Source: Bacteroidaceae bacterium (GTDB lineage Bacteria; Bacteroidota; Bacteroidia; Bacteroidales; Bacteroidaceae). Taken from it: DNA of 64,000 nt. The stretch covers positions 186,001-250,000 of the forward strand of contig JAFYPU010000010.1 in assembly GCA_017547385.1 (NCBI GenBank). Reading direction: 5' to 3'. The position numbers and the translations under genes were made by a program. Shown here in pieces: positions 1 to 64,000 of this stretch (position 1 is the stretch's first letter; each line of letters opens with the position of its first letter). Under the pieces are notes generated by a model, which saw nothing but the letters and a program-made list of their open reading frames with translations, ran no database searches and had not been told where the DNA came from.

Positions 1-761
1 CCGGACTCAATGCCGACGCCACCGGAGACTTCGCACACAACCCCGAACCCCTCAAAGAACACCTCAGCGAAATTCGCAACCTGCTGCGCAAGGGACGCCA
101 CGACATCGGCTTCGTGGTTGACCCCGACGTTGACCGTTTGGCTCTCGTCTGCGAAGACGGCAGCATGTTTGGCGAAGAGAACACACTCGTGGCCGTAGCC
201 GACTACATTCTCCAGCACACACCGGGCAACACCGTTTCAAACCTCTCGTCCACTCGCGGTCTGCGCGACGTTACAGAGAAATATGGTTGCAACTACACTC
301 CTGCCGCAGTGGGCGAAGTGAACGTAGTAACCAAGATGAAAGAAACCGGTGCCGTGATTGGTGGTGAAGGCAATGGCGGTGTTATCTATCCCGCAGCCCA
401 CAGCGGCCGCGATGCACTCGTAGGTATCGCCCTCCTGCTCACTTACCTCGCAAAGACCGGTATGAAGGCCAGCGAATTGCGCGACAGCCTGCCCAAATAC
501 TACATTGCGAAGAACCGCATCGACCTCGACCCGACCACAGACATCTTCGCCATTCTTCAGAAAGTGAAGGAGCTCTACAAGCACGAGCAAGTAACCGACA
601 TCGACGGTGTGAAGATTGATTTCGCCGACAAGTGGGTGCATCTCCGCAAGAGCAACACCGAGCCCATCATCCGTGTTTACTCCGAAGCACACAGCATGGA
701 GGAAGCCGACGCACTGGGTAAGCAAATCATGGATGTGGTCTACTCCATGACACAGAAGTAA
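1..761 (+). CDS. glmM: Phosphoglucosamine mutase family protein, C-terminal part
   Basis: The gene enters from the left edge, so its N-terminal part with the catalytic serine is not visible. The open frame runs from base 3 to the TAA at 759-761. Visible family signatures are the metal-binding loop DPDVDR, the sugar-binding loop GGEGNGGVI and the phosphate-binding loop SNTEPIIRV near the C-terminus, in the order expected for the alpha-D-phosphohexomutase superfamily. These enzymes isomerise hexose 1- and 6-phosphates in the cytoplasm; GlmM makes glucosamine-1-phosphate for UDP-GlcNAc, a precursor of peptidoglycan and LPS. The DPDVDR form with NGGV is common in Bacteroidetes GlmM/ManB-like proteins, so a phosphomannomutase role cannot be excluded. 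A hairpin terminator follows. Confidence 0.85.
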   Translation, partial: GLNADATGDFAHNPEPLKEHLSEIRNLLRKGRHDIGFVVDPDVDRLALVCEDGSMFGEENTLVAVADYILQHTPGNTVSNLSSTRGLRDVTEKYGCNYTPAAVGEVNVVTKMKETGAVIGGEGNGGVIYPAAHSGRDALVGIALLLTYLAKTGMKASELRDSLPKYYIAKNRIDLDPTTDIFAILQKVKELYKHEQVTDIDGVKIDFADKWVHLRKSNTEPIIRVYSEAHSMEEADALGKQIMDVVYSMTQK

Positions 762-779
762 TCTGAATTTTCCATCCAT

Positions 780-836
780 AATGCGACAATGCGGTTCTGC
801 CCTTTGAGAACAGACCACGCATTGTCGCATTCTTTT
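780..836 (+). terminator. Hairpin terminator after glmM
   Basis: A 14-bp inverted repeat (AATGCGACAATGCG at 780-793 and its complement at 818-831) with an inner GTTCTG/CAGAAC-like arm is followed by CTTTTAT. It lies between the mutase stop and the sulfatase start, and probably ends the mutase transcript. Confidence 0.7.
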
Positions 837-844
837 ATCTCAAT

Positions 845-2398
845 ATGAAAAAAAGCATCAACCCATACACCCGTATTGCCGCCGGCACACTGTGTTTGCT
901 GCCGGCCACGCTGGCAGCGCAGCAACGCTACAACATCGTTTACATCATGACGGACGACCACACGGCACAGATGATGTCGTGTTATGACGGGCGTTATGTC
1001 AACACCCCCAACCTTGACAGAATTGCCAACGACGGAGTGAAGTTCACACGCAGCTATGTTGCCAACTCGCTCTCCGGCCCCAGCCGCGCCTGCATGCTGA
1101 CCGGAAAACACAGCCACAAGAACGGATTTACCAACAACGAGCACGGCATCTTCGACGGTTCACAACAAACCATGCCCAAGCTGCTCCAAAAAGCTGGGTA
1201 CCAAACGGCCATCATCGGCAAGTGGCACTTGGTGAGCGACCCCACAGGTTTCGACTTTTGGAACATCGTGCCCGGACAAGGCGACTACTACAATCCTTCC
1301 TTCATCACCATGAACAAACAGACAGTGCGCGAGGAGGGATATCTCACCAACATCATCACAGACAAGAGCATCGACTGGATGGAGCACCAACGCGACAAGG
1401 AACGTCCTTTCGCCTTGTTCATTCATCACAAAGCATGCCATCGCAACTGGTTGCCCGAGTTGAAATATCTGCACGAATACGAGGACACCACATTCCCCAT
1501 TCCCGAAACATTCTATGACGACTACGCCACCCGCCATGCCGCTCCCACGCAGGAGATGAGCATTGCCGAAGACATGGACATGGCTTACGACATCAAGATG
1601 TATCACCCCGACGTTCCGACACGCCTCCGCCCGAATTATCTGGCCATGATCGGCCGCATGAACAGCGAGGAGCGTGCTCGCTACGACCACTTCTACGATT
1701 CGCTCGCCATTGATTTTCGCTCTCGAGGCTTGCAGGGAAAAGCCTTGGCCGAATTCAAATTCCAACGCTATATGCGCGACTATGCAAAAGTGCTGAAAAG
1801 TCTTGACGACAACGTTGGCCGCGTGCTGGACTATCTCCGCGAAAAAGGGCTCTTGGAGAACACGCTTGTGGTCTACACTTCCGACCAAGGCTTCTACATG
1901 GGCGAACACGGATGGTTCGACAAGCGATACATGTATGAGGAGTCGCTTTCCACCCCCTTGGTGATGCATTTGCCAAAAGGCTTTGCCGCTCGCGGAGAAA
2001 TCAACGAGATGGTTCAGAACATCGACTACGCTCCCACCTTCTTGGAGTTGGCAGGAGCGGAAGTGCCGGCGGACATTCAGGGACGCTCACTCCTGCCGTT
2101 GCTCCGCGGAGAGCATCCGCGCAACTGGCGCAAGTCCATTTATTACCACTTCTACGAATATCCGGCAGAGCACATGGTGAAACGCCACTTCGGAGTGCGA
2201 ACCGACAGATACAAGCTCATCCACTTCTATCGCGACATCGATGCCTGGGAGCTCTATGACCTGCAATCAGACCCGCACGAGTTGAACAACATCTACGGCC
2301 AACCCGGCACCGAACGCATCATCAAGCAACTGAAAAAGGAACTGAAAAAGCTGCAACAGCAATACGACGACCCCATCCTGCAGGAGCATCCGCTGTAA
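845..2398 (+). CDS. Secreted family S1 sulfatase, serine type
   Basis: A 517-residue protein with an N-terminal signal peptide of about 25 residues ending near LAAQQ, so export to the periplasm is expected. The alkaline-phosphatase-fold sulfatase signatures are present: the metal-binding TDD near residues 36-38 and the maturation motif S-G-P-S-R at residues 77-81 followed by ACMLTGK. The residue converted to formylglycine is Ser77 rather than Cys, so an anaerobic (anSME-type) maturase would be needed; none is in the window. The C-terminal part resembles the DUF4976 tail of arylsulfatase A-like enzymes. The substrate is not deducible with certainty; the general look (SHKNG, GQGDYYNP) recalls glycosaminoglycan or GlcNAc-6-sulfatases. 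With the fucose operon downstream, a role in host-glycan desulfation is plausible. Confidence 0.9.
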   Translation: MKKSINPYTRIAAGTLCLLPATLAAQQRYNIVYIMTDDHTAQMMSCYDGRYVNTPNLDRIANDGVKFTRSYVANSLSGPSRACMLTGKHSHKNGFTNNEHGIFDGSQQTMPKLLQKAGYQTAIIGKWHLVSDPTGFDFWNIVPGQGDYYNPSFITMNKQTVREEGYLTNIITDKSIDWMEHQRDKERPFALFIHHKACHRNWLPELKYLHEYEDTTFPIPETFYDDYATRHAAPTQEMSIAEDMDMAYDIKMYHPDVPTRLRPNYLAMIGRMNSEERARYDHFYDSLAIDFRSRGLQGKALAEFKFQRYMRDYAKVLKSLDDNVGRVLDYLREKGLLENTLVVYTSDQGFYMGEHGWFDKRYMYEESLSTPLVMHLPKGFAARGEINEMVQNIDYAPTFLELAGAEVPADIQGRSLLPLLRGEHPRNWRKSIYYHFYEYPAEHMVKRHFGVRTDRYKLIHFYRDIDAWELYDLQSDPHELNNIYGQPGTERIIKQLKKELKKLQQQYDDPILQEHPL

Positions 2399-2426
2399 AG
2401 CCTTGCAGCCACCTTTTCAAGCACAA

Positions 2427-2471
2427 AAAAGAAAGCTCGGAACCTTCACCGGTTTCCGAGCTTTCTTCTTT
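2427..2471. terminator. Bidirectional hairpin terminator
   Basis: The stem AAGAAAGCTCGGAA (2429-2442) pairs with TTCCGAGCTTTCTT (2454-2467), flanked by an A-rich run on the left and T-rich on the right. It lies between the convergent sulfatase (+) and L,D-transpeptidase (-) genes and can serve both. Confidence 0.8.
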
Positions 2472-2487
2472 AAATTCTCTGTTGTGC

Positions 2488-3000
2488 TTACCGCTTGAAT
2501 GCCGGGGTCTTGGCATTTTCGGCCGACACCACCACGCGCATTTTCTCAAAGACATATTTACGCAGCACCACCACGTTGTCGCTGTGCACACGGATGCAGC
2601 CTTCGCTGGCACGCGTCCCGATGCTGTTGGGTTGGTTGGTGCCATGAATGCCGATGCCTGACCAAGGATAGGTGTTCACGCTGAAAAACAGCGGACCGTA
2701 ACATCCTTTCACCATGCGGCCGTCGCGGGTTTTGTGCACCCAGTTGGTGGCATCATAAATGCCACTGATAAAAAAGCGTCCCTCGGGTGTGCGAAAATCA
2801 CCCTTGGCCTGCTTGTGTCCCTTCACCGCGCCGCATGCGATGCGACAAGTGTAGAGCACACTGTCATCGGGGGTTACGACATAAAGCCGCAATTCCGGTT
2901 TCGAGAGGTAAATCCAGTTGTTTTTCTCGCGCTGTGCAAAAGCCACACAGGCCGTTGAGAGTGCAAACAGAAGCACTATGATTTTTTGCAGCATGTTCAT
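2488..3000 (-). CDS. L,D-transpeptidase (YkuD fold), exported
   Basis: About 170 residues from the chosen ATG at 3000; a second ATG two codons in (2994) is equally possible. The longer frame up to 3072 adds residues that do not look like a leader, and the promoter motif at 3070-3077 lies over it. A signal peptide (MLQKIIVLLFALSTACVAFAQ) precedes a YkuD catalytic domain whose key residues are visible: HGTN with downstream SIGTRASEGCIRVH, giving the catalytic His and the Cys in the SxGCIR motif. Family members crosslink peptidoglycan stem peptides 3-3 or anchor proteins to it; the short single-domain form here may equally act as a carboxypeptidase-like enzyme. It is transcribed alone and divergently from asnA. 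Confidence 0.87.
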   Translation of the reverse strand: MNMLQKIIVLLFALSTACVAFAQREKNNWIYLSKPELRLYVVTPDDSVLYTCRIACGAVKGHKQAKGDFRTPEGRFFISGIYDATNWVHKTRDGRMVKGCYGPLFFSVNTYPWSGIGIHGTNQPNSIGTRASEGCIRVHSDNVVVLRKYVFEKMRVVVSAENAKTPAFKR

Positions 3001-3069
3001 TGTTAAGTGTAAAGTATTTTTGAAAAAACAATTCATCTTTGCAGCTCTGCGTCTGAGCTTTAGCGGCTG

Positions 3070-3077
3070 CAAAGTTA
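3070..3077 (-). promoter_or_regulatory. -7 element for the L,D-transpeptidase gene
   Basis: The minus strand reads TAACTTTG, matching the Bacteroidetes -7 consensus TAnnTTTG, about 70 bases upstream of the chosen ATG. Confidence 0.55.
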
Positions 3078-3261
3078 ACCTTTGTAAACGTTTCAGCCGC
3101 TATAACAAGAAACTTTTTAACAATATACGAACTTGCAGAGGGCAAAAGAACCTTTTTGAACCAAAAGCGGAACACATCCCATTGCATCAAAAATCACCAT
3201 ATCTGCAAGAAAAGTTTTCAAAATATCACTGAAAAAGATTTTTTACTTACATTTTTATCTC

Positions 3262-3269
3262 TACATTTG
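3262..3269 (+). promoter_or_regulatory. -7 element for asnA
   Basis: TACATTTG matches TAnnTTTG and lies 25 bases upstream of the asnA ATG at 3294. It also supports the shorter asnA start, because the upstream in-frame codons would lie before the transcript. Confidence 0.6.
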
Positions 3270-3293
3270 CCGCTGATTTATCAAAATGAAATT

Positions 3294-4331
3294 ATGAGCT
3301 ATCTGATACGCCCGAAGAATTATCGCCCCTTGTTGAACATGAATGAGACCGAGCAGGGCATTAAAGAAATCAAGGAGTTTTTTCAAGACAACCTTGCCAC
3401 AGGATTGCGATTGCGCCGCGTAACAGGGCCGCTGTTCGTGTTGCGTGGCTTGGGAATCAATGATGACCTCAGCGGTAAGGAACGCCCCGTTTCGTTTCCC
3501 ATCAAAGATTTGGGAGACGCCCATGCCGAGGTGGTTCACTCGCTGGCCAAATGGAAACGCCTCACATTGGCCGATTACGATGTGCAGCCCGGCTATGGCA
3601 TCTATACCGACATGAATGCCATCCGTGCCGATGAGGAGTTGGGCAATCTGCACTCGCTCTACGTGGACCAGTGGGACTGGGAACGGGCCATACGTCCGGA
3701 AGATCGCAACATCGACTTTCTGAAACGCATGGTGCGTTGCATCTATTCGGCCATGCTTCGCACGGAGTTTCTGGTATGCGAACGTTTTCCGCAACTCACT
3801 CCCTCGCTCCCCGAAAGCATCACCTTCATTCATGCAGAGGAACTGCTGCAACGTTACCCCAACCTTTCGCCCAAAGAGCGCGAAGATGCCATCACGCGAG
3901 AGCATGGCGCCGTGTTCATCATCGGCATCGGCTGCCCACTGAGCCATGGCGAACCGCACGACCTGCGTGCACCGGACTATGACGACTATTCCACCCCTGC
4001 CGACAACGGACTGCCGGGACTCAACGGCGACTTGCTGGTGTGGAACGAGGTGTTGGGACGTGCCTTTGAGCTTTCGTCAATGGGCATCCGTGTGGACAAA
4101 GAAGCACTGCTGCGACAACTGCGCGACAGCGGCAAGGAGGAGCGTTGCGAGCTATACTTCCACAAACGCCTGCTCGAAGGTTCGCTTCCGCTGAGTGTGG
4201 GAGGCGGCATCGGACAGTCGCGCCTGTGCATGCTCTACCTGAAGAAAGCGCACATCGGTGAGATTCAGGCCAGCATCTGGCCCGAGCAAATGCGACACGA
4301 CTGCGCAGAGATTGGCATACCCCTTATCTAA
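3294..4331 (+). CDS. asnA: Aspartate--ammonia ligase
   Basis: A 345-residue protein, close to the 330 of E. coli AsnA, beginning MSYLIRPKNYRP. The ATG at 3294 is chosen over an in-frame upstream start because the preceding 46 residues are low-complexity and a -7 promoter element lies at 3262. Conserved stretches of the class II tRNA-synthetase-like fold are visible, including RVTGPLFV, KDLGDAHAEVVHSLAKWKR, GIYTDMNAIR, LHSLYVDQWDWE and GGGIGQSRL near the C-terminus (motif 3-like). The enzyme makes asparagine from aspartate, ammonia and ATP in the cytoplasm. It stands alone, followed by a 21-bp-unit repeat and a strong terminator. Confidence 0.95.
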   Translation: MSYLIRPKNYRPLLNMNETEQGIKEIKEFFQDNLATGLRLRRVTGPLFVLRGLGINDDLSGKERPVSFPIKDLGDAHAEVVHSLAKWKRLTLADYDVQPGYGIYTDMNAIRADEELGNLHSLYVDQWDWERAIRPEDRNIDFLKRMVRCIYSAMLRTEFLVCERFPQLTPSLPESITFIHAEELLQRYPNLSPKEREDAITREHGAVFIIGIGCPLSHGEPHDLRAPDYDDYSTPADNGLPGLNGDLLVWNEVLGRAFELSSMGIRVDKEALLRQLRDSGKEERCELYFHKRLLEGSLPLSVGGGIGQSRLCMLYLKKAHIGEIQASIWPEQMRHDCAEIGIPLI

Positions 4332-4357
4332 GGTTTTCCGCACGGGTTTCAGAAAAA

Positions 4358-4420
4358 GTGGCAGGCCTTGCCACAAAAGTGGAGAGCACTGCCACAAAAG
4401 TGGCAAGGCCTGCCACTTTT
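4358..4420. repeat. 63-bp intergenic repeat, family A (3 x 21 bp)
   Basis: Three consecutive 21-bp units, each a near palindrome bounded by GTGG and CCAC: GTGGCAGGCCTTGCCAC, GTGGAGAGCACTGCCAC and GTGGCAAGGCCTGCCAC, separated by AAAA. Units 1 and 3 are inverted copies, so the whole element is a large palindrome. A copy with only two mismatches in 63 bases lies at 28203-28265. The site is between the convergent asnA and lipoprotein genes. Function unknown. Confidence 0.9.
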
Positions 4421-4493
4421 CGGGAAACGGCATGGCGTTTTCATCAAAACCGAACATCGTTTCACCGAAACTGCTCCGGCACTTACACATACA

Positions 4494-4531
4494 AAGCGAC
4501 CGCCGACAAAGATGCTTGTCGGCGGTCGCTT
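4494..4531. terminator. Bidirectional terminator between asnA and lipoprotein gene
   Basis: A perfect 16-bp inverted repeat (AAGCGACCGCCGACAA at 4494-4509, complement at 4516-4531) with a 6-base loop, placed between two convergent genes. Confidence 0.8.
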
Positions 4532-4544
4532 ATGCTATGAGGGA

Positions 4545-5252
4545 TTATTGCTTTTGCTTTTCCTTCTGCGTAACCTTGATGGGTGTGCTCACGCCATTCG
4601 ATGAGAGCGTCAGCGTGGCAGTGCGCGACACTGCAAAAGCATTGGGTTCAACACTCAACAGGGCTTCGTGCGTGCCGGCAGCATACACCGTATCTTTCTG
4701 CACCAACCAAGCTGCATCGCTCTGAAGGGTGGCACCATCGGCATAGACACGGAATTTCACTTTCATTGAAGTGGTATCAGCTGAAAGTGTTGTCATAAAA
4801 CTCACCTGCTTGTCCATGATGGTTCCGGTGCTTGCATCGCCCACAGCCTCGGGCTTGTTGATATAAACCGGCGAGGGCCAAATGATGTTCAGCCATGCTG
4901 TTTGATAAACATCCATGGCCAAAGAACCGAAAGACTTGAGCAGGATGGCGGCATGGCGCGTCTGGCCCGTGGTGTTGGGAGCACAAGTGAGTTTCACCAA
5001 TGTGTTCATGCCATAACCGGCAGGGATGTGCTGCTCTGCGGGAGTGAGCGAAAGCCAATCGGCAGTGGTCTGCGCCGTCCACGAGTCGTAAGAAATGACA
5101 CGCGTGGTGTCGAGCGTCTGGTCCGCATACATCATTTTTCCGCCGGGTTGCTGCGGGTAGAAATAAGTCTGGTGATACTCATAGGAACTTTCCGTGCAAG
5201 CGGCAAAGCACAGAACCATCACCGAAATGAGGAGAGGAAAAACTTTTTTCAT
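4545..5252 (-). CDS. Lipoprotein with BACON-like domains
   Basis: A 235-residue protein with a lipoprotein signal peptide ending LCFAAC, cysteine near residue 19, so it is probably anchored to an outer or inner membrane face. Residues of about 50-110 (SWTAQTTADWLSLTP...HAAILLKS) have the spacing of a BACON domain (an Ig-like fold of Bacteroidetes surface proteins), and the C-terminal third (VSRTATLTLSSNG...IKVTQKEK) looks like a second, degenerate one. BACON domains are thought to bind carbohydrate or mediate adhesion; no enzymatic residues are seen. It lies 50 bases downstream of the LptD-like gene on the same strand and could be co-transcribed. The function is not recognised beyond this. 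Confidence 0.7.
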   Translation of the reverse strand: MKKVFPLLISVMVLCFAACTESSYEYHQTYFYPQQPGGKMMYADQTLDTTRVISYDSWTAQTTADWLSLTPAEQHIPAGYGMNTLVKLTCAPNTTGQTRHAAILLKSFGSLAMDVYQTAWLNIIWPSPVYINKPEAVGDASTGTIMDKQVSFMTTLSADTTSMKVKFRVYADGATLQSDAAWLVQKDTVYAAGTHEALLSVEPNAFAVSRTATLTLSSNGVSTPIKVTQKEKQKQ

Positions 5253-5302
5253 ATTCTATCTTTATTGTTTGGGGATTTGCATTTCTGTCAAAGCCGATTC
5301 CA

Positions 5303-8203
5303 TCAATACCAATCGATGTTGGTGCTGTAGGAACTGCGCTTATCCCATTTCAGAACATCGGCCAATTCGCCGGAACGGGCTCGGAAGGAAAAGTTGAAAG
5401 ACGTGTAGGGACGCAACACCACTGAGCACGACATCTCGAAGCAATGCAAGTCGCGCGACAACGAGGCCGTGGTCATCGAGATGCGCTTCATCTCAAAGTC
5501 ATAACCCGAGGTGAAATTGATGTTCCAGCCATCGGCAATGCGGATGAAGCCTGAGGCATTCAGCGACTGGCTGAACGAATAGGGGTAACGCATTCGGCGA
5601 ACATTGATGTCCTTGCTGCGGTCTTCAAACATGGAGATGCCATAAGAGAGCGACAGCGACCAGGGAATGGAGAATGCCATGTAGCCGTCTGCATCTACTT
5701 TGGCCTTCACTTTCTGCTTCTTCTGGCGTTGCGAAGCCTTGATGTCGGGGTCTAAGTTTGCCTCATCGGCATCAACTTCGGCATTGTCAGCGTATGCATC
5801 TCCGTTTTCGGTATTCTCTCTGCCACGTTTGCCGCTGAAAAGATTGCACAGCTTTTGCCAACTTTGGTTGTTGAATGTGTAGGATATGTTCTGCGCCATT
5901 CCCTGAAAACGTCCGAAACGTCCGTAGCTCCACTCCGTTCGGTCGCTCAGCACCACCTGCCCTCTGTCATTGAAGGCGTAAGCGTAAGTTGCGAAGAGTG
6001 CTGCCAGCGAGAACGTGTAGTTTTTTGTCAGCTTGAGGCGAACACGCATATTCAGGTCGCTCCACGGCCGTTGCTTGGCGGCCATGTTATAAGAAAGCGT
6101 TCCGGAAAGTTCGTCAATCAGGCTGATTTTTCTCTCTCCCGTGGAGTCGCGATCGCTGCGCACTTTCATCTCCACGTTGTTGGAAACCGACATCGAGACA
6201 AGCCCCTGCTTTGAGCCGGAGGGATAACTGAAAATGCCGTGCTGGTAAGGCGAATAAGTAACCGTGCTCACCGTTCCGTCAGCCTCCGTCCGCACGTAGC
6301 TGTCAATGTATCCGTGTCTTTCGGTCGTAAAGTCGGGAGCGTACGAAAAGCTTATGTTCGGTTTGAAGACGTGTCGAACAGCGATAATCTTGCTTCCGAA
6401 AAGTTTCTTCCAGGGTTTGTAGAAACCATAAAGCGTCGTATTGGCCGACACACCCACGCTCCAATCATACAAGTTGTAGAAGCCGTAAGTGGTGTCGCGC
6501 ACCTCTTCCTGTTTGTCCGTGTCCCACGAACGCATAATGCGGTTGGTGTACATAATGTCGCGGAAAGAAAAATTGGGCGACACATTGATGTATTTGAAAA
6601 GCTGGAACGTAGCGTCTATGGGGATGCGGTGCTGCATTCCGTTGCGCCAATCTTTAATCAGATTCGACTTGAAAAGCCGGTCTTCCTTTGTGGTGATGCT
6701 GTTGCTGAGCTGGCCGGTGTACGAAAGCGATATCTTTTCATACCAACGCTCTTTGCCCGCCATCCGTTTGCGACGGAATGGATACAAACGGTTCAAGGAA
6801 ATGCTCAAATCGGGCAGCGTAACAGCCAAAGAGGAATCGCGCATGTTCTGCGTAACGTTGAACGAGCCGGAAAGCGTCAGACCAATGCTCGGGAAGGTGT
6901 GCGACATGCTTACACTGCTGGCGCGTGTGCTCTGCGTATAGGCCAAAGGATTGTAAAGGCTTTGCACATTTTTGCGCTCATAGTTTTCCGATGCAAAATT
7001 CACACGGGCAGAAAACGACGTATTGGGCGAGGATTTCGAGTCCTTGGTGTGTGTCCACTGCACCTTAAGGCTCTTTGTTACGGAATAGTCGGGCATATTT
7101 TTCTCGCCCTCAACCGTATTGATATAGCTGATATAGAAATTTCCGTTATAATGATAGCGTTTCCGATAGTTCATTTCACCGCTCAGCCCCCAAGAGCCCT
7201 TGGTGTAAATCTCGCCGAGCAATTTCAGGTCCATGTAGTCGGAAAGCGCGAAATAGTATCCGCCATCTCGCAGATAGAAACCGCGTGTGGTTTCATCACC
7301 AATGGTAGGCATGATGAAGCCGCTCGAATACTTCTTGTTAAAAGGGAAATATCCGTAGGGGAGTGCTATCGGTGTGGGAACATCGGCCACATAAAGTTGC
7401 GTAGGTCCAAAAACAATATCCTTGCCAGGGCGAGCTTTGCCTCGCGAGAGTTTAAAATAGAAGTGGGGATGCTCGGCATCACAAGTGGTATAGGTAGCTT
7501 TTTCCAAATACAACGTACCATCGGCCGCGCGTTTTGAGTTTTGGCTGACCAAATAACCATTGCCCTGCTGTGTCGATACATTCGAGATGAAGCCTTTCTT
7601 GGTTTTGAAGTTGAAGCTCATCTTTTCGCTCTCATAGTCCTCAGAACCCTGCTTGTAAATCGGATTTCCCTCCATGGTTCCTGTGCTGTCGCGGCGGCCT
7701 TGCGCATGCACCAAACTACTGTCCATGTTCATCGTGATTTGGGCGGCATCCAGCTGCATATCCTGATAACCCACCTGAGCTTGGCCGTAGAGAATAGCCA
7801 AACCTGTTTCGGCATCATAGACAAGGGAGTCGGCTGCTTTATAATTGACCGGTGCATCCAGACCACTTGAGCGCTTTTTCACAGAATCAACTGAAAGCGT
7901 ATCTGTAACCTGTGGCAAACTGTCGCCCACGCCTTCGGGAATTTGTGTATCCCCTACAGACACACTATCGCGCACCACATAAGTTCCGGCAGGCCGAAAA
8001 CTGAAAACCGTATCGGGCATAGCCGTTTGCGAATGCTCCACAGGCAGCACCGAATCCGCATCCACACTGTCGCGCACTGAGGCCGTGTCTGCACCCATTT
8101 CGGACAGACACACCAAACGCTTATGGCCGGCTGCGAAGCTCAAAACCACAAGCAACGAAAACAAGGATATGACAACGGTTCTCAAATCCGGTAAATTCTT
8201 CAT
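5303..8203 (-). CDS. LptD-like LPS-assembly outer membrane protein
   Basis: A 966-residue protein with an N-terminal hydrophobic export signal (VVISLFSLLVVLSFAAG). Residues of about 120-240 form an OstA/LptA-like beta-jellyroll region (ADSLVYDAETGLAILYGQAQVGYQDMQ..., then TTCDAEHPHFYFKL), and the remaining roughly 700 residues are rich in alternating aromatic strands typical of a 26-strand LptD barrel (GYFPFNKKYSSGFIMPTIG, then many Y/F-terminated strands). Bacteroidetes annotators call this family putative LPS assembly protein LptD; the expected role is insertion of LPS into the outer leaflet with an LptE-like partner. An internal acidic insert (roughly residues 800-840) is lineage-variable. 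A -7 motif at 8262-8269 precedes it. Confidence 0.82.
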   Translation of the reverse strand: MKNLPDLRTVVISLFSLLVVLSFAAGHKRLVCLSEMGADTASVRDSVDADSVLPVEHSQTAMPDTVFSFRPAGTYVVRDSVSVGDTQIPEGVGDSLPQVTDTLSVDSVKKRSSGLDAPVNYKAADSLVYDAETGLAILYGQAQVGYQDMQLDAAQITMNMDSSLVHAQGRRDSTGTMEGNPIYKQGSEDYESEKMSFNFKTKKGFISNVSTQQGNGYLVSQNSKRAADGTLYLEKATYTTCDAEHPHFYFKLSRGKARPGKDIVFGPTQLYVADVPTPIALPYGYFPFNKKYSSGFIMPTIGDETTRGFYLRDGGYYFALSDYMDLKLLGEIYTKGSWGLSGEMNYRKRYHYNGNFYISYINTVEGEKNMPDYSVTKSLKVQWTHTKDSKSSPNTSFSARVNFASENYERKNVQSLYNPLAYTQSTRASSVSMSHTFPSIGLTLSGSFNVTQNMRDSSLAVTLPDLSISLNRLYPFRRKRMAGKERWYEKISLSYTGQLSNSITTKEDRLFKSNLIKDWRNGMQHRIPIDATFQLFKYINVSPNFSFRDIMYTNRIMRSWDTDKQEEVRDTTYGFYNLYDWSVGVSANTTLYGFYKPWKKLFGSKIIAVRHVFKPNISFSYAPDFTTERHGYIDSYVRTEADGTVSTVTYSPYQHGIFSYPSGSKQGLVSMSVSNNVEMKVRSDRDSTGERKISLIDELSGTLSYNMAAKQRPWSDLNMRVRLKLTKNYTFSLAALFATYAYAFNDRGQVVLSDRTEWSYGRFGRFQGMAQNISYTFNNQSWQKLCNLFSGKRGRENTENGDAYADNAEVDADEANLDPDIKASQRQKKQKVKAKVDADGYMAFSIPWSLSLSYGISMFEDRSKDINVRRMRYPYSFSQSLNASGFIRIADGWNINFTSGYDFEMKRISMTTASLSRDLHCFEMSCSVVLRPYTSFNFSFRARSGELADVLKWDKRSSYSTNIDWY

Positions 8204-8261
8204 TATTGCGACATCGTTGCTGAAGGCTTTTTAACCTCAGGCAAAGGCGTACAAAACGAAG

Positions 8262-8269
8262 CAAAAGTA
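8262..8269 (-). promoter_or_regulatory. -7 element for the LptD-like gene
   Basis: The minus strand reads TACTTTTG, matching TAnnTTTG, about 60 bases upstream of the start at 8203. Confidence 0.6.
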
Positions 8270-8383
8270 CATATAAAATATGAGAAAGCCGACCGGGTAT
8301 TTACAAATTAACGCTTTTTTCACCCGAAGCCATAGATGAAAATCAGGAATTGCATTCCCGATTTTGCGAAAACAGAAAAAGAA

Positions 8384-8929
8384 TTATTCAAAACGCTCCG
8401 CCCAAGCCAAAAAGCGTTGCACATCTTCCTCGCCAAACTTCTGAAGACTCTGTGCTGTTTGCTCAATGGTACGCTCGCGTTCCGGATGACTCTTGCTATA
8501 GAACTTGTCGGCGTAGCACACCACTTGTTCTTCGAGCGTTGCCGGCGCATAAATGCCCTCGGGAAGAGAAAGTCCGCGCTCACGAATACGTTCCATCGTC
8601 AGCCCCGTTCCGGTGTGTCGCTCACAAATGTGCGCAATAGCTCCCAGCTCTTCGGCACGCATCAATTGCGCTCCCAAATATCCATGCAGCAAATAGGGTT
8701 CCGTACCATGACAGTGAATGCCGGGAGCATCGGTCAGAAAAATTCCCACATCATGAAGCATGGCTCCGGCGCGCAACAGCGATTTATCCAACCCGAGTTC
8801 GGGATGCTTTTCTGCCACAAGCAAAGCACGCTCTGCCACTTGCCGACTGTGATGAAGCAAAAGGCGACGCAAGGCATTGTCTTCCGGATAATATTTGCGG
8901 ATAACGTCTATCGGGTCAAGGTTTTTCAT
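8384..8929 (-). CDS. HD-domain phosphohydrolase
   Basis: A 181-residue cytoplasmic protein starting MKNLDPIDVIRKYYPEDN. The start at 8929 is preferred over an in-frame codon at 8971, which would overlap the upstream S4-domain gene. HD-superfamily metal ligands are visible: His26/27 in LLLHHSRQVA, His59-Asp60 in GAMLHDVG, a further His in HICERHTG, and Asp in VVCYADKFYSKS. This order matches HDIG/YqeK-like phosphohydrolases, which act on nucleotides or related phosphoesters; the substrate cannot be told. It is the downstream end of a minus-strand run rplY-pth-hslR-HD and is probably co-transcribed with them. Confidence 0.85.
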   Translation of the reverse strand: MKNLDPIDVIRKYYPEDNALRRLLLHHSRQVAERALLVAEKHPELGLDKSLLRAGAMLHDVGIFLTDAPGIHCHGTEPYLLHGYLGAQLMRAEELGAIAHICERHTGTGLTMERIRERGLSLPEGIYAPATLEEQVVCYADKFYSKSHPERERTIEQTAQSLQKFGEEDVQRFLAWAERFE

Positions 8930-8967
8930 GCATCGGGAAATATGTGTAAAACTACAGGAAGACGAGT

Positions 8968-9393
8968 TCAATCATCGTCCTCGTCAAATTCAAAATCAGG
9001 AATATAGAGGGGAGTTTCGGCAAAGTCGTCCAACGCGCGGCGGTCTTTTTTGGTAGGACGGCCGGTGCCTCGTGCCCGATCCACAAAGCCACTGATGCGA
9101 CTCATCTCCAAAATTTCATACTGCTCAGGAGTCGTGATGTTTTCCAAAATCTCGGGCAACAGTTTCGCCCCCACACGCTTCTCGATGGCCTGCAACACCT
9201 TGAAGGTGTAGGTAATAGGCGGTTTTCGCACGGACACGCTGTCGCCAACTTTCACGGCACGCGAAGGTTTTGCCTGTGCACCGTTGATGGCCACACGTCC
9301 ATTCTTGCAAGCATCAGCTGCCAATGTACGTGTTTTGAAAATGCGGGCTGCCCACAGCCATTTGTCAAGACGAGCTTCGGTAGAGGTTGCCAT
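8968..9393 (-). CDS. S4-domain RNA-binding protein (HslR family)
   Basis: A 141-residue protein whose residues 8-65 form an S4 RNA-binding domain (RLDKWLWAARIFKTRTLAADACKNGRVAINGAQAKPSRAVKVGD, quoted in outline by its ends RLDKW and KVGD). The Bacteroidetes-type tail is basic then acidic, with RARGTGRPTKKDRR and a terminal FDEDDD. E. coli HslR (Hsp15) binds free 50S subunits carrying stalled nascent chains; this is the family expectation. It lies 17 bases downstream of pth, fitting a translation-quality-control cluster. Confidence 0.87.
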   Translation of the reverse strand: MATSTEARLDKWLWAARIFKTRTLAADACKNGRVAINGAQAKPSRAVKVGDSVSVRKPPITYTFKVLQAIEKRVGAKLLPEILENITTPEQYEILEMSRISGFVDRARGTGRPTKKDRRALDDFAETPLYIPDFEFDEDDD

Positions 9394-9410
9394 AAGTTGC
9401 GAGAGTCGTT

Positions 9411-9974
9411 TTATTTCTTATTGAAATGGTTCATTGTGAATTGTATGCCTGCCAGCGCAAAACTTTTCACCATTTCGCCGGCGGCTTCAAGGCGTTCGTC
9501 CATTTTCTCAAGGTCTTCAGCCTCAAATTCTCCCAACACATAATCAACCTGGCGGCCTTTGGGAAAATCATTGCCCACTCCGAAACGCAGGCGAGCGTAT
9601 TGTTGAGTTCCCAACACCGAAGTAATGTGGCGCAAGCCATTGTGGCCGCCCTCGCTGCCGGACGGTTTCATGCGCAACTGCCCAAACGGCAATGCGATAT
9701 CGTCCACCACGACAAGCAAGTTCTCGATGGGGATTTTCTTCTCGTTCATCCAATAACGCACGGCATTGCCGGAGAGATTCATATATGTGGAGGGTTTCAA
9801 CAGAAAAAGAGTTTGATTTTTCACTTTCAGCGTAGTGATAAAGCCATAACGCTTGTCCTCAAATACGAGATTGGACGCCTGTGCAAGGGCGTCCAATACT
9901 CTAAATCCTATGTTGTGGCGGGTAGCGGCATACTCGTGCCCGATGTTGCCCAACCCGACAATCAGAAAATTCAT
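9411..9974 (-). CDS. pth: Peptidyl-tRNA hydrolase
   Basis: A 187-residue protein, the usual length of bacterial Pth. Catalytic and substrate-binding residues are in place: Asn10, His20 (TRHNIGF), Asn68 in TYMNLSG, Asp91/Asp92 in [10 protein letters not shown] and the GGHNGLR loop. The enzyme releases tRNA from peptidyl-tRNAs that fall off the ribosome. It lies between rplY and the S4-domain gene on the same strand, the classic rplY-pth pairing of many bacteria. Confidence 0.96.
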
Positions 9975-10042
9975 CCGGTTTGTTCAGAATTAAGAAGGCG
10001 CAGCCAACATGGGTTGACTGCGCTCTAAAAATTTCAGAATGA

Positions 10043-10642
10043 TTATCCCTTAGCGGCTGCGGCTGCGGCACCTCTGGCGGCACGAGTCATCTTCACTGTG
10101 CATACCACAACTTCCTTCGGAGTTACGAGTTCGAGACCTTCAAAAGAGAGTTCGCCACACTTGATAGACTTTCCGAGACCGAGAGAAGTAACGTCGATAA
10201 CGAGCTTCTCGGGAATGAGGTCGTAGGTAGCTTTCACCTTGAGTTTACGCACCATGCTCATGAGCTTACCACCGGCACGCACACCCTCGGCCAAACCTTG
10301 GGGAGCGATGGGCACAGCCATCACGATGGGCTTGCCGTCAACCACTTCATAGAAGTCAACGTGCAGAACATTGTCCTTCACAGCGTGGAATTGGAGGTCC
10401 TTAACCACAGCTTTGTGCTCAGCACCGTCGATAGTGATGTTCACCAAGTAGATATCGGGAGAATACACCACTTTGTTGATTTGCTTCACATCCACGAGGA
10501 AGTGAGTGGCTTCGGGAAGTCCGTTTTCGCCTTTCTTTTCTCCGTAAAGCACGCAGGGAACGAGGTCGTTCATGCGAGCAGCTTTTGTAGCCTTTTTGCC
10601 AAGGTCGGTTCTCAGTGAACCGCTGATTGCAATCTGCTTCAT
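10043..10642 (-). CDS. rplY: 50S ribosomal protein L25/general stress protein Ctc
   Basis: A 199-residue, long-form L25: an N-terminal 5S-rRNA-binding domain (residues 1-95, starting MKQIAISGSLRTDLGKKATKAAR) followed by the TL5-type C-terminal beta domain (KPIVMAVPIAPQGLAEGVRAGG, in part) and an alanine-rich tail. It binds 5S rRNA in the central protuberance of the large subunit. It heads the rplY-pth-hslR-HD run and has a good promoter at 10737. Confidence 0.95.
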   Translation of the reverse strand: MKQIAISGSLRTDLGKKATKAARMNDLVPCVLYGEKKGENGLPEATHFLVDVKQINKVVYSPDIYLVNITIDGAEHKAVVKDLQFHAVKDNVLHVDFYEVVDGKPIVMAVPIAPQGLAEGVRAGGKLMSMVRKLKVKATYDLIPEKLVIDVTSLGLGKSIKCGELSFEGLELVTPKEVVVCTVKMTRAARGAAAAAAKG

Positions 10643-10736
10643 AATTTGTGTTACTCTAAATTAAGTGTTTGTAAAGTTTGCTTAATTCGCCATCACACAC
10701 GGGGCACGCTCTGCCCCGGTCGGGTCAAATCGGCGG

Positions 10737-10744
10737 CAAAGGTA
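10737..10744 (-). promoter_or_regulatory. -7 element for rplY
   Basis: The minus strand reads TACCTTTG, matching TAnnTTTG, 95 bases upstream of the rplY start; a weak TTG-like -33 (minus ATTG) lies 23 bases further upstream. Confidence 0.6.
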
Positions 10745-10795
10745 CACATTTCTTTTGGTTCGGCAATCACAAGCTGCCGAAATGTTTATGCGCGT

Positions 10796-11164
10796 TCAGA
10801 ATTCGATGTCGATTTCCACTTTTCCGGCTTCGACCGAAGGCTCTTCGCTTTGCAAAACCTCGGGAGCGGGAAGCGGACTGCCCACAGGCTCATCGCCCGA
10901 TGCCAGCAAAGCGTGGTCAGCTGCTTCACGGAAAGCATGGAAAAACTTGTTCAGGTCTTCGCGATACAGAAATATCTTGTGCTTTTCGAAAACCGGTTTT
11001 TCCGTTTCGCTGCCGGCATTGAGACGCTTACTTTCTGTGATGGAAAGATAATATTCTTCGCGGCGGTCGCGCTTCACATCTATATAATAGACACGCTTAC
11101 CGGCTTTCACCATCTTTGAAAACAGGATGTCCTTTTCTTTCTTCTCTTGCATCTTTTCAATCAT
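10796..11164 (-). CDS. PUR-domain (DUF3276) nucleic-acid-binding protein
   Basis: A 122-residue protein; the central stretch KAGKRVYYIDVKRDRREEYYLSITESK and the later KHKIFLYREDLNKF (each given by its ends) match the DUF3276/PUR-alpha-like family widespread in Bacteroidetes and spirochaetes, where a whirly-like fold binds single-stranded DNA or RNA. The N-terminus is highly charged (MIEKMQEKKEKD) and the C-terminus acidic. A shorter start at Met5 is possible. The cellular role is unknown. It is divergent from nusB, with a 423-base gap that holds a family B repeat. Confidence 0.85.
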   Translation of the reverse strand: MIEKMQEKKEKDILFSKMVKAGKRVYYIDVKRDRREEYYLSITESKRLNAGSETEKPVFEKHKIFLYREDLNKFFHAFREAADHALLASGDEPVGSPLPAPEVLQSEEPSVEAGKVEIDIEF

Positions 11165-11287
11165 AAGGGTTAGAAAAAATCATATCATTTCAGGCGATGC
11201 GCACATCAGCCGTTCGTTTGCCGCCACACGCGGAGCAAGTTGCTGACACTTTGCCGAAAAAACCGAGGCACAACGAGCAAAAATTTA

Positions 11288-11350
11288 CAAGCACTGCAGA
11301 TTTTTCTGCAAGCACTGCGGAAAATTCTACAAGCACTGCAGATTTTCGCA
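11288..11350. repeat. 63-bp intergenic repeat, family B (3 x 21 bp)
   Basis: Three 21-bp units, each starting CAAGCACTGC (third and sixth bases after that vary: CAGATTTTT, GGAAAATT, AGATTTTC). Bases 11305-11347 are an exact 43-bp inverted match to 33843-33885. It sits about 200 bases upstream of the nusB promoter in the DUF3276/nusB divergent gap. The rest of this gap holds only the nusB promoter and no gene. Confidence 0.88.
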
Positions 11351-11545
11351 GAAGCACAAGCCTTTTTCGCCCACTCGAACAAGAGACACGAGGTCGGCAC
11401 TTCGGAAACTGCAAAAAGATGCCCCAGAAGCCTTCACGCTCCGCCCAATCCTCTGTTTTGCTCATTCGATAAGGCAAATTTGCACTCAAATTCCCTAAGT
11501 TCCAAAAAAAGATGTGATAAAATAGCCGGCGAGAGGCTTTTTTTG

Positions 11546-11553
11546 TACTTTTG
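11546..11553 (+). promoter_or_regulatory. -7 element for the nusB cluster
   Basis: TACTTTTG matches TAnnTTTG, 35 bases upstream of the nusB ATG at 11588. Long in-frame codons upstream of that ATG come from the repeat and are therefore not coding. Confidence 0.65.
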
Positions 11554-11587
11554 CACGACTACAAACCCTGAAAAAATCCGCTCATTC

Positions 11588-12520
11588 ATGATAAACAGAG
11601 AACTCATCAGACTTAAAATCGTGCAACTGGTCTATGCTTTCTATCAAAACGAAGGCAAGACACTTGATGTTGCGGAGAAAGAGCTCATCTTCAGCCTTGA
11701 CAAAGCCTACGACCTTTATTGCCACTTGTTGGGCTTGCTCGTCGACTTACAGAAAATGGCGGAAAGAAAGAATGAAGCACGCATCGAACGCGACAAACGG
11801 CTCAAGCAAGAGAGCACCGGCATATTCCCCGACGAAAAGATGGCTTCCAACCAATTCCTGTTGCAACTGCGTGCCAACACCGCCCTGTTGCAATATCGCG
11901 AAAAGCAAGGCGACTTTTGGGAAGAAGAAGACGCATTCGTGCGCAAACTCTATAAGTCATTCACCGAAAGCGACATCTTCCAGCTATACTTGGAGAAAGA
12001 AGATTTCAGCTTCGAGGCCGATCGCGAATTGGTGCGCAAGCTCTACAAGTATCTGGTTTGCAACAACGAGGATCTCGACGCCGTGCTTGAAGAGCGCAGT
12101 CTTTACTGGAACGACGACAAGGAAATCATCGACTCCTTCGTGCTTAAGACCATCAAACGCTTCACGCCCGAAAGCGACGAGAGCCAACCGCTCCTGCCGG
12201 AATACACTTCGGAAGACGACCGAAACTATGCCATCTCCTTGTTCCGTGAGGCACTGACACGCTCCGACGAAGTGCGCGAACTCATCAAGCAAGGCACAAA
12301 AAACTGGGATTTCAGCCGATTGGCCTTCATGGATGTCATCATCATGCAGATTGCCCTGACCGAAATCATGACCTTCCCGTCGATACCCCTCAGCGTGAGT
12401 TTCAACGAATATCTCGACATTGCGAAGGTGTATAGCACACCGCGAAGCGCATCCTACATCAACGGAACGATGGACAACATCGTGAAGCAACTCAAATCTG
12501 AAGGCAAACTCTTAAAATAA
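11588..12520 (+). CDS. nusB: Transcription antitermination factor NusB
   Basis: A 310-residue protein starting MINRELIRLKIVQLVYAFYQNEG. The NusB fold is split: the N-terminal helix is typical, and the C-terminal 130 residues carry the conserved core (NWDFSRLAFMDVIIMQIALTEI, in part; then PSIPLSVSFNEYLDIAKVYSTPRSASYINGTMD, in part). A long insert between gives the double size (E. coli NusB is 139) that is normal for Bacteroidetes. It works with NusE on rRNA boxA antitermination. It is first in a nusB-yajC-ybbR-coaE cluster. The start at 11588 is chosen because of the promoter at 11546. Confidence 0.93.
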   Translation: MINRELIRLKIVQLVYAFYQNEGKTLDVAEKELIFSLDKAYDLYCHLLGLLVDLQKMAERKNEARIERDKRLKQESTGIFPDEKMASNQFLLQLRANTALLQYREKQGDFWEEEDAFVRKLYKSFTESDIFQLYLEKEDFSFEADRELVRKLYKYLVCNNEDLDAVLEERSLYWNDDKEIIDSFVLKTIKRFTPESDESQPLLPEYTSEDDRNYAISLFREALTRSDEVRELIKQGTKNWDFSRLAFMDVIIMQIALTEIMTFPSIPLSVSFNEYLDIAKVYSTPRSASYINGTMDNIVKQLKSEGKLLK

Positions 12521-12527
12521 ACATACA

Positions 12528-12842
12528 ATGCAAACAAATCTCATCCTCATGCAGGCGGCTCCCAAAGGCGATATGACCTCCATGATTATCATGATGGTTG
12601 CTCTGTTCGCCATCATGTATTTCTTCATGATACGCCCGCAAAACAAGAAACAGAAAGAAATTCAGAAATTCCGCAACTCGCTGCAGACAGGTCAGGACGT
12701 GGTAACCATCGGAGGCATCCGCGGCACCATCCGCAGCATCGACGAAAACGAGAACACCGTTACCTTGGAAGTGGCTACCGGCACAAAAATCGTGTTCGAA
12801 AAGAGTGCCATCATGCCCCGCACTCAGGAAAAAGCTAAATAA
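12528..12842 (+). CDS. yajC: Preprotein translocase accessory subunit YajC
   Basis: A 104-residue protein with one membrane helix near residues 17-38 (MIIMMVALFAIMYFFMIRP, in part) followed by the family signature RPQNKKQKEIQKFRNSLQTGQDVVTIGGIRG (ends given) and a small beta domain. YajC associates with SecDF-YidC at the SecYEG translocon. It starts 8 bases after nusB, so the two are surely co-transcribed. Confidence 0.95.
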   Translation: MQTNLILMQAAPKGDMTSMIIMMVALFAIMYFFMIRPQNKKQKEIQKFRNSLQTGQDVVTIGGIRGTIRSIDENENTVTLEVATGTKIVFEKSAIMPRTQEKAK

Positions 12843-12940
12843 AGAAGCAGCTGACAGAAACACATGCGGATGAGTTGAAGATATGATTTAAGTGTCTCGC
12901 CACTGCATCTCACACATCTCCGCTCACACCTCGCAAACAC

Positions 12941-13936
12941 ATGAAAGCTTTCAGCAACATGCCAAGCACATTCAGGAATTGCTTTTCCAAAATCTGGAAC
13001 AAGCAGTTCCTGATTTTCATTTTTTTCCTCCTCCTTTCCGGTATGTTCTGGACATTCCAGACGTTGAACGAAGTGTATGAGGAAGAATTCATCGTCCCTC
13101 TTGAGACAAAAGGAATACCGGGCAACGTGGTCATCACCTCCGACCTGCCGAAACAAATCAGCATCCGCATTCGCGACAAAGGCGTGGCCCTCCTCTCCTA
13201 TCGCTACGGTAAACTGCTGCCCGGCCTCACGCTCGACCACCAGCAGCACTCCAATCCTTCCGGACACGTGCGGTTGCTCACCTCCGAGCTGCTGAAACCC
13301 GTAACGGATGCCTTGCTGCCCGGTTCGCACATCGTGGGAACGCGCCCCGACACCATCGACTATTATTACAACTACGGGTTGCACAAGCGTGTACCCGTGA
13401 AATTGCAAGGCAGCATACGTCCTGAGAAGAGCTACTATCTCTCTCAAATCACTCTTTCTCCCGACTCGGTGATTGTCTATGCTTCTAAAAGTCTGCTCGA
13501 CACCATCACGGGAGCCTACGTGAAGCCTGTCTATTTCTCCGACGTTACCGACACACTTCGCCGCCGCGTTGAAATTCAATCCGTGCGCGGTGCCAAATTC
13601 TCTCCTTCGCATGCCGAACTCACCGTGATTGCCGACCGCATGGTCGAAAAAACCGTGCAAGTGCCGGTGCAAGGCGTAAATTTTCCTGCCACAAAGGTGC
13701 TGCGAACTTTCCCCTCGAAGGTAAACATCACGTTTCAGGTCAGCATGAATCGTTACCGCGACATCACGGCCGACAACTTTGTGGTGGTGGTAAACTACGA
13801 AGAGCTTATCGGTTTGCAAGGCAACACCTGCCGCCTCGCCCTCAAATCTACCCCTGACGGAGCCGGTCGCGTACGCATCGAACCCGAAGAGGTGGAATTT
13901 GTCATCGAAGAGGTGAAAACCGCTACCGAGAACTAA
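12941..13936 (+). CDS. YbbR-like domain membrane protein
   Basis: A 331-residue protein with one N-terminal transmembrane helix (FLIFIFFLLLSGMFWTF, residues about 23-40) and an extracytoplasmic region with YbbR-type beta repeats (FIVPLETKGIPGNVVI..., VPVKLQGSIRPEKSYYLSQITLSPDSVIVYAS, in part). In Firmicutes the YbbR protein CdaR regulates the diadenylate cyclase CdaA; no cdaA is seen here, so that role is not assumed. It is the third gene of the nusB-yajC-ybbR-coaE cluster, an arrangement common in Bacteroidales. Confidence 0.85.
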   Translation: MKAFSNMPSTFRNCFSKIWNKQFLIFIFFLLLSGMFWTFQTLNEVYEEEFIVPLETKGIPGNVVITSDLPKQISIRIRDKGVALLSYRYGKLLPGLTLDHQQHSNPSGHVRLLTSELLKPVTDALLPGSHIVGTRPDTIDYYYNYGLHKRVPVKLQGSIRPEKSYYLSQITLSPDSVIVYASKSLLDTITGAYVKPVYFSDVTDTLRRRVEIQSVRGAKFSPSHAELTVIADRMVEKTVQVPVQGVNFPATKVLRTFPSKVNITFQVSMNRYRDITADNFVVVVNYEELIGLQGNTCRLALKSTPDGAGRVRIEPEEVEFVIEEVKTATEN

Positions 13937-13963
13937 TATCACACCGACAGTTCACGCCTTTCC

Positions 13964-14551
13964 ATGAGCTCCTCCCAGAAAATCAGCTACGGCATCACCG
14001 GCGGCATCGGCAGCGGCAAAAGTTATGTGTGCGCCCGGCTGAAAGAGATGGGCTACCCCGTGTTTTGTTGCGACACCGCAGCCAAGCACATCATCCGCAC
14101 CAACGAAAATGTGCGGCAAATGCTCACTCGCATTGTGGGCAAAGGGCTTTACGATGAAAGCGGCATATTGGTAAAAAGCCGCTTGGCTGAATTTCTGTGT
14201 CGTGGCAAGGAAAGTGCCGACCGGGTGAACCAAGTGGTTTGGCCGCAAGTGGCCGAAGCCTTCAAGCAGTGGGAGTTGCAACAAGAAAGCCGTTACGTCT
14301 TCATGGAGTGCGCTTTGCTTTTCGAATCCGGCTTTCACCGGCTCACCACCCGCACCGTACACATCGCCGCTCCCCGAGAAGTGCGCATCCGTCGCGTGAT
14401 GGAGCGCGACAAAGTGAGTCGCGCCACGGCTTTGCGATGGTTGCGATTGCAGATGCCCGAGCGCGAAAAGCGTCGTCGCGCCGATTACATCATCAACAAC
14501 GACGGACAGACACCCCTCAAGCCGCAAATCGAAAACCTGATGCAAGGATAG
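13964..14551 (+). CDS. coaE: Dephospho-CoA kinase
   Basis: A 195-residue P-loop kinase with Walker A GGIGSGKS at residues 13-20, the conserved FCCDTAAK stretch near residue 32, and CoaE core motifs VNQVVWPQV and MECALLFESGF. It phosphorylates the ribose 3'-hydroxyl of dephospho-CoA, the last step of CoA synthesis, in the cytoplasm. It is the last gene of the nusB cluster, 27 bases after ybbR. Confidence 0.94.
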   Translation: MSSSQKISYGITGGIGSGKSYVCARLKEMGYPVFCCDTAAKHIIRTNENVRQMLTRIVGKGLYDESGILVKSRLAEFLCRGKESADRVNQVVWPQVAEAFKQWELQQESRYVFMECALLFESGFHRLTTRTVHIAAPREVRIRRVMERDKVSRATALRWLRLQMPEREKRRRADYIINNDGQTPLKPQIENLMQG

Positions 14552-14680
14552 CCATTCAGTCCTTGCGAGATGTGAGGCTGCTCGGCAGCATGAAGCAAAA
14601 ACTGCAGCCTTTCTTTGTACTTCGTCCGCTTTTCCGTATCTTCGCTTCGCAATTCTTTAAAACTAATCACAACGAAAATC

Positions 14681-15100
14681 ATGCAAGACCCCATTTTATC
14701 CATTTCCGGTAAGCCCGGCCTTTTCCGTTTAGTGTCTCAAGGACGCAACATGCTCATTGTGGAATCGCTCGACAGCGAGAAGAAACGCTTCCCCGTGGGA
14801 GCACGCGACCGCGTTACGAGCCTGAGCGACATTTCCATGTACACCGACGAGGAGGATGTGCCCCTCATGCAAGTGTTCCAAAACCTGAGCGAAGCCATGG
14901 GTGGAGCTCCCGTGAACCTGCACCACAACAAAGCCACCGAGAAGGAACTGGCCGATTTCATGGCCACCGCGCTGCCCAACTACGATCGCGACCGCGTTTA
15001 CAAGGCCGACATGAAAAAACTCCTGCAATGGTACAACATCCTTGTGAATTGCGGCTACACAAATTTCGTGGAGGAAGAAGAAACTCCCGAAGCCGAATAA
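14681..15100 (+). CDS. DUF5606 family protein
   Basis: A 139-residue acidic cytoplasmic protein starting MQDPILSISGKPGLFRLVSQ. The ATG at 14681 is chosen because the upstream codons do not look like the family N-terminus. It matches the Bacteroidetes DUF5606 family, with an SH3-like N-terminal barrel (SGKPGLFRLVSQGRNMLIVES, in part) and an alpha-helical C-terminus (PNYDRDRVYKADMKKLLQWYNIL, in part). The function is unknown. It is followed by a hairpin terminator. Confidence 0.83.
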   Translation: MQDPILSISGKPGLFRLVSQGRNMLIVESLDSEKKRFPVGARDRVTSLSDISMYTDEEDVPLMQVFQNLSEAMGGAPVNLHHNKATEKELADFMATALPNYDRDRVYKADMKKLLQWYNILVNCGYTNFVEEEETPEAE

Positions 15101-15123
15101 GCATACATATATAATATATACGC

Positions 15124-15153
15124 AAGGCGGACTCCCCACCAAGGGTGTCCGCT
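15124..15153 (+). terminator. Terminator after DUF5606 gene
   Basis: AAGGCGGAC at 15124-15132 pairs with GTCCGCTT at 15146-15153 around a CCCC/GGG core, followed by CTGTTTT. Confidence 0.65.
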
Positions 15154-15173
15154 TCTGTTTTGAAGCCCTTTTC

Positions 15174-15204
15174 TTTGACGAAGCCCAAGAAAGGATTACC
15201 TTTG
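15174..15204 (+). promoter_or_regulatory. -33/-7 promoter for the M49 peptidase gene
   Basis: TTTG at 15174-15177 and TACCTTTG at 15197-15204, 23 bases start to start, 31 bases before the ATG at 15236. This is one of the clearest Bacteroidetes-type promoters in the window. Confidence 0.75.
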
Positions 15205-15235
15205 CCAAAAATCACAAAAACATCAACCATTATTT

Positions 15236-17278
15236 ATGAAAATCTCCATTGCAACCATGATGCTCACTGCTGCTACCACATTGGGAGTCGGCACTGCCAC
15301 GGCACAAACGGACAACTTCAAGTACACCGACGAACAGTTTGCCGACATCCAAATGCTCCGCTACAAGGTAACGGATTTCGACAAACTCACCCTCAAGGAA
15401 AAAACATTCATCTACTACCTCTCTGAAGCCGCGCTGCAAGGTCGCGACATCCTTTTCGACCAAAACGGCCGCTACAACCTGCGCATCCGCCGCATGCTCG
15501 AAACCGTCTACACCGACTATCAAGGCGATCGCAACTCGGCTGATTTTCGTGGCCTCACCACCTATCTGAAGCGCGTGTGGTTCTCCGCCGGCATCCATCA
15601 CCACTACGGATGCGAAAAGTTCGACCCCGAATTCTCGGCCGACTTCTTCCGCACCGCGCTGAAGAGCGTTGATGCCCAAAAGCTGCCTTTGGCTCCCGGC
15701 CAAACAGTGGACGCACTCTGCGACGAAGTGTTTCCCGTCATCTTCGACCCCACCGTGATGCCCATGCGTGTGAACCAAAAAGACGGCGAAGACCTGCTGC
15801 TCACCTCAGCCTGCAACTACTACGCCCCCGGCATCACCCAGCAAGAAGCCGAAGCCTTCTACGCCCAACGCAAACCCGCCGGCGACCCTCGTCCCGTGAT
15901 GATGGGCATGAACAGCCGCCTGGTGCGCGATGAGTTTGGCAACCTGAGCGAACGCGTGTGGCGTGTGGGCGGCCTCTACGGCACAGCCATCGAGCGCATC
16001 GTCTACTATCTGGAAAAAGCACGCCCCTTTGCCTGCACCCCCGAGCAGCAAACCGTCATCGACCGACTGGTGGAATACTATCGCACCGGCGACCTGCGCA
16101 CCTTCGACAACTATTGCATCCATTGGCTGAAGGACACCGAAAGCCCCGTCGACTTTGTGAATGGCTTCACCGAGAGCTACGGCGACCCTCTCGGCATGAA
16201 AGCCTCATGGGAAAGCCTTGTCAACTTTAAGGACGTTGCCGCCACAAAGCGTGCAGAAACCCTTTCAGCCAACGCACAGTGGTTTGAAGACCACTCACCC
16301 GTAGACCCACGTTTCAAGAAGGAAGAGTGCAAAGGCGTATCAGCCAAAGTCATCACCGCCGCCATCCTCGGAGGCGACCTCTATCCCAGCACAGCCATCG
16401 GCATCAACCTGCCCAACTCCGACTGGGTGCGCCGCGACTTCGGCTCGAAGAGCGTAACCATCAGCAACCTCACGGGAGCTTACGCCAAGGCCTCACAAGG
16501 CTCAGGCATGGACCGCGAATTTGTCATCGACAATGCCACACGCACCCTCCTTGCCACCTATGGCGCAGCCTGCGACGACCTCCACACCGACCTCCACGAA
16601 TGCCTCGGCCACGGCTCGGGCAAGCTCCTCCCCGGCACCGACCCCGACACCCTCAAAGCCTATGGCAGCACCATCGAGGAAACCCGTGCCGACCTCTTCG
16701 GACTCTACTATATGGCCGACCCCAAAATGGTGGTACTCGGACTCACCCCCAACCTCGAAGCCTACAAGAGCCAATACTACACCTACATGATGAACGGCCT
16801 CATGACCCAGCTCGTGCGCATCAAGCCCGGCTTCACCATCGAAGAAGCCCACATGCGCAACCGCGCCCTCATCGCTCGCTGGGCCTTGGAGCACGGAAAG
16901 AAAGACAACGTCGTGGAACTCGTGAAACGCAAAGGCAAAACCTACGTTCGCATCAACAACTACGAAGCCCTGCGCACCCTCTTCGGCAAGCTCCTGGCCG
17001 AAGTGCAACGCATCAAGAGCGAAGGCGACTACGAAGCAGCCCGCCGTTTGGTGGAAAACTACGGCGTTCAGATTGACGCCACCCTTCACCAAGAAATCCT
17101 CGCGCGCTACGCAAAGCTCAACCTCTCCCCCTACAAGGGCTTCATCAACCCCGTTTATACCGTAACAAAGGACGCAGCCGGCAACATCACCGATGTGCAA
17201 ATCAGCTACACCGAAGCCTACGACGCACAAATGCTTCGCTACAGCCGCGACTACAACACCCTGCCCGACGTAAACTAA
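15236..17278 (+). CDS. Exported family M49 zinc peptidase (dipeptidyl-peptidase III-like)
   Basis: A 680-residue protein with a signal peptide (residues 1-24, ending TATAQ). The M49-specific zinc motif HEXXGH is present as HECLGH at 454-459, and the third ligand lies in EETRAD at 481-486. DPP III enzymes remove N-terminal dipeptides from short peptides; unlike the usual cytosolic enzymes, this one appears to be exported to the periplasm or surface. The length fits the Bacteroidetes form (about 675 residues). It has its own promoter and terminator, so it is monocistronic. Confidence 0.93.
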   Translation: MKISIATMMLTAATTLGVGTATAQTDNFKYTDEQFADIQMLRYKVTDFDKLTLKEKTFIYYLSEAALQGRDILFDQNGRYNLRIRRMLETVYTDYQGDRNSADFRGLTTYLKRVWFSAGIHHHYGCEKFDPEFSADFFRTALKSVDAQKLPLAPGQTVDALCDEVFPVIFDPTVMPMRVNQKDGEDLLLTSACNYYAPGITQQEAEAFYAQRKPAGDPRPVMMGMNSRLVRDEFGNLSERVWRVGGLYGTAIERIVYYLEKARPFACTPEQQTVIDRLVEYYRTGDLRTFDNYCIHWLKDTESPVDFVNGFTESYGDPLGMKASWESLVNFKDVAATKRAETLSANAQWFEDHSPVDPRFKKEECKGVSAKVITAAILGGDLYPSTAIGINLPNSDWVRRDFGSKSVTISNLTGAYAKASQGSGMDREFVIDNATRTLLATYGAACDDLHTDLHECLGHGSGKLLPGTDPDTLKAYGSTIEETRADLFGLYYMADPKMVVLGLTPNLEAYKSQYYTYMMNGLMTQLVRIKPGFTIEEAHMRNRALIARWALEHGKKDNVVELVKRKGKTYVRINNYEALRTLFGKLLAEVQRIKSEGDYEAARRLVENYGVQIDATLHQEILARYAKLNLSPYKGFINPVYTVTKDAAGNITDVQISYTEAYDAQMLRYSRDYNTLPDVN

Positions 17279-17345
17279 GAAGAAATCTTCGGACAGCACA
17301 GCGCACAATCAAAACACGGCACAGCACTGTCCACGCCACATGAAA

Positions 17346-17379
17346 GAGGCGGAGAATGCTTTACTGCGTTCTCCGCCTC
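17346..17379 (+). terminator. Terminator after the M49 peptidase gene
   Basis: A perfect 11-bp stem GAGGCGGAGAA / TTCTCCGCCTC with a 12-base loop, about 70 bases after the stop codon. Confidence 0.7.
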
Positions 17380-17462
17380 GCGTATTATATAATGTATTAT
17401 GCGTTCCGGCTTTTACTCATCCAAACCACTCGCAAGCCCTTGCCCATCCTGCAGGGTTTTCC

Positions 17463-17470
17463 TAACTTTG
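17463..17470 (+). promoter_or_regulatory. -7 element for the AlkD-like gene
   Basis: TAACTTTG matches TAnnTTTG, 31 bases upstream of the ATG at 17502. Confidence 0.6.
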
Positions 17471-17501
17471 CCGACAATAAACGAACAATCATCCGCATCA
17501 A

Positions 17502-18119
17502 ATGGAGAACAACGAAAAAGAAATGCTGAGAGAACAAGTGCGCAATGTAAAGCTTCGCCTGCGTGGCGTGATGAACGGCATCACCAGCACGTCGATGCGC
17601 AACAAAGGGTTAGCGTATAAAGTAAACTTTGGCGTAGAACTGCCTCGTCTCCGTGAAATGGCCGAAGAGCTGCCCCACACCTACCACCTCGCCGCCGCCC
17701 TCTGGAAGGAAGACATCCGCGAATGCCGTCTGCTGGCAGCCATGCTGATGCCCACCGAGGCTTTTGACGAAGCACTGGCCGAACTTTGGGTAGAGCAGAT
17801 GCGCTTCCCCGAGGAGGCCGAATGCACGGTGATGCACCTCTTCGCGCGCCTACCCTTCGCCTCGCAGAAGATGTTCGAATGGATAGCCGCCGACAGCAGC
17901 ATGCACCGACTCTGCGGATGGACACTCGCCTCGCGCCTGTTCATGAAAGGCATGACGCCCAACGAGCGCGATGAACAGGAACTGCTCGACCACCTGGCTG
18001 CCGACCTGCGAAGCACCGACCGTATCGTGCAACGGGCAGCACAAAAGGCTCTGTTGCGCTACATGGACCTGAACGAAGCCTGCGAAACACGAGGCGAACA
18101 ATTGTTAGAAACACTGTAG
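17502..18119 (+). CDS. DNA alkylation repair protein (AlkD-like HEAT repeats)
   Basis: A 205-residue, almost entirely alpha-helical protein. The pattern LPHTYHLAAALWKEDIRECRLLAAML, followed by EEAECTVMHLFARLPFA and MHRLCGWTLASRLF (given in outline), matches the HEAT-repeat superhelix of the AlkC/AlkD family, including a Trp-x3-Arg-E type position (WKEDIRECR). AlkD glycosylases excise cationic alkylated bases such as 7-methylguanine; many Bacteroidetes members are shorter than B. cereus AlkD (237) and untested, so activity is inferred. It is followed at 34 bases by a phosphatase-like gene, probably the same transcript. Confidence 0.8.
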   Translation: MENNEKEMLREQVRNVKLRLRGVMNGITSTSMRNKGLAYKVNFGVELPRLREMAEELPHTYHLAAALWKEDIRECRLLAAMLMPTEAFDEALAELWVEQMRFPEEAECTVMHLFARLPFASQKMFEWIAADSSMHRLCGWTLASRLFMKGMTPNERDEQELLDHLAADLRSTDRIVQRAAQKALLRYMDLNEACETRGEQLLETL

Positions 18120-18153
18120 CACAGGAGAAAAGCATCCGCGCATCCCCAAACCC

Positions 18154-18615
18154 ATGAAACGCTACTCTTTCGCTCCCGTACAGGCACGCCCGTTCCCCAC
18201 CCTGCACGAGCTTGATAATCCTTGGATTTTCGGCAACGTCCGCTCCATTATCAATGTCAGCGAGCGCACATCCGAGGCCTTAATCACCGAATACGAGCGA
18301 CGCGGCATCGCCTATCACCACTTTCCCCTCAGCGAAGAAACCGACGACATCGGTTGGACCAACCTCCTGCTTGCCGTCGACGTGCTCCGCAACAACGTTC
18401 TCCACAACGTGCCTACCATCGTGCACTGTATGTGCGGCAACCACCGCAGTCGCCTTGTGGTGGAAGCCACTCATTACTCGTTGACCGGACAGCACCTGGA
18501 GGATCCCTACAAAGGAGCACCCAACCACCTGCTTTATAACCTCGAACACGGTCATTTCCCTCTCACTCGCGAAGCGGCTGAAAACCAATTATGTATATTT
18601 AAGCCCCATCCTTGA
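18154..18615 (+). CDS. Tyrosine/dual-specificity phosphatase-like protein
   Basis: A 153-residue protein with a CX5R active-site loop HCMCGNHRSR around residues 90-99 (C-M-C-G-N-H-R) preceded by the IVH strand typical of PTP superfamily P-loops. An N-terminal stretch, IFGNVRSIINVSERTSEAL (in part), resembles the region before the catalytic Asp of small dual-specificity phosphatases. The loop has an extra Cys and lacks the usual glycine run (CxxGxxR), so it may be a divergent or polyphosphate/lipid-type enzyme. The substrate is unknown. Its stop codon abuts a 21-bp-unit repeat. Confidence 0.65.
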   Translation: MKRYSFAPVQARPFPTLHELDNPWIFGNVRSIINVSERTSEALITEYERRGIAYHHFPLSEETDDIGWTNLLLAVDVLRNNVLHNVPTIVHCMCGNHRSRLVVEATHYSLTGQHLEDPYKGAPNHLLYNLEHGHFPLTREAAENQLCIFKPHP

Positions 18616-18677
18616 AAATCTGCAAGGCGTTTAGAAAATTCCGCAGTGCTTGTAGAATTTTCTAAACGCCTTGCAGA
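18615..18677. repeat. 63-bp intergenic repeat, family B variant (3 x 21 bp)
   Basis: Outer units are perfect 24-bp inverted copies (18616-18639 AAATCTGCAAGGCG... and its complement ending at 18679); the middle unit contains CCGCAGTGCTTGTAGA, shared with the family B copies at 11288 and 33844. It begins at the last base of the phosphatase stop codon and may also act as that gene's terminator hairpin. Confidence 0.85.
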
Positions 18678-18724
18678 TTTCACGGGCAAGCCACCCCCAC
18701 ACACTCCGAGTGCGTTCACAAGAT

Positions 18725-18793
18725 AGGCTGCGGCTCGGAAGAAAAAGAAAAACAAGTTTTCCTTTGTTCTCCGCTCGCCTTGCACTATCTTTG
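18725..18793 (+). repeat. Promoter-carrying repeat (copy 1), upstream of tRNA-Arg
   Basis: Begins GGCTGCGGCTCGGAAG and ends CTCGCCTTGCACTATCTTTG. Related copies are at 28339-28408 and 28424-28496. It contains TTTG (18763-18766) and TATCTTTG (18786-18793), 23 bases apart start to start, so it should act as the promoter for the tRNA-Arg gene starting 17 bases later. An internal A-rich/T-rich inverted repeat is present. Confidence 0.8.
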
Positions 18794-18809
18794 CACCACG
18801 AAAAGAAAT

Positions 18810-18883
18810 GGCTCCGTAGCTTAGCTGAATAGAGCGTCAGATTCCGGTTCTGAAGGTCCTGGGTTTGAATCCCAGCGGGGTCA
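18810..18883 (+). tRNA. tRNA-Arg (anticodon CCG)
   Basis: A complete cloverleaf: acceptor GGCTCCG / CGGGGTC (two G-T pairs), D arm GCTT...GAGC, anticodon stem TCAGA/TCTGA with loop TTCCGGT giving anticodon CCG, and T arm CTGGG-TTTGAAT-CCCAG. Discriminator base A at 18883; the CCA end is not encoded. It reads CGG codons. A strong terminator follows. Confidence 0.95.
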
Positions 18884-18892
18884 CAACGAGAA

Positions 18893-18928
18893 AAATCCCC
18901 CGATGCACGTGTGTGCATCGGGGGATTT
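18893..18928 (+). terminator. Terminator after tRNA-Arg
   Basis: A perfect 16-bp stem AAATCCCCCGATGCAC / GTGCATCGGGGGATTT with a 4-base loop. Confidence 0.85.
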
Positions 18929-18983
18929 ACATGTTTGCAGTTTTGACATTTGAAATCCCTTCTCAATTTAACGTTTATTAGCA

Positions 18984-20630
18984 ATGGGGGGGGGTAAATT
19001 GCAACTTTTATGCCTACCTTTGCAAACATACTTTAACAATCATTACAAAACCATCAACAAAACAAAGAAAAGCATAAAGACAAACACTTCCCTGCGCCTG
19101 TGCCTGCTGCTGCTGACGCTCTGCGCCACGATGCTGCATGCCGTAGAAATCAAGTATGGCCCCAACATCGTCTACGACGGAAAAGTGAACGACGCCGGTC
19201 AACCTTTCAAGAAAGGAAAGCTCACCACCACCTACAAAGCGAGCTCCAACGGCATGATTGCTGAAGAAAAAGACATCCTCGAAGGCGAATTCAACGGCGG
19301 CCGTGTGGAGAAAGCCAAATTGCGCTTGGCCAGATACAACGGTCCGCTTTGGCTCAACCGAGCCGTGTTCGAAGGAGTGGTGGAATACACCATCGAGGAG
19401 GGAGGCAAAAGCGTAACCTACAAGCTCCTTGAAGGCGAACTGAAAGACAATTCATTCCACAAGCTGAGCATCACCCCCCGAAGCCCCATGACCATCACCC
19501 GTCAGCCCGGCGAAGACATGGGCTGCGCCACCATCACCACCCCCGTGGTGCTCAAGGGAGAAGCATTGGAGGTGAACGAAAGAAACCTTGCCGGGTGGGG
19601 CAATCCCTACCGCCCCCTCACGCTCGAAACCCTGGGCGTAACCGGAGTGAACAAAGCCATCACCTATACCCTCGACAAGAACTTCAACCTTCAAAAAGAA
19701 GAAGGGCAGCAACTCTATTTCGGAGAGGGCAAAGAAGTGAGCCACAACGCCGAAAAAGGATACGTGTATGTAAAAATGGCCAATGGAGATGAATTCTTCT
19801 TTAATCAGAACACCTCCAAAGCATATTTCTGCCGCCAATACACAGACGCCACCATCTCCCACCTTCCCAAAGGCAGCACCATCAAATATGCCAACGGCAA
19901 CACTTTCAAAGGCACCATAAAGATTGCCGGCAACCAAGAGCCCAACGCCCTCTACAAGCGCATCATGCAATCCAGCACATTGGCCGAAGCCGGCATTAGC
20001 ATTTTCACCGGTGAGATGACCCAAGCCGACGGCCAAGTTGTGAAATACGTCGAAGGTCTGACCGAAGCCGAAGTCCAAGCTGTTCGCGAACGTCGCGAAC
20101 GCGAGGCTGCCGAAGAGCGCGCACGTCAGGAGCAAGAAGCCGCTCAGCGCGCAGCCGAAGCCAAACGCGCACGCGCCAAGCTCGTCGGCACCTGGGAACT
20201 GTTGAACTATTACAACGGCATCAAAATCATCTACACCCTCAAGGCCGATGGCACCATGACCGCCGACTACACCTACACCCATCCCCAGCTCAAGCAAGGC
20301 ACCACGCTGAAGTTCAAGACCTCAGCCGACTGGAGCACCAGCGACACCGGCTTCTGCGTGAACAGAAACGGCGTTAAGGATCAGAACATCAGCTTCAACT
20401 CCACCGACAGATCCCTCATGGCCACCGTAAACACCGGTTGCAACAGATACGGCAGAGAGACCTTCCTCAGCATGACACAGTTCGAATTGATTAAAGAATG
20501 CGACGGAGGCAAATCATTGGCCTATAACGACAAGTGCTTCTGGGACATCAGCATCTCCGGCACAAGCATGACCGCCACCACCCGCCGCCAGGGCGAAGAA
20601 GTAACGGTGAAGTTCAAAAAGATTAAATAA
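18984..20630 (+). CDS. Exported protein with coiled coil and lipocalin-like C-terminal domain; start uncertain
   Basis: The frame from the only upstream ATG encodes 548 residues, but the signal peptide (LRLCLLLLTLCATMLHAVE) begins near residue 38. A good -7 motif TACCTTTG at 19015-19022 lies inside the frame, and no ATG, GTG or TTG follows it before the signal peptide except near the signal hydrophobic core, so translation may start from ATG at 18984 (with a more distal promoter) or from a rare codon such as ATA. Residues about 60-330 are MORN-like (repeated NGxxFxGTxK patterns: YDGKVN, EGEFNGG, YANGNTFKG), 365-400 form an R/E/A-rich coiled coil, and 400-548 a lipocalin-like beta barrel (LVGTWELLNYYNGIKIIYTLKADGTM, in part). 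Function unknown; probably a periplasmic or surface protein. Confidence 0.75.
   Translation: MGGGKLQLLCLPLQTYFNNHYKTINKTKKSIKTNTSLRLCLLLLTLCATMLHAVEIKYGPNIVYDGKVNDAGQPFKKGKLTTTYKASSNGMIAEEKDILEGEFNGGRVEKAKLRLARYNGPLWLNRAVFEGVVEYTIEEGGKSVTYKLLEGELKDNSFHKLSITPRSPMTITRQPGEDMGCATITTPVVLKGEALEVNERNLAGWGNPYRPLTLETLGVTGVNKAITYTLDKNFNLQKEEGQQLYFGEGKEVSHNAEKGYVYVKMANGDEFFFNQNTSKAYFCRQYTDATISHLPKGSTIKYANGNTFKGTIKIAGNQEPNALYKRIMQSSTLAEAGISIFTGEMTQADGQVVKYVEGLTEAEVQAVRERREREAAEERARQEQEAAQRAAEAKRARAKLVGTWELLNYYNGIKIIYTLKADGTMTADYTYTHPQLKQGTTLKFKTSADWSTSDTGFCVNRNGVKDQNISFNSTDRSLMATVNTGCNRYGRETFLSMTQFELIKECDGGKSLAYNDKCFWDISISGTSMTATTRRQGEEVTVKFKKIK
19015..19022 (+). promoter_or_regulatory. Candidate -7 element inside the annotated 5' end of the 18984 gene
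   Basis: TACCTTTG fits TAnnTTTG exactly, but the position 23 bases upstream falls in a run of nine G (18986-18994) instead of TTTG. If used, it would exclude the ATG at 18984. Confidence 0.45.
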
Positions 20631-20665
20631 GTGTGTAAACAAAAATCAACACTCCACTAATCAAC

Positions 20666-20708
20666 ATATCCGCGTATGCTACTCGAACGGCATCCGCGGA
20701 TATTTTTA
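20666..20708 (+). terminator. Terminator after the lipocalin-like gene
   Basis: The stem ATATCCGCG (20666-20674) pairs with CGCGGATAT (20695-20703), extended by ATGC/GCAT with one mismatch, followed by TTTTT. Confidence 0.75.
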
Positions 20709-20862
20709 TGCCAAGTGCGCTCATTCATCCATCAACAGACGGAGGTGCAAATTCAGCCAAGACAATCGTTCTCACATCAAAAAAGGATATTTTCATTACC
20801 ACACGAGTCTCCAAAAAGCATGCATGTCTTCTGCGAAAAAAATGGGCTATATCAGGCATTTG

Positions 20863-20925
20863 AAAGATAGTGCTCATCTATGCCAACGATGAGCACTATC
20901 TTTGGCATAGATGAGCACTATCTTT
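20863..20925. repeat. 63-bp intergenic repeat, family C (3 x 21 bp)
   Basis: Perfect 24-bp inverted outer arms (20863-20886 and 20902-20925, beginning AAAGATAGTGCTCATC) enclose a 15-base middle (CGATGAGCACTATCT) that repeats the inner part of the right arm, so the left arm can pair with either partner. It lies 223 bases upstream of fucI. The rest of the 517-base gap from 20631 holds a terminator (20666-20708) and no recognised gene. Confidence 0.88.
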
Positions 20926-21147
20926 ATCAAAGAAATTGGGTATCTTAAAACAAGACTTTTTTGAGGGAGAAAACCGGAACAAAAGTTCTCCCTTTCTTCA
21001 AAAACTTTCAATAAGCACGGAATATCCCCTCAGAAGGTCTTACCCTTTCGTTTTTCTGCCCTACAACATATTCTCCCCTCTCCGCCTTATTCGCAAGAAA
21101 TGTGTTCCTTTGTGTACTTTTTAATCAACTTAAATCAAAGAAATACT

Positions 21148-22923
21148 ATGAGCAAATACCCTAAAATTGGTATTCGCCCCACGATTGACGGTCGTCAGGG
21201 TGGTGTGCGCGAAAGTTTGGAAGAAAAAACAATGTCTTTGGCAAAGGCAGTGGCTGAATTGATTTCGGCAAATGTTCGCCATGCCGACGGAACGCCCGTG
21301 GAGTGTGTAATTGCAGACGGAACAATCGGTCGCGTAGCTGAAACTGCTGCTTGTCAGGCCAAGTTTGAACGCGAAGGCGTGGGTGCAACGATTAGTGTTA
21401 CATCTTGCTGGTGCTACGGCTCTGAAACAATGGACATGCATCCGCATTGGCCTAAGGCTGTTTGGGGTTTCAATGGCACAGAGCGCCCGGGTGCGGTGTA
21501 TCTCGCTGCCGTTTTGGCAGGCCATGCACAGAAGGGACTTCCCGCTTTTGGTATTTATGGCCACGATGTTCAGGATATTACGGACAATTCGATTCCTGCC
21601 GATGTGGCTGAGAAGATTCTGCGTTGGGCACGTGCAGCATTGGCTGTGGCTACGATGCGCGGCGAGAGCTATCTTTCTATCGGTAGCCAATGTATGGGTA
21701 TCGCGGGCAGTATCGTTGACCAAAATTTCTTCCAGGAATATCTCGGCATGCGCAACGAAAGTGTGGACGAAACAGAGATTCTTCGCCGCATGGAAGAGGG
21801 TATTTACGACCACGAGGAGTATGCCAAGGCGATGGCATGGACTGAAAAATACTGCAAGGTGAATGAGGGTTGGGACAAGAACCGCCCCGAAAAGCAGAAG
21901 GACCGTGCCGGCAAGGATGCCGACTGGGAATTTGTGGTGAAGATGACGCTCATCGTGCGCGACTTGATGCAGGGCAATCCCAAACTCCGCGAGCTGGGTT
22001 ATCTTGAAGAAGCGATTGGCCATAATGCGATTGCTGCCGGCTTCCAGGGTCAGCGTCAGTGGACGGACTGGAAGCCCAATGGCGACTTTACGGAGGCTCT
22101 GATGTGCTCTACGTTCGACTGGAACGGCATTCGCAAGGCTTACACCGTGGCTACGGAAAACGATGCGTGCAATGCTGTGGCAATGCTCTTTGGCAATTTG
22201 CTCACAGGTTGCGGACAGATGTTCTCGGATGTTCGTACTTACTGGAGCCCCGAAGCCGTGAAGCGCGTTACGGGCAAGGAGCTCACGGGGCTTGCTGCCG
22301 GCGGTATGATTCACCTCATCAACTCGGGTGCCACGACGCTCGACGCCACGGGTGCCAGCACGAATGCCAAGGGCGAGCCTTGCATGAAGCCTTGTTGGGA
22401 AATGACCGACGCTGATGCTGAGGCTTGCTTGAAGAATACGAACTGGATGCCTGCCGACCGCGATTACTTCCGTGGGGGTGGTTTCTCCTCTAACTTCCTC
22501 TCAAAGGGTGGCATGCCTGTTACGATGAGTCGTTTGAACTTGGTGAAGGGTCTCGGTCCGGTGCTCCAGATTGCAGAGGGATGGACGGCCGACGTCGACC
22601 CCGAAATTCACGATGTGCTCAACATGCGCACCGACCCCACTTGGCCTACAACTTGGTTCGTGCCTCGCCTCGACGAAACGAAAGCGCCGTTCAAGGATGT
22701 ATATTCTGTAATGAACAACTGGGGAGCTAACCATGGTGCTATCAGCTACGGCCACATCGGTGCCGACTTGATTACGCTCGCATCAATGCTCCGCATCCCT
22801 GTATGTATGCACAATGTGCCCGAAGAAAATATCTTCCGCCCCGCAGCTTGGAATGCATTCGGCATGGACAAGGAGGGCGCAGACTATCGTGCTTGCCAAA
22901 CTTACGGACCTATCTATAAGTAG
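21148..22923 (+). CDS. fucI: L-fucose isomerase
   Basis: A 591-residue protein, identical in length to E. coli FucI. The ATG at 21148 gives the family N-terminus [16 protein letters not shown]. Typical FucI segments are visible: [44 protein letters not shown], the metal-ligand region [11 protein letters not shown] (with the E of TEND), [16 protein letters not shown], and the C-terminal [19 protein letters not shown] with the ligand His. It converts L-fucose to L-fuculose, first step of fucose catabolism, in the cytoplasm as a Mn2+ hexamer. It heads a six-gene operon. No fucose-sensing regulator (such as a GntR-family FucR) is in the window. Confidence 0.97.
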
Positions 22924-23060
22924 AATAAAGCCAAAGAGGCAGCCATTTGCTGCATTCGGCATATCTTTTTTATCATCAAAATCAATAGAGCCATGAGCGA
23001 GGCCTGTACTAAGTGCTCGGGCTTCGCTCATGCTCGGACATATACACATAACGACGTATC

Positions 23061-24215
23061 ATGACAAGACGTTTTATCCTTAACGAAGTATCATACTTTG
23101 GTCCCGGCTCACGCGAAGTGTTGCCCCAGGAGATTGCACGCTTAGGTTTTAAGAAAGCATTTGTAGCAACGGATAAGGACCTTATAAAATTTGGTGTTGC
23201 CGACAAAGTGCTCAAGGTGCTCGAAGCAGCAAACATTCCTTACGAAGTATTCAGCGACATCAAGCCCAACCCCACGGTGGCAAACGTGAAGGCAGGCGTA
23301 GCAGCCTTTGCAGCTTCGGGTGCCGACTTTATCCTTGCTATCGGTGGCGGTTCGTCGATGGACACAGCCAAGGCGGTGGGTATCATTACGAACAATCCCG
23401 AATTTGCTGACGTCGTTTCGCTCGAAGGCGTGGCTGACACGAAGAATAAGTCTGTGCCCATCATTGCATTGCCCACAACTGCTGGTACAGCTGCCGAAGT
23501 TACGATTAACTACGTGATTACCGATGAGGCTAACGCCAAGAAGATGGTGTGTGTTGACCCCAACGATATTCCTGTAATGGCGATTGTTGATGCTGAGTTG
23601 ATGTACACATTGCCCAAGGGCCTAACTGCCGCTACGGGTATGGATGCGCTTACGCACGCCATCGAAGGACTCATTACGAAAGGGGCTTGGGAAATGAGTG
23701 ACATGTTCGAACTCAAGGCGATTGAAATGATTGCGCGCCATCTTGAAATTGCAGTCAACGAACCCCAAAATGCCGAAGCACGCGACGGCATGGCTGTGGC
23801 ACAATACATTGCAGGTATGGCGTTTTCAAACGTAGGTCTTGGAGTTGTTCACGGCATGGCTCACCCCCTCGGAGCTATCTTCGACATCCCTCACGGTGTG
23901 GCAAACGCGCTGTTGCTCCCTACGGTGATGGAGTTCAATATGCCGGCTGCGGTTGAAAAGTATGTGCAGATTGCCAAGGCAATGGATGTTTATAGCGCAG
24001 GTATGAGCAACGAAGAAGCTGCTCAGGCAGCAGTCGATGCCGTTAAGGCACTCGCTGTGCGTGTAGGTATTCCTCAGCACCTCACAGACTTAGGCATTAA
24101 GGCCGAAGACCTCGACCGCCTGGCTGAAGCTGCGGCTGCCGATGTTTGTACTCCCGGTAATCCTCGCGAAGTAAATAAGGAAATCATTCTCGAACTTTAT
24201 AAGAAAGTATTGTAA
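23061..24215 (+). CDS. fucO: Lactaldehyde reductase (1,2-propanediol oxidoreductase)
   Basis: A 384-residue iron-dependent (group III) alcohol dehydrogenase, same size as E. coli FucO (382). The nucleotide-binding GGGSSMDTAKA (residues about 95-105), the conserved LPTTAGTAAEVT, and the iron-ligand stretch HGMAHPLGAIFDIPHG with three histidines are intact. It reduces L-lactaldehyde to L-1,2-propanediol with NADH under anaerobic conditions. It lies 137 bases after fucI; that gap holds a hairpin (stem ATGAGCGA.../...TTCGCTCAT at about 22993-23030) which may tune expression within the operon. Confidence 0.95.
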   Translation: MTRRFILNEVSYFGPGSREVLPQEIARLGFKKAFVATDKDLIKFGVADKVLKVLEAANIPYEVFSDIKPNPTVANVKAGVAAFAASGADFILAIGGGSSMDTAKAVGIITNNPEFADVVSLEGVADTKNKSVPIIALPTTAGTAAEVTINYVITDEANAKKMVCVDPNDIPVMAIVDAELMYTLPKGLTAATGMDALTHAIEGLITKGAWEMSDMFELKAIEMIARHLEIAVNEPQNAEARDGMAVAQYIAGMAFSNVGLGVVHGMAHPLGAIFDIPHGVANALLLPTVMEFNMPAAVEKYVQIAKAMDVYSAGMSNEEAAQAAVDAVKALAVRVGIPQHLTDLGIKAEDLDRLAEAAAADVCTPGNPREVNKEIILELYKKVL

Positions 24216-24222
24216 GACTATT

Positions 24223-24861
24223 ATGATTACAAACCTCCATATTGAAGAATTCATCAAGCAAGCCCACCGCGTGGGCGACGCCGGTCTGACTGTCTGCAGC
24301 AGTGGCAACCTTTCATGGCGCATTGGCGACGAAGCACTCGTTTCGGGCACAGGCTCATGGGTGCCAACGATTCAGAAAGAAAAGGTATCTCAGTGTGTCG
24401 TAGCCACAGGCGAAGTTGTCAACGGAGTAAAACCCTCCATGGAGAGCGGCTTCCACCTTGGTGTGCTGCGCGAGCGTCCTGATGTGAATGTGGTGCTTCA
24501 TTTCCAATCACCCTACGCCACCGCCGTATCGTGCATGAAGGAGAAACCCGAGAACTTCAACGTAACGGCAGAAGTGCCTTGCCACGTAGGCCGCGAAATC
24601 CCCGTTATCCCCTATCTCCGTCCGGGTTCTCCGGAATTGGCAAAAGCAGTGGTGGAAGCCATGCGCAAACACAACTCCGTGTTGCTCACCAATCACGGTC
24701 AAGTGGTCTGCGGTAAGGATTTCGACCAGGCTTTCGAACGTGCCATGTTCTTCGAAATGGCTTGTCGCATCATCATCCAGAGCGGCGGCAACTACTCCGT
24801 GCTCTCAACAAGAGAAATTGAGGACTTGGACATCTACGTTCTCGGAAAGAAAACAAAATGA
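24223..24861 (+). CDS. fucA: L-fuculose-phosphate aldolase (class II aldolase/adducin family)
   Basis: A 212-residue protein, same length as the E. coli enzyme (215). Substrate-binding SSGNLSWR, phosphate-loop SGTGSW, catalytic Glu74 (PSMESG) and the C-terminal zinc ligand His158 (LTNHGQ) are present. The central zinc site reads VLHFQSPYAT: His93 is kept but the second histidine of E. coli FucA (His94 there) is replaced by Gln95. Glutamine could still coordinate or the site may be altered, so activity is inferred from position and similarity. It cleaves L-fuculose-1-phosphate into DHAP and L-lactaldehyde. It starts 8 bases after fucO, clearly the same transcript. Confidence 0.85.
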   Translation: MITNLHIEEFIKQAHRVGDAGLTVCSSGNLSWRIGDEALVSGTGSWVPTIQKEKVSQCVVATGEVVNGVKPSMESGFHLGVLRERPDVNVVLHFQSPYATAVSCMKEKPENFNVTAEVPCHVGREIPVIPYLRPGSPELAKAVVEAMRKHNSVLLTNHGQVVCGKDFDQAFERAMFFEMACRIIIQSGGNYSVLSTREIEDLDIYVLGKKTK

Positions 24862-24867
24862 CACAGC

Positions 24868-24902
24868 CACGAGGGGTGGGCAACCGCCCTTCGTGTTTTT
24901 TT
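24868..24902 (+). terminator. Candidate intra-operon terminator/attenuator between fucA and the kinase gene
   Basis: CACGAGGGGTG (24868-24878) and CGCCCTTCGTG (24885-24895), with one mismatch and one G-T pair, followed by seven T residues. The shape is that of an intrinsic terminator, but genes of the same pathway continue downstream. Confidence 0.6.
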
Positions 24903-24936
24903 GCCTTATGGCAGCAGTTCACAATCTTTACACAGC

Positions 24937-26355
24937 ATGAACAAAAAAGTATACCTTGCAGCCGATTTTGGTGGAGGCAGCGGCCGCGTCATTGCCGGAT
25001 GGTTGGAAAACGGCCGGCTCATCATGGAAGAAGTGCATCGCTTCGGCAACCGGCAAGTGAGACTCGGCGACCACATCCATTGGGATTTTCCGGCACTGTT
25101 CGAAGACATGAAACACGGCATGAAGCTAGCAGCCGACAAAGGATATGCAGTGCAGAGCATCGGCATCGACACGTGGGGAGTGGACTTCGGCCTGCTCGAC
25201 AAAGAAGGATGCCTGCTCGGCAACCCCGTGTGCTATCGCGACCCACACACCCAAGGAGTTCCCGAACAAGTGAGCCGCATCATCGCTCCCACTGCCCACT
25301 ACGCCACCACCGGCATACAAGTGATGGAAATCAACAGCCTTTCACAACTCTATAGCAGGAAAGGCAGTGCACAGCTGGAGGCTGCCCAACAATTGCTCTT
25401 CATGCCCGATTTGTTCAGCTACTTCTTGACCGATAAGGCCAACAATGAGTATTGCATTGCTTCCACATCCGAACTGTTGGATGCCAAGAAGCGCGATTGG
25501 TCATGGGAAACCATCGAGGCACTCGGCCTGCCCCGACAGATTTTTGGCCGTATTGTCATGCCCGGCACCATTCGCGGAACATTACGCAAAGACATTGCCG
25601 CCGAAACCGGATTGGGCGAAATCAATGTGGTGGCAGTCGGTTCGCACGACACAGCTTCAGCCGTGGCTGCCATTCCGGCCGAAGAGAGCAGCGACACATG
25701 GGCTTTCCTGAGTTCGGGCACATGGTCTTTGTTGGGAGTGGAACTTGACGAACCCATTCTCACCGAAGCTGCTCGGTTGGCCGAGTTTACCAACGAAGGC
25801 GGCGTGGGAGGACGCATTCGCTTCCTGCAAAACATCACAGGTCTTTGGATTTTACAACGTCTCATGGCCGAATGGGAAGCCCGAGGCGAAGCACAAACAT
25901 TCGACACCTTGCTGCCGGCGGCCGAGGCTGCCGTTATCGATAGCCTCATCCCTGTGAGCGATGCTGCTTTCACCAACCCGCCCTCCATGGAGCAAGCCAT
26001 CATAAATTACTGTCGGGAACATGCACTAAGCATTCCACAAAACAAAGCCGAAATGACACGCTGCGTTTTGCAATCGCTCGCCGAAAAATATCGGGAAGCC
26101 ATTCAGCACCTTAACACCTTGCTGCCCCACCCCGTCAAACGACTGCACATCATCGGAGGCGGTTCTCGCAACCGGTTGCTCAATCGTCTCACCGCCAATG
26201 CCACCGGTCTGCCCGTTTTGGCAGGTCCTGTGGAAGCCACAGCCATGGGCAACATTCTTGTGCAAGCCATGGCAGCCGGCGAAGTGGCTGACATCAATCA
26301 CCTGCGCTCCATCGTGCGTCAAAGCGTCAGCCCTCAAGTGTTCATGCCCGCTTAA
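24937..26355 (+). CDS. L-fuculokinase (rhamnulokinase-like FGGY kinase)
   Basis: A 472-residue FGGY-family kinase starting MNKKVYLAADFGGGSGR, with the N-terminal phosphate-1 loop (DFGGGSGR), the catalytic-loop SIGIDTWGVDFGLLD containing the predicted general base Asp, and the C-terminal ATP-binding HIIGGGSRNRLLN. By sequence it is closest to RhaB-type kinases, and Bacteroides uses such enzymes as fuculokinases; its place between fucA and fucP supports phosphorylation of L-fuculose. The start at 24937 is taken because the upstream in-frame codon lies over the terminator-like hairpin. It could also accept L-rhamnulose. Confidence 0.88.
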   Translation: MNKKVYLAADFGGGSGRVIAGWLENGRLIMEEVHRFGNRQVRLGDHIHWDFPALFEDMKHGMKLAADKGYAVQSIGIDTWGVDFGLLDKEGCLLGNPVCYRDPHTQGVPEQVSRIIAPTAHYATTGIQVMEINSLSQLYSRKGSAQLEAAQQLLFMPDLFSYFLTDKANNEYCIASTSELLDAKKRDWSWETIEALGLPRQIFGRIVMPGTIRGTLRKDIAAETGLGEINVVAVGSHDTASAVAAIPAEESSDTWAFLSSGTWSLLGVELDEPILTEAARLAEFTNEGGVGGRIRFLQNITGLWILQRLMAEWEARGEAQTFDTLLPAAEAAVIDSLIPVSDAAFTNPPSMEQAIINYCREHALSIPQNKAEMTRCVLQSLAEKYREAIQHLNTLLPHPVKRLHIIGGGSRNRLLNRLTANATGLPVLAGPVEATAMGNILVQAMAAGEVADINHLRSIVRQSVSPQVFMPA

Positions 26356-26420
26356 GAAGTAAACTTTCTGCCCCCCTGTCTTCATGGGACGGTTCATTCA
26401 TTTTCACCAAACCCATCATC

Positions 26421-26807
26421 ATGCAAACACCCCAAGAGGGCTATCGCGTACAGCCCTATTCACAACCCGTCAAACGCTACTGCCAAACCCTCGACTTGCG
26501 CGACAATCCCGAACTCATCGCCGAATATCGCAAGCGCCACAGCAAGGAACACGCCTGGAAGGAAATCATTGCAGGTATTCGCGAAGTGGGCATCCTTGAA
26601 ATGGAAATCTACATTCTCGGCACACGCCTTTTCATGATTGTGGAAACGCCTCTCGATTTCGATTGGGACACAGCCATGACACGCCTCTCCACTCTGCCGC
26701 GCCAAGCCGAATGGGAAGATTATATGGCCGAGTTCCAGCTTGTCAAAGCCGGCATGTCGTCTTCCGAGAAGTGGCAACTCATGGAGCGCATGTTCCATCT
26801 TTATTAA
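26421..26807 (+). CDS. rhaM: L-rhamnose mutarotase family protein
   Basis: A 128-residue dimeric alpha/beta-barrel family member: core strands YCQTLDLRDNPELIAEYRKRHS (in part), KEIIAGIREVGILEMEIYILGTRLFMIVET (in part) and the C-terminal WQLMERMFHLY match RhaM/YiiL. It interconverts alpha and beta sugar anomers; in E. coli RhaM serves rhamnose and FucU serves fucose, but in this operon it probably serves L-fucose. It lies between the kinase and permease genes. Confidence 0.85.
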   Translation: MQTPQEGYRVQPYSQPVKRYCQTLDLRDNPELIAEYRKRHSKEHAWKEIIAGIREVGILEMEIYILGTRLFMIVETPLDFDWDTAMTRLSTLPRQAEWEDYMAEFQLVKAGMSSSEKWQLMERMFHLY

Positions 26808-26844
26808 TTAACACAGCATTTACAGTTTTCCCAAAACACCTTCC

Positions 26845-28137
26845 ATGAAAGAGAAACTCGTTGAGAAAAAATATCTCGTAACCTTCATTCTCATCACCTC
26901 GCTCTTTGCGCTCTGGGGCTTTGCCAACGACATCACCAACCCCATGGTGGCAGCCTTTCAGACGGTGATGGAACTCTCTGCATTCGAAGCCTCCATGGTG
27001 CAATTCGCCTTTTATGGCGGCTATGCCACTATGGCCATCCCCGCCGCCCTCTTCATTCGCAAGTATAGCTACAAGAGCGGCATTCTGCTCGGTCTCGGCC
27101 TTTATGCCACCGGTGCTTTCCTTTTCATCCCTGCCGCCGAAGTGCAGAGCTTCACTTTCTTCTGCCTTTCGCTCTACATCCTGACTTTCGGACTGGCATT
27201 CTTGGAGACCACAGCCAATCCTTTCATCCTTTCGCTCGGAGCCAAGGAAACCTCGACGCGCCGTCTCAATCTTGCACAAGCCTTCAATCCCATGGGGTCG
27301 CTCTCGGGCATGGCCGTAGCCTCACTCATCGTGCTTCCGGCACTCTGGTCTGACCGCCGCAATGCCGCCGGCGAAACCATCTTCCACACTTTGAGCGAAG
27401 CCGAAAAGGCCGGCATCCGTCTGCACGACCTTGCCGTCATTCGCAACCCCTATGTGGCCATCGGCTTGGTGGTGCTGGTGATGTTCATCATCATTGCATT
27501 GAAAAAGATGCCCGCCACCGCAAGTGCGGCCAAGCATGCCAAGAGCAGCGAAACGCTCTACCGGTTATGGCACAACAAGATTTATCGTGAGGGAGTGCTG
27601 ACGCAGATTTTCTATGTGGCAGCCCAAATCATGGTGTGGACTTTCATCATTCAATATGCCGACAATCTGGGCATCGACAAAGCCACGGCACAAAACTATA
27701 ACATCTTTGCCATGTCAATGTTTCTGTGCAGCCGCTTCATCAGCACCTTCCTGATGAAATACGTCAATAGCCGCATGCTACTCGCCATATTCGGAGTGGG
27801 TGCCATGCTTTGCACCGCAGGTGCCATCTGCATCGTGGGCATGCCCGGTCTTTACTGCCTTGTGGGCATCTCGGCTTTCATGTCTCTGATGTTCCCCACC
27901 ATTTACGGCATTGCCTTGGAAAATGTTGAAGAAAGCGACACCACTTTGGGAGCAGCATTTCTGGTAATGGCCATCGTGGGTGGAGCACTCATGCCCCCTC
28001 TGCAGGGACTCATCATCGACCAAGACACCATTGCCAACCACCCGGCCGTGAACGTATCGTTTGTATTACCGCTTGTCTGCTTCCTTTTCATCACCCTCTA
28101 CGGTCTCCGCAGTTATCGCGCCGGCAAGCTTTCATAA
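26845..28137 (+). CDS. fucP: L-fucose:H+ symporter
   Basis: A 430-residue, 12-helix major facilitator protein close in length to E. coli FucP (438). The N-terminal FALWGFANDITNPMV carries the FucP Asp that is protonated during transport (D46 region in E. coli), and NPMGSLSGM and LETTANPFILSLGAKETSTRRLNLAQAFNPMG (given in outline) are family-typical. It brings L-fucose across the inner membrane. It is the last gene of the operon, followed by a terminator and a family A repeat. Confidence 0.93.
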   Translation: MKEKLVEKKYLVTFILITSLFALWGFANDITNPMVAAFQTVMELSAFEASMVQFAFYGGYATMAIPAALFIRKYSYKSGILLGLGLYATGAFLFIPAAEVQSFTFFCLSLYILTFGLAFLETTANPFILSLGAKETSTRRLNLAQAFNPMGSLSGMAVASLIVLPALWSDRRNAAGETIFHTLSEAEKAGIRLHDLAVIRNPYVAIGLVVLVMFIIIALKKMPATASAAKHAKSSETLYRLWHNKIYREGVLTQIFYVAAQIMVWTFIIQYADNLGIDKATAQNYNIFAMSMFLCSRFISTFLMKYVNSRMLLAIFGVGAMLCTAGAICIVGMPGLYCLVGISAFMSLMFPTIYGIALENVEESDTTLGAAFLVMAIVGGALMPPLQGLIIDQDTIANHPAVNVSFVLPLVCFLFITLYGLRSYRAGKLS

Positions 28138-28163
28138 ACGCACACACTTTCTCTCAAAATCAT

Positions 28164-28198
28164 AGCGCAGACAGGCTTTTTCTGTCTGCGCTTTCTTA
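28164..28198 (+). terminator. Terminator of the fucose operon
   Basis: AGCGCAGACAG (28164-28174) and CTGTCTGCGCT (28182-28192), a perfect 11-bp stem followed by TTCTTATTT. Confidence 0.8.
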
Positions 28199-28202
28199 TT
28201 TA

Positions 28203-28265
28203 GTGGCAGGCCTTGCCACTAAAGTGGCGAGCACTGCCACAAAAGTGGCAAGGCCTGCCACTTTT
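28203..28265. repeat. 63-bp intergenic repeat, family A (3 x 21 bp), second copy
   Basis: Matches 4358-4420 at 61 of 63 positions, same orientation. It lies directly after the fucose-operon terminator. Confidence 0.9.
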
Positions 28266-28338
28266 TCCGCATCGCACCCTCTTAATCATCCATCACGTTC
28301 TAAAAGGCTCATGCCGCGCTTGCAGTTTTCACCAAAGC

Positions 28339-28408
28339 AGGCTGCGGCTCGGGAAAACAAAAAGAAAACTTCTTTTTCCTTTTGTTCTCCTCTCGCCTTG
28401 CACATTTG
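28339..28408 (+). repeat. Promoter-carrying repeat (copy 2), degenerate promoter
   Basis: Starts AGGCTGCGGCTCGGG and runs to CTCGCCTTGCACATTTGG. It has an AACAAAAAGAAAA / TTTTTCCTTTTGTT hairpin. The -7 position is broken (CACATTTG instead of TAnnTTTG), so this copy is probably inactive. Confidence 0.75.
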
Positions 28409-28423
28409 GCTGACGCCCAAAGT

Positions 28424-28496
28424 AGGCTGCGGCTCGGGAAAACAAAAAGAAAACTTCCTTTTCCTTTTGTTCTCCTCTCGCCTTGCACTACTTTTG
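28424..28496 (+). repeat. Promoter-carrying repeat (copy 3), promoter of trkH
   Basis: A tandem copy of 28339-28408, with TTTG at 28466-28469 and TACTTTTG at 28489-28496 (23 bases start to start). It lies 40 bases upstream of the trkH ATG and is the likely trkH promoter. The 398-base gap between fucP and trkH is otherwise the terminator, the family A repeat and copy 2. Confidence 0.8.
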
Positions 28497-28535
28497 TCCC
28501 CCGAAAGGTCCACAAGGACAAAAATAGCACTTCAG

Positions 28536-29990
28536 ATGATTAACTTCAAGATGGTGTGCAAAGCCCTCGGGTCTTTGCTTTTCATAGAAGCCTTGCTGCT
28601 GATTCTTTGCTTGGGCATGGGCTTCCTTTATGGCGAAACAGATTATGCCACCTTCGGTCTGCCCACGGTCGTAGCCCTAGTGTTGGGAATTCTGCTCAAG
28701 CTCAAAGGGCGCGGAGCGGACAACCGCATGGGGCGGCGCGATGGTTTTCTCATTGTGTCGGCAGCATGGATCGTGTTCAGCCTTGTGGGCATGCTGCCTT
28801 TCTTGGTTGGAGGCCACACACCGCGTGTGGCAGTGGCTATGTTTGAGACCATGAGCGGTTTTACCACCACCGGCGCCACTGCATTTGATGATGTAGATGC
28901 TTTGCCCCACTCCATTCTTTTCTGGCGCAGCCTGACACACTGGATGGGCGGTTTGGGCATTGTGTTCTTCACCATAGCCCTGCTTCCCAACATGGGGCAA
29001 GGCGACTTGCGCCTTTTCTCCGCCGAGAGCACGGGACTGAAAATCGGAAAACTCCATCCGCGCATCAGTACCACGGCCCGCTGGCTTTGGGGGTTGTATC
29101 TGCTGCTCACGGCTGCGTGTCTGGGAGCTTACCACTTGGCCGGAATGGATTTGTTTGACGCTGCCAATCACGCGCTCTCCACAATAGCCACCGGAGGCTT
29201 CTCCACCCACACCGCCAGCATCGGCTACTATGAGTCGAAGACCATCGAATATGTTTCCATCGGCTTCATGTTCATCTCGTCCATCAATTTCACACTGCTC
29301 TATCTCCTGCTGATAAAACGCAAGTGGCGCAGTGTGTGGGCCGACAGCGAGCTGCGCTGCTTTCTCCTCATCTTGGGAAGCGTTTCGCTCATCATGGCCG
29401 TTACGCTCTGCTTCGACGGGCTTTCCGTGGAAGAGTCTGTGCGCACAGCCCTGTTCAATGTAGTTTCGCTGCAAAGCACCACAGGTTTCACGGCCACCGA
29501 TTTCATGATGTGGCATCCGGCACTGTGGATGCTGCTCTCCATCGTTTCGGTCATCGGAGCCTGTGCCGGCAGCACCAGCGGCGGACTGAAATGTGTGCGT
29601 GTGCTCACCGCCATGAAGCTCGTGGTTAATGAGTTTCGTCAGAAGTTGCATCCGCATGCCGTGCTGCCCGTCCGCATCGGTGGCAACACATTGGCTGCAG
29701 GTGTGGCTCGCACGGTATTTGTCTTCTTTGCCGTCTACTTTCTGCTGATATTCGTTTCGGCCATTCTCATGAGCTGCATGGGACTTCCGTTGCTCGATGC
29801 GCTCGGCCTGGGCATCTCCGCATTCAGCAACGTAGGGCCGAGCATCGGTTACGCTGTGGGGCCTCTTGATTCGTGGGGCATTCTGCCCGATGCCGCGCTC
29901 TATCTCAATGCCTTTCTGATGCTGGCCGGACGTTTGGAGATATTCTCCCTGCTCCTGCTGTTCGTACCGGCATTTTGGCGCAACAATTAA
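28536..29990 (+). CDS. trkH: Trk-type potassium uptake protein TrkH
   Basis: A 484-residue membrane protein with four pore-loop/membrane units. Selectivity-filter-like segments are visible: MSGFTTTGATAF, ALSTIATGGFSTH, LQSTTGFTATDF and ISAFSNVGPSIGY, the order found in TrkH/KtrB. The start at 28536 is used because upstream in-frame codons run through repeats and the promoter. It imports K+ and normally needs a TrkA partner, which is encoded 8.5 kb away at 38467. It is followed by a lipoprotein gene. Confidence 0.94.
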   Translation: MINFKMVCKALGSLLFIEALLLILCLGMGFLYGETDYATFGLPTVVALVLGILLKLKGRGADNRMGRRDGFLIVSAAWIVFSLVGMLPFLVGGHTPRVAVAMFETMSGFTTTGATAFDDVDALPHSILFWRSLTHWMGGLGIVFFTIALLPNMGQGDLRLFSAESTGLKIGKLHPRISTTARWLWGLYLLLTAACLGAYHLAGMDLFDAANHALSTIATGGFSTHTASIGYYESKTIEYVSIGFMFISSINFTLLYLLLIKRKWRSVWADSELRCFLLILGSVSLIMAVTLCFDGLSVEESVRTALFNVVSLQSTTGFTATDFMMWHPALWMLLSIVSVIGACAGSTSGGLKCVRVLTAMKLVVNEFRQKLHPHAVLPVRIGGNTLAAGVARTVFVFFAVYFLLIFVSAILMSCMGLPLLDALGLGISAFSNVGPSIGYAVGPLDSWGILPDAALYLNAFLMLAGRLEIFSLLLLFVPAFWRNN

Positions 29991-30049
29991 GCAAGAAACA
30001 ACCCGCTTTTCTGAAACAACAAATCAAACAATAAACAAAACAACGTAGT

Positions 30050-30670
30050 ATGAAACAATTCGCAAGTATCCTTTTGACATTGCTGCTCGCCTCTTCCCTT
30101 GTGGCTTGCGGCGACAAGAAAACAAACAAAGAGGGCGAAGGTGCCAACGACACCATTGGCGCAGTAGTCCGTCAGATGAGAGACACCGTTGCCCTGCCTT
30201 CAGACGGCGTGGGATACATGGTTTATCAAGACAAAGACCAGAAGAAAACCAACTTCGACGGAGCACGGAGCAGCCAAATGGCCTATGTGCTTCCGGGAAA
30301 GCAACTCATGGTTTTCTTCAACACAATGATGGTTACGAAGAAAGGCGTGCTCTATGAGATTGAAGTGTATTCATGGCTTCCCGAAGAGAAGGGCGTTCCC
30401 GTGCACTGCGCTGCCATGAAGATTGGTCGCATGAAGGGCACCGTAACATCCGACTTCGCTTTTTCGGACGCACCACAGGGAAGCAAATTCACACAATACG
30501 TTCTGGTGAAACAGGGCAAGGGAACTTCCACCGGCCTTGTGAGCAAAACGAAGGTGAACAACAAATTCCTGCACTTTGTTGAGAGTCCCGAGGTGCGCCT
30601 CATCGTTGAAGACATCCTGCGTCAGCCCAATTACGGAGAGCTTCGCGCTTACATCGACGGCTTTTGGTGA
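30050..30670 (+). CDS. Putative lipoprotein of unknown function
   Basis: A 206-residue protein with a lipoprotein signal peptide (LLLASSLVACGDKK, cysteine at residue 20). The mature part is a compact alpha/beta protein with no recognised catalytic motif; stretches such as LPGKQLMVFFNTMMVTKKG (in part) and VRLIVEDILRQPNYGELRAYIDGF (in part) are soluble-domain-like. It may be co-transcribed with the small ORF at 30689, which begins 18 bases after its stop. No function is assigned. Confidence 0.7.
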   Translation: MKQFASILLTLLLASSLVACGDKKTNKEGEGANDTIGAVVRQMRDTVALPSDGVGYMVYQDKDQKKTNFDGARSSQMAYVLPGKQLMVFFNTMMVTKKGVLYEIEVYSWLPEEKGVPVHCAAMKIGRMKGTVTSDFAFSDAPQGSKFTQYVLVKQGKGTSTGLVSKTKVNNKFLHFVESPEVRLIVEDILRQPNYGELRAYIDGFW

Positions 30671-30688
30671 TAACAAGAAAGCACTGAC

Positions 30689-30862
30689 ATGCATCAGCAA
30701 CACGAAGAGAAAAACCACGCCTCCCACAAAGAGAAGCCCAAAACGCTTTCCGCATTTTGGGCCATTGTGCTCACGCTTCTCTTTGGCGGAGCCTTGATTT
30801 ACGGATTGGGGTGGAGCATTTACACACGCCTCATCGAACCCATCATGAGGGCCTTTCAGTGA
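30689..30862 (+). CDS. Small membrane protein, 57 residues
   Basis: ATG at 30689, TGA at 30860-30862. A charged, His/Lys-rich N-terminus (MHQQHEEKNHASHKEK) is followed by one hydrophobic helix (FWAIVLTLLFGGALIYGLGW, residues about 24-43) and a short tail. It lies 18 bases after the lipoprotein gene and ends before a terminator, so it is probably translated from the same message. No family is recognised. Confidence 0.6.
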   Translation: MHQQHEEKNHASHKEKPKTLSAFWAIVLTLLFGGALIYGLGWSIYTRLIEPIMRAFQ

Positions 30863-30904
30863 ACAAAAACCTGCACTGAACTCCTCCTCTTCCCACACAA
30901 ACAA

Positions 30905-30950
30905 AAGAAAGTCCCGATGGTCCTCTCGCGAGAGCCATCGGGACTTTCTT
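30905..30950. terminator. Bidirectional terminator between small ORF and clpB
   Basis: A perfect 16-bp stem AAGAAAGTCCCGATGG / CCATCGGGACTTTCTT at 30905-30920 and 30935-30950, between convergent genes. Confidence 0.85.
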
Positions 30951-30981
30951 ATCATATATTATTGCGTTGCGCCCGGTGCTT

Positions 30982-33597
30982 TCAGGCTTCAGCTCCGGCA
31001 TTGCCAAAATGCAGTGTGCCGTCTTCGACACTCACCACAATGGGGCACGAGCGCTGCAAAGTGCCGGCCAGCAAAGCGCGGCTCAACGGGTCGAGCAACA
31101 ACTGCTGCATGGCGCGTTTCACCGGTCGTGCTCCCATTTCGGGGTCGTATCCGGCATCGGCAATCAGGCCGACGGCTTCGGGCATCACGCGCAGTTCCAT
31201 GTCCTGCTGTGCCAAGCGACGTGCCACAGCCCCGATTTGCAAACCGACAATGGCTGCCGTCTCTTTGCGAGTGAGGGGATGAAACATGATGATGTCATCG
31301 ATACGATTCAGAAACTCGGGTCTGACGGTTTGGCGCAGCATCTCCATGACGTGGTGTTCGATTTCGGCATACAGCGTCGGCGTTGCGACATTTGTTTCAG
31401 CACCGGCCTCATCCAAGCGGCGACGAATGTAATCACTACCCAGGTTGGAAGTCATGATAACAAGCGTGTTCTTGAAATTCACCACACGTCCCTTGTTGTC
31501 GGTAAGTCTTCCGTCGTCGAGCACCTGCAACAGGATGTTCCATACATCAGGGTGCGCTTTCTCGATTTCGTCGAACAGCACCACGCTATAAGGTTTGCGC
31601 CGCACGGCCTCGGTGAGCTGTCCGCCCTCATCATATCCCACATATCCCGGAGGTGCTCCCACCAACCGCGACACACTGTGCTTTTCCTGATACTCACTCA
31701 TGTCGATACGTGTCAGCATGTTTTCATCATCGAAAAGGCACTCGGCCAAAGCCTTGGCCAATTCCGTTTTACCTACACCTGTTGTACCGAGGAAGATAAA
31801 CGACCCGATGGGACGTGCCGGGTCTCCCAAACCGGCACGACTGCGGCGCACGGCATCGCTCACGGCTTTCACGGCCTCGTTCTGCCCGATGACACGGCGA
31901 TGAAGTTCGTCTTCAAGATTGAGAAGCTTTTCGCGCTCTCCCTGCAACATTTTTCCGGTGGGAATACCCGTCCAGCGACTCACGATGTCGGCAATGTCGT
32001 CGGCCGTAACCTCTTCGCGCACCATGGCACCGGCACCCTGATGTTGCCGCAGTTCCTCTTCAGCCTTGGCAATGCTATCGGCCAATTCGCGTAAGCGACC
32101 GTAACGGATTTCCGCCACGCGGCCATAATTGCCCTCGCGCTCGGCTCGTTCGGCCTCAAAGGAGAGATGCTCCATCTCCTCCTTGTGCTGCTGGATGCGA
32201 GCCAGCACACCGCGTTCACCCTCCCACTTGGCACGCAGGGAGTGCTCTTTCTCTTTCAGTTCGGAGATTTCACGGTTCAGGCCTTCCAACTTTTCCGTAT
32301 CGCCCTCGCGCTTGATGGCCTCGCGCTCAATCTCAAGCTGTCGCAAACGGCGAGCCGTTTCGTCCAATTCCTCCGGCTGCGAGTCGCGTTCCATACGCAG
32401 TTTTGCGGCAGCCTCGTCCATCAAGTCGATGGCCTTGTCGGGCAAAAAGCGGTCGCTGATGTAGCGGTGCGAAAGTCGCACGGCAGCAATGATGGCATCG
32501 TCTTGAATACGCACTCGATGGTGGTTTTCGTAACGCTCCTTCAGACCGCGCAAAATGGAGATGGCATCCTCGGGCTGCGGCTCGTCCACCAGCACCGTTT
32601 GGAAGCGGCGTTCGAGAGCCTTGTCCTTTTCAAAGTATTTTTGATACTCTTCCAGCGTCGTGGCTCCGATGCTGCGAAGTTCGCCGCGTGCCAGTGCCGG
32701 TTTCAGAATGTTGGCAGCGTCCATCGCGCCCTCACCCTTGCCTGCTCCCACCAAGGTGTGGATTTCGTCAATAAAGAGAATGATGTTGCCCTCGGCCTGC
32801 ACCACTTCTGCCACGATGCTCTTGAGACGCTCCTCAAATTCTCCTTTGTATTTCGCACCGGCCACGAGTGCTCCCATGTCGAGCGAATACACCTGCTTGT
32901 TGCGCAAATTATCGGGCACGTCGCCGCGCACAATGCGTCCGGCAAGTCCCTCGACGATGGCCGTTTTTCCCGTTCCCGGTTCACCGATGAGAATGGGGTT
33001 GTTCTTGGTGCGGCGACTCAGGATTTGCAGCACGCGACGTATCTCCTCGTCGCGGCCAATCACCGGGTCGAGTTTACCTTCACGCGCCTCGTCCACCAAG
33101 TTGCGTGCATACTTGCTCAGGGCCTGATAAGTCTCTTCGCTCGAAGCCGAATCCGCCTTTCGTCCGCCGCGCAATGCTGCGACAGCCTGTTGCAGTGTTT
33201 CGGCATCTACTCCTTGTTCTTTCAACAAAACCGAAGCCTCGCTTTTCACGTTCAGCAAAGCCATGAGCAGCGGTTCGAGCCCCACAAAGGTGTCGCCCAT
33301 CTGCTTGGCCACCGTCTGCGACTGCTGCAACACTTCGTTGGCCTCGCGTTCCAAATAAGGTTCGCCCCCACCCTGCACGCGCGGCAGGGCTTGCAAGCGT
33401 TTTTGCAACACTTGCTGCAATTGTTGCAGGTTCGCACCGATTTTTCCAAAAAGGAATTGGGTTACATTTTCACCCACAGCCAACACACCTCCCAACAAGT
33501 GGAGTGTTCCCACGGCTTGTTGTCCGCCGTCAGTAGCCAGATTAACAGCCTTCTGCACGGCCTCTCTCGATTTGATGGTAAAGTTTTCGAAATTCAT
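30982..33597 (-). CDS. clpB: ATP-dependent chaperone ClpB
   Basis: An 871-residue class I Hsp100 with the standard order: Clp_N repeats (residues about 1-145), NBD1 with Walker A GEPGTGKT and DEIHTL, a coiled-coil middle domain (about 400-520; E/R-rich), NBD2 with GTTGVGKT and [10 protein letters not shown], and a C-terminal substrate domain. It disaggregates heat-damaged protein with DnaK, so heat or stress induction is expected. A strong Shine-Dalgarno-like AAAGGAG lies 7-13 bases upstream of the ATG on the minus strand, uncommon for Bacteroidetes. Large open frames on the opposite strand are shadows. Confidence 0.97.
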
Positions 33598-33843
33598 ATC
33601 TGTCTCCTTTCTTTTATGTTTTCTGTTTTTGTGTTTTCCGGCTCATTTTGGCACTCCGCCCAACCTTTCGGTTGCATGGCCATGCTGATGGCGGAGCGTC
33701 GGGCCGGCAATGCAGACGTTTACAAAATCCTTGCCAAAAGCCATTCACCCTTTTCCGGCACTGCCAAAGTGCGACAAAATGTCAGTTCTTGTACCTGCGA
33801 AAAGCTTTGAAAGCACAACAGAAAATCCGCAATGCTTTCCCCG

Positions 33844-33906
33844 AAAATCTGCAGTGCTTGTAGAATTTTCCGCAGTGCTTGCAGAAATTTCTACAAGCAC
33901 TGCAGA
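33844..33906. repeat. 63-bp intergenic repeat, family B (3 x 21 bp)
   Basis: Units AAAATCTGCAGTGCTTGTAGA (one unit), ATTTTCCGCAGTGC..., AATTTCTACAAGCACTGC...; outer units are inverted 20-bp copies. A partial unit (AAAATCCGCAATGC) lies just before it. It is in the 533-base divergent gap between clpB and the outer-membrane protein gene; the rest of the gap shows only the promoter at 34019. Confidence 0.88.
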
Positions 33907-34018
33907 TTTCACCTCCAAGCACAGCCCGAAAATGCCCCTGCATCTGCCATTTTTTCGCAAACAACAAGCACAATTCCAAAAAATGCTTGAAAGCCCATAG
34001 GTTTATGAAAGTTTTTTC

Positions 34019-34026
34019 TACTTTTG
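34019..34026 (+). promoter_or_regulatory. -7 element for the 34131 gene
   Basis: TACTTTTG, matching TAnnTTTG, about 105 bases upstream of the ATG at 34131. Confidence 0.55.
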
Positions 34027-34130
34027 CCTACGCAAGGCAGACTAAGGTTTTATATAAAAACAGAGTGCCTATCTCTCATTGAACCGACCTCTGCCACATA
34101 CCCATCAACCAAACAAAACATTTACCTATT

Positions 34131-34607
34131 ATGAAGAAATGTCTCACCCTGCTGTTGCTCTTCGTGGCAACCCTCAGCGCAAACGCACAATTCGAACAAG
34201 GAACAAAATTCGTGGGAGCCTCGCTTTCGGGCCTCAATCTCTCATATAGCGGCAACGAGAAATTCCGTTTCGGACTTGATGCCGAGGCCGGTTACTTCGT
34301 GGCCGACTGCGTGATGCTCAAAGCCTATGTGGGCTACGAGCACACCAAAGCCATTGACGATGTGCGCGTAGGTGCGCAAGCACGCTACTACTTCCGCCAG
34401 AACGGCATCTATCTGGGTGCCGGTGCGGAATACAATCACTTCACCCCGAAGAACAATGACATAATGATACCCGTGGAAGTGGGCTATGCCTTCTATCTCA
34501 ATCATTACCTCACCATCGAACCTGCCGTCTACTATAAGATGTCGCTTCACGACTTCGGCGGAAACAGCACCGTGGGTGCCCGCATCGGCATAGGCTACTA
34601 CTTCTAA
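34131..34607 (+). CDS. Small outer membrane beta-barrel protein
   Basis: A 158-residue protein with a clear signal peptide (residues 1-19, ending LSANAQ). The mature part alternates hydrophobic/aromatic residues in eight or so strands (for example RFGLDAEAGYFVADC, KAYVGYEHTKA, QARYYFRQNGIYLGAGAEYN, in part) and ends with GARIGIGYYF, the C-terminal aromatic of an outer-membrane barrel. It resembles the OmpA-N/OmpW-like porin-family small barrels of Bacteroidetes. It has its own promoter; the role is unknown. Confidence 0.8.
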   Translation: MKKCLTLLLLFVATLSANAQFEQGTKFVGASLSGLNLSYSGNEKFRFGLDAEAGYFVADCVMLKAYVGYEHTKAIDDVRVGAQARYYFRQNGIYLGAGAEYNHFTPKNNDIMIPVEVGYAFYLNHYLTIEPAVYYKMSLHDFGGNSTVGARIGIGYYF

Positions 34608-34620
34608 TCAAAACCCTATA

Positions 34621-34670
34621 CCGAACGAGATGCAAAGCCCTTGCAAAGAGGACTGACGCATCTCGTTCGG
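34621..34670 (+). terminator. Probable hairpin terminator
   Basis: CCGAACGAGATGC (34621-34633) and its exact complement at 34658-34670; no clean T-run follows, so this may be an mRNA end-stabilising hairpin or operate without a T tract. Confidence 0.5.
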
Positions 34671-34699
34671 CGTATCCGTAACCTCTGAAGAAAAGTAAT

Positions 34700-35752
34700 A
34701 TGACTCCCATATCTCAACTCGGCGAATTCGGCCTCATCGAACGCCTCACCCAAGACCTGAAACCCATGCAGCCCTCCACCCTCACAGGAGTGGGCGACGA
34801 TTGTGCCGTCATTGCCGGCACCGAAGGCGAACAGACGCTCGTAACCACCGACCTGCTGATGGAAGGCATCCATTTTGACTTGGTTTACACACCACTCAAG
34901 CACTTGGGCTACAAGGCTGTGATGGTGAACCTCTCAGACATTTATGCCATGAATGCCACACCGCGACAAATCACGGTGAGCGTGGCTGTGGGCAAGCGTT
35001 TCACGGTGGAGCACATGGACGAGTTGTATGCCGGTATACGAATGGCTTGCGAGCAGCACGAGGTCGATTTGGTGGGCGGCGACACCACCACTTCGCTCAC
35101 CGGACTGGCCATCAGCATCACCGCCATCGGAACTGCCGCCCCCGACCAAATTGTGCGCCGCAGCGGAGCCAAGGATACCGACTTGCTGTGCGTGAGCGGC
35201 AACTTGGGAGCAGCCTACATGGGGTTGCAACTGCTGGAGCGCGAAAAGATGGTATTCAATTCGAGACCGGCCAAGGAAGTGGAGGCCGCCCAACCCGACT
35301 TCTCCGGACGCGAATACCTGCTGGAACGCATCCTCAAACCCGAAGCACGACGCGACATCGTGAAGTCGCTCAACGAGGCCGGCATTCGCCCCACTGCCAT
35401 GATTGATATCAGCGACGGACTCTCATCCGAAGCACTGCACATCTGCAAAGCCTCCGGCGTGGGTTGTCGCATCTATGAAGAGCACATACCGCTTGACTAC
35501 CAAACGGCAAGTACCGCCGAAGAGTTCAACATGAACGTAACCACCTGCGCACTGAATGGCGGCGAGGACTATGAATTGCTGTTCACCGTTCCCCTGACCG
35601 AATATGAGCGTGTGAAAGAGCTGGCCGACATCCGCATTATCGGCCACATCACGCGTGCCGAGCTCGGCGCATGCCTCATCACACGCGACGGGCAGGAATT
35701 CCCGCTCAAAGCACAAGGTTGGAATCCGCTCACTGCAGAGAAAGAGGCCTAA
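34700..35752 (+). CDS. thiL: Thiamine-monophosphate kinase
   Basis: A 350-residue AIR-synthase-fold protein. ThiL signatures: GVGDDCAVI near residue 31, the TTDLLMEGIHFDL metal-binding segment, MVNLSDIYAMNA, VGGDTTTS, and C-terminal DISDGLSSE plus GGEDYELLFTV. It phosphorylates thiamine monophosphate to thiamine diphosphate. It is the first gene of the thiL-udk-dxs-trkA-AKR run; thiamine diphosphate is also the cofactor of the Dxs enzyme encoded two genes later, a possible functional link. Confidence 0.95.
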   Translation: MTPISQLGEFGLIERLTQDLKPMQPSTLTGVGDDCAVIAGTEGEQTLVTTDLLMEGIHFDLVYTPLKHLGYKAVMVNLSDIYAMNATPRQITVSVAVGKRFTVEHMDELYAGIRMACEQHEVDLVGGDTTTSLTGLAISITAIGTAAPDQIVRRSGAKDTDLLCVSGNLGAAYMGLQLLEREKMVFNSRPAKEVEAAQPDFSGREYLLERILKPEARRDIVKSLNEAGIRPTAMIDISDGLSSEALHICKASGVGCRIYEEHIPLDYQTASTAEEFNMNVTTCALNGGEDYELLFTVPLTEYERVKELADIRIIGHITRAELGACLITRDGQEFPLKAQGWNPLTAEKEA

Positions 35753-35797
35753 GCACATCACATTTCATCACATACAGACACTCAAATCCACACCACC

Positions 35798-36442
35798 ATG
35801 TTAATCATCGGCATCGCCGGCGGAACCGGCTCGGGAAAGACCACCGTTGTGCGCAAAATCGTGGAAAGTTTGCCGCAAGGCTCTGTGGCTGTCATTCCAC
35901 AGGACTCTTATTACAATGACCAGAGCGAACTGCCGTTGGAAGTGCGCAAACAAACCAACTTCGACCATCCCGACGCTTTCGAATGGCCGCTGTTGGCTCA
36001 CCAAATGGAGGAACTGAAAGCCGGCCGCGCCATCGAACAGCCTACCTACTCCTACATCACGTGCACAAGGCTTCCCGAAACGGTGCACGTTGAGCCGCAA
36101 GAAGTGATTATCGTTGAGGGAATCATGACACTCTACGATAAAAAACTGCGCGACCAGATGGACCTTAAAATCTTTGTGGATGCCGAACCCGACGAACGCC
36201 TGCTGCGTGTCATCACGCGCGACATGGCAGAACGAGGACACCCGCTGGAAATGCTTATCTCCAAGTACCGCAATGTGCTCAAGCCCATGCACGATGAGTT
36301 CATCGAGCCTACAAAACAGTATGCCGACATCATCATTCCCAACGGTGGGAACAACGATCGCGCCATCGAAATGATGCGCCGCTACATTTTGGCCGCGCTT
36401 GAGGAACAGCAGTTCAGGAAGACATTGCAACACGAAAAATAA
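35798..36442 (+). CDS. udk: Uridine kinase
   Basis: A 214-residue P-loop kinase with Walker A GIAGGTGSGKTT at residues 4-15, the substrate-binding QDSYYND and NFDHPDAF segments, and a lid-like RVITRDMAERG. It phosphorylates uridine and cytidine for pyrimidine salvage. It lies 45 bases after thiL and 46 before dxs. Confidence 0.95.
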   Translation: MLIIGIAGGTGSGKTTVVRKIVESLPQGSVAVIPQDSYYNDQSELPLEVRKQTNFDHPDAFEWPLLAHQMEELKAGRAIEQPTYSYITCTRLPETVHVEPQEVIIVEGIMTLYDKKLRDQMDLKIFVDAEPDERLLRVITRDMAERGHPLEMLISKYRNVLKPMHDEFIEPTKQYADIIIPNGGNNDRAIEMMRRYILAALEEQQFRKTLQHEK

Positions 36443-36488
36443 TCACACCACCCAGAAAAAAATTCTTCTGTAGCCGCCTACCAGACAA

Positions 36489-38387
36489 ATGAAGGATAAG
36501 GAAACTTATAAATATCTGACAAAAATCGACAGCCCGGACGATTTGCGTCGTCTTGACCTGAACGAATTGCCCGAAGTGTGTGCCGAGTTACGCAGAGACA
36601 TCATCGAGGAACTGGCCAACAACCCCGGACATTTCGCATCGAGTCTCGGCACCGTGGAACTCACCGTGGCTCTGCACTATGTGTTCTCTACCCCCTACGA
36701 CCGCATTGTGTGGGATGTGGGACACCAAGCCTATGGACACAAAATCCTCACCGGACGTCGCGACCGCTTCTGCACCAACCGCAAGATGGGAGGCATCAAG
36801 CCCTTCCCCTCACCTGAAGAGTCGCCCTACGACACCTTTGCTGCCGGACATGCCTCAAACTCCATTTCGGCTGCCCTCGGCATGTCTTTGGCTGCCGTTC
36901 AGAAAGAAGAGGACGACCGACAGGTGGTGGCAGTGATAGGCGACGGAGCCATGAGCGGCGGTTTGGCTTTCGAGGGACTGAACAACGCCTCCGAAATCCC
37001 CAACAACATGCTCATCATCCTCAATGACAACAACATGAGCATCGACCGAAGCGTGGGAGGCATGAAGGAGTATTTGCTCAACCTGCAGACAAGTGGTTGG
37101 TACAACCGTATGCGTTTCTGCATTTCCCGCAAATTGGCTTCGTGGGGCTGGCTCAACGACAGCGGTCGCCGACGCATTTTGCGATTTAACAATTCGCTGA
37201 AATCATTCCTCACGAACCAACAAAACATCTTCGAGGGAATGAACATCCGATACTTCGGCCCAATGGACGGGCACAATGTGGAAGCCTTGGTACGCACCCT
37301 GCGTGAAATAAAAAACATGCGGGGACCTAAATTGCTGCATATCCACACGGTAAAAGGCAAGGGCTTCAAACCGGCAGAGGAAGAAGCTACCATTTGGCAC
37401 GCTCCGGGCAAGTTTGACAAGGAGAGCGGCGAGCGTATCGTGAAGGACAAGAATAATGAGCCGCCCAGATTTCAAGATGTGTTTGGTGAAACATTGCTCG
37501 AACTGGCCGAACAGAATGAAAAAATCGTAGGCATCACACCGGCCATGCCCACCGGTTGTTCGATGAACATTCTGATGAAAGCCATGCCCCATCGTGCCTT
37601 CGACGTAGGTATTGCCGAAGGACACGCCGTAACATTCTCCGCCGGACTGGCCAAAGAAGGATTACTGCCTTTCTGCAACATTTATTCTTCCTTTGCCCAA
37701 CGTGCTTATGACAACATCATTCACGATGCAGCACTGCTATCACTGCCGGTGGTGCTCTGCCTCGACAGAGCCGGACTGGTGGGCGAAGATGGTCCGACGC
37801 ATCATGGAGCTTTCGACTTGGCTGCGCTACGCCCCATCCCTAACATCACGATTGCTTCTCCCTATGACGAGCACGAACTGCGCCGTCTCATGTACACAGC
37901 ACAGCTTTCTGACAAGGGAGTGTTCGTCATACGTTATCCACGAGGTGCAGGCCGCCTCACGGATTGGCGTTGCCCGTTGGAGGAAGTGCCCATCGGACGT
38001 GGCAGAAAACTGAAAGACGGACGCGACATCGCTGTGATAAGTCTTGGACCTTTGGGCAATGTGGTAACGGATGCCATTGCAGAGACCGAAAAGTGTCATC
38101 CTGAACTCTCAGTGGCACACTACGACTTGCGTTTCCTCAAACCTTTGGACGAAACCATGTTGCACGAAATCGGCCAAAACTTCCGTAAAGTGATCACCGT
38201 GGAAGATGGTGTGCGCCTCGGCGGTATGGGAAGTGCCGTGTTGGAGTTTTTTGCCGACAACGGCTATCACCCCATCATGAAGCGCCTTGCCCTGCCCGAC
38301 AAATTTGTGGAGCACGGACGTCCGAACGAGCTATACGAATTGGTAGGGCTGGACAGCGCATCCATCCGGAAAGCCATTGAAGATTGA
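36489..38387 (+). CDS. dxs: 1-deoxy-D-xylulose-5-phosphate synthase
   Basis: A 632-residue TPP enzyme (E. coli Dxs 620). The TPP/Mg motif GDGAMSGG...NN is at residues about 150-180, [16 protein letters not shown] near residue 80, the catalytic Glu in [12 protein letters not shown], and the [15 protein letters not shown] segment typical of Dxs are intact. It condenses pyruvate and glyceraldehyde-3-phosphate, the entry to the MEP isoprenoid pathway. It is followed by trkA with a 79-base gap. Confidence 0.96.
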
Positions 38388-38466
38388 TTGCAAGAACGAT
38401 TTTTTACAGTTTCTGCATTCTTTCGCACTAACAATAAACAAAGAACGACATTCTTCACGCAAGAAC

Positions 38467-39810
38467 ATGAAAATCATCATAGCCGGTGCAGGAGCCGTTG
38501 GCACACATTTGGCCAAACTCCTGGTACGTGAGAATCACGACATCACACTCATTGATGAGGACCCCGAACGTTTGGAAAACGTGAGCAATGATTTCGATTT
38601 GCTCACCGTTTGCGCCTCTCCCTCTGCCATTTCCACACTACGCGATGCGGAAGTGGGAAGTGCGGACCTCTTCATTGGCGTTACCCCTGACGAAGCTCAC
38701 AACATGACATGCTGCATGCTGGCCAGCAAGCTGGGAGCAAAAAAGACCGTGGCTCGTGTTGACAACTATGAGTACTCACTCCCCGAACACACCGATTTCT
38801 TCCGCAGTGTAGGCATCAGTTCTATCATCTACCCTGAGATGCTCGCTGCCGGCGAAATTATGCAAAACATCAAGCGAAGTTGGATTCGCCAATGGTGGGA
38901 AGTGCAAGGCGGCACGCTGATTATGATTGGAGTGAAGGTGCGAAACGGAGCCGGCATCCTGGGACAACCTTTGCGCGACCTGTGCGGACCGGACTCCCCT
39001 TTTCACGTGGTAGCCATCAAGCGAGGCAGCGAAACACTGATACCCCACGGAGCCGATGTCATTGAAGACAGAGATGTGGTCTACTTCATGACCATGCCCG
39101 AACACATACAGCACATTCGGGAAATCGCCGGAAAGAACGATTATCCCGACGTAAAGAACCTTATCATCATGGGAGGGGGAAGTGTGGCGGCGCATGCCGT
39201 GCAACTGATGCCCGACTACATGCAAGCCAAAATCATCGAATCTGACTCAAAACGCTGCCTGCGCTTGAACGAAATCATCACACATCGCAATGTGCTCATT
39301 CTGCACGGCGATGGGCGCGACCTGAATTTGCTGGAGGAGGAAGGCATACGCTCGGCAGAGGCTTTCGCAGCACTGACAGAGAATTCGGAAACAAACATAT
39401 TGGCTTGCCTCGCGGCCAAACGCCTCGGCGTACGAAAAACCGTGGCCATGGTGGAAAACACAGACTATATATCAATGGCTGAAAGCCTCGACATAGGCAC
39501 TATCATCAATAAAAAGACTTTTGCAGCCGGACACATTTATCGCATGATGCTCCGTGCCGACGTAACCACCGTTAAAAGTCTCACCGTGGCCAATGCCGAT
39601 GTGGCTGAATTCAAAGTGGCCGAAGGAGCTAAGGTTACACGCAAACCCGTAAAGGACCTTCACCTTCCGGAAAGCGTCACGTTGGGCGGACTCGTAAGAG
39701 ACGGAAAAGGAATACTCATCAATGGTATGACGCAAATACGTCCGGGCGACACCGTCGTAACTTTTTGCCTTGAAGGAGCCATCAAGAAATTGGAGAAATA
39801 CTTCAACTGA
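38467..39810 (+). CDS. trkA: Trk system potassium transporter TrkA
   Basis: A 447-residue cytoplasmic protein with two RCK units. The first starts MKIIIAGAGAVGTHLAKLL (Rossmann GxGxxG at residues 7-12) and ends with its acidic TIDEDP ribose site; the second starts near residue 230 (NLIIMGGGSVAAHAV). The C-terminal TrkA_C domain is present. It gates TrkH in response to NAD(H)/ATP. The start at 38467 is chosen because the longer frame overlaps dxs. The dxs-trkA order is typical of Bacteroidales, where trkH usually follows directly; here trkH is 8.5 kb upstream. Confidence 0.95.
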   Translation: MKIIIAGAGAVGTHLAKLLVRENHDITLIDEDPERLENVSNDFDLLTVCASPSAISTLRDAEVGSADLFIGVTPDEAHNMTCCMLASKLGAKKTVARVDNYEYSLPEHTDFFRSVGISSIIYPEMLAAGEIMQNIKRSWIRQWWEVQGGTLIMIGVKVRNGAGILGQPLRDLCGPDSPFHVVAIKRGSETLIPHGADVIEDRDVVYFMTMPEHIQHIREIAGKNDYPDVKNLIIMGGGSVAAHAVQLMPDYMQAKIIESDSKRCLRLNEIITHRNVLILHGDGRDLNLLEEEGIRSAEAFAALTENSETNILACLAAKRLGVRKTVAMVENTDYISMAESLDIGTIINKKTFAAGHIYRMMLRADVTTVKSLTVANADVAEFKVAEGAKVTRKPVKDLHLPESVTLGGLVRDGKGILINGMTQIRPGDTVVTFCLEGAIKKLEKYFN

Positions 39811-39846
39811 TCAACCATCACGAGTCCGGAAAAACCTATCACCCCC

Positions 39847-40845
39847 ATGGATAAATATATTGCCTCTCCCACAAGATATGCCAACGCCGAAAGTTTTTAC
39901 CGTCGCTGTGGGAACAGCGGCATATTGCTACCCAAAATAAGTCTCGGCCTATGGCAGAATTTCGGTGCCGAATCCTCCTTCGAGAATTGTCGTGCCATCA
40001 CTCATCTGGCATTCGACAACGGAATCACCCACTTCGACCTTGCCAACAACTACGGGCCTCCACCGGGAGCTGCAGAGGAGTTTTTTGGACGTATCATCAA
40101 AGAAGATTTTGCGGTTCACCGCGACGAACTTTTCATCGCCACCAAGGCAGGATATGACATGTGGCAAGGGCCTTACGGAAGCTGGGGCTCACGAAAGCAT
40201 CTCATGGCAAGTATCAATCAGAGCCTTGCTCGCATGCAACTTGACTATGTCGATCTTTTCTATATTCATCGTTATGACCCGATGACCCCTCTTGATGAAA
40301 CGCTGCAAGCATTGGTAGACATCGTGCGTTCCGGCAAAGCCCTTTACATCGGCATTTCGCGTTGGCCGCTCGAAGCATTGAAATACGCCAACACCTTTCT
40401 GAAAGCACAAGGATGCCCTCCGCTTATCTTTCAAGGTCGTCTCAATTTGCTCGACAGAGCCGTGCAGGAAGAAGGAATTCCAGACTATTGTGCAGCAGAG
40501 GGATTGGGATTTATCTCATTCTCGGCACTGGCGCAAGGACTGCTCACTCCGCGCTATCTGGAGGGCATTCCTGAAAACTCACGTATGGCGCGAGGCGGTT
40601 CGTTGCAGCCGGACAAACTCACACCCTCACTCATGAGCTACCTCAACACACTTCAGGCCACAGCCCTCGCATGCGGCGAAACGCTCACTACCTTATCGCT
40701 TGCCTGGGTGCTGGCACAAAGGGGCGTAACATCTGTGTTGGTCGGTGTGCGCACTCCGGAGCAACTCAAAGAAGTGTTGCGCAGTGCCAACACATCGCCC
40801 CACCTTAGTTGCAAACTCCCGCTCTATCCCCACAAAGTGTTTTGA
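39847..40845 (+). CDS. Aldo/keto reductase (YghZ-like)
   Basis: A 332-residue NADPH-dependent reductase. Catalytic tetrad positions are visible: Asp and Tyr in HFDLANNYGPPPG, Lys in FIATKAGYDM, His in FYIHRYDP. The PPPGAAEEFFGRI stretch is typical of the YghZ/GPR subfamily (L-glyceraldehyde-3-phosphate reductase; related to KCNAB beta subunits). It detoxifies aldehydes such as methylglyoxal or L-GAP; the natural substrate is not determined. It follows trkA by 36 bases. Confidence 0.9.
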   Translation: MDKYIASPTRYANAESFYRRCGNSGILLPKISLGLWQNFGAESSFENCRAITHLAFDNGITHFDLANNYGPPPGAAEEFFGRIIKEDFAVHRDELFIATKAGYDMWQGPYGSWGSRKHLMASINQSLARMQLDYVDLFYIHRYDPMTPLDETLQALVDIVRSGKALYIGISRWPLEALKYANTFLKAQGCPPLIFQGRLNLLDRAVQEEGIPDYCAAEGLGFISFSALAQGLLTPRYLEGIPENSRMARGGSLQPDKLTPSLMSYLNTLQATALACGETLTTLSLAWVLAQRGVTSVLVGVRTPEQLKEVLRSANTSPHLSCKLPLYPHKVF

Positions 40846-40920
40846 AGAGAATCTCGCTACAACAGCAGAAGCACCACCGAGCATCTAAAAAAGCAAATTC
40901 ACACAAATACAAACATTTGT

Positions 40921-40951
40921 TTTGCACTTCGCTGCTTTTGGCGTAATTTTG
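40921..40951 (+). promoter_or_regulatory. -33/-7 promoter for the aminotransferase gene
   Basis: TTTG at 40921-40924 and TAATTTTG at 40944-40951, exactly 23 bases start to start, 37 bases upstream of the ATG at 40989. Confidence 0.75.
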
Positions 40952-40988
40952 TTTCGCAAAAAGATAACACTACAAATCTCTACAGAAG

Positions 40989-42188
40989 ATGCCTAAAATT
41001 TCCGAACGCGCCATCGAGATGCCTGCATCGCCCATTCGCAAACTGGCACCCTTGGCTTCAGCAGCCAAGCAACGCGGCACGCACGTTTATCACCTCAATA
41101 TAGGACAACCCGACCTGCCCACGCCCCAATCGGGACTTGACGTTTTGCGCAACATCGACCGCAAAGTGTTGGAGTACAGCCCCAGCCAAGGTTTCCGCAG
41201 CTATCGCGAAAAATTGGTGGGCTATTATGAAACCTACAACATCCATCTGGATGCCGACGACATCATCATCACATCAGGCGGATCTGAAGCCGTGCTCTTC
41301 GCTTTCCTCTCCTGCCTGAACCCCGGGGATGAAATCATTGTGCCCGAACCTGCTTATGCCAACTACATGGCCTTTGCCATTTCGGCCGGAGCGAAGATAC
41401 GCACCATCGCCACGACCATTGAAGAAGGTTTCGCCCTGCCCAAAGTCGAGAAGTTTGAGGAGTTGATCAATGAGCGCACACGTGCCATTCTGATTTGCAA
41501 CCCCAACAACCCCACCGGCTACCTCTACACACGTCGTGAGATGAACCAAATCCGCGATCTGGTGAAGAAATACGACCTCTACCTCTTCTCCGACGAAGTG
41601 TATCGCGAATTCATTTACACCGGCTCTCCCTACATTTCAGCCTGCCACCTTGAAGGCATTGAACAAAACGTTGTGCTCATCGACTCCGTGTCAAAGCGCT
41701 ACAGCGAGTGCGGCATACGCATCGGTGCCCTTATCACAAAAAATGAGGAAGTGCGCCAGGCTGTGATGAAGTTTTGTCAAGCCCGTCTCAGCCCGCCGCT
41801 CATTGGTCAACTTGTGGCTGAAGCATCGCTCGACGAGACCGAAGAATATGCCCGTGAAGTGTATGACGAATACGTTGAGCGTCGCAAATGCCTCATCGAT
41901 GGTCTTAACCGCATCCCCGGCGTCTATTCGCCCATCCCCATGGGAGCTTTTTACACCGTGGCAAAACTTCCCGTTGACGATGCCGAGAAATTCTGCGCAT
42001 GGTGCCTCACCGACTTCCAGCACGAGGGCCAAACTGTCATGATGGCCCCCGCTGCAGGCTTCTACACCACCCCCGGTGCCGGCAAGAACCAGGTGCGCAT
42101 TGCCTACGTGCTCAACAAGACCGACCTCACCCGAGCACTCGAAGTGCTGCGCCACGCCCTCGAAGCCTACCCCGGACGCACCCAATGA
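40989..42188 (+). CDS. PLP-dependent aminotransferase, AspC/class I family
   Basis: A 399-residue fold-type I aminotransferase. The Schiff-base lysine is in SVSKRYSECGIRIG; the PLP-binding NPNNPTGYL (Asn) and SDEVYREF (Asp/Tyr) segments and the carboxylate-binding C-terminal Arg in NQVRIAY are present. The N-terminus IGQPDLPTP fits the aspartate/aromatic/MalY-like group; it is close to the AspAT-Ib subfamily. The exact amino donor is undetermined. It overlaps the next gene by ATGA at 42185-42188, so the two are translationally coupled. Confidence 0.88.
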   Translation: MPKISERAIEMPASPIRKLAPLASAAKQRGTHVYHLNIGQPDLPTPQSGLDVLRNIDRKVLEYSPSQGFRSYREKLVGYYETYNIHLDADDIIITSGGSEAVLFAFLSCLNPGDEIIVPEPAYANYMAFAISAGAKIRTIATTIEEGFALPKVEKFEELINERTRAILICNPNNPTGYLYTRREMNQIRDLVKKYDLYLFSDEVYREFIYTGSPYISACHLEGIEQNVVLIDSVSKRYSECGIRIGALITKNEEVRQAVMKFCQARLSPPLIGQLVAEASLDETEEYAREVYDEYVERRKCLIDGLNRIPGVYSPIPMGAFYTVAKLPVDDAEKFCAWCLTDFQHEGQTVMMAPAAGFYTTPGAGKNQVRIAYVLNKTDLTRALEVLRHALEAYPGRTQ

Positions 42189-43435
42189 ATTTTCCCTATT
42201 TCATAGCCCGCCGCCTCTATCGCGGAGACGGCACGCAGCAAAGCAAGCGACGTGCCTCCACACCGGCCATCCACATTGCCACCGCAGGCGTGGCATTGGG
42301 GCTGGCCGTGATGATTATCTCCGTCAGCGTCGTGCAAGGCTTCAAGGGAGAAATCAGCCGCAAGGTGGTGGGATTTGGCTCGCACATCGAGGTGATGGAT
42401 GTTGGCACATTCGGTGCACCAGAGCACTACCCTATCAATACCTCCGAAGCCTTTGTGCAATCCCTGCAAGCCACACCCGGCATCAGCCACGCCCAACGCT
42501 TCACACAGAAACTCGGCATCCTGAAAACCGCGAACGACTTTTTGGGAATCACCCTCAAGGGAGTGGGCGAAGATTACGACTTATCGTTCATCCGCGAGAA
42601 CATGCAAGAAGGGCAATTGCCCACTTTCCGTTCAGACACCGCATCAAACCGGCTCGTCATCTCACGCACCCAGGCCGACGCCCTTCACCTGAAAGTGGGC
42701 GACAAGGTCTATGCCTACTTCTTTGAACAAACCGTGAAGACAAGGCGCTTCACCATCGCCGGCATCTATCAGAGCAACCTGGCACAGTTCGACAAGATAA
42801 TAGCCATCACAGACAAGCGCACCGTGAACCGGCTCAACCACTGGCCCGACACGCTCAGCACAGGCGTCGAACTCCTTGCCCACGATTTTGACCATCTCCC
42901 CGCAGCGGCCGCCGCCGTGACGGGCACCATCCGCCGGCACTATCATGGCGAGAACACCCCCGTAGCAATCACCATCAAGGAGCACTATCCTCAGATATTC
43001 TCATGGCTCAGCCTGCTCGACATGAACGTATGGGTCATCCTTGCCTTGATGATATGCGTAGCCGGTTTCACCATGGTGAGCGGACTTTTCATCCTCATAC
43101 TCGAACGCACCAACACCATCGGATTACTCAAGGCACTGGGAGCCGCCAATCGCAGCGTTCGGCACGTATTCCTGCATTTTGCAGTCTTCATCACCCTCAA
43201 AGGCTTGCTCATTGGCAACCTCATCGGTATAGGCCTCGTGGGTGCGCAGCAGCAATGGGGCTTCGCAAAACTCGACCCCGCCACCTATTATGTGGAGAGC
43301 GTGCCGGTGAGCCTCAATCCCTGGGTAATACTCTTGCTCAACGCTGCCACCCTTGCGCTCACCACCTTGGCACTTGTGGGTCCCAGCTTTATGATCAGCC
43401 GTATCCAGCCGGCCAAAGCCATCCGTTTCGAATAA
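42185..43435 (+). CDS. ABC transporter permease, LolE/FtsX family
   Basis: A 416-residue protein with one membrane helix near the N-terminus (about 30-55), a large extracytoplasmic domain (MacB_PCD-like), and three helices in the C-terminal FtsX domain (VWVILALMICVAGFTM, VFITLKGLLIGNLIGIGLV, VILLLNAATLALTTLAL, ends given). The N-terminal ARRLY and C-terminal SRIQPAKAIRFE motifs are typical of LolC/E. It should act with an ATPase encoded elsewhere, probably in lipoprotein release from the inner membrane. Coupled to the aminotransferase gene by ATGA. Confidence 0.88.
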   Translation: MNFPYFIARRLYRGDGTQQSKRRASTPAIHIATAGVALGLAVMIISVSVVQGFKGEISRKVVGFGSHIEVMDVGTFGAPEHYPINTSEAFVQSLQATPGISHAQRFTQKLGILKTANDFLGITLKGVGEDYDLSFIRENMQEGQLPTFRSDTASNRLVISRTQADALHLKVGDKVYAYFFEQTVKTRRFTIAGIYQSNLAQFDKIIAITDKRTVNRLNHWPDTLSTGVELLAHDFDHLPAAAAAVTGTIRRHYHGENTPVAITIKEHYPQIFSWLSLLDMNVWVILALMICVAGFTMVSGLFILILERTNTIGLLKALGAANRSVRHVFLHFAVFITLKGLLIGNLIGIGLVGAQQQWGFAKLDPATYYVESVPVSLNPWVILLLNAATLALTTLALVGPSFMISRIQPAKAIRFE

Positions 43436-43475
43436 AAAAGCCCCGTGCGCACTTGGTGACACGGAGAAAAAGAAC

Positions 43476-43483
43476 TATTTTTG
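43476..43483 (+). promoter_or_regulatory. -7 element for tRNA-Pro
   Basis: TATTTTTG, with TTGG 23 bases upstream (43453), 30 bases before the tRNA. Confidence 0.6.
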
Positions 43484-43513
43484 CACACGCATTCGCTTCA
43501 ACGAATGTTTACA

Positions 43514-43588
43514 CGGGGTGTAGCGCAGTCCGGTTAGCGCACCTGCTTTGGGAGCAGGGGGTCATGGGTTCGAATCCCGTTACCCCGA
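43514..43588 (+). tRNA. tRNA-Pro (anticodon TGG)
   Basis: Acceptor CGGGGTG / TACCCCG, D arm GCGC...GCGC with the TCCGG loop, anticodon stem CCTGC/GCAGG with loop TTTGGGA giving TGG, and T arm ATGGG-TTCGAAT-CCCGT. Discriminator A at 43588; CCA not encoded. Followed by a terminator. Confidence 0.95.
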
Positions 43589-43597
43589 CAACACGAA

Positions 43598-43640
43598 AAA
43601 GGCTTGAAACGGCAATAAGCGTTTCAAGCCTTTCTTCTTT
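43598..43640 (+). terminator. Terminator after tRNA-Pro
   Basis: AAAGGCTTGAAAC (43598-43610) pairs with GTTTCAAGCCTTT (43621-43633), followed by CTTCTTTTTT. Confidence 0.85.
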
Positions 43641-43658
43641 TTTAAATCTCAAGAGAGA

Positions 43659-43829
43659 TTAAGAGGTTTCCCATTGTTCGCTCTCCCACGCTCCTCTCCT
43701 CTTGTTGGTGGCAGGGATTCCTGAGTCTTCAGGTTTAATGGGTAGACGATGGCTATCAGCTATCATCCCCTCTGTTAAGAGGGAAATGATAGTTGACATC
43801 GGAGCTTGATACGTTTCTTTTGTTCTCAT
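43659..43829 (-). CDS. Small ORF downstream of the BspA-like gene, 56 residues
   Basis: ATG at 43829 on the minus strand, 17 bases after the stop of the 1551-residue surface protein gene. The sequence MRTKETYQAPMSTIISLLTEG (start) has a K/T-rich N-terminus, then MIADS and a charged tail. Short proteins with a similar (K/T)-TYQAP...EG start are common in Bacteroidetes near surface-protein genes; no function is known to me. Same-strand position suggests co-transcription. Confidence 0.5.
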   Translation of the reverse strand: MRTKETYQAPMSTIISLLTEGMIADSHRLPIKPEDSGIPATNKRRGAWESEQWETS

Positions 43830-43846
43830 TATTATTTTATTGGGAA

Positions 43847-46800
43847 TTATTTCAACATTACTTTCTTTCCATTTACAATATAGATGCCCTTGACGGGATT
43901 CTTCACACAACGCCCACTGATATCATAAACCGCCATAGACTGTTGTTCATTGATATTTATTCCATCAACACCCGTGGTCTCACTTTCGTCAATACTGCGA
44001 ATACGAATAGACCGCGTTGCCGATGGCTCAACTTTTACAGGAGAGCCTTCACGAGTTGTAAGTGTCAAGTGTAGACGGAATGGGTTGAGGGCAGTTCCCT
44101 CTGCCATCTTCATCCACTCACCCGTGGTGCTAATGGAAAGAATTTCGGGATAGTTTTCCTGTTTCATCTGTGCGTAAGTACCTGCCACCTCAAACTGCAT
44201 GTATGCAGATGAGCAGGTAACACTATGGTTGTTTTCTGTGGTGCAACAGATTATTACATCTGTCAACACAAGGCTCATTGCTTTTGCGTCTTCGGTCTTT
44301 GCACGGATGAGATAGGGGTGATTAGCCTTAAGCGTGCCTTCTGCTATTTTGATGATTTCCATTTCCATTTCGTCTATGTCTCCATCATTATCAGTATCGT
44401 AAGAGTGTACATCGTTGAAGTAAGCCACATCATAGTTCTCTTCCAACTCGCTCACAGGAATTTCGAATGGCAAGTAGAGTGCATTCCATTCCTGATTGGG
44501 AAGTGTGCGAGTGTAAGTGAGCATACCAACTTCAGCCTCTCTTAGCACTAAGTATTCAGGCAATTCACCATCGATAATGTTAAGAGTAGCTACGCGCGAG
44601 TCTTGTGTCTTCCTGGGAATAAAGAGGAACGGTTCATCTGCAGGGCGATTTTCCAATTCTGCGCCAAAATTATCAAAGAGTGATTCACCATTCAATCGGA
44701 TCCAAACATAAGGACTTTCGTGCGGATTGCCTCCCGTATGCCAATAGAATGCGTATTCGCAGTTTGGATCATATTCCAAAGTTTGAAGAATTGCATAGTC
44801 ATCCGATAATTTTATGGTAGCAACGAGTTCGCCATCCTTAGTTACAGTATAATAAGAAAGGTTCTGCAATCTCGAAAGACTTTCTGCCATCATATCTTCC
44901 AGCATAAGTGTGAAAGTTCCCATAGCAACAACAGCGTCCTTCCATACTGCATAAGCCACTGCATTTTCTGTAAGTGTTGCAACACTACCCGCAGCATATT
45001 CGTTTTCACCAATTCGCCAAGCCTTGAACTCCTTACCCTCGGGAGCAAGGAAGGGGCATTCGGGCAATGTTACCGTGCTCAAAGTCTTCAAGGCAACGAG
45101 TGAACCAACACCACCATTGGCACTAAATACCAAAGTGCAAGGAGTAGCCCAAACTACCATGATTGTCGTGTTTTCAGTAATTGTAATTACATCATTAGGC
45201 TGATATTCTACTTCATTCACCAACCAAGCCTTGAAGCCCATACCTTCGGGGGCTGTAAATGTACATTCGGGCAGACGATAATCGCTGTATGTAGAAACAT
45301 CTTCCATTTCGCCTGTTCCACCATTGGCATCGAAAGCAACAGTAAAGACTTCTGCGTTACGGATTGTATACTTTGTACCAGAGTTCAATACCTCTGTTGC
45401 CGCTTCCTCGCCATTAAAGAAGAGGTAGTCAGTAGGAAGAGAAATTGTAGAAGCTCCGAGGGGCACATCATCATAAGTATATACACTAATACCTGCAGGA
45501 TTGGCATATCCAGAAAGGTCAAGCACACCCGTTTCATAAATAATCGTTGCATCGTAGCCTTCTGCAAATACACCACCAGAGATAGTTGTGCGGATCGCAG
45601 ATTTAATAGAAGTCACCGTAGCCTCTGTTTCCGTTTGGAAAGTACCTCCCAAAATAGTCAGCGTACCAGATTTATTTTCAACGGTAGGATGCATTGTGCT
45701 ACAGTAAGTACCACTTGCAATAGTCACATTACTTGCATCTAACACTTCTACAGCTCCCGCACCCATTACTTGCACCTTCTCAATGTAGACAGTAGCACCA
45801 TTCGAAGCCATGATTGCACGGTGCCAATAGTTATTATTGTGCAAAATACCAACAGGAGCTTCTGAACTATCAGTAATTGTAACATTCGCACCTTGGATAT
45901 TCAATACATAGTCGTTCACTCGCATCACGTGACCATTCACATCCAAAGTAAATGTACCACTATGGATTTCTGTTACACTGGTAACATCCTTGTTCAGTTT
46001 GACATAGACAGCTCGACCTGCTTCTGCTGCAGAAATTGCTTCAGAGTAAGTACCCCAAGATGTCTGTCTTTCGAATGACGCACCCCAAGTAGCTTCGCAC
46101 GCAGCCATTGTGTAGAAAGGAGTTTCGGTATTGTTCAACCAAGAACCATTTAGCTCGCCCGTAAACAAGGTTTGATCATCCAATGAAATCACAAAAGAAC
46201 ACTCATTGTCAAACTGTCCTCCTCTCACCCAAAGAAACTCATACTGGCTTGTCGGAGAATATTCCATAGTAAAGATACCATCAGGCTTACCAAATTCTAT
46301 TGTAGCCAAAGCGACACTTACACCATCCTTCTTTATATTGATAGCAGCACCACTTTCCCATCCATCACCATAAGAATCATTCATCGTGATTGTAATCTTG
46401 GGTTCATACACTTTACCGCACTCTGTACAAACACCATCTACATAGTTGTGCTGCTTTTCAGCAGTTACAGAAGCATCGTTTGTGTAAATCTTTTCTGCCG
46501 CTTTACAAGAAGTGTAACCATAATACACCTGAGGACCTCCCAATACTGGTAAGGCATCCGTACCAATCGTTTGACCATAAGCAGCGCCTAACTTATAAGC
46601 CATCTCACCCGAAGCCATCTGCGCGGCAGTTACTGCTGTACCCGCAGAATTTGCATTAACTTCATCCGCCAAGTAGAAGCAGTTCGAACATCCACGAACA
46701 TTCGTGTCAGTCAAGGTGCCATAAGCTGTGTAACAGTTGTTCATATAAGAATAGTTACACTCGCCGGCAATACCACCCTTTTGATGATGGTCTGTTATGA

Positions 46801-48502
46801 TAGATATGTTACCACGTGAAAATACATTCGTAACAGTCGCATCATGGATTTCACCGGCAAGCACCCCAGCGCGGATGCTCTTTTCATTGAAGGGGTCGCT
46901 CTGCACTCTGGCGTTGATTACGCCTAAATTCTTCAATGTGCCAAAATTGAATCTTGAGAAGAGTCCTGCCTCGCGACCATCGGTAACATGTACATTCAGA
47001 TTCTTAATCACATGATTGTTACCATCAAACACTCCTTTATAATGGTTATCTATATAGGGCTCAACCGCTTCATTAAAGTAAGCAATTGGAGTCCACTTAC
47101 GGTTTTCAAGGTCAATATCAGCAGTCAAAACAGCATGAGCACTGTAATTACCCAAGTTGACATAATTGGCAAACCAGAAGAGTTGCCCAGCATTACCAAT
47201 TTCATAATAACCATCACTGTTGCTATCTACTGCAGGTTCGTATGCTCCACACTTCGTGCAAATACCATTTGTAAAACTATGGTCGCTCTCGCTTGAACAT
47301 ACTGCCTGAATAGTAAATGCATTCCACAGCTCTTGTGATTGATAATCCGCTACAGAAGTACTTGGAACATAAATAGGCACGCTTAAGTTCATTGTTGCAA
47401 AAGCTTCGCCCCATAACCCAGGAGGAGGAGTTGTTGCCAAACAAGTCAGCGAAGTCAATTTGTTACAATCAAAAAAAGCATAACTTTGAATTGCAGTCAA
47501 AGTACTCGGCAATATCAAAGATGTAAAAGAGCAATTACGAAATGCCCACTGACCTATTTCTGTAACACCTTCAGGAATATTGAGGACTGACAAGTTTCTA
47601 CAATCAGCAAACGAGTATTCACCAATTCTGGTTACTCCCTCTGATAAATTTACGGTTTTAAGATTTCGGCAAGTGTAAAAAGCACTCCAACCGATTGTTT
47701 TTACACTTGGGGGAAGAGAAACGACAATAAGACCATCGCAGTATCCAAACGCATGAGTACCCAAGGAGGTAACGCCATTAGGAATAACCACGTCAGCAAT
47801 TTTACTGCATTCATTAAACGCATAATGACCTACGCTTGTCACTCCTGACTTAATCGTCAACTTTACAATCTCATCTTTGTGAGAGTACCACGGAGCTGTA
47901 CCTGCTTCAAAATCATACATCGCTCCAGTACCTTCAATTACCAATTCGCCATCGGTAAGATTCCAGGTAAGGTTATCTCCGCAAGAATTCTGCGGCACAT
48001 CTTTCTCATTAATGAACAACATATCCTTACCTTCCACCAGTTGCTCCGGAAGCTTCAGGTAAGCTTTATACGCAGAGTTCGTAAACGGAAAGTTTGTTAC
48101 CTTGTACCAAATCGCATCGTCTTCATTAAATTGGTAATAAGCGTATCCTTCCTCTACGTCGACATTGGTATTCATCAAACTGCCTTCCAGCATGTTGCCT
48201 GTCCAATCGGAAGTTGTTTCTGATGCATAGGTGAGTGAGAAAGAACCTTCTCCCTTCAGTATCACGCCTTCCCCGGCCGAGACATCTGCCTTCTCAACCA
48301 ATGTGAGCACATCTGCCTCCACACCTTCCACGGCATAGGCTTTAACTGCGTTGGGGAGGGAAGCAGCAAAGGGTGCGTAAAAGGTTGTGTAACCGGAAGC
48401 TCCGGCATCAACCGGCAACTCTATAGCCTCTGCCCGAGTGCCGATAGGAACCATCATCGCTACAAGGATAGCGATTAGGAATGATAGGATTTTTTGTTTC
48501 AT
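43847..48502 (-). CDS. Large BspA-like mosaic surface protein, 1551 residues
   Basis: A secreted protein with a signal peptide (residues 1-24, ending TRAEA). Domains in order: an N-terminal region (25-170); a BspA-type entry motif (CGDNLTWNL...GAMYDF, about 174-200); five or six LRR_5 repeats (about 215-385, e.g. VTSIGxxAFxxCxxLxxVxIP); a GLUG/adhesin-like section (420-620); a SYGDGWESG domain (~680-790); a right-handed beta-helix-like stretch (~800-1000); two InlB-B/Listeria-Bacteroides repeats (VAFDANGG and LVFSANGG, ~1060-1190); a second SYGDG-like domain; and a C-terminal tail TGVDGININ...VYDISGRCV...GIYIVNGKK resembling a T9SS sorting signal. Base composition is AT-richer than neighbours. 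Role: adhesion to host or matrix, inferred. Confidence 0.8.
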   Translation of the reverse strand: MKQKILSFLIAILVAMMVPIGTRAEAIELPVDAGASGYTTFYAPFAASLPNAVKAYAVEGVEADVLTLVEKADVSAGEGVILKGEGSFSLTYASETTSDWTGNMLEGSLMNTNVDVEEGYAYYQFNEDDAIWYKVTNFPFTNSAYKAYLKLPEQLVEGKDMLFINEKDVPQNSCGDNLTWNLTDGELVIEGTGAMYDFEAGTAPWYSHKDEIVKLTIKSGVTSVGHYAFNECSKIADVVIPNGVTSLGTHAFGYCDGLIVVSLPPSVKTIGWSAFYTCRNLKTVNLSEGVTRIGEYSFADCRNLSVLNIPEGVTEIGQWAFRNCSFTSLILPSTLTAIQSYAFFDCNKLTSLTCLATTPPPGLWGEAFATMNLSVPIYVPSTSVADYQSQELWNAFTIQAVCSSESDHSFTNGICTKCGAYEPAVDSNSDGYYEIGNAGQLFWFANYVNLGNYSAHAVLTADIDLENRKWTPIAYFNEAVEPYIDNHYKGVFDGNNHVIKNLNVHVTDGREAGLFSRFNFGTLKNLGVINARVQSDPFNEKSIRAGVLAGEIHDATVTNVFSRGNISIITDHHQKGGIAGECNYSYMNNCYTAYGTLTDTNVRGCSNCFYLADEVNANSAGTAVTAAQMASGEMAYKLGAAYGQTIGTDALPVLGGPQVYYGYTSCKAAEKIYTNDASVTAEKQHNYVDGVCTECGKVYEPKITITMNDSYGDGWESGAAINIKKDGVSVALATIEFGKPDGIFTMEYSPTSQYEFLWVRGGQFDNECSFVISLDDQTLFTGELNGSWLNNTETPFYTMAACEATWGASFERQTSWGTYSEAISAAEAGRAVYVKLNKDVTSVTEIHSGTFTLDVNGHVMRVNDYVLNIQGANVTITDSSEAPVGILHNNNYWHRAIMASNGATVYIEKVQVMGAGAVEVLDASNVTIASGTYCSTMHPTVENKSGTLTILGGTFQTETEATVTSIKSAIRTTISGGVFAEGYDATIIYETGVLDLSGYANPAGISVYTYDDVPLGASTISLPTDYLFFNGEEAATEVLNSGTKYTIRNAEVFTVAFDANGGTGEMEDVSTYSDYRLPECTFTAPEGMGFKAWLVNEVEYQPNDVITITENTTIMVVWATPCTLVFSANGGVGSLVALKTLSTVTLPECPFLAPEGKEFKAWRIGENEYAAGSVATLTENAVAYAVWKDAVVAMGTFTLMLEDMMAESLSRLQNLSYYTVTKDGELVATIKLSDDYAILQTLEYDPNCEYAFYWHTGGNPHESPYVWIRLNGESLFDNFGAELENRPADEPFLFIPRKTQDSRVATLNIIDGELPEYLVLREAEVGMLTYTRTLPNQEWNALYLPFEIPVSELEENYDVAYFNDVHSYDTDNDGDIDEMEMEIIKIAEGTLKANHPYLIRAKTEDAKAMSLVLTDVIICCTTENNHSVTCSSAYMQFEVAGTYAQMKQENYPEILSISTTGEWMKMAEGTALNPFRLHLTLTTREGSPVKVEPSATRSIRIRSIDESETTGVDGININEQQSMAVYDISGRCVKNPVKGIYIVNGKKVMLK

Positions 48503-48641
48503 AAATTATTATTATTTTGGTTTAAGAATAAATGTATTCTGCAATGAGTGTTTCTTATGGCGCATCCAAAGAAACATTTCCGTTGATCCCGACAGCAAGT
48601 CCTAAACAGAAATTGCTCAAACGTCTATAAGCCAACACAAA

Positions 48642-48684
48642 AGCACCACCGCAAGGCACAATTTATGCCTTACGGTGGTGCTTC
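48642..48684 (-). terminator. Terminator after the 48802 gene
   Basis: AAGCACCACCG (48642-48652) and its complement CGGTGGTGCTT at 48674-48684, with further inner pairing (CAAGGCA/TGCCTTA). It lies downstream of the minus-strand gene at 48802-49521. The 299-base gap to 48502 also has a run of eight G (48714-48721); nothing else is recognised. Confidence 0.7.
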
Positions 48685-48801
48685 GTGTTATGCCTACCCT
48701 TCTCCCACTTACAGGGGGGGGTAGATATTGCTCTATCTTTCAGCGATTTACGCATTCTGGATGTAAAGTTAGAGTTAGAACTTTGTTTGTCGTTATTTCC
48801 C

Positions 48802-49521
48802 TTATCTCACCGCCCGCTTGTGGCCGTCGATGATGTAGATGCCGGGGGCAGTGATGCGGTGAAGGCGCGTGCCGGTGAGGGTGTAGATGCCGGAGCGTGA
48901 AGGGACGGCGGTCATCGCGCTAGTGATGCCGGCGGGTGTTTCGCAAGCTTCAAAGAAGACGCGCGAACCTTCGTCGCGGCTGCCATTGGCATTGTAGAGG
49001 CCCATCTGCGGCCCTGCCGTTGCCCAATTGCCGTTGTGGCTGAGGAAGGTCTTGCCGTCGGAGGTTCTGAAGGCATAGGCGCTGCCGGTCTTGTCGAGCT
49101 GCCATGTGTAGAAGTCGTTGGTGCGTTCGGCTTCGGTCTGCATATAGACTTTCTTGGCTCCGTCCGCTGTATTGGCCACGGTAATCATGCGGCCGTCGGC
49201 GGCAGAGATGATTTTGATGTTGCCATCGGCGGCTTCCATGAAATACCATAGTTGCGCCGGGTTGGCCTGATTGGGGTTGGGATACATCAGCTGGAGCTTG
49301 TGCACGGTCTCACCATAGGGAATTTCGTTGGTGAAGACGCAACCGCCGGCAACACCCTGGCCGTCACGACCCGTGTAGATGTAATAGAGTGCAGGCTCTT
49401 CGGCATTGGCAGTTATCACGAAGGGATAGTCCTCCGCCGGAACTGCTGACATCAAACTCTGCGCCGTTGCCGCAGTGAACGAGATAAAGAAAAGGGCACA
49501 GAGGAGTGTAAAATGTTTCAT
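48802..49521 (-). CDS. Secreted protein with T9SS-like C-terminal tail
   Basis: A 239-residue protein with a signal peptide (ending AATAQ, about residue 21). The central part (YIYTGRDGQGV..., AQLWYFMEAADGNIKIISAADGRMITV, in part) resembles ricin-B/RICIN-like or CBM13 carbohydrate-binding folds with Q-W-x-F spacing. The last 30 residues, RSGIYTLTGTRL...APGIYIIDGHKR, resemble the tail of the BspA-like protein and look like a Bacteroidetes type-A sorting signal. A promoter is at 49549. The substrate is unknown. Confidence 0.65.
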   Translation of the reverse strand: MKHFTLLCALFFISFTAATAQSLMSAVPAEDYPFVITANAEEPALYYIYTGRDGQGVAGGCVFTNEIPYGETVHKLQLMYPNPNQANPAQLWYFMEAADGNIKIISAADGRMITVANTADGAKKVYMQTEAERTNDFYTWQLDKTGSAYAFRTSDGKTFLSHNGNWATAGPQMGLYNANGSRDEGSRVFFEACETPAGITSAMTAVPSRSGIYTLTGTRLHRITAPGIYIIDGHKRAVR

Positions 49522-49548
49522 AGGCTTTATATAATTAGTTGCTTAGGG

Positions 49549-49556
49549 CAAAAGTA
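49549..49556 (-). promoter_or_regulatory. -7 element for the 48802-49521 gene
   Basis: The minus strand reads TACTTTTG, 28 bases upstream of the start at 49521. Confidence 0.6.
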
Positions 49557-49644
49557 CACGTAATTTGTTGGTTTCGCAAATTGATGTCCGCAAAAAGGCG
49601 CTTACGCCGGACTATATCCATCGTCAGCTGAGAGTCGCCTCGTC

Positions 49645-50562
49645 TTAAAGTCCGGCCACCCAATTCCGATAAAACGTTTTGGCAGCTTCCTCCCAGCTGA
49701 AACAGATGCCGGCATCGGGATCGTCGGCATGATAATAGTGCTCGGGGCGATGGATGGGCAGACTCTTTGCCACGTCGCGGCGATATTCGTTGTCGAGGGT
49801 ACGGGGTTCGTATTCCAGGTGGCCGGTGATATAGACCTCGCGCCCATCTTCGGTAGCAGCCAAGCCCACTCCGCTTTCTTCGCTCTCGGCCAGAATGTGC
49901 AGGGAGTGCGAGGGGAAATCCTCGGCACGCACTTCGGTGTGGCGGCTGTGCGGCATGGGAAAAGCAGGATGCAGGTCTGCCAACAGCCCCCGCAACGGCT
50001 GTGAGGGCAGGTGGGCAGGAACGTTGTGCCGATAGATGCCGAAGCGCTTGGCAGGCAAGGTGTGTTTGGGCACACCATAATTATAATATAGCCCAGCCTG
50101 TGCGCCCCAACAGATGTAGAGCGTGGAACGCACGCTGCCGGCTTTGGCCCAATCGATGATGCGACACAACTGCTGCCAATAGCGCACCTGCTCGAAGGGC
50201 AAGTGCTCAACGGGCGCACCGGTGATGATGAGTCCGTCGAAGGAGAGGTGCTCCAGCGTTTCGAAGTCCAGATAGAACCGCTGCATGTGCTCCATGGGAG
50301 TTGTCTTATAGGTCTGTCCGGCTATCTTCATCGGGATGAGCACCACATCCCGACCCGAGGCTGCCATCATGCGAGCGATGTCGAGTTCGGTAACGGCTTT
50401 CTGCGGCATGATGTTGAGGAAAAGGATTTTCTTTGCCGCATGCGGAAAGGCAGCACAAGCATCGGCGGCAGCGTGCAGGCATGCTTTGTCATATTCGCTC
50501 ACGGCTGCGCCCTCTGCCATGAGGGTGGATGTGCAGGGAATGTCTTTGGGAAGATATAACAT
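49645..50562 (-). CDS. metA: Homoserine O-acetyltransferase, MetA type
   Basis: A 305-residue homoserine O-acyltransferase of the glutamine-amidotransferase-like MetA family. The catalytic Cys151 is in YICWGAQAG, with the His of GHLEYEP. The residue known to set acyl-CoA preference is Glu119 in GAPVEHLPFEQV, the glutamate form that gives acetyl-CoA rather than succinyl-CoA use, so the product is predicted as O-acetylhomoserine. It feeds methionine synthesis through MetB/MetY. It starts 5 bases after the ABC-F stop and is probably co-transcribed. Confidence 0.93.
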   Translation of the reverse strand: MLYLPKDIPCTSTLMAEGAAVSEYDKACLHAAADACAAFPHAAKKILFLNIMPQKAVTELDIARMMAASGRDVVLIPMKIAGQTYKTTPMEHMQRFYLDFETLEHLSFDGLIITGAPVEHLPFEQVRYWQQLCRIIDWAKAGSVRSTLYICWGAQAGLYYNYGVPKHTLPAKRFGIYRHNVPAHLPSQPLRGLLADLHPAFPMPHSRHTEVRAEDFPSHSLHILAESEESGVGLAATEDGREVYITGHLEYEPRTLDNEYRRDVAKSLPIHRPEHYYHADDPDAGICFSWEEAAKTFYRNWVAGL

Positions 50563-50567
50563 GAGGC

Positions 50568-52505
50568 TTAGAGGTTTTCAAGGTTTTCGATGGCACATTC
50601 CCAAGCGGCTTCGGCTTCAGAGAGCCGTGCTTTCAGGGTGGCATGCTTTGTGAAGAGGCTTGCATCGGTGGCTCCCTCGGGGGTGGAGAGGGCGTTTTCC
50701 ACTTCTTCCACTTCGGCCTCGATGCGCATCACTTCGGCTTCGGCTTCTGCCACCTGTTGTTCGGCTTTGCGGCGCAGGCGCGCTTGCTCTTTCTGTTGTT
50801 CGTAAGAAAGACGGCCTTCCGACACGGGCGCAGCGGCAGTGCTTTGAGCACCCACCGACGGGCTTCCTGCCGACGAGAGAGCTGTTCCCTCGGCTGCGGC
50901 AGCCTCGCTCTTGGCCAGAAAATCGTAGATGCCGCCGATGTGCTCGCGCACGCTGCCTCCGCCAAACTCATAGACCTTCGACACGAGTCCGTCCAGAAAT
51001 TCGCGGTCGTGGCTCACCACAATCACCGTTCCATCAAAGGCACGGATGGCCTCACGCAGCACGTCCTTGGTGCGCATGTCAAGGTGGTTGGTGGGTTCGT
51101 CAAGGATGAGGAAGTTGACGGGTTCGAGCAGGAGCTTAATCATGGCCAATCGGCTGCGCTCGCCACCGCTCAGCACCTTGACGCGCTTGTCGGCAGCCTC
51201 GCCGCCAAACATGAAAGCCCCCAGGATGTCGCGGATGCGAAGGCGCACATCTCCGGTGGCCACGCGGTCGATGGTGTCGAAAACGGTGAGCTCGCCATCC
51301 AGCAGTTGTGCTTGGTTTTGCGCATAGTAGCCTATCTCCACGTTGTGCCCGATGCGCAGGCTTCCGTCGTGGGGTATCTCCTGCATGATGCACTTCACGA
51401 GGGTGGATTTTCCCTCGCCGTTGCGCCCCACAAAGGCCACCTTTTCGCCGCGTTCGATGGTGAGGTTCACGCCACTGAAGACGGTGTGCGCTCCGTAGCT
51501 TTTGCCCACTTCCTCGCAGATGACGGGATAGTCGCCGGAGCGTGTGCAGGGCGGGAACTTCAGGTGGAGCGATGCCGTCTCCACCTCGTCCACCTCGATG
51601 GGCACCATCTTTTCGAGTTGCTTGATGCGGCTCTGCACCTGTGCCGCCTTGGTGGGTTTATAGCGGAAGCGTTCGATGAAGTCGCGCAGGTCTGCCATTT
51701 CCTTTTGTTGGTTTTCGTAGGCTCGCAACTGCTGTTCGCGACGTTCGGCACGCAGTTTCACAAATTCGTCATAACGCACCCGATAGTCGATGATGCGACC
51801 GCAGGATATTTCGAGGGTGCGGTTGGTGGCGTTGTTGATGAAAGCACGGTCGTGCGACACCAGCACCACAGCCCCTGCCGAGCGTGCCAGAAAGCCCTCG
51901 AGCCAGCGAATGCTCTCGATGTCAAGGTGGTTGGTGGGCTCGTCCAGCAACAGCACGTCCGGACGGCTCAGCAGGAGTTTGGCCAGCTCGATGCGCATGC
52001 GCCAACCGCCACTGAATTCGCTCGTAGGCCGATGAAAATCATCACGGCTGAAGCCCAGGCCCTGCAGCGTGCGCTCCATCTCGGCCCGATAGCCCTCACC
52101 GCCCATCATCTGCAGACGTTCGGTTTCGTAAGTGAAGCGTTCCACCAGCTGCATATAGTCCTGGCTGTCGTAGTCGGTACGTTCGGAGAGTTCGTCCCCC
52201 AGCCGCTGCACGCGCTCCTGCATTTCGCCGATATGCGCAAAGGCTTTCTCGGTCTCCTCCATCACGGTGCATTCGTCGCTGAGCACCATCACCTGCGGCA
52301 GATAAGCCACGCTGATGCCGCGCTCCACGGCCACGTTGCCGTGCGTGGGCACTTGCTGTCCGGCCAGGATTTTGAGCAAGGTGCTCTTGCCTGCACCGTT
52401 CTTTCCCACCAGGGCCACGCGGTCCTTGCGGTTGATCACAAAAGCGGCATCGCTGAAGAGCGGACGCACGCCGAATTCCACACCCAAAGCTTCTGCTGAA
52501 ATCAA
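50568..52505 (-). CDS. ABC-F family ATP-binding cassette protein
   Basis: A 645-residue soluble protein with two ATPase domains: Walker A GKNGAGKST and signature FSGGW in the first, and GRNGEGKST and LSGGER in the second, joined by the P-site linker (residues about 245-320, R/E/Q-rich). ABC-F proteins act on the ribosome (EttA/Uup-like) or, in some members, confer ribosome protection. The start is the TTG at 52503-52505: the frame continues upstream but has no ATG, the sequence ISAEALGVEFG matches the family N-terminus, and an AGGAGG lies 7 bases before it. The C-terminus has a coiled coil (EQQVAEAEAEVMRIEAEVEEVE, in part). Confidence 0.92.
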   Translation of the reverse strand: MISAEALGVEFGVRPLFSDAAFVINRKDRVALVGKNGAGKSTLLKILAGQQVPTHGNVAVERGISVAYLPQVMVLSDECTVMEETEKAFAHIGEMQERVQRLGDELSERTDYDSQDYMQLVERFTYETERLQMMGGEGYRAEMERTLQGLGFSRDDFHRPTSEFSGGWRMRIELAKLLLSRPDVLLLDEPTNHLDIESIRWLEGFLARSAGAVVLVSHDRAFINNATNRTLEISCGRIIDYRVRYDEFVKLRAERREQQLRAYENQQKEMADLRDFIERFRYKPTKAAQVQSRIKQLEKMVPIEVDEVETASLHLKFPPCTRSGDYPVICEEVGKSYGAHTVFSGVNLTIERGEKVAFVGRNGEGKSTLVKCIMQEIPHDGSLRIGHNVEIGYYAQNQAQLLDGELTVFDTIDRVATGDVRLRIRDILGAFMFGGEAADKRVKVLSGGERSRLAMIKLLLEPVNFLILDEPTNHLDMRTKDVLREAIRAFDGTVIVVSHDREFLDGLVSKVYEFGGGSVREHIGGIYDFLAKSEAAAAEGTALSSAGSPSVGAQSTAAAPVSEGRLSYEQQKEQARLRRKAEQQVAEAEAEVMRIEAEVEEVENALSTPEGATDASLFTKHATLKARLSEAEAAWECAIENLENL

Positions 52506-52512
52506 AATCGGT

Positions 52513-52518
52513 CCTCCT
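52513..52518 (-). promoter_or_regulatory. Shine-Dalgarno AGGAGG fixing the TTG start of the ABC-F gene
   Basis: The minus strand reads AAGGAGG ending 7 bases before TTG at 52505. Strong Shine-Dalgarno sequences are rare in Bacteroidetes, so this decides the start. Confidence 0.75.
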
Positions 52519-52568
52519 TGTCTGTTTATATTATATAAATGTACGCGCACGCGGAGCGTATCAAGGAG

Positions 52569-52576
52569 CAAAAGTA
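52569..52576 (-). promoter_or_regulatory. -7 element for the ABC-F/metA unit
   Basis: The minus strand reads TACTTTTG, 63 bases upstream of the TTG start; transcription beginning just after it would exclude upstream start codons. Confidence 0.65.
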
Positions 52577-52693
52577 GTGCACCGGCGGATTATCACCAAG
52601 CCTGCAACCGCTTTTTCTTGCGTTGCCGACACAACAAGAAGCCCACGGCATGCCCTCGCAGCGCATTCGGGAGCATTGAGAAGCATTCTCGAT

Positions 52694-52800
52694 GCAGTAT
52701 CTCGGCGTGACACTGCAGTATCACGGCTTGACACTGCAGTATCATCGGCTTGATACTGCGGTATCTCCGGCATGACACTGGAGTATCTCCGGCTTGATAC
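52694..52800. repeat. Intergenic repeat, family D (five 21-22-bp units)
   Basis: Five units starting GCAGTATC, GCAGTATC, GCAGTATC, GCGGTATC and GGAGTATC, with CGGC(T/A)TGA(C/T)ACT at the end, spaced 21, 21, 22, 22 and 21 bases. It is followed directly by AAATCTGCAGTGCTT (52801-52815), which is a family B unit. It lies in the 503-base divergent gap between the ABC-F gene and 53009; the rest of the gap has the two promoters. Confidence 0.85.
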
Positions 52801-52918
52801 AAATCTGCAGTGCTTCCGGCCACTTTGCGCCCCCTTTCGCAGCTCCTCGTCATGCCTCTCGCAGTGCGCCGCTCGGCAAGTTTCGCAGCACAGACTTGTC
52901 CGAGCAAGTTATTCTTCT

Positions 52919-52926
52919 TACTTTTG
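52919..52926 (+). promoter_or_regulatory. -7 element for the 53009 gene
   Basis: TACTTTTG, with CTTG about 24 bases upstream (52895), 83 bases before the ATG at 53009. Confidence 0.6.
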
Positions 52927-53008
52927 CCATGACGCGCCCCGAGTAACAACTTCTGCCGGCGGCGCACCCCGACGAACATCCTTTCAATCATCATCAAACA
53001 CCCTGGAC

Positions 53009-53326
53009 ATGATTAACATACAACTCAACGAAAGCGGCACACGCCACCTCGACATCACCGAAGAGAACCTGCAAACCATTCGCAAGTATGACCTGTTTCG
53101 CCAACTGGTAGGCTCAAACGGCTACGTAACGGAGGAGGTGCTCGAAAAGCTGCGCCACACCATCCGCTCGCTCATCGCCGCATCGACCACCGACACCAAG
53201 GACCTGCTGGACCTGTGCATCGACGTGATTTACCACGACAAGATGAAAGCCTATGGCCTGCGCAACCTCATCGCCGCCTATGACGAATGGCTTGCCACCC
53301 AAGCCGCCAACAAAGAACAAGCTTAA
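53009..53326 (+). CDS. Small protein of unknown function, 105 residues
   Basis: Begins MINIQLNESGTRHLDITEEN (20 residues); mainly helical, with a rather acidic/amphipathic pattern (EEVLEKLRHTIRSLIAAS, in part) and no catalytic motif. The upstream in-frame sequence up to 52772 runs through the repeats and promoter, so the ATG at 53009 is used. It lies 29 bases before a thioredoxin-fold gene on the same strand. No family was recognised. Confidence 0.6.
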   Translation: MINIQLNESGTRHLDITEENLQTIRKYDLFRQLVGSNGYVTEEVLEKLRHTIRSLIAASTTDTKDLLDLCIDVIYHDKMKAYGLRNLIAAYDEWLATQAANKEQA

Positions 53327-53355
53327 ATCTTTTCATCCCCTTAAAACCAAGACCT

Positions 53356-54435
53356 ATGCGCAAACATATCTTAGCCACACTGCTCGCGGCAACAGCCGGC
53401 ATCACGAGCCTCAACGCTCAAAGCTATACCATCAACGGCACACACAGCGGCAACGACACTGAAGCCGTGCTCATGAAATATGCAAGACCTCGCCAAAAGG
53501 CCGACACCGTTGCCATCAAAAACGGCACTTACTCCTTCGCAGGCGAAGCCCAAGGGGCCACCTTCGGCGAAGTGCACATCGGCAGCATGAGCAGCAACCC
53601 CATTTTTCTCGAAGGAAACATCACCGTTGATGCCGCAGGAAAAATCAGCGGCGGACAGGAACAGCAATGCCTGAACCAATGGAACACACGCGTTCAGCCC
53701 AAACTGCAACTCATCCAACAAACCCTGAACGAATACAACGAGTTGCGACAAAGCGGAAAACCGCTCTCCGACAGCATCACAAACCACTACATGAGCATCT
53801 ACCAAACCTCCATGCAAGACATGGTGGACATGCTCATTCCTTGCTTTGAGGAGTACACCGACATGAAGTTCCCGGCCTTCTTCCTCAACATTGTGCAGTC
53901 TTATCTGCCGCAGGAGAAGATTCTCGCACTGGCCGACGAAAATCCTGCCTACTTGGAAGTGCCTCTCATGGCCGGCCTCAAGGGACGCATCGAGGGCTGG
54001 CGCAAACAGGCCGTGGGTACACCCTTCACCGACCTTGCCATGCCCGACACCACCGGCACCATGCGCCACCTCTCCGAGTTTGTGGGCAAAGGCAACTACG
54101 TGCTCATCGATTTCTGGGCATCGTGGTGCGGACCTTGCCGCAAAGACATGCCACACGTGAAAGGACTATATGAAAAATATCATCCCAAAGGCTTCGACAT
54201 CGTGGGCATCTCGTTCGACAACAACCACAAAGCTTGGACTTCTGCCATCAAGAAGATGGAACTGCCATGGCATCACATCAGCGACCTGAAGGGATGGGAA
54301 AGCCTCGGTTCGTCCACCTATGGCATCAACTCCATCCCCGCCACACTGCTCATCGCTCCCGATGGCAAGATTGCAGCTGCCGGACTGCGCGGTGAAGCTC
54401 TCGACAACAAGCTGAAAGAAATCTACGGCGAATAA
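53356..54435 (+). CDS. Thioredoxin-fold lipoprotein-like/secreted disulfide reductase (TlpA/ResA type)
   Basis: A 359-residue protein starting MRKHILATLLAATAGITSLNAQ, a signal peptide cleaved near residue 22. The N-terminal half resembles DUF4369, a beta-rich region common in Bacteroidetes thioredoxin-like proteins; a helical linker follows (residues about 110-215); the C-terminal 140 residues form an AhpC/TSA-thioredoxin domain with active site WCGPC in DFWASWCGPCRKDM and cis-Pro in SIPATLL. It likely reduces or isomerises disulfides in periplasmic proteins, perhaps cytochrome c maturation, but the partner is unknown. Confidence 0.88.
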   Translation: MRKHILATLLAATAGITSLNAQSYTINGTHSGNDTEAVLMKYARPRQKADTVAIKNGTYSFAGEAQGATFGEVHIGSMSSNPIFLEGNITVDAAGKISGGQEQQCLNQWNTRVQPKLQLIQQTLNEYNELRQSGKPLSDSITNHYMSIYQTSMQDMVDMLIPCFEEYTDMKFPAFFLNIVQSYLPQEKILALADENPAYLEVPLMAGLKGRIEGWRKQAVGTPFTDLAMPDTTGTMRHLSEFVGKGNYVLIDFWASWCGPCRKDMPHVKGLYEKYHPKGFDIVGISFDNNHKAWTSAIKKMELPWHHISDLKGWESLGSSTYGINSIPATLLIAPDGKIAAAGLRGEALDNKLKEIYGE

Positions 54436-54465
54436 CCCCACACTCCATAAAGTTCACCCAAGCAC

Positions 54466-56430
54466 ATGCAAACACAGCCCAAAGCCTCAGCCTTTCTGCC
54501 CACCACACGCAAAGAGATGGAAGCACGCGGTTGGGAACAGGCCGACATCATCCTGTTTTCTGCCGATGCCTATGTGGATCATCCGTCGTTTGGTGCTGCC
54601 GTCATCGGTCGCCTGCTCGAAGCCGAGGGATGGCGTGTCTGCATCGTTCCGCAACCCGACTGGCACGGCGACTTCCGCGATTTCAAAAAGCTGGGACGCC
54701 CGCGCCTCTTCTTTGCCGTGGCACCGGGATGCATGGACTCCATGGTGAACAAATACACAGCCAACCGCCGGCTGCGCTCCGAGGATGCCTACAGCCCCGA
54801 CGGCCGGCACGACATGCGCCCGGAGTATCCCACCATCGTCTACAGCCAAATTCTGAAACAAATCTTCCCCGACACTCCCGTGGTGTTGGGAGGGATTGAA
54901 GCCTCATTGCGCCGCGTCAGCCACTTCGACTATTGGCAAAACCGTCTGCGCCCCTCCATTCTCTGCGACAGCGGTGCCGACTTGCTTATCTACGGCATGG
55001 GAGAGCTGCCCATCACAGATTTGTGCCGTCAGCTTGATGAGAAGTTATTGCACGGCATGGACGAACGCCATGTGGACGTAAAGAATTTTCACCAACTGCT
55101 ACATCGTTATCCCATAAAGCAAACGGTGGCACTCACCTCGGAAGCAAACATTCCGGGAGGGTGGCACGACAACGACATCCGCCTGCACAGTTACGAAGAG
55201 TGCTTGCGCAACCCACGACTGCAGGCCGAAAACTTCAAGCACGTGGAGGAGGAAAGCAACCGCTTGCAGCCCCAACGAATGATACAGCGCACGGCGGACC
55301 GATACGTGGTGGTGCAACCTCCCTATCCGCCGCTCACCACCGAACAGATAGACCGCTCGTTCGACCTTCCCTACACCCGCTTGCCCCACCCCAAATACAA
55401 GGGCAAGCACATCCCGGCCTACGAGATGATTAAGCACTCCGTCAACATTCACCGCGGATGTTTCGGCGGCTGTTCCTTCTGCACCATTTCCGCCCATCAG
55501 GGCAAGTTCATCATGAGTCGCTCAAAAGAGAGCATCCTGCGCGAAGTGGAGCAGATCACCCACATGCCCGACTTCAAAGGTTATCTCAGCGACCTCGGCG
55601 GCCCGTCGGCCAATATGTATCACATGGAGGGACGCGACAAAAGCCTGTGCCAACGCTGCAAACGTCCCTCGTGCATTCATCCGACCGTTTGCAAAAACCT
55701 GAACACCGACCACCGACCATTGCTCGACATTTATCGAGCCGTCGATGCACTGCCGGGCATCAAGAAGAGCTTCATCGGCAGCGGTGTGCGCTATGACCTG
55801 CTGCTGCATCGCTCGAAGGACGAGAACATCAACCGCGCTGCCGAACTCTACACTCGCGAACTCATCACACGGCACGTCTCCGGCCGCCTGAAAGTGGCAC
55901 CGGAGCACACTTCCGACCGCGTGCTGAACCTGATGCGAAAGCCCTCGTTCCAACAATTCCACGACTTCAAACGCATCTTCGACCGTATCAACCGCGAATG
56001 TGGGCTGCAGCAACAAATCATCCCCTACTTCATCTCTTCCCACCCGGGATGCACAGCCGAAGACATGGCCGAACTGGCTGCCGAAACCAAACAATTGGAT
56101 TTCCGATTGGAACAAGTGCAGGATTTCACCCCCACCCCGATGACCGTAAGCACCGAAGCGTGGCACAGCGGAGTGCATCCCTACACCATGGACCCCGTCT
56201 ACTCGGCCAAAACACCCGAAGAAAAATTGCGCCAACGCATGTTCTTCTTTTGGTACAAGCCGGAAGAGCGTGCCAACATCTGTGCCGCACTCCGACAACT
56301 GAAACGTGAAGACCTTATCGGCAGACTCTACCCCCAACAATCACGAACGCACAAGGAGAAAGCACAACAGCCAAACAAAAAATCCTCCCGTGCTTCCCAA
56401 CAAAGAAAAACAAAACCGAAGCGATTCTAA
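54466..56430 (+). CDS. YgiQ family radical SAM protein
   Basis: A 654-residue protein with the N-terminal UPF0313 domain (FLPTTRKEMEARGWEQADIILFSADAYVDHPSFG, in part), the radical SAM 4Fe-4S motif CFGGCSFC around residues 340-347 (HRGCFGGCSFCTI), and the C-terminal TPTPMTVSTEAWHSGVHPYT typical of YgiQ (in part). A basic Lys/Arg-rich tail ends it. The chemistry and substrate of YgiQ proteins are unknown; a tRNA or small-molecule modification has been guessed. It is followed by a divergently functional sigma-factor cluster after a 134-base gap. Confidence 0.92.
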   Translation: MQTQPKASAFLPTTRKEMEARGWEQADIILFSADAYVDHPSFGAAVIGRLLEAEGWRVCIVPQPDWHGDFRDFKKLGRPRLFFAVAPGCMDSMVNKYTANRRLRSEDAYSPDGRHDMRPEYPTIVYSQILKQIFPDTPVVLGGIEASLRRVSHFDYWQNRLRPSILCDSGADLLIYGMGELPITDLCRQLDEKLLHGMDERHVDVKNFHQLLHRYPIKQTVALTSEANIPGGWHDNDIRLHSYEECLRNPRLQAENFKHVEEESNRLQPQRMIQRTADRYVVVQPPYPPLTTEQIDRSFDLPYTRLPHPKYKGKHIPAYEMIKHSVNIHRGCFGGCSFCTISAHQGKFIMSRSKESILREVEQITHMPDFKGYLSDLGGPSANMYHMEGRDKSLCQRCKRPSCIHPTVCKNLNTDHRPLLDIYRAVDALPGIKKSFIGSGVRYDLLLHRSKDENINRAAELYTRELITRHVSGRLKVAPEHTSDRVLNLMRKPSFQQFHDFKRIFDRINRECGLQQQIIPYFISSHPGCTAEDMAELAAETKQLDFRLEQVQDFTPTPMTVSTEAWHSGVHPYTMDPVYSAKTPEEKLRQRMFFFWYKPEERANICAALRQLKREDLIGRLYPQQSRTHKEKAQQPNKKSSRASQQRKTKPKRF

Positions 56431-56564
56431 CGCATATCAGTCGGATGCAGAGCCATTATTCTATGGCTCTTTTTGTTTACACTAAACATTATTCTTACAG
56501 ATCACTCTCCTTTTCTGATTTACTTTTACCTCTGTTTTACGTCCTCATAGTAGAAACAATAATT

Positions 56565-57059
56565 ATGACGGAGGACAGATTTGACATATTGTCGAAGAGA
56601 ATCAGAGGTAAGCTGCTCGCGTTGGCGAAGAGCTTTGCGCTACCATCCGGTGTGGAACCCGATGATGTAGTGCAGGAGGCTATGATTGCACTTTGGGAAC
56701 TGACAGAGCAAGGTTACCCGATGAAGGATGCCGAGGCGATGGCCGTAAGACTGACGAAGAATATCTGTGTGAATCACTATCGAGAGGCACGACTGAAGGA
56801 GCAGGCACTGACACACGAGAACTACCTAGGCGGTACCGAAGCAACCATACTGACCGACAGCGAAGACCTGAAGCGCATACAGAAGAGCATCTATAGTTCG
56901 CTTACGACTACCATGCGGGAATATCTGCACCTGAGAAATGACGAAGGACTCTCACTCGACGAGATTGCAGCACGCACAGGTAAACCCAAAACAAGCATCA
57001 AGTCTACCCTGTCGAAAGCACGAAAACAGATGTTGGAACTAATAAAAGGTCAACTATGA
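56565..57059 (+). CDS. ECF-type RNA polymerase sigma factor
   Basis: A 164-residue sigma-70 family protein starting MTEDRFDILSKRIRGK. Region 2 is visible in LPSGVEPDDVVQEAMIALWEL (in part; DDVVQEAMI is the core-binding/-10 motif), and region 4 helix-turn-helix in LHLRNDEGLSLDEIAARTGKPKTSIKSTLSKARKQM (ends given). The start at 56565 is preferred because the longer frame adds a hydrophobic, non-conserved stretch. It overlaps the next gene by ATGA at 57056-57059, so they form a coupled sigma/anti-sigma pair. The target regulon is unknown, possibly the 57614 gene itself. Confidence 0.9.
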   Translation: MTEDRFDILSKRIRGKLLALAKSFALPSGVEPDDVVQEAMIALWELTEQGYPMKDAEAMAVRLTKNICVNHYREARLKEQALTHENYLGGTEATILTDSEDLKRIQKSIYSSLTTTMREYLHLRNDEGLSLDEIAARTGKPKTSIKSTLSKARKQMLELIKGQL

Positions 57060-57592
57060 TGGATATTAAGGATAAAGATACGCGTATGGCGCTTGTTTCC
57101 AAGTACCTTGAAGCAGAAACGACGGTGGCAGAGGAAACACTGCTCGCTGCCTATTATGCTGCGAATGAACCTGAGGAGGAAGAACAGAACATCGCCCTAA
57201 TGATACGAACGGAGCACGCCAACGAAACGCTGCTCTCCGAGGAAAGAACCGAGGAGTTTGACCATATCATGAGCCGAACAAAGCCCAAGCAACCAAGACC
57301 TTACCTTCAGCTTATGGCCTATACTGCCGGTACAGCTGCTGCCATTGCTCTGCTGCTTGTGCTCAACGTAGCTCTACCGCACGAGGCAAAACCAAGCAAG
57401 CCCATCACGCCCGTAGAGATTGCCGGATACGTGCAGCAACTGATGAACATGGAGGATGTAGAAACAATATCTGCATCACCTATTAAAGACTGCGTGCTTG
57501 TGACAGCCACGCTTACAGATGGCACTACCAAAATGTTCATTATGAACAAAAATTCTGAAGCAGGAAGTACTTCAATGCTAGCAATAAACTAA
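57056..57592 (+). CDS. Membrane protein, probable anti-sigma factor
   Basis: A 178-residue protein with an acidic, helical N-terminal cytoplasmic part (residues 1-85), a single membrane helix at about 86-107 (MAYTAGTAAAIALLLVLNVAL, in part), and a short extracytoplasmic domain (110-178). The topology and ATGA overlap with the sigma factor gene fit an anti-sigma factor, but no zinc-anti-sigma or FecR motif is seen, so the family is unassigned. Confidence 0.65.
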   Translation: MMDIKDKDTRMALVSKYLEAETTVAEETLLAAYYAANEPEEEEQNIALMIRTEHANETLLSEERTEEFDHIMSRTKPKQPRPYLQLMAYTAGTAAAIALLLVLNVALPHEAKPSKPITPVEIAGYVQQLMNMEDVETISASPIKDCVLVTATLTDGTTKMFIMNKNSEAGSTSMLAIN

Positions 57593-57613
57593 AACAACTA
57601 AAACAAAAAAATT

Positions 57614-58264
57614 ATGAGAACAATCCTACTGACGGCACTCTGTGCTGTAGTTATTAGCACCCAAGCCAAGGTGGCCAACGACACAATAGACAAGTATATC
57701 ATCGACAAACAAGCGGTAGCGCACTTTAACGGTTCGCAGCTTGTAGGCAAATACATATCGAAGTATAAGATTACCTACAAGAAAGGCAGAGGTGTGGTGG
57801 AGAGACACCACGTAATATATACGGATGATGTGGTAGAGAAAACCGTAAGGGAAATAGGAAACGGCAATGCTTCCATAATATCTATGACTAAAAAACCGCT
57901 TATCCTGGTAAACGGTATAGAAACCTCCCCTGCAGATTTTGCAAAGTTAAAGCCCGAAGATATCGCACACATCGAAGTCATCAAAGACACCGATTTAGCA
58001 ACCAGACAATGGGGCAGCAAGGGTCTCAACGGAGTAATCATTGTGACCACAAAAACATCATCAGGAAGTCAAAATTCGGGAGTTGCACTTATCATCGTAG
58101 ATGGCAAAGAAATCACTCCTACCCTATTTGCCAAGATAAAATCAGAAGACATAGAGAATGTAACTGTGCTCAAATCCGGTTCAACAGCTGCTCGGTCATA
58201 CGGCAATAAAGGTCGCAACGGAGTGATTATTGTGACCACGAAAGCCGGGAAAAAGAACAAATAG
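57614..58264 (+). CDS. Exported protein with two TonB-plug-like motifs and no barrel
   Basis: A 216-residue protein with a signal peptide (residues 1-18). It carries two tandem copies of about 53 residues (95-147 and 157-210), each ending in the SusC/TonB-dependent-receptor plug signature: GSKGLNGVIIVTTK and GNKGRNGVIIVTTK, preceded by a hydrophobic I(L/I)VNG/VDG and EDI...EVIKD / EDI...TVLKS. No transmembrane barrel follows. Such orphan plug domains occur fused to BlaR1-like sensors in Bacteroidetes; here it is the third gene of a sigma/anti-sigma cluster, so it may be a periplasmic signal partner. Function inferred only. Confidence 0.7.
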   Translation: MRTILLTALCAVVISTQAKVANDTIDKYIIDKQAVAHFNGSQLVGKYISKYKITYKKGRGVVERHHVIYTDDVVEKTVREIGNGNASIISMTKKPLILVNGIETSPADFAKLKPEDIAHIEVIKDTDLATRQWGSKGLNGVIIVTTKTSSGSQNSGVALIIVDGKEITPTLFAKIKSEDIENVTVLKSGSTAARSYGNKGRNGVIIVTTKAGKKNK

Positions 58265-58585
58265 ATGAGGATTGTTATGTAAATCAACATAAGCCGACAT
58301 ACCCTAAGGCCGACTAAAAAGTAGTTTTGGTTGGCCTCTTTGTTTTCAATTATGTTTCCAGTAGAGAGTGTCCTGACTATGAGAATGGTTGCTATTCTTC
58401 CAAAAGCATAATAGCATCCAATGTTTAGACTTCTGCTTCTTAAATAGAAAGTGTTATCAAAAGATTTATCAAAGTAGCAGAATGACTCTATAGGTTCATG
58501 AAGCGCACCTCTATTAGCCTCACGCCAAGCAATCCTCACCTATTACGGAGTAACATATTGTTCGATAACTGTCTACTGAGCGTTT
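58265..58585. other. Gap of 321 bases between the sigma cluster and the defence region
   Basis: No recognised gene. The minus strand has a weak open frame of about 90 codons (up to 58539) with a stretch AWREANRGALHE that might be a remnant of an AlbA_2-type ATPase, but nothing more supports it. Composition shifts to AT-rich here. Confidence 0.4.
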
Positions 58586-58925
58586 TTAGGTTTCTGTGAG
58601 ACTATTTTTCAAAGCAATACCCCTTGCTGTAAGGCGGTATTTCTGCAACTTACTTCGCTTCTTATTGGGTAAAGTAAATTCTATATAACCTTCTTCAAGA
58701 GCTGGTTTAATGTATGTACTGCAGAAATATGTTCGGTGCTTGATGCAGTTTTCCAATCTCAGCATACAGTCATTAACATCGTTCACACATAGTAGAACCA
58801 TCTTTATCAATGCCGATATAGATGTATCCGCCCTCCTTGTAGTTAAGGAACGCCACAACCTCCTTCTCAATATCAAGTTCAGATGTCAATTCTCTTTTAT
58901 ATTCTATGCGGTTGGTTTCTGGCAT
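58586..58925 (-). pseudogene. Remnant of an AlbA_2/Schlafen-type DNA-binding ATPase gene
   Basis: From the ATG at 58925 the frame gives MPETNRIEYKRELTSELD, a 46-codon AlbA_2 (AAA_4) N-terminus ending YIYIGIDKDGSTMCERC-stop. In another frame, directly after, the C-terminus of the same family is read: ENCIKHRTYFCSTYIKPALEEGY (in part) to ALKNSLTET-stop at 58586. The middle (roughly 350-400 residues) is missing. So an internal deletion fused the two ends. The family includes Schlafen-like and phage-defence ATPases. It lies 15 bases after the hsdR stop. Confidence 0.75.
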
Positions 58926-58940
58926 ACTAGTATTAATATG

Positions 58941-61900
58941 TTAGTCATTATATTTTTTGAAATTCTCTGCTTGTTCAAAGATTTCCTTGAATACCTCATC
59001 ATTCGTTACAGGAGGGAATCCATATTCGGCCAAAATGAGAATTAAATCCATTTTTAGTTCAGCTTTGATGTCATCACGCTTAGCCCAATCTGTGTATTTA
59101 GATTTATCATCCACAATCTTTTTGATCTCTCCTGCTAAAGTCTTCGCTTTATCTTTAGGATAGTCAAAACCAAATTGTTTGGTTACTGCAATTAAGATGT
59201 CGTAGAAGGATTTTTCTTCGTAGGTGATGCCTAATTCATTAAAAGACCTCTTCTCTTTATTGATTTCTTTTAGCAACTCAGCCATTTGACTTGCGACCTC
59301 AGTAAGAACTTCATCTGCAAATATGGCACTATCGCTACGGTCATTATACCGTTCAACAAGAGCATTAAGTCGTTTCGTGAAGTCTGTCCCTTTCATCTTA
59401 TTCACCTTCTTAAACTCTGTAATAACAGTCTTGAGTAGCCGCTCCATCAACTTCACTTTGGTATTGGGCATCTTCAATTTTGCCAATCTCTCCATATACT
59501 CTTCACTGAGTATATCAAAATTCTCTTTGTCATTACCAATTTGAATAATCTCTTCTACTCTCTCTGAAAGAATAGCCTCTTCAATCATTTTGCTCACCCG
59601 TTGATTCATCAGAGCTGCGTCTGGGGTATCACCCTTTGTAAGTTTATAAATAATAGAGCGAACACCACAGAAGAAGTATATATCCTCACGTTCCTTTGCA
59701 GATATTTGCTCACTATTACAACAGAGATTAAAGGCTGATTTTAACTTCTTCGTATGCCCCATAAATAGGTTCTCAGTCTCTTTTGTTGCTTGTATGAACT
59801 CAGACCCCTTTTTAAGGCAATCAAGCTGTTCTAATGGTGAACCTGTTGAGAATTTGGAATAATCAAACTTAGCAAACATTCGACGAAGTATATCCAACTC
59901 ATCCTTAACCATAGTGATAGATTGCTCTATAGTCTCAACAGAGTCGTCATCAGTTTCACCCGTTGCATATCTCTTTAGTGCAGTGTTCATATTGTTCTTT
60001 ATGCCAATATAATCGACCACCAAACCTTTATCCTTTCCAGGATATACACGGTTTACGCGTGATATTGTCTGCACAAGGGTATGCTGTTGCAAAGGTTTGT
60101 CAATGTACATCGTATCAAGACACGGCACATCAAAGCCCGTAATCCACATATCTACAACGATTGCAATCTTAAAGTTAGATTTCGGATTTTTAAACTGAGT
60201 ATCTAACTTCTTTCGGTCTTCGTCCGTCCCTAATAGGTTATACAGTTCCTGCTCATCATCCTTATTTCGAGTCATTACCAATTTGATGCGCTCTAAAGGG
60301 AGAGGGGTATTTCCATATAATGCAATGGACTCAGCAACCATTTCATATCGTGGTGTTGGTTTTGCCGTTTTGTTGGGAAGTTCTGCCCATTCGGGACGGA
60401 GGGAAACAATCTTCTTGTATAGGTTATATGCAATGTTACGGTTAGAGCAAACGAACATAGCCTTACCTTCTACCGTGCTACCTTCTGCGATACGGTTCTC
60501 ATAGTGAGCAATGAAATCCTCGGCAACAGCTTGCAGACGGTCAGGGTCGCCCAATATGCGTTCCATCTGTGTAACAGCTTGCTTACTAGCCTCAATCTGA
60601 TACTCATTTGTACCCTCTTCTGCACATTGTTGATAGTATTCTTCAATTTCTTGCAACTTGGCACTATCAAGCAAAACCTTTGCTGCGCGACCTTCATATA
60701 CGATGCGACGAGTAATATCATCTGCCACCGATTCTGTCATAGTATAGGCATCCACCACATCGCCAAAAACATCAATTGTAGCGTCAATAGGAGTTCCCGT
60801 AAAACCTACATAGGTTGCATTTGGCAATGAATCGTGTAGATACTTCGCAAACCCATAACTGCGCCTTACGCCACCCTCAGTTTGTCTCACTTGCAACGAT
60901 AGATTTGTCTGCGAACGATGTGCCTCATCAGAGATGCAAATAATGTTTGCACGCTCCGATAGGAGTTGTGTATCTTCTGTGAATTTGTGGATGGTGGTTA
61001 GGAATACGCCTCCACTTGTTCTACCTGCCAAATGTTCACGTAATTTGACTCTGCTTTCTACCTCAACCACACAGTCATCACCAATAAACTTTTTGGCAAC
61101 GCTGAACTGTTCCGAAAGTTGGGTGTCAAGGTCGGTGCGGTCTGTAATAAGTATGATTGTCGGACTTGCAAACTCTCTGCTACGCATCAACATGCGCGTG
61201 AGGAAGAGCATCGTAAAACTCTTGCCACAACCTGTGGCGCCGAAATAGGTGCCCCCCTTGCCATCGCCATCGGCATTTAGTTTCGAGTGTTGGCGAATGT
61301 TGTTGAAGAGTTTATGCGTCGCAAAGAACTGGGGATAACGACACACTATCTTCTGCTCTTTCTTTGAGGAGTCGGGCAAGAAAACAAAGTCTCTGATGAC
61401 ACTCAGCAATCTAGAACAATCCCTGTACCATCGTAAGTAACAAATTCACACCATCCGTCGCCTTATCCTCAGACTTCACTTTGCGCCAAGCATAGAAGAA
61501 TTCATAAGGGGTGAATAGCGATCCATACTTACTGTTCACACCATCGCTGATAACTACAAAAGCATTATACTTAAACAATTCAGGAATATCTCGACGATAG
61601 CGCACGGTCAGTTGAGTAAAGGCATCCTTTATTGTAGTCTCCTCCTTTACGGCGCTCTTGAACTCCAGCACTACCATCGGCAAACCATTAATGTAGATTA
61701 TGCCATCAGGAATACGCTTCTCCGTTCCTTTTATCTCCAACTGATTTACAATGCGGAAAATGTTGTTGCTCTCCGTTAAGAAATCAATGGGTTCAATAAA
61801 TAAGTCTGCCTTTGAACTATCTTCCCGCTTTATTGCAAAACCTTCCGTTATTAGGCGGAATGTATGAACATTATTCTCATACAATGAACCGCCAGCATTA

Positions 61901-62109
61901 GCTGTTAGGCGTGCAATAACGCTTTCCGTCTCCAACGAAGTTATCCCTTGCTCGGCATAACGACTCTGCAAATACACACGCAAGTCTTCACGAAGTAATA
62001 CATCGCTCAGTTCTTTGTGTATCTGCTCGCCATTCGTATAGATGTAGCCCTCTTGTTCAAATAGCTTCATTATTGCCATCTCAAGGGCGTGTTCGTTGAA
62101 GTGAGTCAT
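58941..62109 (-). pseudogene. hsdR: Type I restriction enzyme HsdR, frameshifted
   Basis: Two adjacent minus-strand frames together make a full HsdR of about 1050 residues. The first (62109-61411, 232 residues) holds the HsdR_N nuclease domain with PDGI...LEFKSA (PD-ExK core). The second (61409-58941, 822 residues) holds the helicase: Walker A GATGCGKS, DEAH in CISDEAHRSQ, GFTGTPID and the HTLVQTISRVNR motif VI, plus the C-terminal domain. The first stops at GLF-TAG; the second begins RLLSVIRDF one frame on, so a small indel near 61411 joins or splits them. Without recoding, restriction is lost. hsdM/hsdS are not in the window and would be beyond 64000. Confidence 0.85.
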
Positions 62110-62123
62110 AGGTGTAACCTCCT

Positions 62124-63446
62124 TTATTGTATAACGCTTTTGATTGAGTCGTCAAACTTCTCTCCTTTGATATATCCCTTCTTTACCTTATTGAAAGAAA
62201 TCTCTGTCAGCAAACCACGCTGCACAAGTCCCATGAGGTCTGTTTTGGCAGTTGTCGGCGTGATAAGGAATCTCGCCTGCACATCTTTCACGGTCAATAC
62301 CTCATTCGGGTTATCCATAAACATGCGTATAATCTGCGCTTGTCGTTCATTGATATCTCCCAATTGTAGGAATGTATTGGCAAGCATCTTTTCATCCTGC
62401 TTCTTCTTGATGTATGCTTGCAACTGCTTGAATGCTTTGTCCAATACCTTCAGGTTGTACATGATGAAGTATCCCACATCCATAAAGTCCGACTCTACAT
62501 ACAGATACGCTTTTTCGTATGACTTTTTTGAACTGGCAATGACACGCGATACCGACATGTACTCCATCAACCAATACCCCTGTTTCAACATGTACCAGTA
62601 AAACAGTGCGCGCGCCGTACGCCCGTTACCATCCACAAAGGGGTGCATGTAGGCAATCATAAAATGAATGATGATTCCCCGGATGATGGGATGTACAAAC
62701 ACTTTGGCGTTCGTTTCGTTAAAATATCTACACAACTCTTCAATGAATAAGGGTAATTCCTGATAAGGTGGCGGAGTATGCACCACTTCATGAGTGATGC
62801 CATCCTCTACCACTACATTATCATTTGTACGGAGCCTACCTGCATCCTCAGGATTTTCCAATGTCTTCTCCGTCATCAAGTGATGGATGTGGTAAACCAG
62901 TTCCGGAGTCAAGGGAGTCGCTTTGTTGTCAACGATAAACTGAATGGTCTGATAGTTATTAGCTATCATCTGCTGCGAACGGTCCTTGGGAGTCATCTTC
63001 TTGCGTAACATCTCCTTTGCTACCTTTCGTGTTGTTGCAGCCCCTTCTATTTGACTGGAATAAATCGCCTCTTCCATGAGAGAACTTATCAGATAGCGTT
63101 CTTTGTTGTCGCTCGTGATTACAGCACTATTACCCCATGAACCTCCAAAGTTCATGTCAAATTCATGGCACATGCGTTGCATTTTGTTTGTCAATCCGAA
63201 CCCTACGCCATATTTCTCCCATGTGTAGATAGTTGATGTTATTCGAGATGCCTTCACACGAATCCACAAATCTTGTGCCGACGGACAACCGTCAGGCCTT
63301 TTCTTGTATTTTACCGTATCCCAATATTCATATTCCTCATTGATTTTCTCAATCAATGTTTTCACCTGTTCATTCGACATTTGCGACTTGTCAAACAAAA
63401 CCTTGGCTAAATCCTGTTGGTTAAATCGGGGTGGTTGCTCTATCAT
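62124..63446 (-). CDS. Class II Fic family AMPylation protein
   Basis: A 440-residue protein. The Fic active-site motif HPFVDGNGRTAR is at residues about 268-279, all catalytic residues intact. An N-terminal inhibitory motif S-x-x-x-E-G (SSQIEGA) marks a class II Fic, whose glutamate blocks ATP until displaced. The C-terminal part (after about 375) is a winged-helix-like region (LTVKDVQARFLITPTTAKTDLMGLV, in part). Fic enzymes transfer AMP or other nucleotides to target proteins; the target is unknown. It ends 14 bases before hsdR and has a SD-like AAAGGAA and a promoter with an operator-like palindrome just upstream. Confidence 0.9.
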   Translation of the reverse strand: MIEQPPRFNQQDLAKVLFDKSQMSNEQVKTLIEKINEEYEYWDTVKYKKRPDGCPSAQDLWIRVKASRITSTIYTWEKYGVGFGLTNKMQRMCHEFDMNFGGSWGNSAVITSDNKERYLISSLMEEAIYSSQIEGAATTRKVAKEMLRKKMTPKDRSQQMIANNYQTIQFIVDNKATPLTPELVYHIHHLMTEKTLENPEDAGRLRTNDNVVVEDGITHEVVHTPPPYQELPLFIEELCRYFNETNAKVFVHPIIRGIIIHFMIAYMHPFVDGNGRTARALFYWYMLKQGYWLMEYMSVSRVIASSKKSYEKAYLYVESDFMDVGYFIMYNLKVLDKAFKQLQAYIKKKQDEKMLANTFLQLGDINERQAQIIRMFMDNPNEVLTVKDVQARFLITPTTAKTDLMGLVQRGLLTEISFNKVKKGYIKGEKFDDSIKSVIQ

Positions 63447-63475
63447 GGTTGCTTTCCTTTATAATTTTGATGCTA

Positions 63476-63520
63476 CAAAACTATAAAATTCTTTCCAATT
63501 TTGCAAGAATTGGAAAGAAT
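63476..63520 (-). promoter_or_regulatory. fic promoter with operator-like palindrome
   Basis: On the minus strand the -7 element TAGTTTTG (63476-63483) lies 30 bases upstream of the ATG. A perfect 13-bp inverted repeat, ATTCTTTCCAATT / AATTGGAAAGAAT (63488-63500 and 63508-63520, 7-base spacer), overlaps the -33 position, so a repressor binding there would block fic transcription. Confidence 0.65.
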
Positions 63521-63582
63521 TTAGAGTTGTAAGTTCCCGATCTCTTGTAAAAATGCGTTTAGAAGCATTAAGGTCTTGCCAA

Positions 63583-63708
63583 TCATTTCAAAGGGTAATT
63601 AATGCTCAACTCCTTGTGTATCTCCTCACCACTCGTATATATGTAACCCTCATTTTTGAATAGCTCCATTATAGCCATCTCAAGGGCGTGTTCGTTGAAG
63701 TGTGTCAT
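63583..63708 (-). pseudogene. Second, truncated hsdR 5' fragment
   Basis: The ATG at 63708 gives MTHFNEHALEMAIMELFKNE (first 20 residues), highly similar to the hsdR start at 62109; similarity ends after about 35 codons (IHKELS) and the frame stops at 63585 after 41 residues. It is a relic of another hsdR or of a duplication. Confidence 0.8.
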
Positions 63709-63814
63709 ACATTTATTATTTATACTTATTCAAATGAGTGGTAATCCCACTATTCTATATCAATATTAAAGCAGTCCTTCTTGACATCAAGTCTAATTTG
63801 CCTATATAGTTATG

Positions 63815-64000
63815 CTAAGTTTCTAATTGTGTTTGTAAAAACGATATCAATTTGCTTAGACTACCATCTTGAGTATCAAATAAATAATCAACGACCATGG
63901 CAACAAGTTCAGATCGTTCAATTCTTCTTTCCCTTAATTCTGTATCAATAATTCCAAACAGAATCTTGCCATCTTTGTCATCTAGAATAGGATTGGTCCT
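63815..64000 (-). CDS. Unknown protein, C-terminal end only
   Basis: The minus-strand frame enters at the right edge and ends with TAG at 63815-63817, giving 61 residues (ILDDKDGKILFGIIDTEL, in part; ending LISFLQTQLET). No family is recognised. It reads in the direction of the hsdR/fic genes and may be part of the same defence locus. The 106 bases between this stop and the hsdR fragment are AT-rich with no gene seen. Confidence 0.55.
   Translation of the reverse strand, partial: RTNPILDDKDGKILFGIIDTELRERRIERSELVAMVVDYLFDTQDGSLSKLISFLQTQLET

Follow-up and report, generated by a model that had tools for sequence, protein, structure and literature searches.

The described systems closest to the elements presented here are the BrickBuilt and MITE464/PgRS repeats of Porphyromonas gingivalis, which, like them, are intergenic Bacteroidales sequences built from tandem units with inverted ends (PMC4596501). 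The repeat units are given as 23 nt in BrickBuilt and also as 22 and 41 nt, and the opinion of an earlier note on this DNA, that no family of such architecture was known, was nearly right, these repeats coming close to it (PMC4596501). BrickBuilt is reported in 19 copies of up to 22.8 units, with a non-repetitive leader and tail, terminal inverted repeats that are IS5-like and, in some cases, target duplications (PMC4596501). PINSR of Prevotella intermedia is an intergenic repeat present at 177 and 184 copies; of its positions, some three quarters are conserved between strains. It measures 188 bp, is said to be without terminal inverted repeats, and no 21-bp units are reported in its description (PMC4755523). 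REP, BIME and REPIN sequences, associated with RAYT, are described as short, palindromic, intergenic, high in copy number and of mixed orientation (PMC6006769). Among the open-licence papers listed in our searches, none describes the wider class discussed below, and none comes nearer to it than those on the P. gingivalis repeats and PINSR. Plasmid iterons and phased operator arrays are direct repeats at about two helical turns, which are bound side by side by protein.

The window, that is, the whole 64-kb stretch analysed here, covers positions 186001-250000 of contig C9 in an assembly of 2.35 Mb (34 contigs, 86.5% complete; hereafter G000). The best named matches of its AsnA protein are mostly Bacteroidales metagenome genomes, the first being a Bacteroidaceae bacterium at 78%. 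To describe the elements we built four unit models by eye, A (CTGCAAGCACTGCAG), G (CTGCAAGGCGTTTAG), R (GTGGCAAGGCCTGCCAC) and M (GTGGCAAGCACTGCCAC), with lower case for inverted units. Seven elements were found in the window, all intergenic and listed without a strand: one lies in a convergent gap, three in divergent gaps (11280, 33844 and 52693) and three in tandem gaps (18615, 20863 and 28202). Six had been pointed out before, and direct reading and a repeat search recovered every one of them, with units 1 and 3 inverted in five elements and all units direct in the one at 11288. Their reported location between genes, in convergent, divergent and tandem gaps, was also borne out in all cases, with a 1-base overlap of a stop codon at 18615. 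The reported unit length of 21 bp is exact in five of the six, the pitch being about 22 bp at 20863.

Two elements belong to the GTGGC family and are 97% alike over 64 nt. The first, at 4357..4420, has the unit string rMR, with units beginning at 4358, 4379 and 4400, and occupies the convergent gap that separates asnA from a BACON-domain gene; the second, at 28202..28265, is also rMR and lies in a tandem gap flanked by an MFS gene and trkH, with a separate terminator-like hairpin upstream at 28164-28192. The CTGCA family has three members. The element at 11280..11346 consists of direct units AAA (at 11284, 11305 and 11326) in the divergent gap between a DUF3276 gene and a gene at 11588. The element at 18615..18680 (Gag), in which inverted outer CTGCAAGGCGTTTAG units enclose an AGTGCT unit, lies in a tandem gap, overlaps the stop codon of the ORF 18154-18615 and has a tRNA downstream at 18810, and the element at 33844..33909 (aaA) is in the divergent gap upstream of clpB. 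The GATAGTGCTCATC-type element at 20863..20925, an GATAGTGC element by direct reading, has outer 28-nt arms that are 96% complementary and lies in a tandem gap 5' of an L-fucose isomerase gene. The array at 52693..52797, in a divergent gap, has about five 22-bp units of the TGACACTGCAGTATC type; it is of the same class as the other six elements and of a different family. A scan of the window with Rfam detected two tRNAs and nothing else.

The census covered 864 kb of G000, comprising the first 464 kb (discovery set) and 400 kb of held-out sequence. We detected 100 clusters of at least two units, of which 81 have three units, 17 have two and 2 have four; the discovery set contributed 52 clusters (41 three-unit) and the held-out set 48 (40 three-unit and none above three). 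The units of the triplets start at offsets 0,21,42 (47 cases), 0,20,41 (33) or 0,22,42 (1), patterns that represent a single register, as the G model begins one base later. The outer ends are inverted in many copies and direct in others. A or G units are present in 85 of the 100 clusters, and G000 also holds 21-22-bp families of the ATCATGCGCATGA, TGCAAGCCTTGCAATATATAT, GTATC/GATAC and GATAGTGCTC types. Searched over the whole genome on both strands, AGTGGCNNGCACTGCCAC gave 165 matches with up to 3 mismatches against 38 for its reversed control, and CTGCAAGCACTGCAGAAAWTTC gave 196 with up to 2 mismatches against 0. In a single first-order Markov shuffle of the 864 kb there were no inverted three-unit calls, compared with 77 in the real sequence, and one array, of period 11. 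These data agree with the dispersed family of 21-bp pitch that had been postulated, for which copy number across the genome and spacing in other copies had been named as the test, and both favour it. Extrapolation from 115 cassettes in 864 kb gives about 300 in G000.

A second dispersed element was also observed, at 28341-28400, 28426-28485 and 18727-18782 of the window and in loci L332-L355. Its pattern, CAAGGCGAGNGGA-n15..45-CCGAGCCGCNGC, has 24 exact matches in the genome and 0 for the reversed control. The feet are constant and the stem-loops vary with compensation. In most copies the outer stem takes in the CTATCTTTG end, which is promoter-like, and there are several tandem pairs about 85 bp apart.

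To compare species, we scanned noncoding DNA for arrays with at least 70% self-identity over two units at periods of 11-45 bp, with no period preferred; 57 genomes of the same genus were searched besides G000. In 13 species of the genus, 109 of 132 noncoding arrays had a period of 21-22 bp. When G000 and its sister species G017 were removed, 25 of 40 did, and 10 of the 11 remaining species contributed to these; among the 10, G042 is counted on a heptamer repeat alone and has a true array near clpB. The flanks of clpB, the DUF3276 gene and asnA (77 loci) yielded 22 noncoding arrays, 20 of them at 21-22 bp and some already counted. Pooled with duplicates removed, 123 of 148 distinct arrays from 47 species of the genus fall at 21-22 bp; 22 of the species have at least one such array, and 25 have none in the DNA sampled, mostly a few kb each. 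The single-contig genome G004 had no 21-22-bp array in 160 kb. The period scan of 80 named loci from Bacteroidales, which took the place of an earlier detector that also caught ordinary hairpins, found 62 arrays, 17 of them with periods of 21-23 bp; 100 kb of E. coli, used as control, contained a single array, at 15 bp. The counts include simple repeats, namely most of the 14-bp arrays, the 21-bp array of G042 in locus L258 and probably a 21-bp one in L111. Intergenic heptamer repeats of the AATTGAG and GTGAACA types are frequent in the named Bacteroidales loci (L070, L083, L090, L092, L097 and others) and give rise to a period-14 peak in the scan. In a 13-kb locus (L117) of a Bacteroidaceae metagenome genome we also observed three intergenic arrays, differing from one another, whose 41-bp units come close to four helical turns (3266-3388, 8356-8478 and 8584-8706).

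The recurring feature among these arrays is the pitch. Loose grouping by six shared 9-mers placed the pooled arrays in 28 families, 22 of which were confined to a single species; three of the six shared families involve G000 and G017, and the others link G010 with G011, G042 with G055 and G054 with G021. The arrays of related species have the same spacing and mostly different sequence, which suggests that spacing matters more than sequence. The proposed common origin through an AGCACT or GCACTGC core fits the families of G000 and G017, while the likeness of arrays in other species is mostly one of pitch. Dyad symmetry of the unit was significant (p<0.05) in 12 of 52 families, so palindromy is common and not required, and we rejected the palindromic unit as a universal feature in favour of a tendency. 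The 21-22-bp arrays lie close to a whole number of helical turns.

The elements are also regular in number per gap. With genes called by a hexamer model trained on long ORFs, all families counted and elements less than 15 bp apart merged, only 2 of 113 occupied gaps of G000 hold two elements, and about 20 would be expected under random placement by length. In the discovery set 56 gaps have one element and 1 has two, where 10.1 doubles were expected and none of 5000 simulations gave fewer than 4. The corresponding figures are 55 and 1 for the held-out set (10.6 expected, simulated minimum 3) and 47 and 1 for the sister species (8.8 expected, simulated minimum 2). Since neighbouring elements were merged and back-to-back pairs do occur (loci L028-L030 on contig C7, and the clpB gap of G017), the result is best worded as one site per gap. 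Occupancy in G000 rises from 2 of 109 gaps under 120 bp to 82 of 139 of at least 300 bp, and increases no more above 600 bp.

Divergent gaps hold 32 of the 99 placed clusters. We used the box TAnnTTTG, which we take to be the Bacteroides -7 box, to predict promoters. For 43 of the 63 sides of these 32 elements a sense box is found between the element and the start codon, and an antisense box for 11. In 51 tandem gaps the box occurs between the element and the next gene in 36 and between the stop codon and the element in 3, a contrast that partly reflects the unequal lengths of the two intervals. The elements therefore occupy the space between transcription units and, where the gap is divergent, lie mostly beyond the predicted promoters on both sides, which makes a role at the DNA level more likely than one at the RNA level.

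Our preferred reading, to which we give a probability of roughly 0.42, is that the elements are helically phased arrays at transcription-unit boundaries, bound by a putative protein and spread by some copying process. The two-turn pitch across different sequences suggests proteins aligned on one face of B-form DNA, and the usual number of units, the single site per gap, the placement outside transcripts and the persistence between species described below together suggest a boundary role. Copies in many unrelated gaps indicate that a copying process exists; that near-identical copies need such a process, outside the scope of the phased array itself, counts against this reading. So do the back-to-back pairs, the 25 species without a 21-22-bp array in the DNA sampled, G004 among them, the fact that palindromic units are a tendency, and the six families shared by more than one species. 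Of the two candidates of the earlier note, the evidence favours the array for a DNA-binding protein over the REP/MITE-like element.

A mobile origin was weighed by comparing G000 with its sister species G017, which has the same element families (AsnA, 91%; aligned DNA blocks, 74-92% identical). This alternative supposes a non-autonomous MITE- or REP-like element whose ends are inverted, whose interior is made of tandem units and which a transposase mobilises in trans, any effect on neighbouring genes being secondary; we consider it possible, on the unlikely side. It would account for many near-identical copies in unrelated gaps with outer ends often inverted, and BrickBuilt sets a precedent with its terminal repeats and occasional target duplications (PMC4596501). 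It is also consistent with the confinement of the A and GTGGC families to the two sister species: the A pattern has 196 matches in G000, 142 in G017 and 0 in the other 56 genomes of the genus, and outside G000 and G017 the GTGGC pattern has one chance-like match in each of two genomes (58 genomes in total). Against it, 26 of the 33 occupied gaps among 98 orthologous ones are occupied in both species, with 5 occupied only in G000, 2 only in G017 and 65 in neither. A structure-only detector, applied to 65 gap pairs, gave a lower agreement of occupied gaps between the two species (both 16, one-sided 10 and 4, neither 35), a point against the boundary-array reading.

Precise presence or absence of elements in orthologous gaps had been proposed as a check, and in this comparison with one sister species no clean 63-bp insertion and no clean empty site was seen in six aligned gaps out of the seven that differ; the seventh, C4_77041, differs by 272 bp. 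One gap called as occupied only in G017 (C26_27656) has the array in both species when aligned, with one unit more in G017. Of five usable gap pairs with more distant species of the genus, three lack an element on either side and two have one in G000 alone, which also weighs against the boundary-array reading. Inspection by eye found no conserved flanking sequence in the loci examined, and random insertion predicts far more gaps with two elements than exist, unless there is target immunity. The expected association with a Y1-type (RAYT/TnpA-REP) gene did not hold either. Y1, the only transposase family searched, was counted in nine genomes and does not track the arrays (1, 1, 1, 2, 0 and 5 genes in G000, G017, G010, G004, G003 and G024); in G004, for example, the two Y1 genes go with a lack of arrays over 160 kb. 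The 3.3-kb locus of the single Y1 gene of G000 contains no three-unit element. The RAYT link is not supported by these data. That Y1 gene (locus L131, contig C21 near 52498) is flanked, by eye, by its own GC-rich hairpin-like sequence of the GGGGCTGTGCCCC type, which differs from the 21-bp elements.

In place, the elements persist between the sister species while their flanks diverge. For 17 orthologous elements at the same offset, including two pairs out of register, identity is 79%, or 85% when unit flips are allowed, compared with 53% in the 25-bp flanks. In 19 pairs of triplets (57 units), 21 A units are unchanged and 10 flipped (10 of 31), and none of 14 G units is flipped (0 of 14; A versus G, Fisher p 0.019); R or M units are flipped in 2 cases, and 10 of the 57 units switched class. 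The arms of A units are palindromic and those of G units are not, and flips in the former with none in the latter fit loop inversion by template switching. Loop inversion together with multiple compensatory changes is a described signature of template switching in RNA hairpins (PMC8794818), and the process has also been described for inverted repeats (PMC8604942). Arrays change in other ways as well: a TATATAT array changed more, by eye, than the remainder of its 92%-identical gap, and the clpB gap of G017 (contig C9; locus L273 near 1175-1237) holds an array of about four TATATAT-family units next to an A-family element that has decayed, the A-family element in the corresponding gap of G000 being intact. 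The G017 gap looks like a replacement of the A element by the TATATAT array in progress.

A further alternative is a self-maintaining palindromic minisatellite, whose units would be made, corrected and flipped by template switching during replication with no selected function. The confinement of flips to units with palindromic arms, the description of loop inversion and multiple compensatory changes as template-switch signatures (PMC8794818) and the excess change in the TATATAT array all speak for it. We nevertheless judge it unlikely, as it leaves unexplained the 21-22-bp pitch across different sequences, the usual number of units, the single site per gap, the existence of families that lack dyad symmetry, those of G002 for example, and the spread of A or G units to 85 of 100 clusters.

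Folded as single-stranded DNA, five of the six named elements form long hairpins (z -9.5 to -11.9) flanked by A and T runs, the direct-repeat element at 11280 folds poorly (z -1.83), and one terminator-like site lies within the 4357 element. Elements of the G...g class stay close to the stop codon both in tandem gaps (median 42.5 nt, versus 78 nt for A-outer elements) and in convergent ones (median 50 nt, versus 118 nt). They appeared to avoid divergent gaps in the discovery set (0 of 10 versus 10 of 15 for A-outer elements, p 0.001) and in G017 (p 0.004, not independent). This hypothesis, fixed after the held-out stretches had been fetched and before their analysis, failed on them (4 of 14 versus 3 of 12, Fisher p 1.0) and was rejected. 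Bidirectional terminators or mRNA 3'-end hairpins, to which the folding and the proximity to stop codons would point, are very improbable and were rejected as a general explanation, given the copies in divergent gaps, mostly beyond the predicted promoters (where the earlier doubt about a simple terminator role stands), the poor folding of direct copies, the separate hairpin preceding the 28202 element and the failure on held-out data.

In the boundary-array reading, a cassette would be a few DNA sites two helical turns apart in the spacer between transcription units. One or more putative oligomeric or dimeric DNA-binding proteins would lie on one helix face across the units, and the bound array may serve as a boundary that holds back, for instance, supercoiling or transcription running in from a neighbour. 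Template switching at palindromic arms would flip unit cores and leave the outer arms complementary, and new families could arise, be copied to other gaps and displace older ones. Rather doubtful to us is the broader proposal of a Bacteroidales-wide class of boundary elements in which geometry and not sequence is inherited, with about one cassette per spacer, families that replace each other, units that flip, and putative proteins that either keep up with the changes or recognise the shape and phase of the DNA. Should the boundary reading be right, about 300 cassettes would mark the transcription-unit spacers of G000, with relatives marked likewise by mostly different sequence, and part of Bacteroidales chromosome organisation would open to direct test. 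It would also offer a natural case in which helical spacing is separated from sequence, and the P. gingivalis repeats, described for one species group, would join a wider class. The flips of units in place seem to offer a clean instance of template-switch mutation occurring naturally in bacteria.

The known systems share some of these features. The cassettes resemble REP, BIME and REPIN sequences in their short palindromic repeats, intergenic position, copy number and mixed orientation, and differ in having a fixed 21-bp triplet pitch, a Y1 gene not flanked by them and apparently no common GT[AG]G foot across families: by eye, GTGG lies within the stem in the GTGGC family and is absent at the foot in the CTGCA, TATATAT and other families. 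Unlike iterons, they are dispersed between chromosomal operons, often have an inverted outer unit and mostly differ in sequence between species. With PINSR they have in common the intergenic location, the copy number and the conservation of most positions, and they are set apart from it by their length, inverted ends and 21-bp units. The tandem, intergenic, inverted-end organisation of BrickBuilt is found here at a pitch of 21-22 bp, and both share whole-unit gain or loss and restriction to one species group (PMC4596501). Mostly three units per cassette, no conserved leader or tail by eye in 30 loci (several overlapping) or in orthologous gaps, about 300 copies by extrapolation, unit flips and nearly one site per gap distinguish the present elements from it. 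As the 22-, 23- and 41-nt pitches of P. gingivalis match those found here, its repeats are likely members of the wider class.
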